Below, piece by piece: positions 1 to 64,000 of a stretch of 64,000 nt of DNA. Numbering within the stretch: the stretch's first letter is position 1; every line of letters starts with the position of its first letter. The translations under genes were made by a program, and so were the position numbers. A model generated the notes under the pieces. The model was not told the DNA's origin, did not search any database, and was given only the letters and a program-made list of their open reading frames with translations. Origin of the DNA: Saccharopolyspora gloriosae (GTDB taxonomy: Bacteria; Actinomycetota; Actinomycetes; Mycobacteriales; Pseudonocardiaceae); NCBI RefSeq assembly GCF_022828475.1, contig NZ_CP059557.1:3891470-3955469 (forward strand). Direction: 5' to 3'.

Positions 1-795
1 GAGCGGGATCTCGCGCGGTTCGCGGAGCGGTTCGGCTGCCGGGTGGTGGACGGGTTCGGTTCCACCGAGGGCGGTGTGGTCGTCGCGCGCACCCCGGACG
101 CGCCGCCGGGCTCGCTGGGCACGCCCGGTCCTGGCGTGCAGGTGCTGCATCCCGTGACGGGCCGCCGCTGCCCGGCCGCGTCCTTCGACCGGGGCGGGCG
201 GGTCACGAATCCGGAGGAGGCGATCGGCGAGCTGGTCAACACCGCCGGCGCGGGCGCGTTCGCCGGGTACTACAAGGCACCGGACGCCGACCGGTGGCGG
301 ATGCGCGGCGGGATGTACTGGAGCGGCGACCTCGCCTATCTGGACGGCGACGGGTTCTGCTACTTCGTCGGCCGTTCCGACGATTGGCTGCGGGTCGACG
401 GGGAGAACCTGGGAACCGCGCCGATCGAGCGAATCCTGTTGCGCCACCCCGGAATCGCCCAAGCCGCCGTGTACGCCGTGCCGGACGGCGGAGTCGGCGA
501 TCAGGTGATGGCCGCGATCGTCCCGACCGGCGACGTCCCGGTCGACCTCGCCGATTTCCTCGCCGCCCAACCGGACCTCGGCCCCAAGCAGCTCCCGCGC
601 TACATCCGGATCGCGACCGAACTCCCCCGCACCGAGACCCACAAGGTCCTCAAACGCGAACTCGCCGCACAGCGCTGCGACGGCCCGGACCCCATCTGGT
701 GGCGCCCCGGCCCAGGCCCGGCCTACGAAGTCCTCACCCCGGACCGAGCCGCCGCCCTCGCCCACCCCGATCCCCCGGCGAACCGTTCGAGGTGA
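1..795 (+). CDS. fadD17: Acyl-CoA synthetase, FadD17-like, 3' part only
   Basis: This is the C-terminal 264 codons of an ATP-dependent acyl-CoA ligase; the reading frame is open to base 1, so the start lies outside the window. Visible adenylate-forming motifs are GFGSTEGG (about residues 19-26 of the fragment), the WSGDLAYLDGDG segment with its ATP-binding Asp, and a C-terminal HKVLKREL segment that should carry the catalytic Lys. The sequence resembles mycobacterial FadD17, a ligase of the cholesterol regulon that sits next to fadE26/fadE27. Those acyl-CoA dehydrogenases would be expected just upstream. The steroid side-chain role is inferred from family and context. The gene ends 22 bases before a perfect hairpin. 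Confidence 0.8.
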   Translation, partial: ERDLARFAERFGCRVVDGFGSTEGGVVVARTPDAPPGSLGTPGPGVQVLHPVTGRRCPAASFDRGGRVTNPEEAIGELVNTAGAGAFAGYYKAPDADRWRMRGGMYWSGDLAYLDGDGFCYFVGRSDDWLRVDGENLGTAPIERILLRHPGIAQAAVYAVPDGGVGDQVMAAIVPTGDVPVDLADFLAAQPDLGPKQLPRYIRIATELPRTETHKVLKRELAAQRCDGPDPIWWRPGPGPAYEVLTPDRAAALAHPDPPANRSR

Positions 796-817
796 ATGCC
801 TCCTCCGTCCGATCCCA

Positions 818-873
818 CTGGTCGAACGGGCCGTTCACTCCACCGCCCTGGAGTGAACGGCCCGTTCGACCAG
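818..873. terminator. Perfect 25-bp hairpin between convergent genes
   Basis: Two perfectly complementary 25-base arms (818-842 and 849-873) enclose a 6-base loop. Each arm contains the GAACGGSCCGTTC core of the window-wide repeat family, but here arranged with GTTCACTCC facing inward. It lies between the convergent fadD17 and ipdC genes and could terminate both. No U-tract follows, as is usual in high-GC actinobacteria. The flank 876-903 (CCGGGCGAAGG, then GTTCACCTC) resembles sequence near the repeats at 11566 and 21515. Confidence 0.6.
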
Positions 874-932
874 CCATACCGGGCGAAGGAGGCGTTCACC
901 TCAGGAGGCCGGGCGTGCGAGATCAGGCGTGA

Positions 933-2036
933 TCAGCGGAGGTCGTTGAGGCGGGTGAAGGTGTCGTCGGCCTCTCGCAGGAGGGTGGCCATCACCTCTT
1001 CGACGTCGCGGACGGCGTTCATGCGCCCGACGATCTGGCCGACCGGCATGGACACCACGTCGGGGTCGTTGGACCGCGTGATCCGCTGGTGCGCCTCGCT
1101 GACCAGGATGTTCTGCAGCGGCATCGGCAGTGGCGACGGCGCGTCCCGCTCGCTCCACGCCTCGGTCCAGCGGGTTTTGAGCAACCGTGCCGGTTTCCCC
1201 GTGTAGATGCGGGTGCGCACGGTGTCGCTGGAATCGGCGGCCAGCAGCGCCCGCTGCATCGCCGACTCCCCCACCGTCTGCGTGTACTCCTCGGTCGCCA
1301 GCCAGTACGACCCCATCCACGCCCCGCTCGCCCCGAGCGCCAGCGCGGCCGCGACCTGACGTCCGGAGCCGATGCCGCCCGCGGCCAGCACCGGAACCTC
1401 CGCGCCCACGGCGTCCACGATCTCCGGCACGAGCACCATCGTGGCGATCTCCCCGGTGTGCCCGCCCGCCTCGTGCCCTTGGGCCACCACGATGTCCACG
1501 CCCTTGTCGACGTGCCTGCGGGCGTGCTCGGCCTTGCCCGCCAGCGCCGCGACGAGGATGTCGTGCTCGTGAGCGCGTCCGATCACGTCCGGCGGCGGCG
1601 AGCCGAGCGCGTTCGCGATCAGCTTCACCGGGTGCTTGAGCGCCACGTCCACGTGCGAGCGGGCGACCGAGTGCAGCCAGCCGAGCACCGCATCACCCTG
1701 GCGCTCGTCGTCGGGAAGCTCCGGAACCCCGAGCTCGCTCAGCGTCCGGCGCACGAATTCCCGGTGCTCGTCCGGAATCATCGCGTTCAGGTCCACATCG
1801 GACCCTTCGGTGGGCACCGTGGACGGCATCACCACGTCCACGCCGTAAGGCCGCCCGCCGGTGTTCTCGTCCATCCAGTCCAGCACCGAGTCCAGTTCCT
1901 CGGCGTCGTTGAACCGCACGCAGCCGAGCACGCCCAGGCCGCCCGCACGGCTGATGGCGGCCGCGACGTGCTCGGACGGGGTGAATCCGACGATCGGGTG
2001 CTCGATGCCTAGCTGATCGCAGAGGGCAGTGCGCAT
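933..2036 (-). CDS. ipdC: Nitronate monooxygenase-family flavoprotein, IpdC-like
   Basis: A 367-residue FMN TIM-barrel protein of the 2-nitropropane dioxygenase family, close to mycobacterial IpdC (Rv3553). IpdC takes part in opening the last steroid rings (HIP-CoA pathway), where it is thought to act as a flavin-dependent oxidoreductase on 5-hydroxy-HIC-CoA. Visible family motifs are QGHEAGGHTG (186-195), AAGGIGSGRQ (218-227, phosphate loop) and GASGAWMGS (235-243). The chosen ATG overlaps the stop of fadD19 (TGATG), so the two are translationally coupled and share the KstR-type promoter at 3700. A longer reading frame upstream exists but lacks homology. Assignment is by family and context. 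Confidence 0.8.
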   Translation of the reverse strand: MRTALCDQLGIEHPIVGFTPSEHVAAAISRAGGLGVLGCVRFNDAEELDSVLDWMDENTGGRPYGVDVVMPSTVPTEGSDVDLNAMIPDEHREFVRRTLSELGVPELPDDERQGDAVLGWLHSVARSHVDVALKHPVKLIANALGSPPPDVIGRAHEHDILVAALAGKAEHARRHVDKGVDIVVAQGHEAGGHTGEIATMVLVPEIVDAVGAEVPVLAAGGIGSGRQVAAALALGASGAWMGSYWLATEEYTQTVGESAMQRALLAADSSDTVRTRIYTGKPARLLKTRWTEAWSERDAPSPLPMPLQNILVSEAHQRITRSNDPDVVSMPVGQIVGRMNAVRDVEEVMATLLREADDTFTRLNDLR

Positions 2037-3688
2037 CAGGACTTCCTTTCGGCCGCGTCGGCCACCGCGGCGGTGCCCGGCTGCTTCACGGCGTTCGGTT
2101 CGTGCTGTTCGGCATGCGTGCAGGCCCAGCGGTAGTCCGGCTTGCCGCTCGGCGACCGGCGCACCTTCGCGGCCAGCCAGAGCTTCCGGGGCACCTTGTA
2201 GCCGGCGATGTGCCTGCGCGCGTGCGCTTCCAGCTCGGCCCACGCCGGTTCGCCACCGTTCCTGGTCTGCACGACCGCGGCGACGCACTGTCCGAGCCGT
2301 TCGTCGGGGACGCCGAACACCAGCGCGTCGAACACGTCGGGGTGCGCCTTGAGCACGCCCTCGACCTCCTCGGGGTAGACCTTCTCCCCGCCGGTGTTGA
2401 CCGACATCGACCCGCGGCCCAGCATCGTGACCGTGCCGTCGGACTCGTAGCGCGCGTAGTCACCGGGCACGACGTAGCGGGTGCCGTCGATCTCCACGAA
2501 CACCGAGCCCGACTTGTCGGGATCGTTGTAGTAGCCCAGCGGCACGTGCCCGGACCGGGCCAGCAGGCCGACCTCGGTGGAATCGGCGGGAAGCAGCCGG
2601 CCGTCGGGGCCGATGATCGCGGTGGCGGAGTCCGCTTTCACCCGTGGACCACCCGTCCGCGTGCCGCCTTTGCCGAGCACGCCGATGCCGCTGAATCCGG
2701 TCTCGGAGCTCCCGATGGAATCGGTGAGCAGCACGTTCGGCAGCGCATCCAGGTACTGCTCCTGCACCGACGGCGAGAACAGCGCTGCGCTGCTGGAGAT
2801 CGCGACCAGCGAGGACACGTCGTAGGTGCCCTCGTGCAGCGCCTCGATCAGCGGGCGGGCCATGGCGTCTCCGGTGATGGCCAGGACGTGCACCCCGTGA
2901 CGCTCGATCGCCCGCCAGGTCTCGTGCGCGTCGAACTCCGGGAGGATGACGACGGTGCTGCAGGCGAACAGGTTGCCGAACGCGGCCCACTGCGCGGCGC
3001 CGTGGATGAAGGGTGCGGCGGGTAATCGCACCAGGCCGCCGTTGGCGGCTCCGTCGCGGGCCTGCTGCCATTCGTCGGCCATCGGCTCGCCGGTCATGAA
3101 GTCGATGCCGCCGCCGAGGGTGCGCCAGACGTCCTCGTGGCGCCACATCACGCCTTTCGGATTGCCCGTCGTGCCACCGGTGTAGAGCAGGAACAGGTCG
3201 TCGTCGGAGCGGGCCGGGAAGTCTCGTTCCGGCGAGGAGTCCGCCAACGCGGATTCGTAGGAGATTCCGCCGTGGCCGGTGAAGTCCTGGTCGCTGCCGT
3301 CCTCCAGGACCAGCACGTTGCGCAGGTCCGGCGGCAGCGCCTCGGCGGCCCGGTCGCTGTAGCGGCGCTCGTGCACCAGTGCCGCCAGGTCCGCGTCCTG
3401 GTAGATGTAGCGCAATTCCGCTGCGACGTAGCGATAATTGATGTTGACCGCCACCGCGCGCAACTTGTACGCGGCGAGCATCGACTCCAGCGCCTCGATG
3501 CGGTTGCGGGTGTGCACACCGATGTGCGAGCCCCGGCCGAGCCCTTGCTGAGCCCAGTAGTGCGCGAGCCGGTTCGATCGGCGTTCCAGTTCGGCGAAGG
3601 TGACCCGGTCCTCGCCGCAGATCACGGCGACGCGCTCGGGTGTCAGGTCGACGGCGTGCTCGAAAAGATCCGCGATGTTGTGTGCCAC
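2036..3688 (-). CDS. fadD19: Steroid-CoA ligase, FadD19-like
   Basis: A 550-residue adenylate-forming ligase, almost the length of mycobacterial FadD19 (548). FadD19 attaches CoA to the C26 carboxylate of oxidised cholesterol side chains (3-oxo-cholest-4-en-26-oate). The P-loop [10 protein letters not shown] lies at about 170-179, and the C-terminal [10 protein letters not shown] segment carries the expected Lys. The GTG at 3688 is chosen because it begins the family N-terminus ([11 protein letters not shown]). The frame stays open further upstream, but that extension runs back through the operator and antisense to echA19. The operator is 12 bases upstream of the start, and echA19 is transcribed divergently, the arrangement found in M. 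tuberculosis (Rv3515c/Rv3516). Confidence 0.88.
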
Positions 3689-3699
3689 CCGATCGAAAC

Positions 3700-3713
3700 T
3701 AGAACATGTTATC
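3700..3713. promoter_or_regulatory. KstR-type operator, fadD19/echA19
   Basis: TAGAACATGTTATC matches the KstR half-site pattern TnnAACnnGTTnnA at every fixed base except the last. It lies between the divergent fadD19 and echA19 genes, so one repressor site could control both. KstR releases DNA on binding steroid acyl-CoA; the regulator gene itself is not in the window. Confidence 0.75.
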
Positions 3714-3772
3714 GTCCGAGGCAACGGGCCGATCGGTTCATGTTGCACCGCACTGAATTCCCGGAGGAATCC

Positions 3773-4591
3773 ATGCCCACAACCCCTCCGCACGAACCCG
3801 CCCAGACCGCCGAGGAACCCGATTGCCTGGTCGAGCGCCGCGGGGCGGTGCTGGTGGTGACGCTGAACCGGCCGCACGCTCGCAACGCGCTGTCCGCCGA
3901 GATGATGGCGATCATGAAGACCGCCTGGGACGAGGTCGACGGCGACGACGAGATCCGGGCCTGCGTGCTCACCGGAGCGGGCGGCGCGTTCTGCGCGGGC
4001 GCCGACCTCAAGGCGATGACCAGCAGCCACCCCGGCGACACCACCAGCGGCCGGGACCTGTCGGTGATCGAGCCGCTCCTGAAGGGCCGCAGGCTGACGA
4101 AACCGCTGATCGCGGCCGTGGAAGGCCCGGCCGTCGCGGGCGGAACCGAGATCCTGCAGGGCACCGACATCCGCGTCGCCGGACGCGGTGCGCGTTTCGG
4201 CGTCTCCGAGTGCAAGTGGGGCCTGTTCCCGTTGGGCGGTTCGGCGGTGCGGCTGCCGCGCCAGATCCCGTACACGCTGGCCGCCGAGATCCTGCTGACC
4301 GGCAGGCATCTGACCGCCGACGAGGCCAAGGAGATCGGGCTCATCGGTCGCGTCGTCCCGGACGGCGAGGCGCTGAGCACCGCCCTGGAACTGGCCGAGG
4401 CCGTGGCCGCCAACGGCCCGCTGGCGGTCCGGGCGATTCTGCGGACCATGCGCGATACCGAGGGAATGCCGGAGAACGAAGCGTTCCAGGTCGACACCCG
4501 GCTCGGCCTGGAGGTGTTCCGCAGCGCCGACGCCAAGGAAGGCCCGCGCGCGTTCGCCGAGAAGCGCACCCCGAGGTTCCACGGGAACTGA
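3773..4591 (+). CDS. echA19: Enoyl-CoA hydratase, EchA19-like
   Basis: A 272-residue crotonase-fold enzyme most like EchA19, which hydrates the C22-C23 double bond of steroid-CoA esters during side-chain beta-oxidation. Both catalytic glutamates are present: Glu126 in GGTEILQ and Glu146 in GVSECKWG. The oxyanion-hole segment FCAGADL is at about 73-79. The ATG at 3773 follows a good ribosome site (CCCGGAGGAATCC). The longer open frame back to 3137 is antisense to fadD19 and is not coding. The gene stands alone on its strand under the 3700 operator and meets the next gene tail to tail. Confidence 0.87.
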
Positions 4592-4600
4592 CGCACGAGC

Positions 4601-4632
4601 GGGCCGTTCGCCCCGGCTGGGGCGAGCGGCCC
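4601..4632. terminator. Hairpin between convergent genes
   Basis: A 14-base stem (4601-4614 with 4619-4632) with one non-Watson-Crick position and a GGCT loop lies between the convergent echA19 and acyl-CoA ligase genes. The arms (GGGCCGTTCGCCCC) look like a degenerate relative of the GAACGGNCCGTTC family. Confidence 0.45.
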
Positions 4633-4642
4633 GTCCAGCGCG

Positions 4643-6172
4643 TCACGAGTACTGATCTTTGAGCTTTCGCTTGTACAGCTTGCCGTTCGGATCTCGGGGA
4701 AGCTGCTCGGTGAAATCGATGTTGCGCGGGAGTTTGAACTTCGCGAGCTTCTCGGTGGCGAACTCCAGCAGCTCCGCGGCCAGTTCGGCGCCGCCCGCGC
4801 AGCCCGCCGCCGGCTGCACCACGGCCTGCACCTGCTCGCCCCAATCCTGGTGCGGCACGCCGAACACGGCGATGTCCGCGACCTTCGGGTGAATCGACAA
4901 CACGTTCTCGATCTCGGCCGGGTAGATGTTCACCCCACCTGAGATGATCATGTCGCTCTTCCGGTCCCGCAGGTACAGATAGCCGTCCTCGTCCAGGTAG
5001 CCCACATCGCCGAGGGTGAACAGGTCACCGACCCGGGCGCTGCGGGTCTTCTCCGGATCCTGGTGGTACTCGAACTTGGACGTGCCCATCCGCATGTAGA
5101 CCGTGCCGAGCTCGCCCGGCGGCAGCTCCGCGCCGTCATCACCGAGCACCTTCACCACCGAACCCGGCCACGCCTGCCCGACCGAGCCCGGTTTGCGCAG
5201 CCACTCCTGCGCGGGGATCACGGTTCCGCCGCCTTCGGTCGCCGCGTAGTACTCGACCACCACCGGCCCCCACCAGTCGAGCATCCGCCGCTTCACCTCG
5301 ATCGGACACGGCGCGGCACCGTGGATCGCCGCGCGCAGCGAGGACACGTCGTAGCGGTCGCGCACCTCGTCCGGCAGCGCGAGCAGGCGGTGGAACTGCG
5401 TGGGAACCATGTGCGTGTGAGTCACCCGGTGCCGCTCGATCAGCTCGAGCATCCGCTCCGGATCCCACCGGTCCATCAGCACCGCCGGATGGCCCAGCTG
5501 GATGGAAATGCTCACGAAGTTCAGCACCGCCGTGTGATACAGCGGCGACCCGCACAGGTGCACGTGCCCGTCGAACGCCTGGATTCCGAAGATCCCGAAG
5601 AATCCCTGGGACTGCGCCGGAACCTCGTCGGGATCGGCGCCGGAGAGCGCGCGGCGCACCCCTTTCGGACGACCCGTCGTGCCGGAGGTGTAGAGCATCG
5701 GCGAGCCCGCGGTCCGCACGTCCGGACGCGCGACGGGCTCGCCCGCACCGAGTTCGGCGAGTCGCCGGAAACCGGAGACCTCCCCTGCCGCGAAGCAGCG
5801 ATCGCCGGGCAGGCCGGCCAGCTTCGCCGCTTCCGTCGCGGCACCGGCGAAGCGTTCGTGCGCGAGGAACGCCTTCGCCCCGCTGTCCTCGACGATGTAG
5901 GCGACCTCCGCACCGACCAGGTGCCAGTTCACCGTGACGACGTAGAGCCCGGTCTGCATCGCGGCGAAGTACGCCGCGAGCAGCTCGGCACCGTTGGGCA
6001 GCATCAGCACGATGCTGTCGCCGGGCTCCAGGCCCATCGCCTGCAGGCCGCGGCCGATCCGGTCGGCGTCGGCGGCCAGCGCCCCGTACCCGATCTCCTC
6101 GCCGTCCGGGGTGACCAGGGCCTTGCGGTCCGGATGTTCCGCTGCGATCTTCCAGAGTCCGATTGCTGTCAC
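4643..6172 (-). CDS. Acyl-CoA synthetase (AMP-binding), steroid locus
   Basis: A 509-residue class I adenylate-forming CoA ligase. The P-loop YTSGTTGRPKG is at 161-171, the GDVGYLDEDGYLYLRDRKSD hinge and Asp region are intact, and RDPNGKLYKRKL near the end carries the catalytic Lys. The GTG at 6172 is preceded by CAGGAGTGCGCC, a good ribosome site. The overall sequence is nearer to FadD4/bile-acid-CoA-ligase-type enzymes than to FadD19, so no symbol is given. It lies downstream of the F420-type oxidoreductase gene with a KstR-type site just before it. It may activate another steroid side chain or a ring fragment; the substrate cannot be read from sequence. Confidence 0.8.
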   Translation of the reverse strand: MTAIGLWKIAAEHPDRKALVTPDGEEIGYGALAADADRIGRGLQAMGLEPGDSIVLMLPNGAELLAAYFAAMQTGLYVVTVNWHLVGAEVAYIVEDSGAKAFLAHERFAGAATEAAKLAGLPGDRCFAAGEVSGFRRLAELGAGEPVARPDVRTAGSPMLYTSGTTGRPKGVRRALSGADPDEVPAQSQGFFGIFGIQAFDGHVHLCGSPLYHTAVLNFVSISIQLGHPAVLMDRWDPERMLELIERHRVTHTHMVPTQFHRLLALPDEVRDRYDVSSLRAAIHGAAPCPIEVKRRMLDWWGPVVVEYYAATEGGGTVIPAQEWLRKPGSVGQAWPGSVVKVLGDDGAELPPGELGTVYMRMGTSKFEYHQDPEKTRSARVGDLFTLGDVGYLDEDGYLYLRDRKSDMIISGGVNIYPAEIENVLSIHPKVADIAVFGVPHQDWGEQVQAVVQPAAGCAGGAELAAELLEFATEKLAKFKLPRNIDFTEQLPRDPNGKLYKRKLKDQYS

Positions 6173-6213
6173 GGCGCACTCCTGTTCCCAGGTGCTGACA
6201 ATGCCCACCAAGC

Positions 6214-6227
6214 TAGAACGTGTTTCA
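6214..6227. promoter_or_regulatory. KstR-type operator before acyl-CoA ligase
   Basis: TAGAACGTGTTTCA fits TnnAACnnGTTnnA exactly. It overlaps the stop codon of the upstream oxidoreductase gene (6225-6227) and is 42 bases before the ligase start. This gives the ligase its own regulated promoter even though the gene pair looks like an operon. Confidence 0.75.
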
Positions 6228-7289
6228 TCCAGACGGCAAGGACTCGTCCTCCGCGCCGAGCACCGCATCGGCCACGGCGCGCAGTTGCGCGACGTCTCGG
6301 CAGCCGACGAGCAGGGTGTCCACTCCCGCCGCGCGCCAGGTCCGCACGCCGGCGCGCACCTGCTCGCGGTCGCCGATGATGGAGACGTCGTCTACGAGCT
6401 CGTCCGGCACCGCCGCGGCGGCCTCCGCGCGGCGGCCGGCGCGGAACCGCGCGGTGATCTCCTCGACCGCCTCGGGATACCCCATCCGCCGGAACAGGTC
6501 GGCGTGGAAGTTCATCTTGGTCGCCCCCATGCCGCCGATGTAGAGCGCCAGCGAGGGCTTGACCTTGGCTTTCTCCGCTGCCGGGTCGTCGGTGACCACG
6601 ACCGGACAGGTGGCGGCCACCTCGAATCCCGCTCGGTCCCGCCGGGCGCCGGACCGGGCGAAACCGTCGGCCAGCCATTCCTCGTAGAGCGGCGCGACGC
6701 GCGGCGAGAAGTACACCGCGATCCAGCCGTCCGCGATCTCCGCGGTCTGCGCGACGTTGCGCGGCCCCTCCGCGCCGAGCCAGATGGGCAGGTCGGCGCG
6801 CAGCGGGTGGGTGATCGACCGCAGCGACTTGCCCAGCCCGAGCGATCCCGGGCCGGCCGCGGGCAGCGGATAGTGCGGCCCGTCGTTGCGCACGGGCTGT
6901 TCGCGGGCGAGCACTTGACGCACGATGGAGACGTATTCCCTGGTGCGCGCCAAGGGTTTCCCGAACGGAGCGCCGTACCAGCCCTCCACCACCTGCGGCC
7001 CGGAGACGCCGAGTCCGAGCACGCACCGCCCGCCGGAGAGGTGATCGAGGGTCAGCGCGTGCATCGCGCAGGCGGCCGGCGAGCGCGCGGACAGCTGCGC
7101 CACCGAGGTGCCGAGCCGGACGCGGCTGGTGCTCGCACCCCACCAGGCGAGCGGGGTGAACGCGTCGGAGCCCCAGGACTCGGCGGCGAAAACCCCGTCG
7201 AAACCGGCTTTTTCCGCTTCGACGACGAGCTCCCCGGCGCCCTCCGGGGGCGTCGCTCCCCAATATCCGAGTTGCAGACCGATCCGCAC
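6225..7289 (-). CDS. LLM-class F420-dependent oxidoreductase (Rv3520c-like)
   Basis: A 354-residue luciferase-like TIM-barrel protein. Features typical of F420-dependent relatives are the N-terminal GLQLGYWG strand, the SRVRLGTSV segment, and the GVSGPQVVEGWYG loop near 110-125. M. tuberculosis Rv3520c, in the equivalent place beside Rv3521-ltp4-ltp3, is the best match by context. The reaction is unknown; a hydride transfer on a steroid or CoA intermediate is a reasonable guess. The GTG at 7289 has a strong AGGAGG ribosome site. The gene diverges from the DUF35 gene at 7390 across a KstR-type site. Confidence 0.78.
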   Translation of the reverse strand: MRIGLQLGYWGATPPEGAGELVVEAEKAGFDGVFAAESWGSDAFTPLAWWGASTSRVRLGTSVAQLSARSPAACAMHALTLDHLSGGRCVLGLGVSGPQVVEGWYGAPFGKPLARTREYVSIVRQVLAREQPVRNDGPHYPLPAAGPGSLGLGKSLRSITHPLRADLPIWLGAEGPRNVAQTAEIADGWIAVYFSPRVAPLYEEWLADGFARSGARRDRAGFEVAATCPVVVTDDPAAEKAKVKPSLALYIGGMGATKMNFHADLFRRMGYPEAVEEITARFRAGRRAEAAAAVPDELVDDVSIIGDREQVRAGVRTWRAAGVDTLLVGCRDVAQLRAVADAVLGAEDESLPSG

Positions 7290-7366
7290 GACGAACCTCC
7301 TCGCATCCGGTGGCGACCGGGTGGCCGCGGCCGTCCCCATCGTGCTCCGAACATTGCCGCCTTGGC

Positions 7367-7380
7367 GAGAACATGTTTCA
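7367..7380. promoter_or_regulatory. KstR-type operator, F420 oxidoreductase/DUF35 gene
   Basis: GAGAACATGTTTCA matches the KstR pattern except at its first base. It lies in the 100-base gap between two divergent genes and ends only 9 bases before the GTG at 7390, which suggests a leaderless or very short-leadered transcript on that side. Confidence 0.7.
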
Positions 7381-7389
7381 CTTAGCGGC

Positions 7390-8355
7390 GTGACTGAGAC
7401 CTCCGAACCGCTCAGCGCACCGCTGGAAGTCGGTTTCGACTACACCCGTTCCCTGGGATCAGTGCTCGGCCGCTTCGCCACCGCGCTCCGGCAGCGGCGG
7501 ATCACCGGAGTGCGCGGCTCGGACGGCCGAGTGCACGTTCCCGCCGTCGAGTACGACCCGCTCACCTTCGAACCCCTCGACGAGCTGGTGGACGTCGGTT
7601 CCGACGGCACGGTGCTGAGCTGGTCGTGGACGCCGCAGCCGCTGGAGGGCCAGCCGTTGCGGCACGCGTTCGGCTGGGCGCTGATCCGGCTGGACGGCGC
7701 CGACACCGCGCTGCTGCACGCCGTCGACGCCGGGACTCCCGATCGGATGCGCACCGGAATGCGGGTGCGCGCCAGGTGGGCGGCGGAGCCGGTCGGCGGC
7801 ATCCGGGACATCGCCTGCTTCGATCCGGTCGAGGACGCCGCGCAGCAGGCGCCCGCACCCGCGGATTCGGACGAGCCGGTCACCAAGCTGACCACGCCGA
7901 TCCACCTGCACTACCGGCATTCCGCCTCCCCGGAGGAGAGCCGTTACCTGCGTGGGCTCGCCGAAGGCAGGTTGCTGGGGCAGCGCTGCCCGGCGTGCGG
8001 GAAGGTCTACATCCCGCCGCGCGGCGCCTGCCCCACCGACGGCGTGCCCACCGAAGAAGAGGTCGAACTGCCCGACACCGGGATCGTGACGACCTTCTGC
8101 ATCGTGAACGTGCCGTTCCTGGGCCAGCGCATCCAGCCGCCCTACGTCGCGGCCTACGTGCTGCTCGACGGCGCCGACATCGCGTTCCTGCACCTGGTGC
8201 TCGGCTGCGCCGCCGAAGACGTCCGGATGGGGATGCGGGTGCGCGCCGAGTGGAAACCGCGCGCGGAGTGGGACACGACGCTGCAGAACATCGACCACTT
8301 CACACCGTCGGGCGAACCGGACGCGCCGTACAAGTCCTACGCCCACCACCTGTGA
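7390..8355 (+). CDS. Tandem DUF35 OB-fold protein (Rv3521-like)
   Basis: A 321-residue protein with two DUF35-like halves. The second half (about 172-305) has the rubredoxin-type zinc motif C200-x2-C203 plus C214, followed by the OB-fold. The first half (about 14-140) repeats the helix and OB-fold layout but lacks the cysteines. DUF35 proteins partner thiolase-like aldolases: the DUF35 domain of ChsH2 with Ltp2 forms the retro-aldolase that releases the last steroid side-chain piece. Being first in line with ltp4 and ltp3, this protein probably binds one or both. The GTG at 7390 has no visible ribosome site. A longer open frame upstream is antisense to the previous gene. Confidence 0.75.
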   Translation: MTETSEPLSAPLEVGFDYTRSLGSVLGRFATALRQRRITGVRGSDGRVHVPAVEYDPLTFEPLDELVDVGSDGTVLSWSWTPQPLEGQPLRHAFGWALIRLDGADTALLHAVDAGTPDRMRTGMRVRARWAAEPVGGIRDIACFDPVEDAAQQAPAPADSDEPVTKLTTPIHLHYRHSASPEESRYLRGLAEGRLLGQRCPACGKVYIPPRGACPTDGVPTEEEVELPDTGIVTTFCIVNVPFLGQRIQPPYVAAYVLLDGADIAFLHLVLGCAAEDVRMGMRVRAEWKPRAEWDTTLQNIDHFTPSGEPDAPYKSYAHHL

Positions 8356-8393
8356 GCCCACCGGAGAACCGAACATCGTGAGGGAGCGCGAGA

Positions 8394-9449
8394 ATGACCG
8401 AAAGCGATGTCGCCGTCGTCGGGTTCGCCCAAGCGCCGAACGTCCGCGCCACCCACGGCACCACGAACGGCGTGGAGATGCTGGTGCCGGTCTTCGACGA
8501 GCTGCTCGACGGCACCGGACTGTCCAAGAAGGACATCGGGTTCTGGTGCTCCGGTTCCTCCGACTACTTGGCGGGGCGGGCGTTCTCGTTCATCGCGGCG
8601 ATCGACGCCATCGGCGCGTTTCCACCGATCAACGAGTCGCACGTGGAGATGGACGCGGCGTGGGCGCTGTTCGAGGCCTGGGTCAAGATCCGTACCGGTG
8701 AGGTGGACACCGCGCTGGTGTACGGCTTCGGCAAGTCCTCCGCCGGTGATCTGCGCCGGACGCTGGCGATGCAGCTCGATCCGTACTTCGTCGCACCGCT
8801 GTGGCCGGATTCCGTTGCCGTGGCCGGATTGCAGGCTCGCCTCGGGCTGGACTCCGGGCTGTTCAGCGAACAGCAGATGGCGCAGGTCGCCGCCCGATCG
8901 AGGGCCGATGCGCAGCGGAACCCGAACGCGCAGGTCTCCGGTGAGGTGCAGGTGTCCGACCTGCTGGAACGGCCCTACGTGGCGGATCCGCTGCGTGCTC
9001 ACGACTGCGCGCCCATCACCGACGGCGCCTCCGCGGTGCTGCTGGCGAGCGCGGACCGAGCACGCGAACTGCGTGCACGACCGGCGTGGATCACCGGACT
9101 GGAACACCGCGTCGAGTCCGCGCAACTGGGCGGCCGCGACCTCACCGCGTCACCGTCCACTTCGGATGCGGCGAGCGCCGCGGACGCGACGGGCGTCGAG
9201 GTCGCCGAGCTGCACGCCCCGTTCAGCCACCAGGAGATCCTGCTGCGCACCGCGATCGGACTGGGCGAATCGACGCGGATCAACCCGTCCGGTGGGGCGT
9301 TGTGCGGCAATCCGATGTTCGCCGCCGGGCTCTCCCGGATCGGCGAGGCGGCGAGCCGGGTGTGGTCGGGCGAAGCGGGCAAGGTTCTCGCGCACGCCAC
9401 CAGCGGCCCGGCGCTGCAGCAGAATCTCGTGTGCGTGATGGAGGGCTGA
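8394..9449 (+). CDS. ltp4: Thiolase-fold lipid-transfer/aldolase, Ltp4-like
   Basis: A 351-residue SCP2-thiolase-type protein, second in the DUF35-ltp4-ltp3 order known from Rv3521-Rv3523. The C-terminal thiolase segments ITDGASAVLL and NPSGGALCGNP are present. The usual nucleophilic-cysteine segment is replaced by ESHVEMDAAWAL, so classical thiolysis is unlikely. Like Ltp2 it may be an aldolase partner for a DUF35 protein; this is inference. The start follows GAGGGAGCGCGAGA. The stop overlaps the ltp3 start by one base (TGATG). Confidence 0.78.
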   Translation: MTESDVAVVGFAQAPNVRATHGTTNGVEMLVPVFDELLDGTGLSKKDIGFWCSGSSDYLAGRAFSFIAAIDAIGAFPPINESHVEMDAAWALFEAWVKIRTGEVDTALVYGFGKSSAGDLRRTLAMQLDPYFVAPLWPDSVAVAGLQARLGLDSGLFSEQQMAQVAARSRADAQRNPNAQVSGEVQVSDLLERPYVADPLRAHDCAPITDGASAVLLASADRARELRARPAWITGLEHRVESAQLGGRDLTASPSTSDAASAADATGVEVAELHAPFSHQEILLRTAIGLGESTRINPSGGALCGNPMFAAGLSRIGEAASRVWSGEAGKVLAHATSGPALQQNLVCVMEG

Positions 9450-10621
9450 TGGGCAAGCAGATCGCCGCGGTGCTCGGAACCGGTCAGACCCGGCACGCCA
9501 GCCGCCGCACCGACGTGTCGATGGCCGGACTGTGCCGCGAAGCGGTCGACCGGGCCATGGCCGACGCCGGAGTCGGCTGGGCGGACGTGGACGCGGTCGT
9601 CGTCGGCAAGGCCCCCGACCTGTTCGAGGGCGTCATGATGCCGGAGCTGATGCTCGCCGATGCCTTGGGCGCGAACGGAAAACCCCTCCTGCGGGTGCAC
9701 ACCGCGGGTTCCGTCGGCGGGTCCACCGCGAACGTGGCCGCGAGCCTGGTGCAAGGCGGCGTGCACCGCCGGGTGCTCGCGGTCTCGTTCGAGAAGCAGT
9801 CCGAGTCGAACGCCATGTGGGCGCTGTCGATCATGCCGCCGTTCAGCATGCCGGTGGGAGCCGGAGCGGGCGGCTATTTCGCCCCGCACGTGCGCTCCTA
9901 CATCCGCCGATCCGGTGCCCCGGAGCACATCGGCGCGATGGTGGCGGTGAAGGACCGGCTCAACGGCAGCAAGAACCCGTGGGCGCACGTGCGGCAATCG
10001 GACCTGACGGTGGAGTCGGTGCTCGCCTCGCAGATGCTGTGGGATCCGATCCGCTACGACGAGACCTGCCCGTCCTCCGACGGTGCCTGCGCCATCGTGC
10101 TCGGCGGCGAATCGGCCGCCCAGGCCGCGACGCAACCGGTGGCGTGGATCCACGCGACCGCGATGCGCACCGAGCCCACCACGTTCGCCGGGCGGGACCA
10201 GGTGAACCCGCAGGCCGGCCGGGACGCGGCCGCCGCGTTGTGGAAGCAGGCCGGGATCAGCGACCCGCTGTCCGAGATCGACGTCGCGGAGATCTACGTG
10301 CCGTTCTCCTGGTTCGAGCCGATGTGGCTGGAGAACCTGGGGTTCACCGACGAGGGCTCCGGCTGGCGGCTGACCGAGGCAGGCGAGACCGCCATCGGCG
10401 GACGGCTGCCGATCAACCCGTCCGGGGGTGTGCTGTCGTCGAACCCGATCGGCGCCTCCGGCATGTTGCGCTTCGCGGAGGCGGCGATGCAAGTGATGAA
10501 ACGGGCGGGAGACCACCAGGTGGACGGGGCGCGCACCGCGCTCGGGCACGCTTACGGCGGCGGCTCGCAGTACTTCTCGATGTGGGTCGTGGGCGCGGAC
10601 CGGCCGGGTGAGCGCTCATGA
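9449..10621 (+). CDS. ltp3: Thiolase-fold lipid-transfer/aldolase, Ltp3-like
   Basis: A 390-residue SCP2-thiolase-family protein. The nucleophile segment reads HTAGSVGGSTANV, with no cysteine where thiolases have one, while the C-terminal NPSGGVLSSNP and HAYGGGSQY segments are kept. It pairs with ltp4 by a one-base overlap, and both would form a complex with the DUF35 protein upstream, by analogy with Ltp2/ChsH2. The chosen ATG restores the family N-terminus (GKQIAAVLGTGQTRH); the longer frame overlaps ltp4. It overlaps the next gene by four bases (ATGA). Confidence 0.8.
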   Translation: MGKQIAAVLGTGQTRHASRRTDVSMAGLCREAVDRAMADAGVGWADVDAVVVGKAPDLFEGVMMPELMLADALGANGKPLLRVHTAGSVGGSTANVAASLVQGGVHRRVLAVSFEKQSESNAMWALSIMPPFSMPVGAGAGGYFAPHVRSYIRRSGAPEHIGAMVAVKDRLNGSKNPWAHVRQSDLTVESVLASQMLWDPIRYDETCPSSDGACAIVLGGESAAQAATQPVAWIHATAMRTEPTTFAGRDQVNPQAGRDAAAALWKQAGISDPLSEIDVAEIYVPFSWFEPMWLENLGFTDEGSGWRLTEAGETAIGGRLPINPSGGVLSSNPIGASGMLRFAEAAMQVMKRAGDHQVDGARTALGHAYGGGSQYFSMWVVGADRPGERS

Positions 10622-11487
10622 AGTTCACGTTGTCGGTGGCCATGTGCCCGCTGGACCAGCTCACCGAACTCGCGCGGACGGCCGAGGAACTCGGCTTCTC
10701 CGCCATCGCGCTGCCGGATTCCCTGTTCTACTCCGAAGACGTCGCCGCCGACTACCCCTACACGCCGGACGGCAAGCGGATGTGGACCGAAGAGACGCCG
10801 TGGACCGACCCGCTGGTGGCGGCCGCGGCGATGGGCGCGGTGACCGAGCGGCTCCGGTTCTACACGTCCGTGCTCAAGCTCGGTCCGCGCAATCCGGTGC
10901 TGCTGTCGCGGCAGGTCGCCTCGGTCGCCGCGCTCACCGGGGATCGCTTCGGGCTCGGCATCGGCATCGGCTGGACGCCGGAGGAGTTCGAGTGGTGCGG
11001 CGCCCCCTTCGAGCGGCGCGGCCCGCGAGTGGACGAGGCGATCGACGTGCTGCGGTTGATCCTCGGCGGCGGGATGGTCGAGCACCACGGCGAGTTCTTC
11101 GACTTCGACCGCCTGCGCATCTCCCCCGCGCCCGGCGCCCAGGTGCCGATCTACATCGGCGGGCACACCGAGCGGGCGTTGCGCCGGGCCGCGCTGCGCG
11201 GTGACGGGTGGTCCTCGGCGATGATGCGGATCAAGGACCTGCGCGCCACCATCAAGCGGCTCGGCGAGCTGCGCGCCGAGCACGGTCGCGGCGAGCAGCC
11301 CTTCGAGATCCAGGCGGTGTGCGTGGACCGCTTCGGCCTGGACGGCTACCGGGAGCAGGCCGAAGCCGGGGTCACCGACGCCATCGTCGTCCCGTGGGTC
11401 CTCGAAGGCCACGGCTTCGACGCGGACGTCGAGGTGAAGAAGGAGTCCCTGGCCCGTTTCGCCGACGACGTGATCCGCAAGTTCTGA
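10618..11487 (+). CDS. LLM-class F420-dependent oxidoreductase, second copy in island
   Basis: A 289-residue luciferase-like protein of the TIGR03619 type, which is shorter than the enzyme at 6225 and only distantly similar. Motifs include AEELGFSAIALPDS near the N-terminus, the GDRFGLGIGIGWTPEEF segment (about 102-118) and a C-terminal VEVKKESLARFADDV helix. It is the last gene of the DUF35-ltp4-ltp3 operon, coupled to ltp3 by ATGA. A steroid-pathway hydride transfer is probable from context; neither substrate nor cofactor preference can be shown here. Confidence 0.75.
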   Translation: MKFTLSVAMCPLDQLTELARTAEELGFSAIALPDSLFYSEDVAADYPYTPDGKRMWTEETPWTDPLVAAAAMGAVTERLRFYTSVLKLGPRNPVLLSRQVASVAALTGDRFGLGIGIGWTPEEFEWCGAPFERRGPRVDEAIDVLRLILGGGMVEHHGEFFDFDRLRISPAPGAQVPIYIGGHTERALRRAALRGDGWSSAMMRIKDLRATIKRLGELRAEHGRGEQPFEIQAVCVDRFGLDGYREQAEAGVTDAIVVPWVLEGHGFDADVEVKKESLARFADDVIRKF

Positions 11488-11503
11488 CCCGAGGTCGATG
11501 TCC

Positions 11504-11604
11504 CCTTTGACCACTCACCGGTCAAAGGAGGCATTCACCTCACCGGCCCCGCCAGGTGAATGTCGCCTTTGACCGGTCCTATCGGGCAACGGGGACATCG
11601 ACCT
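11504..11604. repeat. Nested inverted repeats, second repeat type
   Basis: The gap after the F420 gene holds two hairpins: CCTTTGACC/GGTCAAAGG (11504-11512 with 11520-11528) and CATTCACCT/AGGTGAATG (11532-11540 with 11554-11562). Then comes CCTTTGACCGG followed by CGGGCAACGGGGAC (11566-11594), which recurs nearly identically at 21515-21546. A related segment is at 876-903. These may be parts of the same mobile or terminator-like family as the GAACGGNCCGTTC palindromes. Confidence 0.5.
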
Positions 11605-11623
11605 CGATGGATTGGGAGTGTTC

Positions 11624-12064
11624 ATGCACGCGGATGTCGCCTGGACCGCCACTACCGCTGAGCACCCGGCTCGGCGGGCCGCGCTCGCCTCGATGGACGC
11701 GGTGGTGCGCGGCGCCAAGCAGGAATGGCTCGCGTTGTTCGCCGAGGACGCCGTGATCCAGGATCCGGTGGGCGAATCTCCGCTGGACCCCACCGGACTC
11801 GGGCATCACGGCCGCGCCGGGATCGAGGCGTTCTGGGACACGGTGATCGCTCAGGCCGAGCGCCTCGTGTTCCACGTCCACGACTCGTTCGCCGCCGGGA
11901 GCGAGGTCGCCAACATCGGCTACATCCGGACCCACCTGGCCGACGGCTCCGTCATGGACGCCGAAGGGATCTTCGTCTACCGAGTGGACGACGACGGCAA
12001 GCTCGCGTCCATGCGGGCCTTCTGGGAGTTCGAGCGAGCGATGGCGACCCTGCACAAGCCCTGA
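11624..12064 (+). CDS. SnoaL/NTF2-fold protein, ketosteroid isomerase-like
   Basis: A 146-residue NTF2-fold protein. Asp47 in the QDPVG motif lines up with the catalytic base Asp40 of bacterial delta-5-3-ketosteroid isomerase, where the same DPVG follows. The phenolic Tyr and second Asp of true isomerases cannot be placed with confidence. In a steroid island, isomerisation of a delta-5 to a delta-4 double bond is the natural guess, but many SnoaL-like proteins have other roles. The ATG at 11624 is preceded by GGGAG; a TTG at 11612 is also possible. The gene stands alone, with a hairpin directly after its stop. Confidence 0.65.
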   Translation: MHADVAWTATTAEHPARRAALASMDAVVRGAKQEWLALFAEDAVIQDPVGESPLDPTGLGHHGRAGIEAFWDTVIAQAERLVFHVHDSFAAGSEVANIGYIRTHLADGSVMDAEGIFVYRVDDDGKLASMRAFWEFERAMATLHKP

Positions 12065-12087
12065 CGAAGCCGCTCGGCGCGGCTTCG
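12065..12087. terminator. Hairpin terminator after KSI-like gene
   Basis: A perfect 9-base stem, CGAAGCCGC with GCGGCTTCG, around a 5-base loop begins right after the stop of the isomerase-like gene. It lies between that gene and the convergent hxlR-type gene, so it may serve both. Confidence 0.55.
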
Positions 12088-12111
12088 CCCCTGACCGGCG
12101 CGGGCACCCGC

Positions 12112-12492
12112 TCAGCTGTCGAAGCGGCGGCGGGATCCCTCGATGTGGTCGAAGTACCGGTGCGTCCAGTCGCACATCCAGTGCACGGTCTTGCGCAGGT
12201 CGCGCCCCGGTTCGTTGAGCGCGTACTCCACCCGTGGCGGCACGGTCGGGTGCACGGTCCGTTCGATCAGGCCGTTGCGCTCCAACATGCGCAGGTTCTG
12301 GGTGAGCATCTTGTGGCTGATGCCCTCGACCTCCGCGCGCAGCTCCGTGAAGCGCAGGGTCCGCTCACCGAGCGCGTCGATGATCAGCAGTGCCCACTTG
12401 TTGGCGATGTCGGAGAAGATCTCCCGCGCCAGCGAGTCGGCCCGCGTCAGGTCCGCGTCCTCGGGCATGCCCTTGAGCTGCTTGGTCACCAT
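12112..12492 (-). CDS. HxlR-family winged-helix regulator
   Basis: A 126-residue HxlR-type repressor or activator. The family signature is clear: DIANKWALLIIDAL (about 28-41), then the FTELRAEVEGISHKMLTQNL recognition region (about 48-67) and a wing, LERNGLIERTVHPTVPPRVEY. The gene diverges from a RidA-like gene, with a palindromic candidate operator between them, so it probably controls that gene and itself. HxlR proteins often sense aldehydes, quinones or oxidants through Cys; here the only Cys (in HWMCDWTH) is near the C-terminus. No proven link to steroid catabolism. Confidence 0.85.
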   Translation of the reverse strand: MVTKQLKGMPEDADLTRADSLAREIFSDIANKWALLIIDALGERTLRFTELRAEVEGISHKMLTQNLRMLERNGLIERTVHPTVPPRVEYALNEPGRDLRKTVHWMCDWTHRYFDHIEGSRRRFDS

Positions 12493-12547
12493 GGGGTTCC
12501 TCGGTCACTGAAAAGTGCGTTCTTCCTCGTCATCGCACACTCTCCTA

Positions 12548-12564
12548 TGGTTCCCCGGTAACCA
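12548..12564. promoter_or_regulatory. Candidate HxlR operator
   Basis: TGGTTCCCCGGTAACCA is a 17-base imperfect palindrome with matching TGGTT/AACCA ends. It lies in the 131-base gap between the divergent HxlR and RidA-like genes, 56 bases from the regulator start. The autoregulatory role is inferred from position. Confidence 0.45.
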
Positions 12565-12623
12565 CAAGAGACCGGTGTTCCGGTCCGACGAGCCCGCGGG
12601 CTCAGCACGAGGAGGCACTCACC

Positions 12624-13034
12624 ATGGCCGTCACCCTGATCGAACCGGACGGACTGCCGAAGGTCGACCTGTACCGGCAGGTCTCGGTGGCCACCGGCTC
12701 GAAGCTGGTGTTCATCGCCGGCCAAGTCGCCCGCGACCCCGACGGCGGCGAGGTCGGCCCGAACGACTTCGCCGCTCAGGTCGAGCAGTGCTACCTCAAC
12801 ATCGGCACGGCGCTGGAGGCGGCGGGGGCGACCTTCGACGACGTCGCGAAGTTGACCGCCTACCTCGTCGATTGGACGCCGGAGAAGTTCCCGCTGTTCA
12901 TGGAGGGAGTCGCCCGCGCCGCCGCGAAGCTCGGCCGCACCCCGCTGCCGCCGTTCACGGGAATCGGCGTCGCCACCCTCGCCGAACCCGACATGCTCGT
13001 CGAGGTGGAGGCCACCGCTGTCGTGGACGGGTGA
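12624..13034 (+). CDS. RidA/YjgF-family protein
   Basis: A 136-residue RidA-superfamily protein, a trimeric small-molecule-binding fold. The core strands FIAGQVARDPDG and LVEVEATAVV are clear. The arginine that binds the carboxylate in true imine deaminases appears missing: the segment reads LPPFTGIGV where RidA has ARxxV. It therefore fits other Rid subfamilies better, and its reaction is unknown. The ATG follows GAGGAGGCACTCACC. It is probably controlled by the divergent HxlR protein and may detoxify a reactive intermediate made by the neighbouring steroid genes. Confidence 0.75.
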   Translation: MAVTLIEPDGLPKVDLYRQVSVATGSKLVFIAGQVARDPDGGEVGPNDFAAQVEQCYLNIGTALEAAGATFDDVAKLTAYLVDWTPEKFPLFMEGVARAAAKLGRTPLPPFTGIGVATLAEPDMLVEVEATAVVDG

Positions 13035-13075
13035 CTGCTCGGGAGCGGGCGGCGAAGGCAGTGACCCGACTCGGC

Positions 13076-14302
13076 TCACCGGTAGCGGACCTGGAACTCC
13101 TTGATGCCGTTGAGCCACCCGGAGCGCAACCGGCGCGGCTCGCCTGCCTGCTTGATGTCGGGCATCTGCTCGGCGATCGCCTTGAAGATCAGGTCGATCT
13201 CCAGCCGCGCCAGGTTCGCGCCCAGGCAGTAGTGCGCGCCGGTGCCGCCGAAACCGACGTGCGGGTTCGGGTCGCGGGTGATGTCGAACCGCTCCGGCGA
13301 GTCGAACACCTCGGGATCGAAGTTCGCCGAGCTGTAGAACATCGCGACCCGGTCCCCCTGCTTGATGGGCACTCCACGCAGTTCGACGTCGGCCAGAGCG
13401 GTGCGCTGGAAGGACATCACCGGTGTCGCCCACCGCACGATCTCGTCGGCGGTGGTGGCCGGTCGCTCGGCCTTGAACAGCTCCCACTGCTCGGGGTGTT
13501 CCAGCAGCGCGCGCATGCCGTGAGTGATCGCGTTGCGGGTGGTCTCGTTGCCCGCGACGGCCAGCAGCAGCACGAAGAAGCCGAACTCGTCATCGCTGAG
13601 CGCGTGCCCGTCGATGTCGGCGTTGACCAGTTTCGTCACGATGTCGTCCATCGGACAGCCGCGGCGCTGCTCGGCCATGTTCATGCTGTACCCGAGCAGC
13701 TCGGTGGCCGCCGTGGCCGGATCGATGGAGAACTCGGGGTCGTCGTAGGCGATCATCTGGTTGGACCAGTCGAAGATGTCCTTGCGGTGGTCCTGCGGGA
13801 TGCCGAGCAGTTCCGCGATGGCCTGCAACGGCAGCTCGCAGGCGACGTCGGTGACGAAGTCACCGGTCTCACCGGCCATCGCCGCGGCCACGATGCGTTC
13901 GGCGCGTTCGTTGAGCGCCTCACTGAGGCTGTCGATGGCTCGCGGCGTGAACCCGCGGGAGACGATGCTGCGCAGCTTGGTGTGCTCGGGCGGGTCCATG
14001 TTGAGCAGGATCAGCCGCTGCATCTCGATCTGCTCGCGGTTCATCTCCTCGTTGAAGCGGGTGATCGCGGTGTTCTCCCAGGACGAGAACACTTCGCTGC
14101 GCCGCGAGATCTCCTTGACGTCGGCGTGCTTGCTCACCACCCAGTAGCCCTCGTCGTCGTATCCCGCTTTGCCGCGCGGCAGCGGGTTCCACCACACCGG
14201 GGCGGTGCGCCGGAGTTCCGCGAACTCCTGCATCGGCAACCGCTCGGCGTAGAGATCGGGGTCGGTGAAGTCGAAGCCGGCCGGGACGTGGGGGGAGACC
14301 AC
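13076..14302 (-). CDS. cyp125: Cytochrome P450 CYP125, sterol C26 hydroxylase
   Basis: A 408-residue P450 with extensive similarity to M. tuberculosis CYP125A1, which oxidises the terminal methyl of cholesterol or cholestenone through to the C26 acid, the first side-chain step. Landmarks are the PAGFDFTDP start, I-helix AGNETTRN (250-257), ExxR as E287-R290, and heme loop FGGTGAHYCLG with Cys359. The GTG at 14302 is chosen for its AGGAGG five bases upstream. An ATG at 14332 would add ten residues but has no ribosome site and nearly touches the operator. It is divergent from fadA5, as in M. tuberculosis (Rv3545c/Rv3546). Redox partners are not adjacent. Confidence 0.92.
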   Translation of the reverse strand: MVSPHVPAGFDFTDPDLYAERLPMQEFAELRRTAPVWWNPLPRGKAGYDDEGYWVVSKHADVKEISRRSEVFSSWENTAITRFNEEMNREQIEMQRLILLNMDPPEHTKLRSIVSRGFTPRAIDSLSEALNERAERIVAAAMAGETGDFVTDVACELPLQAIAELLGIPQDHRKDIFDWSNQMIAYDDPEFSIDPATAATELLGYSMNMAEQRRGCPMDDIVTKLVNADIDGHALSDDEFGFFVLLLAVAGNETTRNAITHGMRALLEHPEQWELFKAERPATTADEIVRWATPVMSFQRTALADVELRGVPIKQGDRVAMFYSSANFDPEVFDSPERFDITRDPNPHVGFGGTGAHYCLGANLARLEIDLIFKAIAEQMPDIKQAGEPRRLRSGWLNGIKEFQVRYR

Positions 14303-14344
14303 GGCAACCTCCTGCGGTACGCGCGGAGCCATGAGATCAAGAAA

Positions 14345-14358
14345 GAGAACTTGTTCTA
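14345..14358. promoter_or_regulatory. KstR-type operator, cyp125 side
   Basis: GAGAACTTGTTCTA keeps AAC, GTT and the final A of the KstR pattern, with G instead of T at the first position. It is 42 bases upstream of the preferred cyp125 start, the first of two sites in this divergent gap. Confidence 0.65.
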
Positions 14359-14391
14359 TGTGAACCGAACCACAGCATCGCCGATAAGTAA

Positions 14392-15702
<1,311 letters not shown>

Positions 15703-15706
15703 GCCG

Positions 15707-17458
15707 ATGAGCGGCGCCGCGCCGGTCCCCGAAACGGTGCCCGCAGCGCTGGATCGCGCCGCCGAGGAATTCGGCGACGGCGAGGCGGTGGTGGACCACT
15801 CCGGCGAACGGGAAGTGCGGCTCACCTACCGGGAACTGCGCGGACGGGTGCGTGAGCTGGCGAGGTTCTTCATCGCCGAGGGCGTCCGGCCCGGCGACCG
15901 GGTGGCGCTGAACTCCCCCAACACCCACCACTGGGTCGTGACGGCGCTCGCCGTGCTGCACGTCGGTGCGGTGCTGGTGCCGATCAACACCCGGTTCACC
16001 GCCGCGGAAACCCGGGACGTCCTGGAGCGGAGCGCGGCGAGCGCGCTGGTCGTGGCGGGATCGTTCCTGGGGCGTGACCGGTTGGCGGAACTGCGGGGAG
16101 GCGTGAGGTCGGCGGGCGCGAGCGAAGCCGGCTCGGAGCGCGGATTCCCGGCCGAGGAAGTCGGCTCAGGCCAGGGGTTTTCGGCGGCACCGGAGGACGT
16201 CGGCTTCTCCCGTGAAGTCGGCTCGAATAGCGGACGCTCGGGTGACACCGGCTCGGACGGACCGATCCCCGGGCTGCCCTCGCTGCGCACGGTGTTGCGA
16301 CTGCCGGTGGAGTTCACCGAACCACCGGCGCCCGACTGTGCGAACTGGGCCGACGTCGGCGACCGCGCGGGATCGGTGCACGCCGAGCGAGTGGACGAGG
16401 TCGCCGCGCGGGTGCGCGGCACCGACCTCAGCGACATGCTCTACACCTCCGGTACGACGGGACGCAGCAAGGGCGTGCTCAGCGCGCACCGGCAGGCGCT
16501 GGCGGTCGCCGAGGCGTGGGCGGGCCACGGGCGCGTGGACGCGACGGACCGCTACCTCGTGGTGAACCCGTTCTTCCACAGCTTCGGCTACAAGGCGGGC
16601 ATCCTGGTCTGCCTGCTGCGCGGCGCGACGATCGTGCCGGTGCCGGTGTTCGACACCCGCGTGGTCCTGGACCTGGTGCAGCGCGAGCGGATCACCGTGC
16701 TGCCCGGTGCACCGACGATCTACCAGTCCATTTTGGACGAACCGGCGCGGGGCGAGCACGACCTCTCCAGCCTGCGGCTGGCGGTGACCGGCGCGGCATC
16801 GGTGCCGGTAGTGCTGATCGAGCGGATGCAGCGGGAGCTGAGCTTCTCCACGGTCCTCACCGCCTACGGGCTGACCGAGGCCGTGGTCGCCACCATGTGC
16901 CGCCCCGATGACGACGACGCGACCGTGGCCAACACGTGCGGCCGGCCCACCGCGGGTTTCGAGCTGCGCATCGCCGACACCGAAGGCCGCGCGGTGCCCA
17001 CCGGCTCGGTCGGCGAGATCCTGCTGCGGGGACCGAACACCATGCTCGGCTACCGCGACGAGCCCCGGCAGACCGCCGAGGCCATCGACGCGGACGGCTG
17101 GCTGCACACCGGGGACGTCGGCCGCGTGGATCACCGCGGCGGGCTCACGATCACCGACCGGCTCAAGGACATGTACATCTGCGGCGGCTTCAACGTGTAC
17201 CCGGCGGAAGTGGAGCAGGCGATCGCTCGGCTGGACGGGGTCGCGGAGACCGCCGTGGTCGGTGTCGCCGACGACCGCCTCGGCGAGGTCGGCAAGGTCT
17301 ACGTCGTCGCACGATCAGGCCACGACCTCACCGAACACGACGTGCTCGCGTTCTGCCGCGACCACCTCGCGAACTACAAACTCCCCCGCCACGTCGAATT
17401 CCGCCCAACCCTCCCCCGAAACCCCAGCGGCAAGGTCCTCAAGCACGAACTGCGCTGA
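15707..17458 (+). CDS. fadD3: HIP-CoA ligase FadD3-like, with low-complexity insertion
   Basis: A 583-residue adenylate-forming ligase. The P-loop YTSGTTGRSKG is at 246-256, NPFFHSFGYKAG follows, and the C-terminal NPSGKVLKHEL carries the catalytic Lys. It most resembles FadD3, which activates the ring C/D propionate HIP after ring A/B removal. FadD3 proteins are about 510 residues; the surplus is a Gly/Ser/Glu-rich insertion at about 131-187 (bases 16097-16267) with short degenerate repeats (EVGS, DVGFS, DTGS) in the N-terminal domain before the P-loop. The frame is intact through it. Function rests on family resemblance; another short or medium acid is possible. Confidence 0.72.
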   Translation: MSGAAPVPETVPAALDRAAEEFGDGEAVVDHSGEREVRLTYRELRGRVRELARFFIAEGVRPGDRVALNSPNTHHWVVTALAVLHVGAVLVPINTRFTAAETRDVLERSAASALVVAGSFLGRDRLAELRGGVRSAGASEAGSERGFPAEEVGSGQGFSAAPEDVGFSREVGSNSGRSGDTGSDGPIPGLPSLRTVLRLPVEFTEPPAPDCANWADVGDRAGSVHAERVDEVAARVRGTDLSDMLYTSGTTGRSKGVLSAHRQALAVAEAWAGHGRVDATDRYLVVNPFFHSFGYKAGILVCLLRGATIVPVPVFDTRVVLDLVQRERITVLPGAPTIYQSILDEPARGEHDLSSLRLAVTGAASVPVVLIERMQRELSFSTVLTAYGLTEAVVATMCRPDDDDATVANTCGRPTAGFELRIADTEGRAVPTGSVGEILLRGPNTMLGYRDEPRQTAEAIDADGWLHTGDVGRVDHRGGLTITDRLKDMYICGGFNVYPAEVEQAIARLDGVAETAVVGVADDRLGEVGKVYVVARSGHDLTEHDVLAFCRDHLANYKLPRHVEFRPTLPRNPSGKVLKHELR

Positions 17459-17520
17459 GCAGGCTTCCCAGGAGCCCGGTGGTGACGTGAAGACCAGTGG
17501 CCGGACGGCTTCCGCGCCCC

Positions 17521-18090
17521 TCAGAGCCAGTCGTCCTGGCCAGGCCACGCCAGGAGCGCGTCCAGAGGGCCTGCTTCGGCGCGGACGCCCGCGTAGGCAC
17601 CTTGGTAGAACAGCAGGGGGTTCCGGGCTCCGCCCTCTCCCAGCGCCTGCACTCGGCCGATGACGACGTAGTGGTCGCCGGCTTCGTGGACGGCTTCGAT
17701 CGTGCAGTCGGCCCAGGCCAGCACGTCGTCCAGGACGGGTGATCCCGACGGGCCGGGGTGCCAGCCGATCTCGGCGAACTTGTCCGGGCCGCCGCGGCCG
17801 AACACGGTGCTCACCGCTTCTTGGCCATCGGTCAACACGTTCACGCAGAACCGGCCGGATTCCGCCAGCAGCGGCCAGGTCCGGGAGCTCCGGCCGGGGC
17901 AGAACAGCACGAGCGGCGGATCCAGCGACAACGCGGCGAAGGACTGGCAGGTGAAGCCCACCGGCCGATCACCGTCCATTCCCGCCACGACCGTGACGCC
18001 GGTGCAGAACCGGCCCAGCACCCGCCGGAAGCTCGCCTGGTCGAGTCCGGAGGGGCCGGTTTCCCGTGTCGCTTCGACGTTTCCGGCCAT
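17521..18090 (-). CDS. hsaB: Flavin reductase HsaB
   Basis: A 189-residue flavin reductase of the HpaC-like family, equal in length to HsaB (Rv3567c, 187). It supplies reduced FMN to the HsaA monooxygenase using NADH. Family signatures are FRRVLGRFCTGVTVV (about 21-35), the flavin-contacting GFTCQSFAALSLDPPLVLF region, and GDHYVVIGRV near the end. It is last in the hsaA-D-C-B order conserved with mycobacteria, but separated from hsaC by 237 bases with a hairpin, so it may also have its own promoter. It converges on fadD3. Confidence 0.9.
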   Translation of the reverse strand: MAGNVEATRETGPSGLDQASFRRVLGRFCTGVTVVAGMDGDRPVGFTCQSFAALSLDPPLVLFCPGRSSRTWPLLAESGRFCVNVLTDGQEAVSTVFGRGGPDKFAEIGWHPGPSGSPVLDDVLAWADCTIEAVHEAGDHYVVIGRVQALGEGGARNPLLFYQGAYAGVRAEAGPLDALLAWPGQDDWL

Positions 18091-18213
18091 GGCCGACGAG
18101 TCCTTTCAGCAAGGTCTTTTGATCTGTCTCTTGTCAGCGGCGAAGCCGATGAGCGGTGACCACCAAAGCAGAAGTACCACCGGCGGGTTCTCAGTGGCGT
18201 CCGCACGAGCACG

Positions 18214-18246
18214 GCTTTTTCCTCGTGGCGGCCGCTCGGAAAAAGC
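18214..18246. other. Hairpin in the hsaC-hsaB gap
   Basis: GCTTTTTCC (18214-18222) and GGAAAAAGC (18238-18246) form a perfect 9-base stem around a 15-base GC-rich loop. It lies in the otherwise featureless 237-base space between hsaC and hsaB. The A/T runs are unusual here. It could attenuate or process the hsa transcript ahead of hsaB; no open frame with coding character was found in the gap. Confidence 0.35.
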
Positions 18247-18327
18247 TGCCACACCGGCCGGGGCGCTGGGAGCAAGCCACCGAGGTTCCGTCGCCCGACC
18301 GGCCGAGCAGGCCGTTCGGAAGGTTCC

Positions 18328-21305
<2,978 letters not shown>

Positions 21306-21435
21306 CCAAGCGCTCCCGTTCCCGCGCCCGCCGCACGAGCACGATCTGGAACCCGTTCCGCCGCAGAACCGGTGGGCCGGAGTGAAATACCTGTCCGCGA
21401 AGTCGCGTGATCGCCGTTCACAACGACAACAACAC

Positions 21436-21449
21436 TAGAACATGTTCTC
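21436..21449. promoter_or_regulatory. KstR-type operator upstream of hsaA
   Basis: TAGAACATGTTCTC fits the KstR pattern except at the last base and shares TAGAACATGTT with the fadD19 site. It is the only such site before hsaA and should control the whole hsaA-D-C-B run. The distance to the hsaA start (130 bases) leaves room for an untranslated leader. Confidence 0.75.
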
Positions 21450-21514
21450 GTTTATGTCGAGCACTCGAACCCTGGACATCCCCGGCCCCACTGCCCCGCG
21501 TTCAGGCGAGTGGC

Positions 21515-21615
21515 CCCTTTGACCGGCGCGACCGGGCAACGGGGACGTTCACCTGACCTCGCCGGCGGAGTGAACGGCCCGTTCGACCGGTAGGACCGGG
21601 CGAAGGAAGCAGTGA
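21515..21615. repeat. Repeat-family remnants downstream of hsaF
   Basis: CCTTTGACCGG and CGGGCAACGGGGAC (21515-21546) copy the block at 11566-11594. They are followed by GAGTGAACGGCCCGTTCG (around 21569-21586), a half-unit of the 47-base palindromes, and then another CCGGGCGAAGG. The fragments lie directly after hsaF and before the hsaA promoter, where they could terminate hsaE-G-F transcription. Confidence 0.5.
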
Positions 21616-21626
21616 CCTTCGGGGAA

Positions 21627-22664
21627 TCAGGATTCGGCTTGGAGTTCGAGGGCGAGGGTGATGAGCTGGTCTTCCTGGCCACCGACCAGTTTGCGTTCGC
21701 CTGCTAGCACGAGCAGGTCTCCGGCGTCGACGCCGTAGCGTTCGGCCTGCCGTTCCGCGTGTTTGAGGAAGCTGGAGTACACGCCCGCGTAGCCCATCAG
21801 CAGCGCCGAGCGGTCCAGCAGGCACTCCTGCGGCATCGCCGGGCGCACCACCCGCTCGGCGGCGTCGGCCATCGCGAAGAAGTCCACGCCGGTGCGGATT
21901 CCCAGCTTGTCGCACACCCCGACGAACGCCTCGACCGGAGTGTTGCCCGCGCCCGCACCGAACCTGCGCGCGCTGCCGTCGATCTGCACCGCGCCCGCCC
22001 GAGCGGCCGCGATGGAGTTCGCCACCGCCACTCCCAAGTTCTCGTGCCCGTGGAAGCCGACCTGCGCGTCGTCGCCGACCTCGGCGACGATCGCCGCGAC
22101 CCGGTCCGCGACCTGCTCCAGCACGAGCGCACCGGCCGAATCGACCACGTACACGCACTGGCAGCCCGCGTCGACCATGATCCGGGCCTGCTTCGCCAGC
22201 GCCTCGGGCGGCTGGGAGTGCGCCATCATCAGGAAGCCCACGGTCTCCAGCCCGCGTTCCCTGGCCAGCCGGAAGTGCTGCACCGACACGTCGGCCTCGG
22301 TGCAGTGCGTGGCGATCCGGCACACCGCCGCGCCGTTGTCCTGCGCGCGCACGATGTCGTCGAGCACGCCCACACCGGGCAGCATCAGGAACGCGATCCG
22401 GGCGTGCACCGCGGTGCGCGCCGCCAGCGCGATCAGCTCCTGCTCGGGGGTGCGGGAGAAACCGTAGTTGAACGACGATCCGCCGAGCCCGTCGCCGTGG
22501 GTCACCTCGATCACCGGCACTCCGGCGCCGTCGAGCGCGCCGACGATGTCGCGCACTTCCTCGGCGGTGAACTGGTGGCGCTTGTGGTGCGAACCGTCAC
22601 GTAGCGAAGTGTCGGTCACCCGCAGGTCCAGCGATTCGGAGAACGTCCTGGGCAGCTCGGTCAC
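21627..22664 (-). CDS. hsaF: 4-hydroxy-2-oxohexanoate aldolase HsaF
   Basis: A 345-residue class II, divalent-metal pyruvate aldolase (Rv3534c is 346). It splits 4-hydroxy-2-oxohexanoate into pyruvate and propanal. The catalytic Arg-Asp pair is in [12 protein letters not shown] (19-30) and the metal-binding histidines in GFHGHENLG. It forms a channelling complex with HsaG, which takes the aldehyde directly. Its ATG overlaps the hsaG stop by four bases (ATGA), as expected for two subunits of a complex. Confidence 0.94.
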
Positions 22665-23575
22665 GAGATTCGCTCCTCTGCGATGTCCGGGCGCGCGCCG
22701 GCGCGGACGAGCTCCTCGCCCGCGCGCACGGCGGCGGCGGTCATGATGTCGAGATTCCCGGAGTACGGCGGCAGGAAGTCACCGGCCCCGGCGACCTCGA
22801 CGAAGGTGGCGACCCGGATGTGGTCGGCGGCGGTGTCGAACTGCGGCTCGCCCAGCAGCCGGTAGCCGGGGACGTACTCCGCGATGTCGCGGGCCATGCG
22901 GGTGATGGATTCGCCGATCACGTCGGTGTCGGAATCCGCGGGGACGGCGCAGAAAACGGTGTCCCGCATGATCATGGGAGGGTCGGCGGGGTTCAGCACG
23001 ATGATCGCCTTGCCGCGCTCGGCGCCGCCGATGGTCTCGATGCCCAGGCCGGTGGTCCTGGTGAACTCGTCGATGTTCGCGCGGGTTCCCGGCCCCGCCG
23101 AGACCGATGCGACGGACGCCACGATCTCCGCGTAGCTCACCGGCGCGATGCGGGAGACGGCGTGCACCATCGGGATCGTCGCCTGCCCGCCGCAGGTGAT
23201 CAGGTTGAGGTTGGGCGCCGCCAGGTGCGCGCCGATGTTCACCGGGGGCACCACCGCAGGCCCGACGGCGGCCGGGGTGAGGTCGATGGCGCGGATGCCC
23301 GCGCTCGCGTAGCGCGGCGCGTTCGCGCGGTGCACTCCCGCCGAGGTGGCTTCGAAGACCAGGTCGGGCCGGTCGTCCTGGCCGAGCAGCCAATCCACGC
23401 CGTCGGCGCTGGTGCGCACGCCGAGCTCGTCCGCCCGGCGCAGCCCTTCGCTGGCCGGGTCGATCCCGATCATCCAGCGCGGCTCGATCAACTCCGACCG
23501 GCTCAGCTTGTAGAGCAGGTCGGTGCCGATGTTGCCGGAGCCCACTATCGCCGCGGTCGCTTTGCCAGGACTCAT
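22661..23575 (-). CDS. hsaG: Acylating propanal dehydrogenase HsaG
   Basis: A 304-residue CoA-acylating aldehyde dehydrogenase (Rv3535c is 303), converting propanal to propionyl-CoA with NAD. The dinucleotide site GSGNIGTDL is at 12-20, and the catalytic Cys128 is in [10 protein letters not shown]. The ATG at 23575 is selected because it begins the family sequence; the longer frame has no homology. It is 35 bases downstream of hsaE. The propionyl-CoA product would feed the acyl-CoA carboxylase encoded at 49592-53424. Confidence 0.93.
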
Positions 23576-23610
23576 CTTCCAGCTCCTCGAACCCTCGTCG
23601 GAACGTCGTG

Positions 23611-24405
23611 TCATCGGAACGTCACGGACACCGCACCGAGGCTGCGTCCACCGGTGCTGAACTCGGCGTCGAAGCGCTGCCCGGCGGCCACGTCGACGGC
23701 TCGGGTGCACGACCCGGGCAGCACGACGTGCCCGGCGCGCAACCGGACGCCGAAAGCGGCGACCTTGCGCGCCAGCCATGCCACCGCCGTCGTCGGATCG
23801 CCGAGCACGGCGTCCGAACTGCCCGCCGCGATCGGGGAACCGTCGCGACGCAGCACCGCGTCGATCGCGCGCGGATCCACCGCGTCCGGTGGAATCCTGG
23901 CCGCTCCCAGCATGAATCCGGCCGAGGAGGCGTTGTCGGCGATGGTGTCGGCGAGGCTGATCCGCCAGTCGCCGATGCGGCTGTCGATGAGCTCGATCGA
24001 CGGCACCAGTGCCTCGGTGCCCGCCAGCACGTCCCGCTCGGTGCAGGACTCGCCGGGCAGGTCGGCGCCGAGCAGGTAGCCGACCTCGACCTCCACCCGC
24101 GGGAAGCAGTAGCGGGAGGTCTCGACCGGTTCGTCCTCGGACAGCCGCATGTCGGAGAGCAGGTGGCCGTAGTCGGGCTCGTCCACGCCCATCATCGCCT
24201 GCATCACCGGGGACGACAGGCCCACCTTGTGCCCGACGATCTCGGTGTCGGGCAGCCGCCTGCGAATGTTGCCGAGCTGGATCTCATACGCGTCGACGGC
24301 GGTCAGCTGCGGATACGAGTCGATCAGCGGTGCGATCGGCACTCGGTCCCGCTCGGCGTTCCACAACCGCAGCGCCAGCTCAGCACGCTGTTGACTGGTG
24401 AGCAC
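23611..24405 (-). CDS. hsaE: 2-hydroxyhexa-2,4-dienoate hydratase HsaE
   Basis: A 264-residue member of the fumarylacetoacetate hydrolase/2-oxopent-4-enoate hydratase family (Rv3536c is 261). It hydrates the dienoate released by HsaD. Features are GHKVGLSS (about 58-65 in this start), the metal-site [12 protein letters not shown] segment and [11 protein letters not shown]. The GTG at 24405 has GGAGGAAAC before it. It lies between the Kst4D-like gene (46 bases upstream) and hsaG in one minus-strand operon. Confidence 0.92.
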
Positions 24406-24451
24406 GTTTCCTCCATGGACGACCGGTGGTCTTGTGCGTGGGCGCGGCATC

Positions 24452-26086
24452 TCAACCGTCCTCGGCCAGTGCGAGCCGGCTTCCCGCTCTGCGGCCGGAG
24501 AACACGCAGTCGGCGAGGGACAGGCCGCTGACGTAGGAGTTCGAGCAGATGCCCGCCGCGGTCCGTCCCGCCGCGTACAGGCCGGGGATCGGGGCGCGGT
24601 CCTCGTCCAGCACCGCGCCGGTCGTCTCGTCGGTCACCAGGCCGCCGAGGGTCAGCATCGGGCACGGGTAGGCGACGCTGGGCCGGACCGAGATGTCGAG
24701 CAGCGTGAACGGCGGGGTGCGCAGCGGCCGCACGAACTCCGCCGGTTTGCCCGCCGGGTCCTTCCCGGCCGCGGCGTTGTCGTGCGCCTCCACGGTGGTC
24801 CGCAGTCGTACCGGGTCGATACCGGCGAGCACCGCGGCCTCGGCGACGGTCGGCGCGCTCACCGAACGCCTGCCCAGCAGGTACAGCGTCTGCATCAGCT
24901 GGAACCACACGGTCTGGCCGCGCAACCGGCGGATCGTCTCGCGCCGCAGGTCGGCGTCGATCAGCAGCCAGCCGCGCCCACCGTGGCGGTTGATCAGCGC
25001 GTCGCCGAGCGCGGCACCGTAACGGGACTCGTCGCAGACCCGGTCTCCGTGCTCGTCGACGAGCACCGCGCTGAGCAACGGGCTCGGCGGGGTGATGAAC
25101 CGCCACGCCGAGACGTTCCCGAGCTTGTCGGTCGCGCCGCCCACCGAGGTGCCGAGCCGGATACCGCTGCCGTCGTCACCGCGCGTTCCCAGCGGGAGCC
25201 CGCCCCGGTACAGCGGGGCGTGGCGGCGCAGCATCTCCCGGTTCGCCACGAAGCCGCCCGCGGCCAGCACGACTCCGCGCCTGGCCCGCACTCGAAGCGG
25301 ACGCGCGTGCCGCCGCTCCAGCCGTTCGGCGACCGCGTGCAGGCGTTTTCCCCACGCGGGCACGTAAATCCCGGGTTTCGCGGCGAGCTTCGACGACACC
25401 CGGTGGACCTGTCGCACGCGGCGGGAGGCGGTGCTCAGTGATGCGCACTCCACGCCGCGCACCCGGCCGGTGGCGTCGGTGATCAGTTCCGTGCACCGGG
25501 TCTGGTCGACGATGCGGACGCCGCTGGCGCGCACCGCCGCCGCCAGCGCGGCGAACAGCACCTTGCCGGAGGTCCCGCGCCCGTAGGCGCGATGTCCGCG
25601 CGGGGCGGGGCGGGCGACGTCGCGGAATCCGCCGGACGCTTCGCTGCCCGAGTAGTAGAGGTAGTGGCGGTTGCTCGGGTACGACGTCTTGTACGGCGCG
25701 AGGTCGCTGCCGAAGGGCACGCCCCGCGCCTCCAGCCACTCGATCATCTCGGGGCTCTGCTCGCAGAAGCGGCGCAGCGTGGCCTCGGAGACCGCGTCGC
25801 CGGTCTCCATCCGCAGGTACTCGTACATGTCCTCGACGGAGTCCGCGACGCCCGCCTCCCGTTGCAACCGGGTGCCACCGCCCGCGTAGACGATTCCGCC
25901 GGAGAGCGTGCTCGCCCCGCCGCCCGAGAACCGGTCCAGCAGCACGACCTCGGCACCGCCGCGAGCCGCTTCGATCGCGGCGCACGCGCCCGCGACGCCG
26001 AACCCCACGACCACCACGTCCGCCCACAGCTCATCCGTCACCACGACCTCCGACTGAAACCGGTTCTCCATCGACATCCCCGACAC
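24452..26086 (-). CDS. FAD-dependent steroid dehydrogenase, Kst4D-like
   Basis: A 544-residue flavoprotein of the KstD/fumarate-reductase family. The FAD Rossmann motif GFGVAGA is at 28-34 and the second FAD segment GLYAAGRTAAG near the C-terminus. It differs from KstD in the catalytic end: NSYVSGLS replaces the KstD TYxGPG. A Tyr-x-Ser pair in this place is described for Rhodococcus 3-ketosteroid delta-4-(5alpha)-dehydrogenase (Kst4D), so that activity is the best guess; a second delta-1 enzyme is less likely. The start could also be ATG 26077 or 26071, as no clear ribosome site is seen. It is first in the operon with hsaE-G-F and divergent from kstD over a perfect KstR site. Confidence 0.7.
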   Translation of the reverse strand: MSGMSMENRFQSEVVVTDELWADVVVVGFGVAGACAAIEAARGGAEVVLLDRFSGGGASTLSGGIVYAGGGTRLQREAGVADSVEDMYEYLRMETGDAVSEATLRRFCEQSPEMIEWLEARGVPFGSDLAPYKTSYPSNRHYLYYSGSEASGGFRDVARPAPRGHRAYGRGTSGKVLFAALAAAVRASGVRIVDQTRCTELITDATGRVRGVECASLSTASRRVRQVHRVSSKLAAKPGIYVPAWGKRLHAVAERLERRHARPLRVRARRGVVLAAGGFVANREMLRRHAPLYRGGLPLGTRGDDGSGIRLGTSVGGATDKLGNVSAWRFITPPSPLLSAVLVDEHGDRVCDESRYGAALGDALINRHGGRGWLLIDADLRRETIRRLRGQTVWFQLMQTLYLLGRRSVSAPTVAEAAVLAGIDPVRLRTTVEAHDNAAAGKDPAGKPAEFVRPLRTPPFTLLDISVRPSVAYPCPMLTLGGLVTDETTGAVLDEDRAPIPGLYAAGRTAAGICSNSYVSGLSLADCVFSGRRAGSRLALAEDG

Positions 26087-26132
26087 GAGTCCATGTTTCC
26101 GGTAATCACCGTAGCGCCACTGCGGATAAAAC

Positions 26133-26146
26133 TATAACCTGTTTCA
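26133..26146. promoter_or_regulatory. KstR-type operator, kstD/Kst4D-like divergent promoter
   Basis: TATAACCTGTTTCA matches TnnAACnnGTTnnA at every fixed base. It lies 24 bases before kstD and 47 bases before the Kst4D-like gene, so it can control both the ring-opening operon on the plus strand and the hsaE-G-F operon on the minus strand. Confidence 0.78.
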
Positions 26147-26169
26147 GTATTGAGAGCGATGGAGGTGAC

Positions 26170-27911
26170 ATGAGCGCATCCGTCCCGACTCCCGATCCGG
26201 CGGGCTCACCGGTCGACGTCGTGGTGGTGGGCAGCGGAGCCGCCGGGATGACCGCGGCGATCACCGCCGCACGGGCGGGCCTGGACACCGTGGTGGTGGA
26301 GAAGGCCGGCCGCTTCGGCGGTTCCACGGCCCGGTCCGGCGGTGGCGTGTGGGTGCCGAACAACGCGGTGCTCGCCCGCAACGGCCGCGCGGACACCGCC
26401 GAGCAGGCCGCCGCCTACCTCGACCACATCATCGGCGACACCGCGCCCGCCGAGCTGCGGCGCGCGTTCCTGGCCAACGGCCCCGCGATGCTCTCGACGG
26501 TCCTCGAATCCACCCCGTTGCGGATGCGCTGGGTGCCGGGATATTCCGACTACTACCCGGAGGCGCCCGGGGGCCGGTCCGGCGGGCGTTCCATCGAACC
26601 GAAGCCCCTGGACGGGCGCCTGCTGGGCGAGGAACTCTCCCGGCTGGAGCCCGATTTCACCAAGGCACCGCGCAACTTCTCCGTCACCCAAGCCGATTTC
26701 CGCTGGCTCAACCTGGTCGCCCGCCATCCGCGCGGCGTGCTGCGCGCCGTCCGGGTGGGTGCGCGCTGGATGTTCGCGAACCTGCTCCGGAAGCGGCTGC
26801 TGGTCCGGGGCAGGCGCTCGCGGCCGGGCTGCGGCTGGGGCTGCGCGACCAGCGGGTGCCGTTGTGGCTGAACACCGAACTGCTCGAGCTCGTCCAGGAC
26901 GACGCGGGACGCGTCACCGGGGTCGTGGTGCGCCGAGACGGTGAGCCGGTCACGCTGCACGCCCGGCGCGGTGTGGTGCTCGCCGCGGGCGGATTCGAGC
27001 ACAACGAGGTCATGCGCAAGCAGCACCAGCGCGAACCGATCGGCACCGGCTGGACGGTCGGCGCGGTGGCCAACACCGGCGACGCGATCCGCGCGGGCCA
27101 GGACCTCGGCGCCGCGGTGGACCTGATGGACGACGCCTGGTGGGGGCCGTCGATTCCGCTGACCGGCGGACCGTGGTTCTGCCTCGCCGAACGCACGCTG
27201 CCCGGCTGCATCATGGTCAACGGCGACGGACGGCGGTTCGTCAACGAGGCCGCCCCGTACGTGGACGCGGTGCACGCGATGTACGGGCCGGGCGACGGTC
27301 CGGCCCGCAACATTCCGACCTGGCTGATCGCCGACCAGCGCTATCGGGACCGGTACGTGTTCGCGGGCCTGGGACCGCGCCAGCCGTTCCCGAAGCGCTG
27401 GTTCGAAGCCGGGGCGATCCGCCGTGCGAACACCGTGGAGGAGCTCGCGGACGAGATCGGCGTTCCACCGCAGCAGCTGCGCGGGACCGTCGACCGGTTC
27501 AACGAGCACGCGCGCACCGGCGAGGACGCCGACTTCCAGCGCGGCCGCAGCGCCTACGACCGCTACTACGGCGACCCGTTCAACCGGCCCAACCCCTGTC
27601 TCGCGGCGCTCACGGACGCGCCGTTCTACGCGGTGAAGATCGTGCCCGGCGACCTGGGCACCAAGGGCGGCCTGCGCATCGACGTGCACGCCCGAGTGCT
27701 GCGGGAGGACGGCGATCCGATTCCCGGCCTCTACGCGGCGGGCAACTCCAGCGCGGCCGTCATGGGCCGCACCTACGCCGGGCCGGGAGCGACCCTCGGA
27801 CCGGCGATGACCTTCGGTTACCTGGCCGCGCAGCACATGGCGGACGTGGCGGGAGCCGAACCGAAACACGCTTCGAGCCCCGGCAGGGGCGAACGGAGGA
27901 GGCAGCGATGA
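26170..27911 (+). pseudogene. kstD: 3-ketosteroid delta-1-dehydrogenase KstD, single-base frameshift
   Basis: Two frames join to make one KstD-like protein of about 580 residues (M. tuberculosis KstD has 563). The first (26170-26871) gives GSGAAGM, GGSTARSGGGVWVPNN and GYSDYYPEAPGG, then loses homology after KRLLVRG. The second carries on from QALAAGLRLGL through AAGGFEHNE and DDAWWGPS to TYAGPGATLGPAMTFGY, which includes the catalytic Tyr. One missing base at 26806-26811, beside a GGGG run, explains the break. Read as given, the first frame ends at 26871, so no active enzyme forms unless frameshifting occurs or the base was missed in sequencing. The start has a strong GGAGGTGAC. It overlaps kshA by ATGA. 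Confidence 0.85.
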
Positions 27912-29059
27912 CGCAGGCGTCGAACAACGGCGACGGCGAGGTGCGGACCATCGACGTCGGAACCCCGCCGACCAGGTTCGCCCGCGGCTGGCACTGCCTG
28001 GGGCTCGCGGAGACGTTCAAGGACGGTTCACCGCACGCCGTGGAAGCCTTCGGCACGAAGCTCGTGGTCTTCCAAGCGGGCAGCGGCGAGCTGCACGTGC
28101 TGGACGGCTACTGCAGGCACATGGGCGGAGATCTCAGCCAGGGCAGCATCAAGGGCGACGCGGTGGCCTGCCCGTTTCACGACTGGCGCTGGTCCGGCGA
28201 TGGGCGTTGCGCCGGGATTCCCTACGCCAAGCGGATTCCGCTGCGGGCGCGCACCAAGGCGTGGACGTGCATGGAGCGCAACAAGCAGCTGTTCGTGTGG
28301 AACGACCCGGAGGGCAACCCGCCGCCGCCGGACATCGTGATTCCCGAACTGCCCGAGGTCCACTCGCCGGAGTGGAGCAACTGGACCTGGGACACGGAGC
28401 TCATCCAGGGTTCGCACTGCCGGGAGATCGTCGACAACGTGGTGGACATGGCGCACTTCTTCTACGTGCACTACGCGTTCCCGACGTACTTCAAGAACGT
28501 CTTCGACGGGCACATCGCCACCCAGTACCTGAACACGAAGGGGCGTCCGGACGTCGGCGGCTCGCAGTCGAACTACGCGGGTGAGGAGAACTTCGGGCGT
28601 TCCGAGGCCTCCTACTACGGGCCGTCGTACATGATCGACAGGCTGTGGAACGATCACAAGGGCATGACCATCGAGACCATCCTGATCAACTGCCACTACC
28701 CGGTCACCGAGAACTCGTTCGTCCTGCAATGGGGAGTGCTGGCCAAGAAGCTGCCCGGCCTCACCGACGAGCAGGCGGACAAGATGGCGGGCAAGATCGC
28801 CAAGAACACCGGTGTCGGATTCCTCCAGGACGTCGAGATCTGGCGGAACAAGACGCGCATCGACAACCCGCTGCTGTGCGAGGAGGACGGGCCGGTGTAC
28901 CAGTTGCGGCGCTGGTACGAACAGTTCTACGTGGACGTCGCCGACCTGACCGAGGACATGACGGGGCGGTTCGAGTTCGAGGTGGACACCACCCGCGCGA
29001 ACGTCGCGTGGGAGCAGGAGGTCGCCGACAACCTCGCGCGCCGAGCGGGCGGTCAGTGA
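27908..29059 (+). CDS. kshA: 3-ketosteroid 9alpha-hydroxylase oxygenase KshA
   Basis: A 383-residue Rieske non-heme iron oxygenase (Rv3526 is 386). With KstD activity, 9alpha-hydroxylation breaks ring B and aromatises ring A. The [2Fe-2S] ligands are Cys69, His71, Cys88 and His91. The mononuclear iron ligands are His183 and His188 (AHFFYVHYAF) plus the Asp of FLQDVEIW near 306. The ATG at 27908 overlaps the kstD stop (ATGA), with GGAGGCAGCG before it. It is followed three bases later by a small Cys-rich gene and then kshB. Confidence 0.95.
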   Translation: MTQASNNGDGEVRTIDVGTPPTRFARGWHCLGLAETFKDGSPHAVEAFGTKLVVFQAGSGELHVLDGYCRHMGGDLSQGSIKGDAVACPFHDWRWSGDGRCAGIPYAKRIPLRARTKAWTCMERNKQLFVWNDPEGNPPPPDIVIPELPEVHSPEWSNWTWDTELIQGSHCREIVDNVVDMAHFFYVHYAFPTYFKNVFDGHIATQYLNTKGRPDVGGSQSNYAGEENFGRSEASYYGPSYMIDRLWNDHKGMTIETILINCHYPVTENSFVLQWGVLAKKLPGLTDEQADKMAGKIAKNTGVGFLQDVEIWRNKTRIDNPLLCEEDGPVYQLRRWYEQFYVDVADLTEDMTGRFEFEVDTTRANVAWEQEVADNLARRAGGQ

Positions 29060-29061
29060 GC

Positions 29062-29400
29062 ATGGCGGGCTCGGACTGGGCCAAGGCGCCGTCGTTCGCC
29101 GACGACCCGGGAATGCGGGCGAGGCTGCGGGAACGCACCGCCGAGGACCGCCGGGAACACCTCGAAGGGGGCCTGCGGTCCGTCGAGTGCACCCGGTGCG
29201 GCGCGTGCGTGCTGGCGAAGAAGAACAGCCCGTCGCACACCAGCGTCCAGTGGACGGGCGCGGCGGCGCAGCAGTGCCCGGAGCTGTCGGCGCACGTGCG
29301 CGGCGGCAGCACCGCGCACGTGGAGACCTGCCCCGACCTGCACGAGAGCATCGGCGACGCGATGCGGGAAACCCGCTCGGCGGTCGGGGAGCACGACTAG
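29062..29400 (+). CDS. Small Cys-rich protein between KshA and KshB
   Basis: A 112-residue protein with no family that I recognise. It has the cluster C43-x2-C46-x2-C49 (ECTRCGACVL), then single cysteines at 72 (QQCPEL) and 90 (ETCPDL). The spacing recalls a ferredoxin or zinc-ribbon but lacks a full 4-Cys ferredoxin box. Codon use is like its neighbours, and it sits two bases after the kshA stop and eight bases before kshB, so it is surely in the operon. Possible roles are electron transfer, cluster delivery or metal binding for the hydroxylase; this is inference from place alone. Confidence 0.78.
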   Translation: MAGSDWAKAPSFADDPGMRARLRERTAEDRREHLEGGLRSVECTRCGACVLAKKNSPSHTSVQWTGAAAQQCPELSAHVRGGSTAHVETCPDLHESIGDAMRETRSAVGEHD

Positions 29401-29408
29401 GAGGGCTC

Positions 29409-30449
29409 ATGTCCCAACCTTCCGATTCCGGCGTGCACCGGCTGAAAGTCGACGAGGTGGTCCAGGAGTCACCGGACGCGATCTCGCTGGTGTTCGCCGT
29501 GCCCGACGACGGCGAGTTCTCCTACCGTCCCGGCCAATTCCTGACGCTGCGCGTTCCCGGTGCGCACGGCGGGTCGGTGGCCCGGTGCTACTCGCTGTCG
29601 AGCTCGCCGCACACCGACTCCGCGCCGCGAGTCACCATCAAGCGCGTTCGCGGTGGTCACGGGTCGAACTGGTTGTGCGACAACATGACCGCTGGGTCCA
29701 TTGTGGATGTCCTGCCGCCCGACGGCGGGTTCACGCCGAAGTCGCTGGACGGGAAGTTCCTGCTGCTGGCGGGCGGCAGCGGGATCACCCCGATCATGTC
29801 TATCGTGCGCTCGGTGCTGGCGGGCGGCGACGGGCGGATCGTGCTGATCTACGCGAACCGGGACGAGCAGTCGGTGATCTTCGCCGGAGCGCTGCGCGAA
29901 CTCGCCGCCGCGCATCCCGGGCGGTTGACGGTCGTGCACTGGCTGGAAACGGTGCAGGGCCTGCCGGACGGAGCATCGCTGCGGGCGCTGGCTGAGCCGT
30001 TCGCGGACCACGAGGCGTTCGTCTGCGGTCCGGGCGCGTTCATGGACGTCGCCGCAGGCGCACTCGCACCGCTCGGCTTCGCCGGGAGCCGGCTGCACAT
30101 CGAACGGTTCCTGTCGCTGGCGGAGAACCCGTTCGAGCGGACCGAACAACCGCCCGCCGAGGCGGACGGCGAAGGCGACGCCACGGTCGAAGTCGACATC
30201 GACGGCGCCCGGCACCGGCTCGACTGGCCACGCCGGCAGCGCCTGCTCGACCTGCTGCTGGAGCGCGGCATCGACGCGCCCTATTCGTGCAGGCAGGGCG
30301 CGTGCAGCGCGTGCGCCTGCCGCATCGGCGGCGGCGAGGTGAGCATGGTGCGCAATGACATCCTGGAGCAGGAGGATCTCGACGACGGCATCGTGCTGGC
30401 CTGCCAGTCGCTGCCGGTCACCGACGAAGTCCACGTCAGCTACGAGTGA
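29409..30449 (+). CDS. kshB: 3-ketosteroid 9alpha-hydroxylase reductase KshB
   Basis: A 346-residue class IA reductase (Rv3571 is 358) that passes electrons from NADH through FAD and a plant-type [2Fe-2S] cluster to KshA. The FAD motif RCYSLSSSP is at 59-67, the NAD-binding GGSGITPIMS near 124-133, and the C-terminal ferredoxin domain has SCRQGACSACACRI with its last ligand at Cys332. The ATG at 29409 follows AGGAGGGCTC. In M. tuberculosis kshA and kshB are not adjacent; here they share an operon. Confidence 0.93.
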   Translation: MSQPSDSGVHRLKVDEVVQESPDAISLVFAVPDDGEFSYRPGQFLTLRVPGAHGGSVARCYSLSSSPHTDSAPRVTIKRVRGGHGSNWLCDNMTAGSIVDVLPPDGGFTPKSLDGKFLLLAGGSGITPIMSIVRSVLAGGDGRIVLIYANRDEQSVIFAGALRELAAAHPGRLTVVHWLETVQGLPDGASLRALAEPFADHEAFVCGPGAFMDVAAGALAPLGFAGSRLHIERFLSLAENPFERTEQPPAEADGEGDATVEVDIDGARHRLDWPRRQRLLDLLLERGIDAPYSCRQGACSACACRIGGGEVSMVRNDILEQEDLDDGIVLACQSLPVTDEVHVSYE

Positions 30450-30458
30450 GGGAACCGC

Positions 30459-31316
30459 ATGCCCATCGATCCCGAAGTCGCCATCGGGGCGACCGTGGCC
30501 GCCCAGGACGTCGAGTGGAGTTCGTCCGACGTGCTGCTCTACCACTTGGCGCTCGGTGCCGGGAACCCGCCGACCGATCCGCGCGAGCTGCGCTACACCT
30601 ACGAGCAGGACCTGCACGTGCTGCCGTCGTTCGCCGTGCTCGCGCCGAACCTGCGCCAGTTCGAGCCGCCGACGTTGTCCTTCCCCGGCATCGAGGTCGA
30701 CTTGGCCAAGGTGCTGCACGGCGGGCAGGAGATCACCGTGCACCGCCCGTTCCCCGCCGCGGGCCGCGCGCACGCGACGACCCGGATCGTGGACGTGCAG
30801 GACAAGGGCAAAGCGGCGGTGATCGTGCAGGAGACCGCGATGACCGACGAGGACGGGCCGGTGTGCACGGCGCGCTCGACGATCTTCGCGCGCGGTGAGG
30901 GCGGTTTCGGCGGGCATCGCGGCTCGTCCTCCCGGGTCGAGACGCCGGACCGGGAGCCCGATTTCGTCGCCGACTCGCCCACGTGGCCGCAGCAGGCGTT
31001 GCTCTACCGGCTCTGCGGCGACCGCAACCCCTTGCACGCCGATCCCGCGTTCGCCGAGGCGGCCGGTTTCCCCCGCCCGATCCTGCACGGCCTGTGCACC
31101 TACGGCGTGGTGTGCAAGGCCATCGCCGACACGGCGCTCGACGGTGCCGTGACGCGGATGTCCTCGTACGCCGCGCGTTTCACGGGAGTCGTGTTCCCCG
31201 GCGAGACGATCCGCACCCGGATCTGGCAGGAGGACGGCAGGCTGCTGGCGACGGCGTCGGTCCTGGAACGCGACGACTCCTCCGTGCTCGGGGACATCGT
31301 CGTCACCACCGGCTGA
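30459..31316 (+). CDS. chsH3: MaoC-like steroid enoyl-CoA hydratase, ChsH3-like
   Basis: A 285-residue double hot-dog hydratase like Rv3538 (also called hsd4B). It hydrates side-chain enoyl-CoA intermediates with the opposite stereochemistry to EchA19. The R-hydratase catalytic motif is LCGDRNPLHADP, with Asp188 and His193. It follows kshB by nine bases and ends three bases before the convergent next gene, so it is the last gene of the kstD operon. Confidence 0.85.
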   Translation: MPIDPEVAIGATVAAQDVEWSSSDVLLYHLALGAGNPPTDPRELRYTYEQDLHVLPSFAVLAPNLRQFEPPTLSFPGIEVDLAKVLHGGQEITVHRPFPAAGRAHATTRIVDVQDKGKAAVIVQETAMTDEDGPVCTARSTIFARGEGGFGGHRGSSSRVETPDREPDFVADSPTWPQQALLYRLCGDRNPLHADPAFAEAAGFPRPILHGLCTYGVVCKAIADTALDGAVTRMSSYAARFTGVVFPGETIRTRIWQEDGRLLATASVLERDDSSVLGDIVVTTG

Positions 31317-31319
31317 GGA

Positions 31320-32525
31320 TCAGATCAGCGGCGTGACCTGGTCCTCGATCCCCAGCAGGGCGCGGCCGTAGACCTCGGCCGCGATCGCCGGGTTGACCAC
31401 CGCATGGCGCCCGGCGACCTCCTGGTCACGCCAGATCCGCTGCAGCGGATTGCTCTCGGCGAAACTGCCCGCGCCACCGATGTTGAGCAGGAGATCGAGG
31501 GCTTCGCGGGTGCGCACGGCCACCGAGCCGGTGTCCATGCGCACCCGCGTGCGGTTGAACGCGGGCATGTACTCGGCCGCGGCCGCCCAGGTGTCGATGT
31601 CCTCGGCGGCGCGCAGGAGGTGCAGTTCCGCGGTGTCGACGAGCTGCGCGGCCTCGGCCAGCTGAATCTGCGTGGACGGGGCGTACTTCGTGTCGTCGTA
31701 GAAGGTGTACGAGATCTTCTTGCTCTTGTGCACCGATTCCGTCACCGCGTCGAGCGCGCCGCGGGCGAGCCCGGCCAGCGGCGCCGCCAGGATGATGACC
31801 AGGGCCGGCGAGAACGCCGATCGGTACAGCGTTTCGTCCTTGTGCTCGGTCGGGTAGTCGCCGTGCAGCGCACCGCTCAGCAACAGGATCCGGTGGTCGG
31901 GAACGAAGATCTCGTCGCCGACCAGCGTATTGCTGCCGGTTCCGCGCATTCCGGCGACGAACCAGGTGTCGGTGATGTCGAGTTCCTCCATGGGAACGAG
32001 CGCCAATCCCTGGTCGATCTGTTCACCGGCGTCGTTGACCACTGGAAAGCCCAGAAACGCCCATTGTGCGTGCAGGCATCCGGAGGCGAATGCCCATTTT
32101 CCTGAAATGACCTGCCCGTCCGGTACCGCCCTGCTGGCCGCGCTGGGTTCGATGACGCCGCACACACGGGCGTCCGGTGCGTTCTCGTAGACCTCTTTCT
32201 GGGCCTGTTCGGGGAGAAGTCCGACCATCCACTGGCAGGTGTTGATCAACGTGATCACCCACGCGCTGGATCCGCATCCCCTGCCTATCTCGGCAACGGT
32301 GCGCAGGAAGGTCCGGAAGTCCGCCTGCTCTCCGCCGTACCTCGCCGGAACCAGCATCTTGAACAGCCCGGCCTGCTGCAAGGCCTGCACGTTCTCCGCG
32401 GGAAGTCGACGATCTTCCTCGGCTCGCGCGGCGTTGCGGCGCAGCAGTTCGCCCAGCGCGGTGGCCCGTTCGGGCAGCGTCCGGTCGTCGCGAGTCACGG
32501 AAGAATCAGTGGTGGCGGCCATCAT
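31320..32525 (-). CDS. HsaA-like acyl-CoA dehydrogenase-fold monooxygenase
   Basis: A 401-residue group D flavin monooxygenase or acyl-CoA-dehydrogenase-fold protein, distantly similar to HsaA. Shared features are LQQAGLFKMLVPARYGG, the GRGCGSSAWVITL segment and WAFASGCLHAQWAF. No catalytic acid typical of acyl-CoA dehydrogenases is evident, which favours an oxygenase using free reduced flavin. No reductase gene is adjacent; HsaB could serve. The start pair ATG ATG follows GAAGGAGA, so 32525 or 32522 is possible. No KstR site is seen upstream. The substrate is unknown. Confidence 0.72.
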   Translation of the reverse strand: MMAATTDSSVTRDDRTLPERATALGELLRRNAARAEEDRRLPAENVQALQQAGLFKMLVPARYGGEQADFRTFLRTVAEIGRGCGSSAWVITLINTCQWMVGLLPEQAQKEVYENAPDARVCGVIEPSAASRAVPDGQVISGKWAFASGCLHAQWAFLGFPVVNDAGEQIDQGLALVPMEELDITDTWFVAGMRGTGSNTLVGDEIFVPDHRILLLSGALHGDYPTEHKDETLYRSAFSPALVIILAAPLAGLARGALDAVTESVHKSKKISYTFYDDTKYAPSTQIQLAEAAQLVDTAELHLLRAAEDIDTWAAAAEYMPAFNRTRVRMDTGSVAVRTREALDLLLNIGGAGSFAESNPLQRIWRDQEVAGRHAVVNPAIAAEVYGRALLGIEDQVTPLI

Positions 32526-32791
32526 TCTCCTTCAAGAAGGGACGATGTCGGTGCCGATTTCGACGACCACCCGACCTCTTCGATCAGAGCCTCCGAATGA
32601 ACGGCTCGGATCAGTCGTCACCGTAGTGAACGACTCGTCCCGGATACCCGCATGAATACGGGTTTTGCCGATCGCCCCACCAAGACGGCACCAACGGAAG
32701 CAGCTGACACCGAGGCGTGCACCGGTGATGATTCAACTCGATCTTCCACTCCCCGCACAGCTCCGTTCGGTTGAACGTGCCGACGGATCGC
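32526..32791. other. Intergenic region at edge of steroid island
   Basis: A 266-base stretch of lower GC than its surroundings, between the start of the flavin monooxygenase gene and the end of the GH76 gene (both minus strand). It should hold the monooxygenase promoter. I see no operator match, hairpin or convincing open frame. Confidence 0.4.
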
Positions 32792-33871
32792 TCACCCCTG
32801 CGGGGCGGCGTTGAGCAGGTCGAGAGCGCTGTGCTGGCAACCGTGCCCTTCGCCCGGAGCCACCCACGGTCCGTTCCAGTGCGGGCCGTAATCGTCGAGT
32901 TCATCGCGGTCGTTCGCGTACGCGGCGTCGGCCTGCCGCGCCAGGTAGTCGGTGTGGGGACGGTCGGCGAGCGCTTCGTTGAGCGCGCCGAGTCCGCGCA
33001 CGTAGGCGCCCTTGAACGAGGCTCCGTCGCCGAAGCAGTCGTCGGCTTCGACGGGTTCGCGCAGAATTCCGTCCGGATTCAGGTGATCCGATCCGGTCGA
33101 CGCCTCGGCCAATGAGCCGGCCCGATCCAGCAGCTCCTGCTCACCGGTCGCGCGGTGCAGTTCGGCGAGACCGCCCAGCAGCACGCCCTGGTTGTAGGTC
33201 CAGGTGGTGTCGCCGTTGTTCGCACAGCCCTCGGTGAGCCCGTCGTTGACCAGGCCGTCCGAGTTGATCATTCCGCTGGCGTTGAACCACGCCCACTCGT
33301 CCCGAGCCCGCTGCAAATGGGTCGAATCGCCCGGAATCCTGTTGTGCAGCGCGGAGTTCAGCCACAGGTACAGCTCGTTCGTGATGGCGTTCTTGTAGGT
33401 CTTGTGCTGGTTCCACAGCACTCCCCCGCCGCATTCGGACGTCCAGTGCGCGGCCATGTGCTCGGCGTCGGCGCGAGCGGTGTCCAGGTAGCGGCCGTCA
33501 CCGGTGAGGTCGTAGGCGGCGATCCACGCCAACCCCCACCAGCCCGTGTCGTCGAGGTATTCGTTGGTGAAGTTCCCACCCTGGGCGTCTTTGTTGAGGT
33601 CGTAGGTGCGGGCGATCGCGTACTCGTGGTCGCGCAGCCCCGTGACGCGCATGTTGCCGATCAACGCGGTGAGGGCGTTCGCGGAGGTCCACCAGCTGCC
33701 GGTGTCGAACAGCCCGGTGTCCTCGCGGTAGCGCGTCATCAGCGCCGTCGCGGCCGCCGCGCCGCGACCGCCCGCCTCCTCGTCCGGCGGCGCGGCGGCG
33801 GCAGGTACGACCGGGACGCACAGCAACAGACCGATCAGCGCACCGAGCACTCGGCCCCGAAATCCGCTCAT
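32792..33871 (-). CDS. Secreted GH76 alpha-1,6-mannanase-like enzyme
   Basis: A 359-residue glycoside hydrolase family 76 protein. A signal peptide is clear: Arg at 5 and 7, hydrophobic 9-22, AAA cleavage region near 26. The family's two adjacent catalytic aspartates are at 107-108 (NEYLDDTGWW). Further GH76 features are the WNQHKTYKNAITNEL and TWTYNQG segments. It probably acts outside the cell on alpha-1,6-linked mannans, of yeast or of the actinobacterial envelope. The ATG at 33871 has GGGAG six bases upstream. It is not obviously linked to steroid catabolism. The promoter region lies between here and the repeat array that starts at 34066. Confidence 0.85.
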   Translation of the reverse strand: MSGFRGRVLGALIGLLLCVPVVPAAAAPPDEEAGGRGAAAATALMTRYREDTGLFDTGSWWTSANALTALIGNMRVTGLRDHEYAIARTYDLNKDAQGGNFTNEYLDDTGWWGLAWIAAYDLTGDGRYLDTARADAEHMAAHWTSECGGGVLWNQHKTYKNAITNELYLWLNSALHNRIPGDSTHLQRARDEWAWFNASGMINSDGLVNDGLTEGCANNGDTTWTYNQGVLLGGLAELHRATGEQELLDRAGSLAEASTGSDHLNPDGILREPVEADDCFGDGASFKGAYVRGLGALNEALADRPHTDYLARQADAAYANDRDELDDYGPHWNGPWVAPGEGHGCQHSALDLLNAAPQG

Positions 33872-34065
33872 CACAGCTCCCTAGCCGGCCGCCCGGCGCT
33901 GGGCGGGAACGGCTTCTACGATCACCGCGCTTCCACCGCGCTGTCAACGAAACGCCCCCAGCCGCCAACCTTCGGCCCAACGCCCACCCCGCTCAGGCCC
34001 GGTCGGGGTGAGCTCTTCGAGCCGCACACGTCCGGACGTCGTCGCGGAGGCGAAGGAGCACCCGA

Positions 34066-34562
34066 GTGAACGGCCCGTTCGTCCAAGGAGATTGGTCGAA
34101 CGGTCCGTTGACTCGAAACCGGAGCCTCCGCAGCGGCTGGGCGGCCCAGATCGACATGGGTGAACGGACCGTTCGTCCAACTAGATGGGACGAACAGTCC
34201 GTTCACCTCCACAGACCGCTCACCCACGGGATCCGGAGCGGAGTGAACGGACCGTTCGCCCAAGGAGGTTGGGCAAACGGTCCGTTCATTCAGAACCCGC
34301 TGCTGCGCGCCGGGCGCCGGGACGCGCGGGCTCTGGTAGCTGATCGGAGTGAACGGACCGTTCGTCCAACTAGATGGGACGAACAGTCCGCTCACCTCCA
34401 CAGACCACTCGCCCACGGACCCCGGAACGGAGTGAACGGACCGTTCGCCCAATCCCGTTGGACGAACGGTCCGTTGACTCCGCTCACGTCGTCTCGGTCC
34501 GGGTGCCTGTTCTGAGTGAACGGACCGTTCGCCCAAGAGAACTGGACGAACGGTCCGTTCAC
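34066..34562. repeat. Array of six 47-bp palindromic repeats
   Basis: Six hairpin units, each 47 bases, lie at 34066-34112, 34160-34206, 34243-34289, 34349-34395, 34432-34478 and 34516-34562. Each reads GTGAACGGACCGTTCG, a variable middle of about 15 bases usually flanked by CCAA and TTGG, then CGAACGGTCCGTTCAC or a close variant. Within each arm GAACGGNCCGTTC is itself a palindrome. Units 2-3 and 4-5, with the sequence between them, are two copies of one block of about 130 bases. The last unit contains the stop codon of the MFS gene. No protein-coding character: open frames through it merely translate the repeat. Confidence 0.85.
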
Positions 34563-35740
34563 CTCGGCTCGTTCTCCGCGGATGCGCCGTCGAGCGGGAG
34601 GCTGCGGGCGAGGAATGCGGTGCTCGCGAGGCCGATGGCGGTGGCGAGCAGCACTCCGGCCGCGCCGACTCCGCTTGCCACCAGCCCCACCGCGCCGGGC
34701 AGCACGACCTGACCGGCACGGTTTCCGGTGAGGCGCAACGACATCGCGCGCCCGCGAAGTCCCGGCGGGGCCGACTCCGCCAGCCACGACATCGTCAACG
34801 GCTGTCCCACGCCGAGCCCGAGCCCCGCGACGAGCACGGCGACCGCGAGCGCCCAGATCGGCACCGGGGCCGCTGTGAGGGCGAGTCCGACCGCCGAGGC
34901 GGTGAGGCTCAGGACCAGCAGCCGACGGCGACCGAGCAACCGCGTGCTCCGCCCGAGGAAGAACCGCGACACCATCGACGCCACCGCCCGCAGGCCCAGC
35001 AGCCCACCGACCACTCCGGAGGCGATCTCGCGTTCCGCCCCGAGCGCGGGCAGGTAGACCAAGGACAGGTCGACCGCCGCCAAGACCACGCAGCTCGTGC
35101 ACAGCGCCGGGATCAAGCCGGGCAGCCGCAACAGTTCCCGCACTCCTGGGGAGCCCTTCGGCGCGGATCCCGACGATGGTGTGCCGCTGGTGATGCCGAA
35201 GGAACACACGAGCAGCGCCGCCGCGAGCGCGGTGGCGCCCCAGAAGATCGGCGTGGTGTCCGGGATGGCCTGCGCCCCGCCGAACACGACGATCATCAGC
35301 GGCCCCGCCGCCTGTCCTAGGGAGGCGGCGAACGTGTAGTAGCCGAACGCGGCGTCCAGCCGGGCCGAGGACGTCATGTTCGCGACCAGTGCCTGCTGGC
35401 CGATGACCGAGCACAGATGTCCCGTGCCCAGCAGCACGTTGCCCGCGACCAGGCCCAGCACCGAGTCGCCGAGCAGCAGGAAGCACGCGCCTGACGCGCA
35501 CAGCAGCGCTCCACCGGCGATCATGACGCGTCGCTCGCCCAGCCGATCCACGATGTGCCCGGCGGGCAACGCCAGCACCAGCGGGACCAGCGCGAAGCTG
35601 CCGGAGAGCACTCCCAGCCAGGACGCGGGCACGTCGAGCTCCAGCGCGCGGTAGGTCGTGGCCGGACGAAGCACGAACGTGACGACCTGCGTCAACACCG
35701 CGTGCATCAGCAGGACGGAGATCCGCCGATCGAACTTCAC
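34559..35740 (-). CDS. MFS transporter
   Basis: A 393-residue major facilitator superfamily protein with about 12 hydrophobic segments and a long hydrophilic Gly/Ser/Pro loop in the middle (near 185-200). LPAGHIVDRLGERRV (about 58-72) is the loop 2-3 motif. It is most like drug or metabolite efflux permeases; the substrate is unknown. Translation appears to start at GTG 35740. The stop codon (34559-34561) lies inside the outermost arm of the adjacent 47-base repeat, so insertion or growth of the repeat has set the protein's end. Confidence 0.82.
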   Translation of the reverse strand: MKFDRRISVLLMHAVLTQVVTFVLRPATTYRALELDVPASWLGVLSGSFALVPLVLALPAGHIVDRLGERRVMIAGGALLCASGACFLLLGDSVLGLVAGNVLLGTGHLCSVIGQQALVANMTSSARLDAAFGYYTFAASLGQAAGPLMIVVFGGAQAIPDTTPIFWGATALAAALLVCSFGITSGTPSSGSAPKGSPGVRELLRLPGLIPALCTSCVVLAAVDLSLVYLPALGAEREIASGVVGGLLGLRAVASMVSRFFLGRSTRLLGRRRLLVLSLTASAVGLALTAAPVPIWALAVAVLVAGLGLGVGQPLTMSWLAESAPPGLRGRAMSLRLTGNRAGQVVLPGAVGLVASGVGAAGVLLATAIGLASTAFLARSLPLDGASAENEPR

Positions 35741-36265
35741 GACGTGATCACTCCCAGATCCGCGGTGGCCGGTAGGCCCGGACTCCGAGGGCGACGTTGA
35801 GGTGGTCGCGCATCAGCCACTGCTTCGTCCATGCCCCGCCTTTCCGTTGTTTATAGCCTCGCACATCGGGGTCGCCGAGTTCACCGAAGTACCCGTATGC
35901 ACTGTTGGTGACGTAGACAACACACAACGCGGCACCCACGGGCAGCACCCGGAGCCCCGAACGGTCGCGTTATCGAGGCACCGACACTGCGAGGTTATAA
36001 CCTCACTCGAGCATGATTGGCCGCCGCGTGGCCACCGCTGCACCTACCGCAGCGCCGGTGTCCGCGGTCGCGACGCTCGCCGAACCGGCGGGAGCGGCCC
36101 TGCCGCCCGTTCCCGGGAACCGAACGGCCCGTAACGGCTCCACCGAGCCGAAGTCACCGGCCACCGGCAGGCGTCAATATCGTCCACTATGGACACACGT
36201 CCCGGGCGTGCTCATCCTGCGGGCCGTGCGACGCCGCGAAGAAGCCGTCGAAGCGGCCGTCGCGG
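35741..36265. other. Intergenic region of lower GC, no firm gene
   Basis: This 525-base stretch lies upstream of the MFS gene. A 66-codon minus-strand frame (35748-35948, ending RAYRPPRIWE) ends seven bases before the MFS start. It has mixed third-position GC, no ribosome site and no family that I recognise, so it may be a gene remnant. Its only clear signal is a 14-base palindrome at 35991-36004. Confidence 0.4.
35991..36004. promoter_or_regulatory. Perfect 14-bp palindrome, candidate operator
   Basis: GAGGTTATAACCTC is a perfect palindrome with a TTATAA centre, which is rare in this GC-rich DNA. It is about 250 bases upstream of the MFS start and could bind a dimeric repressor. No regulator gene is adjacent. 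Confidence 0.4.
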
Positions 36266-37489
36266 TCAGCGGTCACGTGCCGAGCTGAGAAGTCCCTCCG
36301 CGGTCCGCACCAGGACCTCGTACAGCACGGCGTTCCGCCCGCCGAGGCCCGCGGCCCCGGCCTGCGCTCGCCAGCGCAGCACCTCCCGCTGCGCTGCGGC
36401 GCGCACCTGCTCCTCGTCCGCCGCGACGTCCAAGCCGAGCCGGGTGCGCGGATCGGTACCGTGCGCGCCGAGCAGTCGGGCGGCCCGCTCGCCGACATCG
36501 TTGGGCAGCCGGACGTCCCCGGTCAGCAGTTCGTCGAGCCGGTCCAGTTCGGTGATCTCGTGCGCCTCGGTTGCCAGCCGGTCCACCGCCCACCTCAACG
36601 GGTGCTCCTCGGGCAGTCCGGACATCAGGCCGCGCACCGAGACGAGCGCGCGTCGAGCAGCGATCACCGGTGCCCGGGCCGCCAGTTCACGCGCCGCCCG
36701 GTCGAGGTCGTCGAGCCGGCTCACCTCCACGCGCTGCCTGCTTCGACGGAGCGCGGCCAGGAACGCGGCGGACGGCGGGATGCGGGAGAACACCACGTCG
36801 ATCGATCCGTGCGGGCCGTCGTCGCTGAGGAAGCGCTCCGCCAGCGCCTCGTCCGCGGGACCGTCCACGACGACCACGTCGACCCCGATCTCCGACGCGC
36901 CGGACACCACATCGGAGTCCACCGGCAGGTCGGTCACCACGGCCAGCCGCGGCGGCAGCACCGCCCGCGCCGCAACGGCGTCCCAGCGGTGCCGGTCCGC
37001 TCCGTCACCGACCGCGCGCCATCCCTGCCGGACCAAGTCCAGCACCCGGTGTTCGAACGCACCGCCGTGCCTTCGGTGCAGCGGCACCGTCCGGTCCACG
37101 AGTGACACGGTGACGATCGCGGTGCCCTCGACCACGGCGCAGTCCATCGCGCCGCCCATCGCAACGATCCGTTCGGCATCCTTGCCGAGCGCCGCGCGCA
37201 GGTAACTCGCCGAACGCGGCCCGGCCGTGGCCAGCACCCGGGCGCGCATCGCCTCGTCGCGCCCGAATTCCACGGTGACCGCCGGTTCGGACTCCGCTTC
37301 CGCTCCTGCCAACAAGTGCAGCACGGCGGCGACCGCGTCGTAGAAGCCGGATTCGACTTCCCACGTCGTGCGACGACCGAGTTCACCGTCGAACCGGACC
37401 GAGCGGGGCAACGTCGCCGCCAGCTCTGCCAGCGCCGCGCGAGGCCCCTGAACGCGAACTTCGCCGCGCACACGATCCATTTCGGTCAC
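36266..37489 (-). CDS. Hypothetical protein divergent from Hsp70-like gene
   Basis: An Arg/Ala/Val-rich protein of about 407 residues that I cannot assign. It alternates predicted beta and helical stretches without membrane segments or a nucleotide-binding motif. Segments such as LAVVTDLPVDSDVVSGAS and IGVDVVVVDGPADE look like Rossmann-like strands, and the last 100 residues are mostly helical with charged residues. Codon bias is strongly coding. The start is uncertain: GTG 37489 or ATG 37480 begin TEMDRVRGEV, while the frame stays open to 37657. It is divergent from the membrane Hsp70 gene 289 bases away, which suggests but does not prove joint function. Confidence 0.6.
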   Translation of the reverse strand: MTEMDRVRGEVRVQGPRAALAELAATLPRSVRFDGELGRRTTWEVESGFYDAVAAVLHLLAGAEAESEPAVTVEFGRDEAMRARVLATAGPRSASYLRAALGKDAERIVAMGGAMDCAVVEGTAIVTVSLVDRTVPLHRRHGGAFEHRVLDLVRQGWRAVGDGADRHRWDAVAARAVLPPRLAVVTDLPVDSDVVSGASEIGVDVVVVDGPADEALAERFLSDDGPHGSIDVVFSRIPPSAAFLAALRRSRQRVEVSRLDDLDRAARELAARAPVIAARRALVSVRGLMSGLPEEHPLRWAVDRLATEAHEITELDRLDELLTGDVRLPNDVGERAARLLGAHGTDPRTRLGLDVAADEEQVRAAAQREVLRWRAQAGAAGLGGRNAVLYEVLVRTAEGLLSSARDR

Positions 37490-37778
37490 AATGCCCAACC
37501 ACCCCGCGGTGTCCCGGATCCGCGACGCTAGTGCACCGCCTGATCGGGCGGTAGGCCCGGTTTCCGGAACAACGCACCGCCTACGGCGGCGGTCATCCGC
37601 GTCGCACCGCCCGGAAATGCCGCCGCGCCGACGAACTCCGCTGCTCAGCACGTGCACGCCTGCCGTGGACCTCCGCAGACCTACCGGTCCAGGGATGTCC
37701 TCGGCATCGCACCGCGGCTATTGTTGATCACACCCGTTCATGATCCGCGGTTTCGGAGACCTCAAGGGGGCTCGCGCA

Positions 37779-39617
37779 GTGCGTTACGGCGTCGGAATCG
37801 ATCTCGGAACCTCGTTCACCTCTGCGGCGCTGAGCATGCCGGGCGGCACCCGGATGGTGTCGATGTCGCCCACCGTGATCGTGCCCTCGGTGGCCTGCCG
37901 CGCCCCCGACGGGCCGTTGCTGACCGGCGACGCCGCCCTGCACCCGGGCGCGGATCCGAGGAACGTGGCCCGGAACTTCAAGCGCCGTTTGGGCGACCCG
38001 ACGCCGTTGTTCCTGGGCGGAACCGGTTACTCCCCCGCCGCGTTGATGGCCGCGCAGCTGAGCGACGTGCTCGCCACCACGACCCGGCTCGTCGGCGGAC
38101 CACCGGAATCCGTTGTGCTCACCTACCCGGCGATGTGGGGGCCGTACCGGCGCGAGCACTTCGCCGAAGTCCCCCGGCTCGCGCACGTCCGGGACTTCCG
38201 GCTCCTCACCGAGCCCGAAGCCGCCGCCACCCACTACTCCACCGAACGCCGCCTCGGCGACGGCGAGGTCATCGCCGTCTACGATCTCGGCGGCGGCACC
38301 TTCGACACCACCATCCTGCGCATGCGCGCCGGGCGGATGGAAATCCTCGGCACGCCCGAGGGGATCGAGTACCTCGGCGGCACCGACTTCGACGACGCGA
38401 TCTGCGCTCACCTCGACCAGCGGCTGGACGGAGCCATCAGCGAGCTCGACCCGTCCGACCCGGAGGGCGCGGTCGCGCGCGCCACGATCCAGACGATGTG
38501 CTTGCACGCCAAGGAAGAGCTGTCCACCGAACCCGACGTGCGGCTGAGGGTCCCGCTGCCCACCGGGCCGCGCGAGGTCACCATCACGCGGCGCGAGTTC
38601 AACGAGATGATCACACCGCAGGTGCGCCGGACCATCGAAGCGCTGCACCGCACCACGGCCTCCGCCGGACTCCGCGCCGACGACCTCTCCGCTGTGCTGC
38701 TGGCAGGCGGTTCCTCCCGCGTCCCGCTCATCGGCCAGCTGATCGCGCAGGAATTCGACAAGCCCGTCCGCGGTTCGCTGCACCCGAAGTACACCGTCGC
38801 GCTCGGCGCCGCCCAGGTGTCCACGCGACCTCGCCCGGCGGCGCCGACCTCGATCCCGATCGACGCGGCCGCCGGAGCGACGACGAACACCGCGCGGCCA
38901 TCGAAGTTCCCCCGGAAATGGCTGGTGCCCGGAATCGCCGCGGCGGCCGTCTTGCTCGTGGGCGTCGCCGTCACCTCGTTCATCACTACCGTCGGCGGCG
39001 CCCCGCAGGACCTGCCCGCCGCGGCGGCCGCCCCACGGGTCATCTACGACAAGGGGATCGCCGACGAGTTCTCCGGTTTCGGCGCTTCCAAGCTCAACGA
39101 TTGGCGCGGCGAGTCCTTCACGGACGGATTGGCTCAAGGACCTCAGGTCAACTCGACGCCCGACGGTCTCCGGGTCGCCTGGAACAACGCGCTGCCCGCC
39201 CAGGTCTACATGCAGACCAAGGAGGACGCGCCCCCGCTCGACCTCGCGCCCTACCTGGCCGACGGCGCACTCGTCTTCGACGCGGTGCTGCACGCCCCGC
39301 CGGCCGGTTACGCCGGAGTCGCGATCCACTGCGACTACCCGTGCGGGGTCGAACTCCCCGCTACCGAGCTCTTCCGCGACCTGCCGCTGGAGAAGCACAC
39401 CACCGTCAAGATCCCGCTGGAGTGCTTCACCGAAGGCGAGGAGCGCCCGGGCGGCGTCCCGTCCCACGAACTGACGTCGAAGCTGGAACCGGGCAAGGTC
39501 AACACCCCGTTCGTGGTGTTCTCCCAGAAACGCATGGACATCACCTTCTCGGACATCCGGTTGGACCCCGCCGCCGCGACCGACCCGCAGGCCACCAACT
39601 GTGCCGCACTGAGCTGA
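37779..39617 (+). CDS. Membrane-anchored Hsp70-like protein with extracytoplasmic domain
   Basis: A 612-residue protein with three parts. Residues 1-350 form an Hsp70/actin-type ATPase: GIDLGTSFTSA (6-16), YDLGGGTFDTT (168-178) and LLAGGSSRVPLI (307-318). The usual DnaK substrate-binding domain is missing. A Pro/Ala/Thr linker leads to one membrane segment (about 381-404), followed by about 200 residues outside the membrane with paired cysteines (CDYPCG, later ECF and NCAALS) and beta-rich character. The GTG at 37779 is chosen for AAGGGGG upstream; ATG 37740 would add 13 residues. Such proteins are known in actinobacteria but poorly characterised. It might couple cytoplasmic ATP use to a wall or surface process. 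Confidence 0.8.
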   Translation: MRYGVGIDLGTSFTSAALSMPGGTRMVSMSPTVIVPSVACRAPDGPLLTGDAALHPGADPRNVARNFKRRLGDPTPLFLGGTGYSPAALMAAQLSDVLATTTRLVGGPPESVVLTYPAMWGPYRREHFAEVPRLAHVRDFRLLTEPEAAATHYSTERRLGDGEVIAVYDLGGGTFDTTILRMRAGRMEILGTPEGIEYLGGTDFDDAICAHLDQRLDGAISELDPSDPEGAVARATIQTMCLHAKEELSTEPDVRLRVPLPTGPREVTITRREFNEMITPQVRRTIEALHRTTASAGLRADDLSAVLLAGGSSRVPLIGQLIAQEFDKPVRGSLHPKYTVALGAAQVSTRPRPAAPTSIPIDAAAGATTNTARPSKFPRKWLVPGIAAAAVLLVGVAVTSFITTVGGAPQDLPAAAAAPRVIYDKGIADEFSGFGASKLNDWRGESFTDGLAQGPQVNSTPDGLRVAWNNALPAQVYMQTKEDAPPLDLAPYLADGALVFDAVLHAPPAGYAGVAIHCDYPCGVELPATELFRDLPLEKHTTVKIPLECFTEGEERPGGVPSHELTSKLEPGKVNTPFVVFSQKRMDITFSDIRLDPAAATDPQATNCAALS

Positions 39618-39630
39618 CCCGGCGGCCGCG

Positions 39631-39819
39631 TCACTGCTGGGAGTTGTTCTTCCTGCGTTGCCAGAGGATGACGCCGCCCTGCGCGACGGCGGCGAGGGCG
39701 ATGAGGCCCACGGCGATCCCGACGGGCCAGGACCAGCCGATGTAGATGGCCGCACCCACCACCACGGCGAGGCACACGAGCGTCCTGATCAGGAACAACG
39801 TCATGCTCCGGGTACTCAT
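39631..39819 (-). CDS. Small two-helix membrane protein
   Basis: A 62-residue protein with two hydrophobic helices (about 8-23 and 27-45) and a basic tail ending QRRKNNSQQ. The ATG at 39819 has GAGGAGTGTCCTG before it. It converges on the Hsp70-like gene, 13 bases from its end. The function is unknown. Confidence 0.65.
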   Translation of the reverse strand: MSTRSMTLFLIRTLVCLAVVVGAAIYIGWSWPVGIAVGLIALAAVAQGGVILWQRRKNNSQQ

Positions 39820-39921
39820 CAGGACACTCCTCGCTTTCCGGGGCGAACGCGGCAACGCCCCGCGAAACCCTACACACGGCCGCCCCGCCCACCACCGGGA
39901 CGGGATGCGAACCGGCCCAGG

Positions 39922-40125
39922 TCAACGATCGAAACGACCAGCCTTGACCGCAGCGAGGAAGGCTCCGAAGGCATCCGGCGAAGTCGCCAGAACCGGCGAC
40001 CCAGCACCCAGCTTGCTGTCCCGCAACAACGCCCGCCTGGGTAAGTTCACCGCCACTTCAACGCAATTACCTCCGCTCTGAGATCGGCTGCTCTTACGCC
40101 ACTCGGGCGAACCTTGATCCATCAT
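39922..40125 (-). CDS. DUF397 protein
   Basis: A 67-residue DUF397 protein. The signature is complete: WRKSSRSQSGGNCVEVA near the N-terminus, then LLRDSKLGAGSPVL and a terminal FLAAVKAGRFD. DUF397 proteins of streptomycetes and relatives pair with Scr1-type DNA-binding proteins encoded next door and modulate them, in a toxin-antitoxin-like or developmental setting. Its start overlaps the stop of that regulator (ATGA). Confidence 0.88.
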   Translation of the reverse strand: MMDQGSPEWRKSSRSQSGGNCVEVAVNLPRRALLRDSKLGAGSPVLATSPDAFGAFLAAVKAGRFDR

Positions 40126-40982
40126 GGCTTCTCCTGTTCCTGCAACGCGATGTCCTCAGCGATGCTACGAACAAGGTCGATGGACTGAGCAGTGGACATG
40201 GACGAAGCGCGAACCTCGTCAAACAAGTACCGGCACGCGTCCACCTCTGAACGTTCATCGACCACGTGACCGCCGAGTGGCGACTCGAGGAAGGCGACGT
40301 CTTCTCCTTCGTCGAACCGGAGAATGGTGAGCGATCCGCTCTGGCAGGCGTAGGCGCCAGCACTCAGCGGCAGCACCTGCAAGAGGACGTTCTGCTGGTT
40401 CGCCATCGACACGAGGTGGGCGAGCTGGTCCCGCATCACTGAGAGACCGCCGACGGGCCGACGCAGCACCTCTTCCGTCACCACGGCTCGAAGCTCGAGT
40501 GGCGTGGACTCCGCCAAACGCCGCTGTCGTTCCATTCGAGCGTTGACTCTCGCGTCGATGTCCGGCGGATTGGTCAGGTAACGACCAGCGCGGTGAATCT
40601 CGTACGCGTATTCCTTGGTCTGAAGCAGGCCTGGAACGAGCGTCGGTTCGAAGGTGAGCATCTCGCGCGCTTCGGACTCGAACGCGATGAACGGAGCCGC
40701 CCAGGTGGGAAGCCGATAGCTTTCCCACCACCCGCGGTGAGACGCCTCCGGCCGAAGCGCTTCGAGCTGCTCGCGCACCTCGGTCGATGCCTCGTAGATG
40801 TCCAGCAGCCGTCGGAGTTCATCTGCCTTGACGACCGATCTGCCCTTTTCCTGGTGCCTGATCTTCGACTCGGAGTAGCCGATCAACTCAGCGGCGTCAC
40901 GCGGAGAAAGTTCCTTCATTTCCCGAAGATTCCGCAGCCACGACCCGAGCTGCCTACGCCTAGCGGTGGGCGCAACGGACAC
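40122..40982 (-). CDS. XRE-type regulator with DUF5753 domain (Scr1 family)
   Basis: A 286-residue regulator. An N-terminal helix-turn-helix (about 11-66, with LRNLREMKELSPRDAAELIGYSES and KIRHQEKG regions) is followed by a DUF5753 domain (about 90-275), which includes VPGLLQTKEYAYEIH and LRRPVGGLSVMRDQL. This class (Scr1, BldB-linked) usually works with a DUF397 partner. It is divergent from a small zinc-finger-like gene at 41078, and the gap between (40983-41077) holds TGACGCGTCA-type inverted sequence near 41012-41045 that may be its operator. Confidence 0.87.
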   Translation of the reverse strand: MSVAPTARRRQLGSWLRNLREMKELSPRDAAELIGYSESKIRHQEKGRSVVKADELRRLLDIYEASTEVREQLEALRPEASHRGWWESYRLPTWAAPFIAFESEAREMLTFEPTLVPGLLQTKEYAYEIHRAGRYLTNPPDIDARVNARMERQRRLAESTPLELRAVVTEEVLRRPVGGLSVMRDQLAHLVSMANQQNVLLQVLPLSAGAYACQSGSLTILRFDEGEDVAFLESPLGGHVVDERSEVDACRYLFDEVRASSMSTAQSIDLVRSIAEDIALQEQEKP

Positions 40983-41077
40983 TGATCATCCTCCGATTGA
41001 GCGATGGACGCGCTGACGCGTCAACCAATAATGTCTGACGCGTCAACATTAGACTTCGACAGTACAACGGGGGCAAC

Positions 41078-41317
41078 TTGACGAATCAAGCTATCGGGCC
41101 GTCAAAGCGCCACTACTGGCGCCCGGCGAGTGATGGGCGCAGGCATGCGTTCCGGGGTTGGCGGTGGGACGGGAAGACCGAGGCGAGCTCGGTGTGCGGT
41201 GTGGACGTGACGCTGTCCGGAGCCACCGACGAAACCGAGTGGGTCGTGGCGCCCAGCTGCCTCGACTGCAACTCGGTGCTGTGCAACGAGAAGCGTGGAG
41301 GGGGCGATCATGGATGA
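41078..41317 (+). CDS. Small zinc-finger-like protein
   Basis: A 79-residue protein with Cys40, Cys61, Cys64 and Cys69 and His24, set as HAF...SSVCG...SCLDCNSVLC. The Cys-x2-Cys pair suggests zinc binding. Small proteins of this layout are common beside Scr1-type regulators in Pseudonocardiaceae. The start is a TTG at 41078 after CGGGGGCAAC. It overlaps the next start by four bases. Confidence 0.6.
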   Translation: MTNQAIGPSKRHYWRPASDGRRHAFRGWRWDGKTEASSVCGVDVTLSGATDETEWVVAPSCLDCNSVLCNEKRGGGDHG

Positions 41318-41643
41318 TCGAGGGTTTCGCGGTCGATGCGACCGGCCTGACGCACGTGGCGGAGCTGAGCAGCGGACGAACGCTGTGCGGTGTCGTTGTT
41401 GCGGCGGCTCAGGCGATTCCGCCCAGGAGCACCTGCGGATCATGTGTGGCGGAGAGTCTCCTCGCCTGCGCGCGGCGGACCTCGCGCGACCGGAGCGATC
41501 TCGGTTCGAGCCCTGGGCTCGCGGGCCTGGTGAGCACCGATGGCATCGTGTCCTGCGGTGTGCTGGAGGCGCCCTGCCGCGAGCCTGCGGCGGCTACGTC
41601 CGAGGCCCGCTGGAGCTCGTTCGAGCCGCTGCCCCTGCGCTGA
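41314..41643 (+). CDS. Small zinc-finger-like protein, possibly frameshifted
   Basis: A 109-residue reading frame starting at ATG 41314 with GGAGGGGGCGATC upstream. The first half has LTHVAELSSGRTLCG and STCGSCV (His14, Cys25, Cys41, Cys44), the layout seen in small Pseudonocardiaceae zinc-finger-like proteins. A second such motif seems split: STDGIVSCGVLE is in this frame, but LISLCHDCLTAHDG is in the next frame, which ends at 41741. A lost or gained base near 41580-41630 would join them. This may be a true second-half decay or a sequencing slip; confidence in the C-terminal end is low. Confidence 0.45.
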   Translation: MIEGFAVDATGLTHVAELSSGRTLCGVVVAAAQAIPPRSTCGSCVAESLLACARRTSRDRSDLGSSPGLAGLVSTDGIVSCGVLEAPCREPAAATSEARWSSFEPLPLR

Positions 41644-41835
41644 TCTCGCTGTGCCACGACTGCCTCACCGCCCACGACGGGCGCGACGCACCGCCGGTGA
41701 TCTGGCCCGCGGTCGACCTCATACGTCCCCGCGCCGCCTGAATCAGCGCCCCGAACTCGGATCCGGAGCACCGGGTCCGCGCAGACCTCCTGAACGCCGC
41801 GGCACTCCCCGACTCCGGCCGCGCGAGGGAGGGAC

Positions 41836-41873
41836 GGGAATCCCGCACCCGCCCGCACGGGTGCGGGATTCCC
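41836..41873. terminator. Strong 16-bp stem terminator
   Basis: GGGAATCCCGCACCCG (41836-41851) and its exact complement (41858-41873) enclose a 6-base loop, followed by CATTT. It is among the longest perfect stems in the window outside the repeat family, and ends the zinc-finger-like gene unit. The 458 bases between 41643 and the next gene hold no other firm feature. Confidence 0.6.
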
Positions 41874-42101
41874 CATTTACGGCACCAGCCACGAGGAAGG
41901 AGAGTTCCGATTCTGGACGGTTGATCGCCCAGCGCGCGGAATCGTGCGGCGAGCGGCGCGGAGAGAGTGCGGCATTACAGATCGGCATAATCCACGTCCC
42001 GGGCGCGAGTGCCGCTCAGGAATCCGCGCGATCAATTCCCCGCACAACCGCTCGGCGGGCTAATCTTCTGCTCACGCGATGTCGCCCGGATTGGGGGATC
42101 C

Positions 42102-42533
42102 ATGAGCGAGGAGATTCCGAACAGGACGCACAACGTCGTCTCCGGAACCAGCGAGCACACCGTGCAGGTCGGGGCGGTGCACGGGAACGTGACGATCGGG
42201 CGGCCCTGGAGCACTGGCCGGACGCACCGCATGAGCGTGTTCGGCGCACCGATCGCCGCCGCACTGCTCGCGTTCTGCTTGTCCGACGCGCCCGCGCCCG
42301 ATCAGCGCACGGAAGTCGCGCCCGCGGTCGTCCCGTCTGCTCCGGCGCCACCGCCGCCGGAGCAGACGGAAATCGGCTCCGCCGGAACCGGGCACGGGGA
42401 CACCAAGATCTCCTCGCGCTCCGGCTCGCCCGAAGGACCGTCTACCGGGGCGCAGTGCGAGGGAACCGGGGAGAACACGCGCTGCGATGTCTCGTCCTCG
42501 TTGACCTACACGCCTCTCGGCCGGCAGCCGTGA
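42102..42533 (+). CDS. Small membrane protein with NxVSG...VQxG repeat motif
   Basis: A 143-residue protein. The N-terminal 31 residues carry NVVSGTSEHTVQVGAVHGNV, a motif (N-x-V-S-G ... V-Q-x-G-x-x-x-G-x-V) seen at the start of many unrelated actinomycete regulatory or conflict proteins. One membrane helix lies at about 46-61, then a Pro/Ser/Thr-rich outer tail with two cysteines (QCEG, RCDV) that could form a disulfide. The start follows GGGGGATCC. The function is unknown. Confidence 0.6.
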   Translation: MSEEIPNRTHNVVSGTSEHTVQVGAVHGNVTIGRPWSTGRTHRMSVFGAPIAAALLAFCLSDAPAPDQRTEVAPAVVPSAPAPPPPEQTEIGSAGTGHGDTKISSRSGSPEGPSTGAQCEGTGENTRCDVSSSLTYTPLGRQP

Positions 42534-42567
42534 TCGGGCAGGCCCGGCACCGCCGCTGCCGCGACGC

Positions 42568-42607
42568 GGAACGGGCCGCTCACCCCACCCGGCGAACGGC
42601 CCGTTCC
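42568..42607. terminator. Degenerate palindromic repeat between convergent genes
   Basis: GGAACGGGCCGCTCA (42568-42582) can pair with CGAACGGCCCGTTCC (42593-42607) with a mismatch. It is a short relative of the 47-base repeat family and lies between convergent genes, so a bidirectional terminator role is plausible. Confidence 0.45.
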
Positions 42608-42624
42608 TCCCTCCCCGACCACTG

Positions 42625-43242
42625 TCAGCAGCGTCGGGAGATCCACTCGGCGGCTGCGCGCACGCCGGGCGAAGTGATCTGGTGCCCGCCGGGATGCCAC
42701 TGCTCGGTGACCTCCGCGCCGCGGGCTCGCAGTGCCTCGACCAGGGCGTTCGCCGCCGAGGTCGGGGCCATCGGATCGGCCTCGCCGTTGCCGAGGAACA
42801 CCCGCGTGCCCGCCAAGTCCTGCTGCGGCGGTTCCGGAACCGGCAGCATCGAGGCGAACAGCACCGCTTCCCGCAACACGTCCGGACGCAGCAGCGTCAA
42901 CGCGGCGGCGATGTTGGCGCCGTTGGAGAAACCGACCGCGACCAGCCGCCTGCCCCGCAGGCCGTAAGCGTCGGTGGCTTCCGTGATGAAGTCCGCGAGC
43001 TGGTGGGTGCGGGCCACCACGTCATCGGTGTCGAACACGCCCTCGGCCAGCCGCCTGAACCAGCGAGCCGCACCACCTTCCGAGACCGGACCGGCCGGCG
43101 CCAGCACCGGAGATCGCGGGCTGAGCTGATCGGCGACGCCGCGCAGGTCCGTCGGCGAACCACCGGTGCCGTGCAACAGCAACAGGACCGGCGCGTCCGC
43201 CGCGCCCTCGACGTGGTCGTGGGCAAGCGACAACTCGCTCAT
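42625..43242 (-). CDS. Phospholipase/carboxylesterase-family hydrolase, MhqD-like
   Basis: A 205-residue alpha/beta hydrolase. The catalytic triad is Ser106 (GFSNGAN), Asp156 (NGEADP) and His187 (GGHQIT), with HGTGG (24-28) as oxyanion loop. It belongs to the same family as Bacillus MhqD, which is co-regulated with quinone-cleaving dioxygenases. Its start overlaps the dioxygenase stop by ATGA, so the pair is translated together. It probably hydrolyses a ring-cleavage or conjugate ester; the substrate is unknown. Confidence 0.78.
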   Translation of the reverse strand: MSELSLAHDHVEGAADAPVLLLLHGTGGSPTDLRGVADQLSPRSPVLAPAGPVSEGGAARWFRRLAEGVFDTDDVVARTHQLADFITEATDAYGLRGRRLVAVGFSNGANIAAALTLLRPDVLREAVLFASMLPVPEPPQQDLAGTRVFLGNGEADPMAPTSAANALVEALRARGAEVTEQWHPGGHQITSPGVRAAAEWISRRC

Positions 43243-44204
43243 GCTTCGGCCCCCGGATTGTTCTCGGCTGGCAGGTTCAGCTTCGGCAGCATCCGGTCGA
43301 TCTCGGCGCGGTTCGGTTCCAGCCACGGAGGCAGTTTCAACGCGCGGCCGAGTTCCAACAGCGGCTCGTCCGCGGTGAAACCGGGCTCGTCGGTGGCGAT
43401 CTCCAACAGGGTCCCGCCCGGCTCGCGGAAGTAGATCGACCGGAAGTACTGGCGGTCCAGAATGGACGTCACGTTGACGCCGGAGCCTGCCAGTTCCTCC
43501 CGCCACGTCGCCTGCGTCCCCTCGTCCGGAGCCCGCCACGCCACGTGGTGCACCGCGCCCGCGGCCACCAGCCCCTGCGGAACGTCCGGGGTGACCAGCA
43601 CGTCGACGAACGCACCGGGGCCGCCCTCGCCCGCGGCGAACCGGAACCGGTTGCCGTCCTGGGCGGCGAACGACAGCCCGAGACCGTCGAACATCGCGGC
43701 AGTGGCCTCCTCGGCGGTGACCGACAACGTGACCGAGTGCAGCCCCCGCACCCCGTGCTCGGCGGGAACGATGCCGTTGTCCCACGGCGCCCTCGGATCG
43801 CCCTGCGGGTGCGCGACCAGCGACAGCGCCAGGCCGTCCGGGTCCCGGAAGTGCAACGCGTCCTCGCCGTCGCGGTTCTGCACCTGCCCGACCTCGACGC
43901 CCTGCGCGGTGAGGTGCTGCTTCCACCAGCCGATCGACGCCTCCGGGACGGAGAACGAGGTGGTGGTGGCCTGGCCGGTGCCGTGACGCCCGCTCGGCGC
44001 TCCCTTCCACGGGAAGAACGTCAGCAGCGAGCCCGGCCGTCCGGCCTCGTCACCGTAGTAGAGGTGGTAGGTGCCCGGATCGTCGAAGTTCACCGTCGTC
44101 TTGACCAGGCGCAGGCCGAGCGTCCGCAGGTAGAAGTCCGCGTTCCGCTGCGGGTCGCCCGCGATCGCAGTGACGTGGTGCAGCCCGCTGGTCGCGATGC
44201 TCAT
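43239..44204 (-). CDS. VOC-family ring-cleaving dioxygenase, MhqO-like
   Basis: A 321-residue two-module vicinal-oxygen-chelate protein of the hydroquinone/PcpA-type dioxygenase family that includes Bacillus MhqO. Metal-site segments are LHHVTAIAGDPQ (7-18), the second-module VHHVAWRAPDEG and GTLLEIATDEPGF near 273-285. Members open substituted hydroquinones using Fe(II). The ATG at 44204 has GGAG upstream. The gene is 281 bases downstream of wrbA on the same strand; the gap holds nothing that I recognise. Confidence 0.82.
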   Translation of the reverse strand: MSIATSGLHHVTAIAGDPQRNADFYLRTLGLRLVKTTVNFDDPGTYHLYYGDEAGRPGSLLTFFPWKGAPSGRHGTGQATTTSFSVPEASIGWWKQHLTAQGVEVGQVQNRDGEDALHFRDPDGLALSLVAHPQGDPRAPWDNGIVPAEHGVRGLHSVTLSVTAEEATAAMFDGLGLSFAAQDGNRFRFAAGEGGPGAFVDVLVTPDVPQGLVAAGAVHHVAWRAPDEGTQATWREELAGSGVNVTSILDRQYFRSIYFREPGGTLLEIATDEPGFTADEPLLELGRALKLPPWLEPNRAEIDRMLPKLNLPAENNPGAEA

Positions 44205-44485
44205 CAAAAAACTCCATGTCTGGAAGGAAACTCGCCCGCGGCTGACCCGTGCCGGGCGCACGACCGGCCTCGTCCCGACGACCGAGGATCACCGTCACCG
44301 GTCCGCGAGCACGAGCGCTCAGCGACCTTCCCGCCGGAACGCTCCGCCGCGGAACCCCCGAAGACGGTTCTCCTCGGCGGGAAGATCGCCGAACTTCCGC
44401 CGCCCGCACGGCCACCGAAACGAGCTGGGCGGAAAGGTGCCGGAGAGACGGGGATGCGGCCCGCCCACCGGCGATCAAGGAACGC

Positions 44486-45097
44486 TCACGCGCCGTTCTT
44501 CAACTGCCGGGCGATCTTGACCACCCGCTGCGCCTGCACGCCGGCTGCGGTGCGCGTCTCGTCATCGACCTTGAGCTGCCCCTGAGCGTCGACGTGGCTC
44601 GTGCCGTACGGGTTGCCGTCGACGAACTTGGAGCCGTCCGTGTAACCGGGGCTCACGATGATGCCGCCGAAGTGGTGGATGGTGTTGTACAGCGCCAACA
44701 GCGTGGACTCCTGGCCACCGTGCTTGGTGGCGCTGGAGGTGAAGCCGCTGTAGACCTTGTCGGCCAGCAGACCCTGCTGCCACTCGCCACCGAGGGTGTC
44801 GATGAACTGCTTGAGCTGCGCGGCGATGTTGCCGTAGCGGGTCGGCGAACCGAAGATCACCGCGTCGGCCCAGACGATGTCCTCGGCCGCAACGTCCTGC
44901 ACCGACTTGGTGGCCTCGAGGTTCGCGCGCCACGCCGGGTTCGCGTCGATCGCCGCATCGGGAGCAAGCTCGGGCGCCTTGCGCAGGCGCACCTCGGCGC
45001 CGGCGTTCTCCGCCTCCGCGACCAGCGCGTTCGCGATCTCAGTGATCGTCCCGGTCGACGAGTAGTAGATGACGCTGAGCTTGACTGGGTCGGTCAT
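44486..45097 (-). CDS. wrbA: NAD(P)H:quinone oxidoreductase WrbA
   Basis: A 203-residue flavodoxin-fold FMN protein. Key regions are YYSSTGTITEIA (11-22, FMN phosphate loop), FGSPTRYGNIAAQLKQFID (about 82-100), TSSATKHGGQES and SPGYTDG. WrbA performs two-electron reduction of quinones and so prevents redox cycling. It is divergent from a MarR-type gene, with an AT-rich palindrome between, which suggests it is that regulator's main target. An in-frame extension far upstream is not coding. Confidence 0.9.
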   Translation of the reverse strand: MTDPVKLSVIYYSSTGTITEIANALVAEAENAGAEVRLRKAPELAPDAAIDANPAWRANLEATKSVQDVAAEDIVWADAVIFGSPTRYGNIAAQLKQFIDTLGGEWQQGLLADKVYSGFTSSATKHGGQESTLLALYNTIHHFGGIIVSPGYTDGSKFVDGNPYGTSHVDAQGQLKVDDETRTAAGVQAQRVVKIARQLKNGA

Positions 45098-45190
45098 GAT
45101 CCACTCCTTGACGATGCCGGGCGCCAGACCCGGCCGACTTCTCGATCGGGAGCCTCGCGGCTCCGCAGCACGAAGCGTAGGAGAATTTTG

Positions 45191-45204
45191 TCTTCCATGC
45201 AAGA
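45191..45204. promoter_or_regulatory. Candidate MarR operator
   Basis: TCTTCCATGCAAGA is a nearly perfect 14-base palindrome with one mismatched pair, in an AT-rich patch (AATTTTG before, GATATTTCC after). It is 94 bases upstream of wrbA and 68 bases before the preferred marR start, a good place for control in both directions. Confidence 0.5.
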
Positions 45205-45271
45205 TATTTCCGCACGAGACATGCGGAAGGTAGACTGGATACCGCGAACGGACGATTCGAGGGGAGATCAG

Positions 45272-45829
45272 GTGAGCGGCGGCAGCGCCACGAACACGGT
45301 CCGCGCGACCGAGACCGCAGCAGGCCAAGCAGGAGGAACCGGCGCGGCAGAGCCACAGAACCGGCCGGACCCCGCGACCGACGACGACGAGATCGTCACC
45401 TGGTGGGGACTGGTCATCGAGGGTTACCACCTCACGCAGGAACGCCTGATGGCCGAGATCGCCGACCGCTTCGGACTCGCCCCCGGCTCCTTCGACATCC
45501 TGCTTCGCCTGGTGCGCTCCCCCGAGCACAAGATGCCGATGACCCGGCTCGCCCGCGAAGCCGCGCTCAGCAGCGGCGGATTCACCAAGGTCGCCGACCG
45601 GCTCGCCGCCGCCGACCTCATCGTTCGCGAACCCTGCGACACCGACCGGCGCGTCACCTACGCCGTGCTCACCGAACACGGCAAGGACGTGGCCGAACGA
45701 GCCCGGGAAGCGTGCGCCGAAATTCTGCGCCGCCGCGTGCTCGCACCACTGGGGCTGGACCGATCCGAAGCACTGGCCGAAGCCATGCGCACCTTGCGCA
45801 CGGCCAACGGCGAGGACGGGATCTACTGA
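45272..45829 (+). CDS. MarR-family regulator, MhqR-like by context
   Basis: A MarR-type winged-helix protein, 185 residues from the GTG at 45272 (GGGGAGATCAG before it). An ATG at 45197 would add 25 residues but lies within the candidate operator. The first 35 residues are low-complexity. The MarR core follows: LVIEGYHLTQERL, ALSSGGFTKVADRLAAADL recognition helix and CDTDRRVTYAVLTEHG wing. Cys147-equivalent residues in the wing and in REACAEI might sense quinones, but this is a guess. Its stop overlaps the convergent 2H-protein gene by seven bases. Confidence 0.82.
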   Translation: MSGGSATNTVRATETAAGQAGGTGAAEPQNRPDPATDDDEIVTWWGLVIEGYHLTQERLMAEIADRFGLAPGSFDILLRLVRSPEHKMPMTRLAREAALSSGGFTKVADRLAAADLIVREPCDTDRRVTYAVLTEHGKDVAERAREACAEILRRRVLAPLGLDRSEALAEAMRTLRTANGEDGIY

Positions 45830-46356
45830 GCCGTACCGCGCAACGGCAGCCGGGCGCGTAGCGACCAGGCATCGTCGAACACGACCAGCCACGCTTCGTC
45901 GAGATCGGCGGGCGGCGGGAGATCGCCCGCCGCCCGCTCGGCGATGGCGCGGGCCTGCGGCGGGGTGACGTCGAGCGCGACGGTGACGTGTGGTTCCGCC
46001 TCGCCGTAAGCGCCGCCATAGGGCAGCAGGCCCCAGCGGGCGCAGAGCTCGGCGGTGAGTTCCCGCAGCGCTGCGTCCGGTTCCGGGCGCAGTGCCACGA
46101 ACCCCTCGTCGAGGTGTCGCGGCTCGTCGGCCACGGCGAACTCGACCCGCAGCGGGTGGCGGCGGGCGACCATCGCGGCCAGTTCCGCGACCACCTCATC
46201 GTCCACATCGGACATCTGCAGGAACGGGTAGAGGACCGTGATGTGCGCGGGAAACCCGGTGCGCACCGCACCGGGGAACCGTTCGGCGACCGCGCGCAGC
46301 AACGCATCGGCTCCGGGCACCGGGAACACCACAGCGGTGGTACCGACAGCAGGCAT
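45823..46356 (-). CDS. 2H phosphoesterase-superfamily protein (2'-5' RNA ligase-like)
   Basis: A 177-residue protein with both catalytic HxT motifs of the 2H superfamily: His38-Ile-Thr40 (PAHITVLYPF) and His123-Val-Thr125 (EPHVTVALDV). Members act on 2',3'-cyclic or 2'-5'-linked nucleotides or RNA ends. The target cannot be told from sequence. The ATG at 46356 is favoured; the frame extends upstream into the repeat array but only as repeat translation. Confidence 0.8.
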   Translation of the reverse strand: MPAVGTTAVVFPVPGADALLRAVAERFPGAVRTGFPAHITVLYPFLQMSDVDDEVVAELAAMVARRHPLRVEFAVADEPRHLDEGFVALRPEPDAALRELTAELCARWGLLPYGGAYGEAEPHVTVALDVTPPQARAIAERAAGDLPPPADLDEAWLVVFDDAWSLRARLPLRGTAQ

Positions 46357-46406
46357 ACGCCCCTTATACCGCCCCCACGCCCCACCACGCCCGAAGATCC
46401 GGTGAA

Positions 46407-46867
46407 GTGAACGGACCGTTCGTCCCATCTGGTTGGGCAAACGGTCCGCTCACTCCGCCAACGCTCCGGCGAACGATGTCCACACTCGGAAACGAGTGAA
46501 CGGACCGTTCGTCCCATCTAGTTGGGCAAACGGTCCGCTCACTCGACAGGCCTTCGGAGTCAACGGACCGTTCGACCAACAAGACTGGACGAACGGTCCG
46601 CTCACTCCACAAGCCCGCCGAAGTCAACGGACCGTTCGACCAACCTGATCGGACAAACGGTCCGTTCACTCCATCCCGGCGTCCGCGGTGAGCTGTGCTG
46701 GGACGACGGGGCTCGCGGGCGCGCTTCGGTTTTGGAGTGAACGGACCGTTTGCCCAATGGGATTGGACGAACAGGCCGTTCACTCCGTCCCACCCCGCTC
46801 GGCCGGAGCCGTCGGCGGGAGTGAGCGGACCGTTTGCCCAATGGGATGGGACGAACGGGCCGTTCAC
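46407..46867. repeat. Second array of six 47-bp palindromic repeats
   Basis: Six 47-base units lie at 46407-46453, 46496-46542, 46559-46605, 46623-46669, 46737-46783 and 46821-46867. They match the array at 34066 in length and arm sequence (GTGAACGGACCGTTCG with CGAACGGTCCGCTCAC or close variants) but differ in the middle. Unlike that array, this one lies between two divergent genes (2H protein and TetR), so it occupies the promoter side of both and cannot be only a terminator. Units 1-2, 3-4 and 5-6 are most alike in pairs. Open frames across it are repeat translations. Confidence 0.85.
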
Positions 46868-47043
46868 TCCGTTCGATCTTGCTCGCCCGGTGGGTGTCGG
46901 TCGGCTGTGGTGGGCGGGGTTGATGGTCGAGGTCGCACCTGGTGATCGGGATCTGCGAGTCGTCCGAGCTGATTGGCTAGGCTGGGTGGCCGTATCCGGC
47001 ACCGGCACGCGGCGTCCGGAACGGGCGGCGAACAGGAGCGTGC

Positions 47044-47796
47044 ATGGTGGTCAGGAAGCGGGATCCGGCGCGGACGCTGGCATTGCTGTGGCGCGCACCG
47101 GAACACCGTTCCCGCAAACCCGGCCTCGGCGCGGACGAGATCGTGCGGGCCGGCATCGCGCTCGCGGATGCCGAGGGGCTCGCCGCGCTGTCGATGCGAG
47201 GTGTCGCCGAACGGCTCGGCGCCGGGACGATGTCGCTCTACACCTACGTGCCCGGCAAGGACGACCTGATCGACGTCATGCTCGACACCGTCTACGGCGA
47301 AACCGAGGCGCCCGGCCCGGACCTCACCGGCTGGCGTGCCAGGCTCGAACATGTGGCGCGGCAGAACTGGGAACTGCACCGCAGGCACCCGTGGACGCTG
47401 GAGATCGCCACCACCCGACCGGTGCTCGGCCCGCAGGAAACCGCGAAGTACGAGCGCGAGCTGCGGACGATCGACGGCATCGGCCTCACCGAGGTCGAGA
47501 TGGATTCCGTGCTGAGCCTGGTGCTCGGCCACGCTCGCACCGCCGCACGCGGTGCGCTGGAGGCGGCGGATGCGGAGCGCCGCACCGGCCTCACCGACGA
47601 GCAGTGGTGGCAGGTGCACGCCCCGCTGCTGGACCGGCTGCTCGATCCGGAGCACTTCCCCACCGCCGCGAAGGTGGGTGGCGCGGCGGGCTCGGCGCAC
47701 GGTGCGGCGAGCAGCGCCGAGCACCACTTCGAGTTCGGCCTGGCGCGCGTCCTCGACGGCGTCGACGTCCTCATCCGATCCCGCGAAACGCCCTGA
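47044..47796 (+). CDS. TetR-family regulator with tetracycline-repressor-type C domain
   Basis: A 250-residue repressor. The helix-turn-helix covers about 28-73, with ALSMRGVAERLGAGTMSLYTYV as its core. The C-terminal part looks like the TetR_C class found in regulators of efflux pumps. It has no adjacent transporter; the nearest gene is a nitroreductase pointing towards it. No palindromic operator apart from the 47-base repeats was seen upstream, so its target is unknown. Confidence 0.82.
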   Translation: MVVRKRDPARTLALLWRAPEHRSRKPGLGADEIVRAGIALADAEGLAALSMRGVAERLGAGTMSLYTYVPGKDDLIDVMLDTVYGETEAPGPDLTGWRARLEHVARQNWELHRRHPWTLEIATTRPVLGPQETAKYERELRTIDGIGLTEVEMDSVLSLVLGHARTAARGALEAADAERRTGLTDEQWWQVHAPLLDRLLDPEHFPTAAKVGGAAGSAHGAASSAEHHFEFGLARVLDGVDVLIRSRETP

Positions 47797-47815
47797 GTTC
47801 ACGGGCCGACGTGAA

Positions 47816-47852
47816 GAGACGCCCGCTCACGACGTTGTGAAGCGTGCGTCTC
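47816..47852. terminator. Hairpin between convergent tetR and nitroreductase
   Basis: GAGACGC (47816-47822) pairs with GCGTCTC (47846-47852), and the inner bases (CGCTCAC with GTGAAGCG) extend the stem with a bulge. It lies 20 bases after the tetR stop and could end transcription from either side. Confidence 0.5.
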
Positions 47853-47945
47853 ACCTGGAGGGAACCACATCACGGCGCGCGGATCCACGACCGGCCGATA
47901 CCTCAGGGGTTCCCTCCGCCAATCCGCGAGCAGGCTGATCGGACC

Positions 47946-48989
47946 TCACCGGGTGCCGGGGGCCACCGCGGTGGACGGCTCCCACTCCGACACCGACCCG
48001 GTGATCAGCAGTTCCGCCGGTGCCAGCCGGGGCGTGGGAGGCACCGGCGTGCCGTAGCCGATCCGCAGCACCGCCTGCGGTTCCAGCGCACCGCCGAGCA
48101 TCGAGCGCAGTTCGTGGCGCGTCTCCCGCACCTCGATCACCTGCGAGAGCATCGAGGTGGACAATCCGAGTGAGGTCGCCGTGAGCAGCAGCCGCTGCAG
48201 CGCTTCCCCCGCCTCCAGCTCGGGATGCCTGCCCTGGCTGTAGGTGCACAGCACGAACGTCAACGGGTCGTCCTCGAAATCCTTGCCCGGTACTCGCGGA
48301 CGTTCCCGGCCACCGGAGAAGTCCCGCAGCACCCACTCGTCCTGCGCCTCCCGCGTCGGTCCGGCCGAGGACGCCTGCACGCCCTCCGGAGCTCCCTCCC
48401 GAAGCCCGGTCCACGCCGCCATCTCCGCGCGGAATTCCGCGCTGCGCAGCTGCTCGTCGTGCGCCCTGCGCACCATGCCGAGCAGGCTGGCGCGTTGCGG
48501 CCGTTCGATGACGTGCAACCAGGCGTGCTCCACGGCCACGGAGCCGCACAGCGCGTTGCGGTGCACCTTCGGCACCGGGGTCGGCAGGAACGGGCGCCGG
48601 TTCGTGCGGCGGGTGGTGATGGCGCGCAGCAACTCGGACTGCTCCGTGCCCACCCGCATCGAGCCGCCGCGGCGCACCTCGGCGAGCAGGGTGGGCTCGG
48701 CCACGCGCGGCATCAAGGTCACCAGCGGCCGCAGCCCTACGTGTTCCAGCGCGAGCCGCAGGTTGTACAGCGCGGCGCCGCAGCCGATCCGCAGCTCACG
48801 ATCGTCCGGGTCGGTGGCGGGCATCCGCCGCTGCGGGTCCGCGTGCAGTTCGATCACGTCGGGGGTCACCCGGAACCGCCAGGGTTGCCGGTTGTGCAGC
48901 GACGGCGCACGGCCCGCCAGCCGCACCACCTGCTCGACCTGCTCCGGCGCCAGCCCCAGCGCCGACGGGAAACCCGACACGCCCTCCAT
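47946..48989 (-). CDS. Acg-family nitroreductase-like protein
   Basis: A 347-residue protein of the duplicated nitroreductase (Acg/Rv2032) family. It begins AGRAPSLHNRQPWRF (about 27-41), the family's FMN-site signature, and includes ITTRRTNRRPF and the second-half segment SLGLSTSMLSQVIEV. Some members sequester flavin and lack reductase activity. In mycobacteria they belong to dormancy/redox regulons; here no such regulator is adjacent. The ATG at 48989 follows AAGGGACGAGCTC. Confidence 0.82.
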   Translation of the reverse strand: MEGVSGFPSALGLAPEQVEQVVRLAGRAPSLHNRQPWRFRVTPDVIELHADPQRRMPATDPDDRELRIGCGAALYNLRLALEHVGLRPLVTLMPRVAEPTLLAEVRRGGSMRVGTEQSELLRAITTRRTNRRPFLPTPVPKVHRNALCGSVAVEHAWLHVIERPQRASLLGMVRRAHDEQLRSAEFRAEMAAWTGLREGAPEGVQASSAGPTREAQDEWVLRDFSGGRERPRVPGKDFEDDPLTFVLCTYSQGRHPELEAGEALQRLLLTATSLGLSTSMLSQVIEVRETRHELRSMLGGALEPQAVLRIGYGTPVPPTPRLAPAELLITGSVSEWEPSTAVAPGTR

Positions 48990-49124
48990 GAGCTCGTCCC
49001 TTCGCGACCTGGCGCAGCTGCCCGACCTGCCCCCTCGATCCACGATGCAGGGCGAAGCGGGGCGCCTGACATGGGCCAAAGTCCCGCATCGGGCGTGCCG
49101 ATCACCGAACAGCGACGGCTCGGG

Positions 49125-49322
49125 TCAGGCCGGTTGGGGCAGCCGCCTGCCGGTGGCGGTGAACCTCGCCGCCGTGGCTTGGTAGCAGGGGCGGCAGACT
49201 TCGCCGGTCGAGGTCATCGTGAGCTGCGGGCTCAGCACGCGAAGTCCGTGCTCGGGTGTTTCCTGGCAGATCCCGTGGTGCCCGGCTTGGCGGCACAGGC
49301 AGGTGCACAAAGCGTCCATCAT
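49125..49322 (-). CDS. Small Cys-rich hypothetical protein
   Basis: A 65-residue protein with six cysteines in two groups (LCTCLCRQAGHHGIC and EVCRPCYQ), typical of a small metal-binding protein. The start ATG ATG (49322/49319) has TTGGAGGA directly before it, a strong site. It lies 135 bases upstream of the nitroreductase gene on the same strand and may be co-transcribed. I do not recognise the family. Confidence 0.55.
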   Translation of the reverse strand: MMDALCTCLCRQAGHHGICQETPEHGLRVLSPQLTMTSTGEVCRPCYQATAARFTATGRRLPQPA

Positions 49323-49591
49323 TCCTCCAACGGGAGCGTTGGTCCACAGTGGACATTTGATCGCGTTCGCCGTCACCGCCCTTGATTCCGGGCGAGGACG
49401 GCCACGACGACCGCCGCCGGGGCGGGCGTCACGGGGCGAGAGCGAATTTCACCGCCCCGTGACGCCCGAACTCCCGTCCGGCCGCTCAACACGTCCGGGA
49501 ACGGCGCCTCTGCAGAACGATCTTTCGGCCTGTCAGCGGTAGGGCCGCTGAGGTTCCGATGAACGACCGCAGATCAGTCCGGTGAACTCCT

Positions 49592-51364
49592 TCAATCCTT
49601 GATCGTGCACAGCGCCGCGCCCTGGGACACGGAGTCGCCCGGAGCCGCGGTGAGACCGGTGACCGTGCCGTCCTTGTGCGCGGTCACGGGGTTCTCCATC
49701 TTCATCGCCTCCAGCACCCCGATGAGGTCACCGCCGGCGACCTGCTGGCCCTCCTCCACGGCGAGCTTGATCAGGGTGCCCTGCATCGGCGCCGTCACTG
49801 CGTCCCCGGACACCGAAGCCCCGGCACCGCCGGTGGCGCGCTTGCGCGGCTTCTTCTTCGCCGCACCGGCGCCCGCAGCAGCGCCCGCACCCAGCTCGGC
49901 GGGCAGCGAAACCTCGACGCGGCGGCCGTCGACCTCGACCACGACCGTCCGACGCGGCGCGGCCTCCTCCTCCGGAGGGACCGAATCCGCGAACGGGGCC
50001 AGCTGGTTGTCGAACTCGGTCTCGATCCACCGCGTGTGCACGGTGAACGACTCCGCGCCGGATTCGGCGACGTAGGCCGGGTCTCGCAGCACCGTGCGGT
50101 GGAACGGCAGCACCGTCGCGATGCCCTCGACCTGCATCTCCTCCAGCACCCGGCGGGACCGGGCGATGGCCTGAGCGCGGTCGGCGCCGGTGACGATGAC
50201 CTTCGCCAGCAGCGAATCGAACTGGCCGCCGATCACGCTGCCCGACTCCACCCCGGCGTCCACGCGCACGCCCGGTCCCGCCGGTGCGACGAAACGGGTG
50301 ACCGTGCCCGGCGCGGGAAGGAAGTTGCGGCCCGGGTCCTCACCGTTGATCCGGAACTCGATGGAGTGCCCGATCGGCGTCGGATCCTCGTCGAGGCGCA
50401 GGTGCTCGCCCGCGGCGATGCGGAACTGCTCGGCGACCAGGTCCAGGCCGGTGGTCTCCTCCGAGACCGGGTGCTCGACCTGCAACCGGGTGTTGACCTC
50501 CAGGAACGAGATCGTGCCGTCCGCGCCGACGAGGAACTCCACCGTCCCCGCGCCGTGATAGCCGGCCTGCGCGCAGATGTCGCGGGCGGCCGTGTGGATC
50601 TGCGCGCGCTGCGCCTCGCTGAGGAACGGCGCGGGCGCCTCCTCCACCAGCTTCTGGTGCCTGCGCTGCAACGAGCAGTCGCGGGTGCCGACCACGATCA
50701 CCTTGCCGTGCTGGTCGGCGAGGACCTGTGCCTCCACGTGGCGCGGCCGGTCCAGGTAGCGCTCCACGAAGCACTCGCCGCGGCCGAAGGCCGACACCGC
50801 CTCGCGCACCGCGGAGTCGAACAGCTCCGGGATCTCCTCCAGCGTCCGGGCCACCTTGAGCCCGCGACCGCCGCCGCCGAACGCGGCTTTGATGGCCACC
50901 GGCAGCCCGTGCTCCTTCGCGAACGCGACGATCTCATCGGCGTCGGCGACCGGATCTTTGGTGCCCGGCACCAGCGGGGCGCCCGCGGCCAGCGCGATGC
51001 GCCGCGCGGTGACCTTGTCGCCGAGATCCCGGATCGCCTGCGGTGTCGGGCCGATCCACACCAGCCCCGCGTCCAGCACGGCCTGCGCGAAGTCGGCGTT
51101 CTCGGACAGGAACCCGTATCCCGGATGCACCGCGTCGGCCCCGGCGCGGTGCGCGGCCGAGATCACCTTCTCGAAGTCCAGGTAGGACTCGCTCGCGGTG
51201 GCGCCGCCGAGCGCGAACGCCTCGTCCGCCAGCCGCACGAACACCGCGTCGGCGTCCGGTTCCGCGTAAACGGCCACCGAGGCGATGCCGGCGTCACGGC
51301 ACGCCCGCACCACTCGGACCGCGATCTCGCCGCGGTTGGCCACCAGAACCTTCTTCAACCCCAT
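49592..51364 (-). CDS. accA3: Acyl-CoA carboxylase alpha (biotin) subunit
   Basis: A 590-residue fusion of biotin carboxylase and biotin carrier domains. [14 protein letters not shown] opens the carboxylase, [11 protein letters not shown]-like glycine loop ([12 protein letters not shown]) binds ATP, and the EAMKMENP motif near the C-terminus carries the biotinyl-Lys at about 555. The Ala/Lys/Gly-rich hinge before the carrier domain ([13 protein letters not shown]) is typical of actinobacterial AccA3. It serves several beta subunits, and here pairs with AccD to make methylmalonyl-CoA and malonyl-CoA. GTG 51373 is an alternative start. The gene symbol is given by analogy. Confidence 0.85.
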
Positions 51365-51476
51365 GGTGTTCACACCATCCCTGTCCGCAGTGGTCTTGTC
51401 TCGGCGGATCCCGCTGCGGGGGATCGCCGGGTCGGTACGCGGACGCCGCGCGCGGCGACGTCCGGGTCGGCCCGCA

Positions 51477-51773
51477 TCAGCGCGGCCGGGTGGAGTAGCG
51501 CCACGCACCCCTGCCGGGACGCGGCGCGGCCTGCGCCGGGCCGTGCCGCAGCCGGTCCCCTCGCGAGGCCCAGTACGAAACCGGTGCCTCCGGTTCGGCC
51601 GCTTCGCCGCTCGCGCTGAACGCGGCGAGCGTCGCGGTCAGCGCGGCGATCTCGGCGTCGGTGGGCTTGCCGCGCAGGACGCGCAGCACCGGGCGCCGAT
51701 CCGGGCCGGTGCCGTCGTCCTCGCCGCGCACCACGCTGAGCTCCGGCGGTGCGCCCTCGTCCGAGCTGCTCAT
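51477..51773 (-). CDS. accE: Acyl-CoA carboxylase epsilon subunit
   Basis: A 98-residue AccE-type small subunit. The family core [22 protein letters not shown] lies at about 30-51, and the C-terminal [11 protein letters not shown] with a basic tail is characteristic. It stabilises and activates the AccA3-AccD complex. It lies 13 bases after accD and 112 bases before accA on one strand. Confidence 0.85.
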
Positions 51774-51786
51774 GTTCCGGCCCTCC

Positions 51787-53424
51787 TCACAGCGGGATGT
51801 TGCCGTGCTTCTTCGCGGGCAGGGATTCGCGCTTGTCGGAGAGCATCCGCAGCGAACGCGCCAGGTAGCCGCGCGTGTGCGAGGGCGGGATGACCGAGTC
51901 GACGTAGCCGCGTTCGGCGGCGACGTAGGGGTTGCAGAGGGTGTCCTCGTACTCCTGCTGCAACTGCGCGCGCAGCGCCTCGACGTCCTCACCGTTCTCG
52001 GCGGCTTCGGCGAGCCTGCGCCGGTAGAGGATGTTCGCCGCGCCCTGCGCGCCCATCACCGCGATCTGCGCGGTCGGCCACGCCAGGTTGATGTCGGCGC
52101 CCAGGTGCTTGGAGCCCATCACGTCGTAGGCACCGCCGTAGGCCTTCCGGATGATCACCGTGACGAGCGGGACGGTGGCCTCGGCGTAGGCGTAGAGCAG
52201 CTTCGCGCCGCGCCGGATGATGCCGTTCCACTCCTGGTCGGTGCCGGGCAGGAAACCGGGCACGTCCACGAAGGTCAGCACCGGGATGTTGAACGCGTCG
52301 CAGGTGCGCACGAACCGCGCGGCCTTCTCGCCGGCGTCGATGTCGAGGGTGCCTGCCATCTGCGTGGGCTGGTTGGCGACCACCCCGACGCTGCGCCCCT
52401 CGACCCGGCCGTAGCCGACCACGATGTTCGGCGCGAACAGCGCGGAGACCTCCAGGAACTCGCCCTCGTCGAGGACCTTGGCGAGGACTTCCTTGACGTC
52501 GTAGGGCTGGTTCGGCGAGTCCGGCACCAGGGTGTCGAGTTCGAGGTCGGTTTCCCCGACGTTGTCCGCGATGGAACCGGACTCGGGATCGGCGTCGAAC
52601 GCGGGCGCCTCGGAGAGGTTGTTCGAGGGCAGGAACGAGAGCAGTTCCTTGACGTAGTCGATCGCGTCCTGCTCATCGGAGGCCAGGTAGTGCGCGTTGC
52701 CGGAACGGGAGTTGTGCGTGCGGGCACCACCGAGGTCCTCGAACGTCACCTCCTCACCGGTCACCGTCTTGATCACGTCCGGGCCGGTGATGAACATGTG
52801 TGAGGTCTGGTCGACCATCACGGTGAAGTCGGTGATCGCGGGCGAATACACCGCGCCGCCCGCGCACGGGCCGACGACCAGCGAGATCTGCGGGATCACG
52901 CCGGAGGCGTGGGTATTGCGCTTGAAGATCTCCGCGTAGAGGCCGAGCGCGGCCACGCCCTCCTGGATGCGGGCACCACCGGAGTCGTTGATGCCGACCA
53001 GCGGGCACCCGATCTTGAGCGCCAGGTCCATCACCTTGACGATCTTCTCGCCGAAGACCTCGCCCAGCGAGCCGCCGAACACGGTGAAGTCCTGCGAGAA
53101 CACGCAGATCTTGCGGCCGTCGACCGTGCCGTAACCGGTGACCACACCGTCGCCGTAGGGGCGGTCGGCGTCCAGCCCGAAGTTCGTCGAGCGGTGCCGG
53201 GCGTGCTCGTCGAGCTCCACGAAAGAACCTTCGTCGAGCAGCAGGTCGATGCGCTCGCGAGCGGTCAGCTTGCCCTTGGCGTGCTGGCGCTCGATCGCGC
53301 GGTCGGACCCCGCGTGCACCGCCTCGTGATTGCGCCGGTACAGATCCGCCAGCCGACCGGCGGTCGTGTGGATGTCCGGCTCTTCCGCCGGCGGCACGCC
53401 CACCGGTTCCGTCGCGCTGCTCAT
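51787..53424 (-). CDS. accD5: Acyl-CoA (propionyl-CoA) carboxylase beta subunit, AccD5-like
   Basis: A 545-residue carboxyltransferase. N-terminal [27 protein letters not shown] (oxyanion loop in the first half), [12 protein letters not shown], and the second-half [14 protein letters not shown] and [11 protein letters not shown] motifs are all intact. The length and first-gene position with accE match AccD5/PccB, which prefers propionyl-CoA. That would suit a steroid degrader, which makes propionyl-CoA from side chain and HsaG. It is the first gene of accD-accE-accA. Confidence 0.87.
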
Positions 53425-53740
53425 CGCTCCTGCGACCCGCCATTCCTTGCTCGTGGACGACTTCCGTGGCCGTGGCCCGGCTCGCCGGTCGCGGCCTCGT
53501 CGCGAGCCGCCCGCACTCCGGGCACTCCGAGGGACCGCGCCGTTGCGCGCCGCCGCACGACCGGAACCCGTACGTCCGCGCCGCCCGGGTCCCCCGTTCG
53601 GAGGTTAGTTCGAGCGCACCCGGCCAGTCAACCGAGAAGTGATCCCGCCCTAGCCTCCATCCAGCCCCAAAAGACCTAGAAAAACGCCGTCCCGGTTGCG
53701 AGAAGTGAACAGCGGCTAGCACGCACGGCACAAGAAGCGC
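53425..53740. other. Gap upstream of accD
   Basis: The 316 bases between the accD start and the next gene's end should hold the carboxylase promoter. I see no clear gene or hairpin. A repetitive C/G-rich patch lies near 53465-53600. Confidence 0.35.
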
Positions 53741-54919
53741 TCATGGACCGCTGGTGAACATGAGTGCCGCGCCGACTCGCCGCACGGCTTCGGGGGCGCG
53801 CACCGTGCCGGTCCGCGCCATGTCGTTGGCCAGCGTCAACGTGGCCTGCACCAGGACTCGCGCGGTGGCCGGATCGAGCTCCGGCCGCACCTCCCGCAGC
53901 AGCGACACCCATTCCGTGACGTATTCGCGCTGGGTCTGCCGCGCCCGGTGCCGTTCATGGTCCGGGAGGTGTCCTACTTCGCCGACCAGAATGTCGATGA
54001 ATCCGCCGTGGTCGAGCGCGAAGGTGATGTAGGACCACAGCAGCTCTCGCAGCGCCTCCCCCGCGTCGCCAGAGCGGACCAGCGTGCGGCCGAGGTCGAT
54101 CTCCAGCCACGCCGAGCCTCGGGTGATCACCGCGTCGAGCAGTTCCTGCTTGCTGGCGAAGTGGTTGTAGACGCTGGGACCGGCGATGCCCACCTCAGCC
54201 CCGATCTCCTCGGTGGTGACGGCCGCGTAGCCGCGTTCGGCGAACAGCCGGGTCGCCGCCGACAACAGCTGCCGCCGCCGAGACGCGCCGCCGCGTTGCA
54301 GCAGCAGCGCGTCGGCGTCCGGGCTCGCGGCGCCACGACCGGAGACCAGCGGCGGCAGGTCGACGATCGTGAACACCACATCCCGCAGCAGCTCCTCGAA
54401 CTGGGCGCGCGGCAGCTCGACGTGGTGGTAGGAGGGACTAGTCAGCGCGCTGAACAGGCACCAGCCGCGGAACCGGGCGTCGTCCTCGCCCAGGTCCGGG
54501 CGCCAGGCCCGCGCGAGGTCGGCGAGCCCGCCCGCGACGACCCGCAGCTGGTTCTTGAGCTCGTCGCGGTCCTCGGCGGGCAGGTGCCGGGCCTCGCGTT
54601 GCCAGAGCACGCCGAGCTCGCGGTGATCGAGCGCGGCCGCGGCCAGTTCGCGCACCACCGCGTCGAGATCGGCCGACCGGGCGTCGAGCACCTGCTCGAA
54701 GGGCTGCAGGTGGGTGAGCACAACGCGCCGCAGCAGCAGCTGCTTGCCCTTGAAGTGCCGGTACAGCGCCGACGGGCCGACTCCGACGGCCTCGGCGATG
54801 TCGCTGACGCCGACCCGCGCGTAGCCCTGTTCGTAGAACAGGCGGGAGGCGGCGGAGAGGATGAGCTCGCGCCGATTTCGCGGGCGGATTCCGCCCGGCC
54901 TCGTCTCCGCCACTGCCAC
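53741..54919 (-). CDS. Tandem double TetR-family regulator
   Basis: A 392-residue protein with two complete TetR units. The first helix-turn-helix (17-62, core VSDIAEAVGVGPSALYRHF) is followed by a ligand domain to about 195. A second DNA-binding module (215-261, core TTEEIGAEVGIAGPSVYNHF) with its own ligand domain follows. Normal TetR proteins have about 200 residues and form dimers, so this may be a built-in pseudo-dimer with two different half-site preferences. It is divergent from an enoyl-CoA-hydratase-like gene and likely controls it. Related double-TetR proteins exist in mycobacteria; ligand and targets are unknown. Confidence 0.83.
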   Translation of the reverse strand: MAVAETRPGGIRPRNRRELILSAASRLFYEQGYARVGVSDIAEAVGVGPSALYRHFKGKQLLLRRVVLTHLQPFEQVLDARSADLDAVVRELAAAALDHRELGVLWQREARHLPAEDRDELKNQLRVVAGGLADLARAWRPDLGEDDARFRGWCLFSALTSPSYHHVELPRAQFEELLRDVVFTIVDLPPLVSGRGAASPDADALLLQRGGASRRRQLLSAATRLFAERGYAAVTTEEIGAEVGIAGPSVYNHFASKQELLDAVITRGSAWLEIDLGRTLVRSGDAGEALRELLWSYITFALDHGGFIDILVGEVGHLPDHERHRARQTQREYVTEWVSLLREVRPELDPATARVLVQATLTLANDMARTGTVRAPEAVRRVGAALMFTSGP

Positions 54920-55123
54920 GACCTCCCGGCACGTCCTCGGCCCGTCACGGTGTTCGCCGCGGCGGTTTCGGCACAGGATAGGCCGCGATTCCGAACGAAC
55001 AGGTCACGCGCGGTGCAAGCCCGCTCACATCTCCGCGATCGTGGATTACAGTCAGTCCTGACCGCCAACCAGGGAGGCGTGCGCGCCACCGGTCAGTCCC
55101 CGAGCCGCAAGGAGAGCCCGGTC

Positions 55124-55918
55124 ATGACGACCTCCGCAGGGATCCGCAGCACCACCGACCACGGCGTGCGCACCGTCCACCTCGCACGACCCGAACTGCG
55201 CAACGCCATGGACGGCGCGATGTTCGCCGCCTACTACACCGCGCTCGTCGAGGCCGACGCCGATCCCGAGGTCCGGGCCATCGTCGTCACCGGCGACGGC
55301 GACTGGTTCTGCAGCGGAGCCGCACCCGACACGCTGCACCTGCTGGCCGGAGATGACGCGCCCGACCTGGAAACCTCGCTCGGGCACCCGCCGCACCTGC
55401 CGATGACCCTGCGCAAGCCGTTGATCGCGGCGATCAACGGTGGAGCCGCCGGGCTCGGGCTCGCCCAAGCGCTGTTCGCCGACGTGCGGTTCCTCGCCGA
55501 CGGCGCCCGGCTGTCCACCGCGTTCAGCAAGCTGGGCCTCATCGGCGAGTACGGCACCGCGTGGCTGCTGCCCAGGCTCGTCGGGGTGGCCTCGGCGATG
55601 GATCTGCTGCTGTCGGCGCGCAAGGTCGAGGCCGCGGAGGCGAAGGAACTCGGCCTGGTGCAGCGCGTGCTGCCACAGCCCGACGTGCTGGCCGCGGCCC
55701 AGGACTACGCCCGCGAACTGGCCGCGAACTGCTCACCCCGCTCGATGGCGGTGATCAAGCAGCAGGTGTGGCGTGGCTTGGATCTCGACGGTCCGCAGGC
55801 CGTCTCGGAGTCGGTGCGGCTGATGGTCGAGTCGCTGAGCGCACCGGATTTCCAAGCGGCAGTGCGCGGTCTCGGGCAGCGCGGCCCGGTGGCATTCCCC
55901 CCTCTCGGTCAGGTGTGA
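55124..55918 (+). CDS. Enoyl-CoA hydratase/isomerase homologue lacking canonical glutamates
   Basis: A 264-residue crotonase-fold protein. The two glutamates of typical hydratases are replaced: the GGGCELA position is GLGLAQA (Ala114) and the second is STAFSKLG (Phe134). A Glu further on (Glu142, IGEYGTAW) may serve another reaction. The oxyanion-hole segments FCSGAAP and GGAAGLG remain, so acyl-CoA binding is likely. The reaction could be isomerisation, hydrolysis or a specialised hydration. The ATG at 55124 has AAGGAGAG upstream. It is divergent from the double TetR gene and precedes the DUF2236 gene. Confidence 0.75.
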   Translation: MTTSAGIRSTTDHGVRTVHLARPELRNAMDGAMFAAYYTALVEADADPEVRAIVVTGDGDWFCSGAAPDTLHLLAGDDAPDLETSLGHPPHLPMTLRKPLIAAINGGAAGLGLAQALFADVRFLADGARLSTAFSKLGLIGEYGTAWLLPRLVGVASAMDLLLSARKVEAAEAKELGLVQRVLPQPDVLAAAQDYARELAANCSPRSMAVIKQQVWRGLDLDGPQAVSESVRLMVESLSAPDFQAAVRGLGQRGPVAFPPLGQV

Positions 55919-56000
55919 GCGATTCCCGTCACGCCCCGAGTGCGCGCGTCGTTGCACAGTCGGAGGGCTCGGCTCGACCGGGCCGCAAGGGAGGTTGGAC

Positions 56001-56909
56001 ATGGCACGCACCTGGCTGCGGCGCATCGCGGAACTGGACCCGGTCACCGACCATCACGAGATCTACCGCATCTCCATCGGCTACGAGTTCCCCTTCGACT
56101 ACCAGCGGGCGCTGGAGTTCGCCCTGTTCCGGACCTATTGCGTGCCGAGCATCTCGGCGCTGCTGGCCGCGACGGGCGAATTCGAGAAGCGCCCCCAGCA
56201 ACGTTACGACGACACCGCGCTGCTGATGGCCGAGATCGCCGAGCACGGCTACGCCTCCGAACGCGGCAAGCAGGCGCTGCGCACCGTCAACCGGGCGCAC
56301 GGGCGCTACGTCATCTCCAACGACGACATGCTCTACGTGCTCTCGACCTTCGTCTACGACCCGATCGACTGGATCGACCGGTTCGGGTGGCGGCCGCTGC
56401 ACCAGCACGAGCGGGATGCGGGCTTCTACTACTTCCAAGCCGTCGGCAAACGCATGGGAATCAAGAACATTCCGCCGACGTACGCCGACTTCCGCCGGTT
56501 CAAGGCGGACTACGAACGCGAGCATTTCCGCTACAACGACACCAACCACATGATCGGCCGCTACACCTTGGACCTGTTCTGCTCGTGGTTCCCGAAGCCG
56601 CTGCGCCCATCGGTGTCGCTGGCGGTCCGGGCACTGCTGGACGAGCCGATGCTCACCGCCTTCGGCTTCCGCGCCGCGCCCGGATGGGTCACCAAGGCGG
56701 CGCACGGCGCGTTGCAGCTGCGCGCGGCCGTGGTGCGGCGGATGCCGGAACGCACCGAGTCCAAGTTGGCGCAGGACTCGGGCAACAGCACCTACCCGAA
56801 TTATCCGCGCGGATACACCCCCGCCGACCTCGGTGCTCCGGCGCCGAGCGGCATCGACCCCAAGTGGCTCCGCTCCGGCGGCTGCCCGGTGCCGCAGGGG
56901 AAGGACTGA
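56001..56909 (+). CDS. DUF2236/MpaB-type oxygenase-like protein
   Basis: A 302-residue DUF2236 protein (the family of fungal MpaB and actinobacterial rubber oxygenase Lcp relatives). Family marks are NRAHGRYVISNDDMLYVLSTF and YDPIDWIDRFGW (about 97-130). Histidines that could hold heme are in RAHGRY, LHQHERD and TNHMIG. It is helix-rich and lacks a signal peptide. MpaB relatives cleave isoprenoid double bonds, which would suit terpenoid or sterol chemistry, but no function is shown. ATG 56001 has GGGAGGTTGGAC before it. Confidence 0.75.
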   Translation: MARTWLRRIAELDPVTDHHEIYRISIGYEFPFDYQRALEFALFRTYCVPSISALLAATGEFEKRPQQRYDDTALLMAEIAEHGYASERGKQALRTVNRAHGRYVISNDDMLYVLSTFVYDPIDWIDRFGWRPLHQHERDAGFYYFQAVGKRMGIKNIPPTYADFRRFKADYEREHFRYNDTNHMIGRYTLDLFCSWFPKPLRPSVSLAVRALLDEPMLTAFGFRAAPGWVTKAAHGALQLRAAVVRRMPERTESKLAQDSGNSTYPNYPRGYTPADLGAPAPSGIDPKWLRSGGCPVPQGKD

Positions 56910-56918
56910 ACGAAGCGG

Positions 56919-56965
56919 GCGAACGGACCGTTCGTCCGATCCCATTGGGCAAACGGTCCGTTCAC
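56919..56965. repeat. Single 47-bp palindromic repeat
   Basis: One unit (GCGAACGGACCGTTCG, then AAACGGTCCGTTCAC as the other arm) lies nine bases after the DUF2236 gene and before the convergent ars operon. Its placement is that of a terminator; arms match the six-copy arrays. Confidence 0.75.
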
Positions 56966-57067
56966 TCCACAACCGAAGCACGCCCGCGAGCCTTGTCGCC
57001 GGGAGCTTTTGCGCGCCACCGCCGGCGCGGTGTTCTCGCGCCGCAGCTCCCGGCCGCGAGTCGTTGA

Positions 57068-57484
57068 TCAGCGCCTGTCCAGTTCGGCCAGGAGGCCGCG
57101 TACTCGCTGGTCGATGTCGTCTCGGATGACTCGGACGTCCTCGATCCGCTTGCCTGCCGGGTCGGTCAGCTCCCAGTCGAGGTACCGCTTTCCGGGGAAG
57201 ACGGGGCAGGCGTCACCGCAGCCCATCGTGATCACAACGTCAGCCGCGACTACTGCTCCGGTCGTGAGTTTCCTCGGCACCTCCTGCGAAAGGTCGATGC
57301 CGAGTTCGAGCATCGCCTCGTAGACGGCCGGGTTGATGGTCTCGGCGGGGTCCGACCCGGCGGAACGAACGACGACCTTGCCGTGGGCATGGTGTTGCAG
57401 CAGCGCGGCGGCCATCTGGGAGCGGCCCGCGTTGTGCACGCAGACGAACAGAACCTCGGGCAAGGCGTCTCCTGGGAAGGTCAT
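57068..57484 (-). CDS. arsC: Arsenate reductase, low-molecular-weight phosphatase type
   Basis: A 138-residue arsenate reductase of the tyrosine-phosphatase fold. The active loop CVHNAGRS starts at Cys15, and Cys89 and Cys93 (GCGDACP) form the redox pair. In actinobacteria such enzymes use thioredoxin or mycothiol/mycoredoxin. It makes arsenite for export by Acr3, whose stop overlaps its start (ATGA). It is last of the arsR-acr3-arsC operon. Confidence 0.9.
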   Translation of the reverse strand: MTFPGDALPEVLFVCVHNAGRSQMAAALLQHHAHGKVVVRSAGSDPAETINPAVYEAMLELGIDLSQEVPRKLTTGAVVAADVVITMGCGDACPVFPGKRYLDWELTDPAGKRIEDVRVIRDDIDQRVRGLLAELDRR

Positions 57485-58578
57485 CGAGCAGGCTCTCCGC
57501 CCGGCGCCGGCTGCGGGCCGGTGAACCAGCGGCGTGCGGCCAGGGACACGTAGACGAGGGCCACGAGCACCGGGACTTCGATGAGAGGCCCGACGACCCC
57601 GGCGAGTGCTTGCCCGCTGGTCACGCCGAACGTGGCGATGGCGACCGCGATGGCGAGTTCGAAGTTGTTTCCGGCCGCGGTGAACGACAGCGTGGCCGCC
57701 CGTTCGTAGCCCAGGCCGATCACCTTGCCCAGCGCGAAGGAACCCGCCCACATCACCGCGAAGTAGGCCAGCAGCGGCAGCGCGATCCGCGCCACGTCCA
57801 CCGGGTGGGCCGTGATCTGCTCACCTTGCAACGCGAACAGGATCACGATGGTGAACAGCAACCCGTAGAGGGCTACAGGGCCGATCCGGGGCAGGAACCG
57901 GCTCTCGTACCAGTCGCGCCCCTTGGCGCGTTCACCGAACCTGCGGGTGAGGTACCCGGCCACCAGCGGGATCCCGAGGAAGATCAGCACGGATTCGGCG
58001 ATCTGCCAGGGTGATGCTTCGAGCCCGACCGTGGGCAGCCCGAGCCATCCCGGAAGGACGCTGAGGTAGAACCACCCCAGCCCCGCGAAGGCCACGACCT
58101 GGAACACCGAGTTCAGCGCGACCAGCACGGCAGCCGCTTCCCGATCGCCGCACGCCAGATCATTCCAGATGATCACCATCGCGATGCAGCGCGCCAATCC
58201 CACGATGATCAACCCGGTGCGGTACTCCGGCAGATCCGGAAGGAAGGTCCAGGCCAGCGCGAACATCAACGCCGGACCAATGATCCAGTTCAGCACCAAC
58301 GACGAGACCATGAGTCGCTTGTCGCCGGTGACCGTCTCCAGGCGGTCGTAGCGAACCTTGGCCAGAACCGGGTACATCATCACCAGCAGGCCCAGCGCGA
58401 TCGGCAACGAGATTCCATCGAGCTGCACCGCGTTCAGCACCGGCCCGAGCCCGGGAACCCACCGCCCGGCCAACAGGCCCACGAGCATCGCCGCGCCGAT
58501 CCACACGGGCAGGAACCGATCCAACGTCGAGAGCTTCCCGGCGACCGCCACACCCCCGCGTTCCCGGATGCTCGTCAT
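57481..58578 (-). CDS. acr3: Arsenite efflux permease Acr3
   Basis: A 365-residue membrane protein of the ACR3 class with about ten hydrophobic helices. The conserved Cys-bearing segment GLARCIAMVIIWNDLACGD (about 131-150) holds the arsenite-handling Cys, and TAAGNNFELAIAVAIATFG (about 300-318) is the second family signature. It exports As(III). It is joined at both ends by ATGA overlaps to arsR and arsC. Confidence 0.92.
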   Translation of the reverse strand: MTSIRERGGVAVAGKLSTLDRFLPVWIGAAMLVGLLAGRWVPGLGPVLNAVQLDGISLPIALGLLVMMYPVLAKVRYDRLETVTGDKRLMVSSLVLNWIIGPALMFALAWTFLPDLPEYRTGLIIVGLARCIAMVIIWNDLACGDREAAAVLVALNSVFQVVAFAGLGWFYLSVLPGWLGLPTVGLEASPWQIAESVLIFLGIPLVAGYLTRRFGERAKGRDWYESRFLPRIGPVALYGLLFTIVILFALQGEQITAHPVDVARIALPLLAYFAVMWAGSFALGKVIGLGYERAATLSFTAAGNNFELAIAVAIATFGVTSGQALAGVVGPLIEVPVLVALVYVSLAARRWFTGPQPAPGGEPAR

Positions 58579-58943
58579 GCCGACACCGCCGCATCCCCGG
58601 CCGGCGCCAGCGCCTCCGAGACCAGGTTCAACGTCTCCGGCCGCACCCGGTAGTAGATCCACGTTCCCCGGCGCTCACCGTCGATCACCCCGGCTTCTCG
58701 GAGGATCTTCAAGTGGTGCGAAATAGTCGGCCCGGACAGCTCGAACGCACCTGTCAGATCGCACACGCACGCTTCACCGCCCTCGTGCGACGCGATCAGC
58801 GACAACAGCCGCAGCCGCACCGGCTCGCCGATCGCTTTGAACACTCGCGCGAGCGCCACAGCCTGAGCTTCCCCGAGCGGTTCCCGCAGCACCGGAGAGC
58901 CGCACAGGGCCGCATCGTCCGGCGGCACCTCTTGTTTCGACAT
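58575..58943 (-). CDS. arsR: ArsR-family arsenic-sensing repressor
   Basis: A 122-residue winged-helix repressor. The sensing site ACVCDLTG (Cys59, Cys61) matches the ELCVCDL type, with an extra Cys14 that could be the third ligand. The recognition helix is LSGPTISHHLKIL (69-81). It starts the arsR-acr3-arsC operon and is divergent from arsI. The 84-base gap (58944-59027) must hold its operator; TTGACGCCCATCGAA at 58953-58967 is a weak inverted candidate. Confidence 0.9.
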   Translation of the reverse strand: MSKQEVPPDDAALCGSPVLREPLGEAQAVALARVFKAIGEPVRLRLLSLIASHEGGEACVCDLTGAFELSGPTISHHLKILREAGVIDGERRGTWIYYRVRPETLNLVSEALAPAGDAAVSA

Positions 58944-59027
58944 GCTTCTATATTGACGCCCATCGAACCAACAGCGCAAGCTAGGCCCATCAGGCTGTTT
59001 CGATGTACGTCTGACCAAGGAGAGGTC

Positions 59028-59465
59028 ATGCCACGGATGCAGCTCGCGCTACGAGTCGGCGACCTTGAAGGATCGATCGCGTTCTACTCGAAGTTGCTCG
59101 GTAGCGAACCGGCCAAGCTCCGGCCCGGCTATGCGAACTTCGCCGTTGCCGAACCGCCGCTGAAGTTGGTCTTACTGGAAGGCGAACCCGGCCAGGACAC
59201 CGGTCTTGATCACCTCGGAGTCGAAGTCGACAGCACCGATGAGGTCAACGCCGCCACCGACCGGCTCAGCGCACTCGGGTTGTTCACCGAAGTCGAAGAC
59301 GACACCACCTGTTGCTACGCCCGCCAAGACAAGGTCTGGGTGCACGGCCCCGGCCGGGAACCGTGGGAGGTCTACGTCGTCAAGGCCGATTCCGGAAGCT
59401 TCGGCCCCGAGCAGCAGCCCGAACCCTGCAGCACCGACAACAAGCATTCCCTGATCGATCACTGA
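59028..59465 (+). CDS. arsI: ArsI-type C-As lyase (glyoxalase fold)
   Basis: A 145-residue single-domain VOC protein. The vicinal cysteines Cys95-Cys96 (TTCCYARQ) bind trivalent methylarsenical, and Gln5, His62 and Glu114 fit the Fe(II) ligand set. ArsI breaks the carbon-arsenic bond of methyl- and aryl-arsenicals, giving arsenite that Acr3 exports. It is also called CadI in mycobacteria. The ATG at 59028 has AAGGAGAGGTC upstream. It is controlled with arsR across the divergent promoter. Confidence 0.88.
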   Translation: MPRMQLALRVGDLEGSIAFYSKLLGSEPAKLRPGYANFAVAEPPLKLVLLEGEPGQDTGLDHLGVEVDSTDEVNAATDRLSALGLFTEVEDDTTCCYARQDKVWVHGPGREPWEVYVVKADSGSFGPEQQPEPCSTDNKHSLIDH

Positions 59466-59530
59466 CTTCTGTACCTGCACTGGTCGGAGAACCCGCGCGG
59501 ACATTGCCGCACCTCAGCGAACTCCGGCGA

Positions 59531-59657
59531 GAACAACGGACCGTCCGATCCGCTCGGACGGACGGTCCCTTCACTCCGCACCACCCCAACACCGACCGCA
59601 GCGGATTCGAGTGAACGGACCGTTCGCCCAATCCCCTTGGACGAACGGTCCGTTCAC
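59531..59657. repeat. Degenerate plus complete 47-bp palindromic repeat
   Basis: A complete unit is at 59611-59657 (GTGAACGGACCGTTCG with CGAACGGTCCGTTCAC). A shorter, diverged relative at about 59531-59575 has ACGGACCGTCCGATC with GGACGGACGGTCC. They lie between the convergent arsI and acyl-CoA ligase genes, eight bases from the latter's stop. Confidence 0.7.
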
Positions 59658-59665
59658 ACCTCGCG

Positions 59666-61474
59666 TCAGGTGTAGAGCGAGTTGATGTCGTCGGCGTAGC
59701 GCTCCTGGACGACTTTGCGCTTGATCTTCAGGGTCGGGGTGAGCTCGCCGCTTTCCGCGGTCCACGGCCGGTTCAGCACCTCGTAGCGCTTGATCTGCTC
59801 GGCGCGGGCGAGCTGTCCGTTCACCTCGGTCAGCAGCGCGTCCAGCTCAGCGCGCACCTTCGGATGCGCCGCCAGCTCACCGAAGTCGCCGCTGATGCCG
59901 TGCGCCGTCGCCCAGCCGGGCGCGGCCTCGTCGTTGAGCACGATCAGCGCCGTCAAGTAGGGCCTGCGGTCGCCGATGGCCACCGCGTGCCCGACCAGCG
60001 GGTGCGCCCGCAGCAGACCCTCCACCTTCGCCGGGGCGATGTTCTTGCCGGTGGCGGTGATGATGAGTTCCTTCTTGCGGTCGGTGATGGTCAGGTAGCC
60101 CTCGTCGTCGACCCGGCCGATGTCGCCGGTGGCGAGCCAGCCCTCGTCGTCGGTGGCGCGGACGATCTCACCGGAATCGTCGAGGTAGCCCAGGAACACC
60201 ACCGGCCCGCGCACGAAGACCTCACCGTCGTCGCCGAAGCGCAGCTCCACACCCGGCACCGGTTTGCCGACGGAACCGGGCCGGTAGGCGTCGGCGGTGT
60301 TGGCGGTGGCGCATCCGGTGGTCTCGCTCATCCCCCATACCTCCAGCACGTCGATGCCGATGCTCGCGAGGAATTCGAGGACGTGCAGCGGTAGCGGAGC
60401 GGCACCGCTGCTGGCCCAGCGCAGCTCGTCGAGACCGAGCATCGCGCGCATCGGGCGCAGCACTCGGGCGTCCGCTTCGGCGAGCCGTTCGGCGTGCTCG
60501 GCGGGCACCTGCTCACCCCGTCCGCGCAGCCGGAACGCGTGCAGGGCGAGTTCCTGGGCGGTGGCGAGGGCTTCGCGTTGCGGCTCGGCTTGGCGGGCGA
60601 TGACCGCCTGCAGGCCTGCGGTGATCTTCTCCCACACCCGGGGCACGCCGAAGAACGCGGGCGGGCGCACGAACGCCAGCGTCTGCACCACTTCCGAGGC
60701 GTCCGGGCACACCGAGACGTGCAGCGCCTTGTACAGCGCGCGGTAGATGCCCAGTTCCCGTTCGGCGACGTGCGCCAGCGGCAGGTACGACACCGAGCGG
60801 GCGCCGTCCGGTGTGGGCGCCATGCGGTCCACGGCGACGGCCTCGTAGATGGCGTTGCGGTGGCTGAGCACCACGCCTTTCGGGTCGCCGGTGGTGCCGG
60901 AGGTGTACATCATCGCCAGCGCATCGTCGGAGCCGATGTGCGCCCAGTACCGCTCGAACACGGCGGGGTCGGCCCGGTGCAGCTCGGCCCCCGCGGCGGC
61001 GAGTTCGTGCCAGCGCACGTAGCGGTCGTCGCCGGGCGGGGTCGCCACCTCCGGATCGAGCACCACGACGGTGCGGACCGAGGTGTCCTCGGCCAGCACC
61101 GGCGTCCACCGGTCGAGTTCGGCGGCGCCTTCGAGCACCACCACGGCGGGTTTGCCGTGAGCCGTGACGAACGCGATCTGCTCGGTGCTCAGCGTCGCGT
61201 ACGCGGTGCAGGGCAACGCCGCCAGGTGGGTGGCGGCGAGGTCGACGATCCAGTGCTCCGGACGACTCGACATCATGATCATCATTCGGCCCCCGGCGGT
61301 GAGCCCGTACTCGGCGAGGCCGCGCGCCACCTCTTCGCGCAGTTCCGCCCAGGTCAACGTGGTGTCGGTCCCGCTCAGCGCCGGCTGCCGGGGTTGCTCG
61401 CGCGCGTTGCGCGCGAGCAGGCCGGGGATGGTCAGCCCATCGGCGGCCGCGGCGCATTCTGCTGCGATCGTCAC
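59666..61474 (-). CDS. Long-chain acyl-CoA synthetase (FadD15-type)
   Basis: A 602-residue long-chain fatty-acid-CoA ligase. The P-loop YTSGTTGDPKG is at 190-200, followed by the long gate region (AHVAERELGIY). VWGMSETTGC is the central motif, and DRKKELIITATGKNIAP with the C-terminal LKIKRKVVQERY are class features. Together they place it in the AMP-forming LC-FACS group near mycobacterial FadD15. It probably activates fatty acids from lipid or sterol-ester uptake. It lies 99 bases downstream of the mce-associated gene on the same strand and may belong to that operon. Confidence 0.83.
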   Translation of the reverse strand: MTIAAECAAAADGLTIPGLLARNAREQPRQPALSGTDTTLTWAELREEVARGLAEYGLTAGGRMMIMMSSRPEHWIVDLAATHLAALPCTAYATLSTEQIAFVTAHGKPAVVVLEGAAELDRWTPVLAEDTSVRTVVVLDPEVATPPGDDRYVRWHELAAAGAELHRADPAVFERYWAHIGSDDALAMMYTSGTTGDPKGVVLSHRNAIYEAVAVDRMAPTPDGARSVSYLPLAHVAERELGIYRALYKALHVSVCPDASEVVQTLAFVRPPAFFGVPRVWEKITAGLQAVIARQAEPQREALATAQELALHAFRLRGRGEQVPAEHAERLAEADARVLRPMRAMLGLDELRWASSGAAPLPLHVLEFLASIGIDVLEVWGMSETTGCATANTADAYRPGSVGKPVPGVELRFGDDGEVFVRGPVVFLGYLDDSGEIVRATDDEGWLATGDIGRVDDEGYLTITDRKKELIITATGKNIAPAKVEGLLRAHPLVGHAVAIGDRRPYLTALIVLNDEAAPGWATAHGISGDFGELAAHPKVRAELDALLTEVNGQLARAEQIKRYEVLNRPWTAESGELTPTLKIKRKVVQERYADDINSLYT

Positions 61475-61573
61475 GTCACTCGCTCCTCACTGTCCGCGCG
61501 TGCGGAAAACCTGCCGTGCCAACGGAAAACCGGTTCGGTCGGACGACGCGTTGCGGCCGCCCGCCCGGCCCGC

Positions 61574-62314
61574 TCAGATCAGCTTCACGTCGTCGATGAG
61601 CCACTTGTCGTCGGGATGCACGAGGGTGAGCTGCATCCGAGTCCGGTCCACCCTCGGCTGCGGGCTGTTGGTGTTGGTGATGGTCTGGTCGACGAACAGC
61701 ACCAGCACCGCCCGGTCCTGCTCCGCCTGCACCACGCCCGCGTTGAGCACCTCGCCCTTCGACGTCGCCTGGTACTGCTGGATGAGCTGGGTCAACCCGT
61801 CGCTGACCTCCTGGTACTGGCGGGCGAAGGCGGGCGAGGCGTTGTCCGACACCGACCCGAAGTTGTCCTGCAGGTTCTGGTGGTCGTAGGTGGTGAGGGC
61901 GAGCGCGTACTGCTTCCCGGCCACGAGCGCCTCCTGCCGCGCGGAGTCCCGCGCGGCACCGGCCTGGAGCTGCAGCCCGGTGTAGCCGAGGCCGCCGAGC
62001 AGCAGCAGGATCACCAGGGCCGCGATCAGCACGGGCGGCCTGCGCAACGCTCCCAGTCTCGTTCGACCGGGGGCGCCCGTCGCGGATTCCCCGATCTCCA
62101 CTCGGGATTCGGCCTCATCTTCATCCACAGTGGACTCTGGTTCGATGGTTCCCCCGCCCTGATCCGCGAGGTCGGCCGCCTCGGGTCCCGCAGGGGCCGC
62201 TTCCGCGCCCTCACCGGGCGCGGAAGTTCCAGCGGTGCCGGGCGCGTCCGCCTCCGGGAGGCGGGTGCGGGTCGTCCCGGCGTCGCGGTCGGATTCGGCT
62301 CGGTCGCTGGTCAT
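61574..62314 (-). CDS. Mce-associated membrane protein
   Basis: A 246-residue protein. The first 90 residues are acidic and Pro/Ala-rich (cytoplasmic), followed by one membrane helix (94-113) and an outer domain of NTF2-like layout (QALVAGKQYALALTTYD onwards) ending HPDDKWLIDDVKLI. This is the pattern of the Mas/Mam proteins that follow mce genes and stabilise the Mce transporter. The ATG overlaps the mceF stop (ATGA). Confidence 0.85.
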   Translation of the reverse strand: MTSDRAESDRDAGTTRTRLPEADAPGTAGTSAPGEGAEAAPAGPEAADLADQGGGTIEPESTVDEDEAESRVEIGESATGAPGRTRLGALRRPPVLIAALVILLLLGGLGYTGLQLQAGAARDSARQEALVAGKQYALALTTYDHQNLQDNFGSVSDNASPAFARQYQEVSDGLTQLIQQYQATSKGEVLNAGVVQAEQDRAVLVLFVDQTITNTNSPQPRVDRTRMQLTLVHPDDKWLIDDVKLI

Positions 62315-63549
62315 CGCACTCCCTGGAACATGATCGAGGACCACGGCCGTGGCCCCAGGACCCCGCCGTCCCCGCGCACCGCGCCGCTGGGCGCGGCGTC
62401 CGGGGAGGCGGGCTGCGCACCCGGCGGCGCCGCCGGGTACTGCGCCGGGTCGGCCTCCGATGCGACCGCCGGCGAGTCGGGGCGCGGGGCGCTGTCGGCT
62501 CCGCGCTGTGAAAGGCCCGGCCCCGGCGCGCAACTCCAGCCGAGCTGCGGGTCGCGCGGAGCCGTTTCGGTCGGGGTGCGCCGCTCGGTGCCGTAGTAGC
62601 AGGCAGGTCCTTGGGCGGCGACCAGGTAGAAGTCGGCGACGTCGCCGTGCACGATGCTCGCGAGGTCGGAGAGCCCCTGCGGCAGCGCAGTCATCGTCTC
62701 CCGCAGCGCGGGAACGTGGCTGCCGAGCACGTCGCCGGTGACCAGCAGGTTCCCCAACAAGGCACTGGCGGCGCCCTCGTTCCGCGCGAGCAGGTCCGTC
62801 ACCGAACGCGTCGTTTCCGGCACCGTCTCGGCGAGGTGGCGGATCGCCGGGTCCTGCGCCCGCGCCTCATCGGCGAGCTCCCGCACCGAAGCCGCCAGCC
62901 GCGGCAGGCCCCCGTCCCCCTCGATCGAGCCCAGCACCTGCGGCCCCTGCTCGATCAGGTTGCTGATCTGCGGTTCCCGCTCGGCCGCGAGCCGGGTGAG
63001 GTCACGGGTGTTGTCCATGATCCGGCGCAGGTCGGGACCGGCGCCGTTGAGCCCGGTGGATGCCGCCTCGGACAGCACCCGCAGGTCGTGCGGATCGATG
63101 GTCTCGGCCAAGTCGGTGACGTGCACCAGGAACGTCTCCAGCGGCAGCGGGGCGCTGGTGTCCTCGGCTCGGATCACGTCGCCATCGCGCAGGTACGGCG
63201 GCTCGTCGGTGGCGGGTTGCAGGTCCAGGTGCTGCACGGCCATCGGGGTGACCATGCTGATCTTGGCGACCGTGTCGGCGGGGATCCGGCTGCCGGGGTT
63301 CAGCCGCAGCCGGACCGTCACGCCCTCCCCGCCCGGGTCCAGGCCCACCGCTCCCACGGTGCCTGCGCGCACCCCGCGATAGGTGACCTGGGATGACTCC
63401 GCCAGCCCGGCGGCGTCGGGCAGCCGCACCGCCACCAGGATCGGCGCGCGGGTGGCCTGCACTCCCAGCATCGTGTTGACCACGAACACCCCGCAGCCGA
63501 TGCCGATCAGCAGGAACACCGTCAGTTGGATCAGCACTGCGCGGCTCAT
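62311..63549 (-). CDS. Mce-family protein, MceF position
   Basis: A 412-residue Mce protein. The N-terminal helix (5-28) anchors it, and the MlaD/MCE domain covers about 35-115 (VTYRGVRAGTVGAVGL, SMVTPMAVQHLDLQP). A long helical region and a Pro-rich disordered tail of about 100 residues follow. As the last mce gene before a Mas gene it occupies the MceF place. Mce complexes carry lipids or sterols across the envelope; Mce4 carries cholesterol. Whether this locus is mce4-like is not clear from the sequence in view. Confidence 0.82.
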   Translation of the reverse strand: MSRAVLIQLTVFLLIGIGCGVFVVNTMLGVQATRAPILVAVRLPDAAGLAESSQVTYRGVRAGTVGAVGLDPGGEGVTVRLRLNPGSRIPADTVAKISMVTPMAVQHLDLQPATDEPPYLRDGDVIRAEDTSAPLPLETFLVHVTDLAETIDPHDLRVLSEAASTGLNGAGPDLRRIMDNTRDLTRLAAEREPQISNLIEQGPQVLGSIEGDGGLPRLAASVRELADEARAQDPAIRHLAETVPETTRSVTDLLARNEGAASALLGNLLVTGDVLGSHVPALRETMTALPQGLSDLASIVHGDVADFYLVAAQGPACYYGTERRTPTETAPRDPQLGWSCAPGPGLSQRGADSAPRPDSPAVASEADPAQYPAAPPGAQPASPDAAPSGAVRGDGGVLGPRPWSSIMFQGVR

Positions 63550-64000
63550 CGGGTCCCTCCGGTCAGCAGTTCGGCGGCGGAACCGGGCGGCGTGGGACGC
63601 GTGAACGGCGCGAGGTCGGCGGAAGGGGTGGCCTCCTGATCGGGACTCCCGTACGGCAGCGGTGGGTTCTGCCCCGTCAGCAGCGGCAGCAGAGTGCCGG
63701 ACACGTCGAGCGTGCCGTCCAGGTTCAGGTAGTCGCCCGGGATGGCGCTGCCCAGCTTCACCTGGAACGTGCGCAGCTCCGTCAGCGTGCTCGCGAGATC
63801 ACCGTTGAACCCGGCCAGCGAGTCCAGCACCGGCCGCAACTCGTTGAGCTGCGCGGTGAACGCGGGTCCCGCCTCCTGCACGACCCCGTCGGCGGAGCGC
63901 CCCAGCTCGGTGACGCCGGTCAGCAGCCGATCGAACTGGTCGCGCTGGCTCAACAGCACGTCCACCGCCGGGGTGATGTCGCGCAGCGACGCCTCCAGCA
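63546..64000 (-). CDS. Mce-family protein, MceE position, partial
   Basis: The C-terminal part (150 codons) of an Mce protein; its start lies beyond the window. It shows the helical region after the MCE domain (VLLSQRDQFDRLLTGVTEL, LRPVLDSLAGFNGDLAS) and ends in a Pro-rich tail. Its stop overlaps the next gene's start by four bases. The position before MceF suggests MceE, which is usually a lipoprotein; the lipobox cannot be checked here. Confidence 0.72.
   Translation of the reverse strand, partial: LEASLRDITPAVDVLLSQRDQFDRLLTGVTELGRSADGVVQEAGPAFTAQLNELRPVLDSLAGFNGDLASTLTELRTFQVKLGSAIPGDYLNLDGTLDVSGTLLPLLTGQNPPLPYGSPDQEATPSADLAPFTRPTPPGSAAELLTGGTR

Follow-up and report, generated by a model that had tools for sequence, protein, structure and literature searches.

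Helical phasing of 47-bp extragenic palindromes in Saccharopolyspora gloriosae and a proposed duplex-binding protein

Neighbouring copies of a 47-bp palindrome in the genome of Saccharopolyspora gloriosae lie at quantised distances from each other, with a period of 11.1 bp and with their facing arms whole helical turns apart. Neighbours tend to share a face of the helix, which points to recognition of the units as double-stranded DNA by a protein; we view them with moderate confidence as a REP/BIME-like family that is bound as duplex by a putative protein linking neighbouring units behind genes. RNA-hairpin and duplex-site readings of repeated extragenic palindromes have long been confused. 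If the phasing holds, the two can be told apart from sequence alone, half-turn spacers provide a simple bench test, and the arrays constitute a genomic ruler of the helical repeat in living cells; the phasing would moreover hint at an abundant protein of antibiotic-producing actinomycetes that binds DNA or acts on its topology.

The 47-bp unit and its genomic distribution

The window (i.e. the whole stretch of 64,000 nucleotides that was analysed) contains 53 matches to GAACGGNCCGTTC at no more than two mismatches, where 6.65 were expected and the maximum across 100 shuffles was 13. The unit built on this motif spans 47 bp and comprises two 13-bp sub-palindromes. Of the 47 positions in the unit 36 are fixed, and 14 units in the window match at 33-36 of these, which bears out the estimate of at least fourteen complete 47-base units made in the first-pass annotation; in 1.344 Mb of the own genome the reversed-sequence control gave no match above 23/36. 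The first array of six is found at 34066-34112 (34/36), 34160-34206 (35/36), 34243-34289 (34/36), 34349-34395 (34/36), 34432-34478 (35/36) and 34516-34562 (36/36), the last of which shares 4 bp with the 3' end of the gene call at 34559-35740 on the minus strand. The second array occupies a divergent gap, with units at 46407-46453, 46496-46542, 46559-46605 and 46623-46669 (34/36 each) and at 46737-46783 and 46821-46867 (33/36 each). A single unit at 56919-56965 (34/36) and a unit at 59611-59657 (36/36) lie in convergent gaps. The units had been described as spread over unrelated intergenic gaps, and indeed all are intergenic, but 12 of the 14 are packed into the two arrays and the total number of gaps is four.

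Weaker 47-mers score 24-31 of the 36 positions. Those at 792-838 (29/36) and 853-899 (31/36) are hybrids, each pairing a GAACGG-type arm with a GTGAATGCCTCC-like one, and a further hybrid of this wider family is located at 21570-21616 (28/36). Wider-family units of the other arm type lie at 21506-21552 (25/36, seen in the generic scan as well) and, from the generic scan, at 11556-11602 (25/28 positions), and a degenerate relative is found at 59528-59574 (24/36). The degenerate relatives that had been proposed earlier are thereby recovered in part: near 4601 and 42568 there are shorter hairpins instead of 47-bp units, the one at 4597-4636 (viewed in the gap comparison too) carrying related 13-mers that start 27 bp apart and the one at 42569-42606 carrying 13-mers that start 25 bp apart and being found in both near relatives (G001 and G002) as well. 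An Rfam search of the window at the gathering score matched no RNA family, and a tRNA search of the window found none.

Genome-wide, 217 units were counted in the own genome (G000) and 113-252 in each of five congeners, whereas the reversed-pattern control yielded zero. Absence from related genomes and random scatter inside genes, both named beforehand as arguments against a defined element, were not observed: the family occurs in all five congeners, and 393 of the 394 units placed in the sampled sequence at a stricter threshold are intergenic, leaving one in a gene call (two of 97 in the own-genome sample at a looser threshold). We read the units as a family of dispersed, extragenic, REP/BIME-like palindromes in a Saccharopolyspora-like clade.

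The mapping against gene orientation that had been suggested reveals a preference for convergent gaps and a bias towards 3' ends. Within an unselected 1.344 Mb of the own genome, units are present in 19/139 convergent, 20/431 tandem and 4/178 divergent gaps, and in a larger, partly selected sample in 77/306, 83/957 and 24/430, respectively. The first unit in tandem gaps begins a median 24 bp past the stop codon, and 75 of the 83 tandem gaps have it closer to the 3' end. Arrays of 2-6 units occupy 53/83 of the tandem, 43/77 of the convergent and 15/24 of the divergent unit-bearing gaps. Where the centre could be scored (the arms being nearly symmetric), 60 neighbouring units have the same orientation and 17 the opposite one. 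The density along the chromosome is uneven, with zero GAACGG-type units scoring at least 27 within 2.0-2.4 Mb, although no nameable pattern with respect to chromosome position (dnaA at 781) emerged. Spread via plasmids or phages gained no support: the array region had no match in either the plasmid or the phage collection, from which records near the own genome were possibly excluded.

The REPs and BIMEs of Escherichia coli and Pseudomonas are short protein-bound palindromes with more than 100 copies per genome, extragenic and arranged in arrays (PMC2817692). The present units agree with this in being palindromic, extragenic, present at some 200 copies, biased towards 3' ends and grouped in composite arrays, and the earlier label "REP/MITE-like" is thus apt in the descriptive sense of REP. 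They differ in their 47-bp length with two 13-bp sub-palindromes, in the orientation of neighbours, which is mostly the same instead of alternating as in BIMEs, and in the lack of the cognate transposase of RAYT-associated REPs (see below). With MITEs they share a small, repeated, non-coding, inverted-repeat nature, but a parent transposon, a target duplication or a clean empty site was not seen.

Helical phasing of neighbouring units

The periodicity is strongest in the own genome (n=72, R=0.556, with 0 of 2000 jittered sets as strong) and is found in G002 (n=56, R=0.417, 3/2000) and G001 (n=80, R=0.305, 26/2000) as well; pooled over these three species, the best period is 11.15 bp (n=208, R=0.409, 0 of 2000 null sets), with an interval of 10.8-11.5 bp. 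It persists when a single spacing is taken per array (n=102, Rayleigh p ~7e-8; own genome alone n=43, p ~1e-6) and, in the own genome, among pairs whose linkers do not resemble each other (n=52, R=0.468 at 11.0 bp). These two tests are independent of the linker clustering, which is coarse (one cluster contains 92 of 206 linkers). Linkers seldom resemble each other from one array to another: of 2415 pairs, 7 exceed the 99.9% level of the null, the top five of these coming from the same array. With period and phase fixed beforehand from the first three species, the phasing was replicated in G003 (46 spacings) and G005 (15) at 11.1 bp (V-test p 5e-8), although a free period scan of G005 by itself was not significant (227/1000).

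The interval is consistent with the helical repeats of 10.95-11.60 given for lac loops in vivo (PMC1762422). Phased pairs of looping operators of the LacI and AraC type likewise have facing sites whole turns apart with a period near the in-vivo helical repeat; they involve, however, a few sites at one promoter, whereas the 47-bp units are hundreds of sites behind genes with a putative binder. No description of an 11-bp spacing period was found for REPs: a search of PMC2817692 gave no hit for spacing, helical or phase, the main text of PMC12306157 does not mention Saccharopolyspora, Pseudonocardiaceae or Amycolatopsis, and the literature titles and abstract openings that were screened describe neither the 47-bp family nor phased REPs.

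The facing arm centres may be the phased points, but this is one among several readings, because a reference point moved by 11 bp would fit equally well. Distances from stop codon to unit and from unit to start codon are not phased (p 0.15 and 0.54). The duplex-binding reading is weakened by the absence of phasing among second neighbours (n=93, R=0.04), by the distance of 30 bp, or ~2.7 turns, between the two arms of one unit, and by the spacings of orthologous arrays, which differ and are in some cases out of phase (100 and 104, for example).

A proposed protein acting on duplex DNA

The first-pass annotation took the arm conservation to imply a binding protein or a mobilising enzyme elsewhere in the genome. 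The former has become more likely, because the arms are conserved without overall helix covariation (see below) and neighbours are helically phased. The TetR gene beside the second array (47044-47796), the one neighbour tested, was rejected as a candidate: it is present in non-carriers and was not found in the carriers G004 and G005 at 1e-40. In the proposed mechanism each arm, centred on GAACGGNCCGTTC, would be a binding site for a protein that acts on duplex DNA. Two such proteins, one bound to a unit's right arm and the other to the left arm of its neighbour, would touch when they share a face of the negatively supercoiled helix. Behind genes, rows of units could then assemble into a nucleoprotein structure that delimits transcription or supercoiling. 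A similar role is ascribed to the BIMEs of E. coli, to which gyrase, IHF or Pol I binds.

A bolder version, which we put forward as possible though doubtful, sees in the arrays a DNA-architecture code that spans the chromosome, in which a dedicated dimeric protein on GAACGGNCCGTTC-type arms links same-face units only; this protein would predate the genus. Selection on spacing would then have written the helical repeat of the living cells (~11.1 bp) into hundreds of linkers that are otherwise unrelated, and the same 13-mer, which other genera of this family carry in pairs 30-31 bp apart or in dense rows, would mark the older protein.

RNA hairpins, insertion and rearrangement

The units might instead be bidirectional transcription terminators or mRNA 3'-end stabilisers that work as RNA hairpins, an account we consider unlikely. 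Like bidirectional intrinsic terminators between convergent genes, they are GC-rich inverted repeats just past stop codons, with an excess in convergent gaps; single strands fold strongly (DNA parameters; mean RNA energy ~-28 kcal/mol), and at 795-933 relatives have other GC-rich hairpins in place of the units; a test for replacement of other hairpins by units gave p 0.07. The stem-loop is, however, not followed by a T tract (the aggregate flanks read T/C, C, C/G, G/A), and at 75946-76287 a separate T-tailed hairpin coexists with three units. Paired changes in the arms number 74 against 74.8 expected under independence (pairs 1-21), with more double changes than expected at pairs 2/46, 9/39 and 14/34 and fewer at 15/33 and 17/31; by mutual information, most stem pairs come low in the ranking, and sense-strand G.U (256) and A.C (229) show no clear bias. 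Because overall covariation and a clear G.U excess are absent, the RNA hairpin does not stand out as what selection has maintained. Moreover, one hairpin would suffice where arrays with conserved arms are found, and RNA hairpins give no cause for 11-bp phasing. The "terminator-like" label agrees with the position behind stop codons but gains no support from a T tract or from overall covariation.

Similarly low is the probability we assign to phased insertion, by which an enzyme held by an existing unit of a non-autonomous mobile element inserts the next copy whole turns away, leaving the phasing as a scar of the mechanism without host function. Copy number differs at 17 of 19 orthologous gene pairs with units in both species (counts that are biased, as the relatives' sequence was partly picked for units), and both the unrelated linkers and the prevailing same orientation of adjacent units would fit. 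Against it, G004 and G005 (99% identity) have 23 of 24 units in common over 200 kb, the odd one lying at an alignment break and not at a clean empty site; an extra unit comes with an unrelated linker in the cases viewed, not as bare 47 bp; and the search for Y1_Tnp, the sole enzyme type sought, supplied no candidate.

Species carry different numbers of units in orthologous gaps: the divergent gap of the second array, for instance, has six here, and its orthologues have three in G001 and two in G002. That the units are recombination sites or hot spots and anchor rearrangement is very unlikely: the block at 57068-59465 sits elsewhere in G001 and G002, and units are found here at both its flanks and in the gap between its former neighbours, but this is one case, and repeats can recombine without being sites.

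Mobilisation by a RAYT (TnpA-REP), as in classic REP elements, scarcely deserves consideration despite the matching size, copy number, palindromy, extragenic site and arrays, since the Y1_Tnp domain (PF01797) has 0 matches in G000-G003, which carry 113-252 units, while the same search was positive in 7 of 37 genomes. The RAYT suggested earlier is not supported. A unit was near one of five examined Y1_Tnp match loci (in G004, G005 and G010), and there the insertion lies beside an older unit, which G004 has without the insertion. Under the duplex-binding reading, dispersal would not proceed via RAYT, and units would be lost and gained within arrays, deletion between direct units being the simplest part; the family would be REP-like yet spread without RAYT. 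Solo arms (40 matches with at most three mismatches in 2.864 Mb) were considered as ends of a larger transposon, but the paired ones led to an insertion sequence that had entered palindromes and not to a parent element.

The palindrome family and its distribution

The window holds 53 matches to the 13-mer GAACGGNCCGTTC at up to two mismatches (6.65 expected), and the first-pass annotation counted correctly in claiming at least fourteen complete 47-base units: 14 palindromes of 47 bp agree at 33-36 of 36 fixed consensus positions, while the top score of a reversed control over 1.344 Mb of the same genome is 23. Its description of units spread over unrelated intergenic gaps needs a correction: all 14 lie within four gaps and 12 of them form two arrays of six. 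Five further 47-mers match less well (24-31/36); of the degenerate relatives that it listed, those near 4601 and 42568 are hairpins shorter than a unit, built on the same 13-mers. At 792-899 two hybrid units adjoin, the unlike arms of which pair across the units and not within one.

The contig of 6.88 Mb, which includes the window at 3,891,470-3,955,469, carries 217 matches to a 41-position core of the unit (up to three mismatches; reversed control 0). The family is also present in related genomes: five congeners carry 252, 186, 113, 146 and 149 core matches, and 9 of the 60 relatives searched have any. The exact generic form GTGAAYG...CRTTCAC is nearly restricted to the genus, with 95, 83, 81, 51, 3 and 4 matches in six genus genomes and a single match outside it, in one other genome of 60. 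In a collection of named species, which may leave out records near the window's own genome, 36 stretches match an exact 47-mer pattern (35 of Saccharopolyspora sp. NFXS83, 1 of Saccharopolyspora sp. HNM0986). Exact 13-mer pairs 12-24 bp apart, of which the control has none, extend to 40 of 297 family genomes and 13 of 46 genera; their cores vary from clade to clade. Among pieces from other genera, picked for carrying the motif, those of G026, G087 and G270 (L208-L211), which belong to one genus, have rows of 16-18 single 13-mers packing single intergenic stretches, in steps such as 23, 31-33 and 41-42 bp, and one row sits between FTSW_RODA_SPOVE and Glyco_transf_28 genes; the examples viewed from G149, G180 and G144 are single hairpins behind genes. 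The genes around that row are of cell-wall, ftsW and murG type.

The units are not scattered inside genes. In an unselected sample of 1.344 Mb (323, 322, 314 and 128 gene calls, made with a simple codon-usage caller built for this analysis and not a reference annotation; score at least 24, gaps no shorter than 47 bp), 95 of 97 units are intergenic, and units occur in 19/139 convergent, 20/431 tandem and 4/178 divergent gaps. A larger sample (score at least 27), which takes in regions chosen for units, gives 393 intergenic units of 394 placed, and 77/306, 83/957 and 24/430 gaps, respectively.

Phasing of neighbouring units

Distances between neighbouring units of up to 150 bp have modes near 62, 73, 85, 95, 107 and 118; the distance minus 30, which measures from the centre of a unit's right arm to that of the next unit's left arm, approximates a whole multiple of 11. 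The best period is 11.0 bp in the window's own genome (R=0.556, n=72; 0/2000 jittered sets as high), 11.1 and 11.6 in the near relatives G001 (R=0.305, n=80; 26/2000) and G002 (R=0.417, n=56; 3/2000), and 11.15 for the three pooled (R=0.409, n=208; 0/2000). The phasing is retained with one spacing per cluster of linkers (mean R 0.470 for n=91; the bootstrap puts the period at 10.8-11.5) and with one per array (mean R 0.402 for n=102, p about 7e-8 in the Rayleigh test; own genome alone n=43, mean R 0.560, p about 1e-6). Of 2415 own linker pairs, 7 are more alike than 99.9% of the null, the top five all within one array, and with similar linkers dropped R is 0.468 at 11.0 bp (n=52). Every gap type is phased (R 0.380 tandem, 0.422 convergent, 0.392 divergent); the control distances, between the stop and the first unit (n=213, p 0.15) and between the last unit and the start (n=111, p 0.54), are not phased, and neither are second neighbours (n=93, R 0.04).

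The remaining independent genus genomes, G003 and G005, were searched whole for exact facing-end pairs, which yielded 46 distances (one match probably being no unit pair) and 15. With the phase taken from the first three species, the V-test gave 7e-6 for G003, 9e-4 for G005 and 5e-8 together at 11.1 bp, and 3e-4, 7e-3 and 1e-5 at 11.0 bp; at 10.5 bp agreement was absent in these genomes. One distance per locus gave p 0.0016 (G003, n=26) and 0.0038 (G005, n=15), and a free period scan was significant for G003 (1/1000) and for both together (0/1000) but not for G005 alone (227/1000). Lac-loop data from living cells have been fitted with a helical repeat of 11.60, of 11.08 and, in the absence of HU, of 10.95 (PMC1762422); 11.1 bp is thus the value to be expected from supercoiled DNA inside cells.

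A REP/BIME-like kind of family is already known; within the literature searched, its phasing is new. The most likely reading, to which we give an even chance, is that this is such a family and that a putative protein recognises it as duplex DNA and would link neighbouring units lying on one face of the helix.

Turnover and possible insertion of units

The main rival to such a linking protein is phased insertion of units by a postulated enzyme, which we consider rather unlikely. Among 126 neighbouring gene pairs conserved with G001, units occur in both species in 8, in the own genome only in 4 and in G001 only in 1; for the 108 pairs conserved with G002 the numbers are 11, 2 and 1, the shared class being inflated because the relatives' sequence was partly picked for units. 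Unit number is unequal in 17 of the 19 pairs with units in both species, and the 99% identical congeners G004 and G005 have 23 of 24 units in common over 200 kb. In a 143-bp gap (own_B 73945) the relative's one unit aligns to both own units, with the linker as extra; judged from the alignment, this suits a possible deletion between direct units, or a gain together with the linker.

In G005 an insertion of about 1.76 kb with a Y1_Tnp gene, the domain of REP-associated transposases, lies about 30 bp beyond a unit (2,447,842-2,448,204, L058); the counterpart unit on contig 21 of G004 is present without it. An insertion sequence of the own genome with an HTH_38 + rve transposase (2,236,781-2,238,340), presumably IS30-like, has other full copies at 2,155,295, 2,341,152, 2,380,564 and L187:12682. 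In the part of this genome covered, four of the five full copies interrupt a GTGAAYG-type palindrome, one of these being degenerate, and the fifth adjoins a palindrome. In the window, a block of four gene calls (57068-59465), including LMWPc, SBF and Glyoxalase families, is located elsewhere in G001 and G002; units flank it in the own genome and also lie at the place that the block takes up in these relatives.

RNA hairpin or duplex DNA site

RNA terminators, the next rival, would have the palindromes act as transcript hairpins. In tandem gaps of the larger sample the first unit begins a median 24 bp after the stop codon, and it is closer to the upstream gene's end in 75 of the 83 unit-bearing ones; no T tract was found 3' of the palindrome in the flanks of units. 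Over stem pairs 1-21 of 393 units, both-sided Watson-Crick changes number 74 against 74.8 expected from independent arm variation, with pairs 2/46 (8 vs 1.7), 9/39 (10 vs 4.1) and 14/34 (3 vs 0.8) above expectation and 15/33 (2 vs 7.4) and 17/31 (27 vs 36.8) below it. When all 1081 pairs are ordered by mutual information, the two pairs of the centre take places 7 and 10, followed by 17/31 (23), 2/46 (36) and 9/39 (51), all other stem pairs ranking 96-895. On the sense strand in tandem gaps, G.U-type pairs number 256 against 229 of A.C type, an excess that is not clear. Conservation is position-specific: about 100% at A4, C6, G7 and C18, 90% at A5, 86% at A9 and 83% at C15. We concluded from these comparisons that the kept feature is probably the sequence, more than stem pairing, which may still contribute; terminators appear to us a doubtful explanation.

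The unit centre (positions 22-26) is asymmetric: of 393 units, 224 have T.G or C.A at 22/26 and 57 a Watson-Crick pair. Each unit therefore has a direction, which is the same between neighbouring units in 60 cases and opposite in 17.
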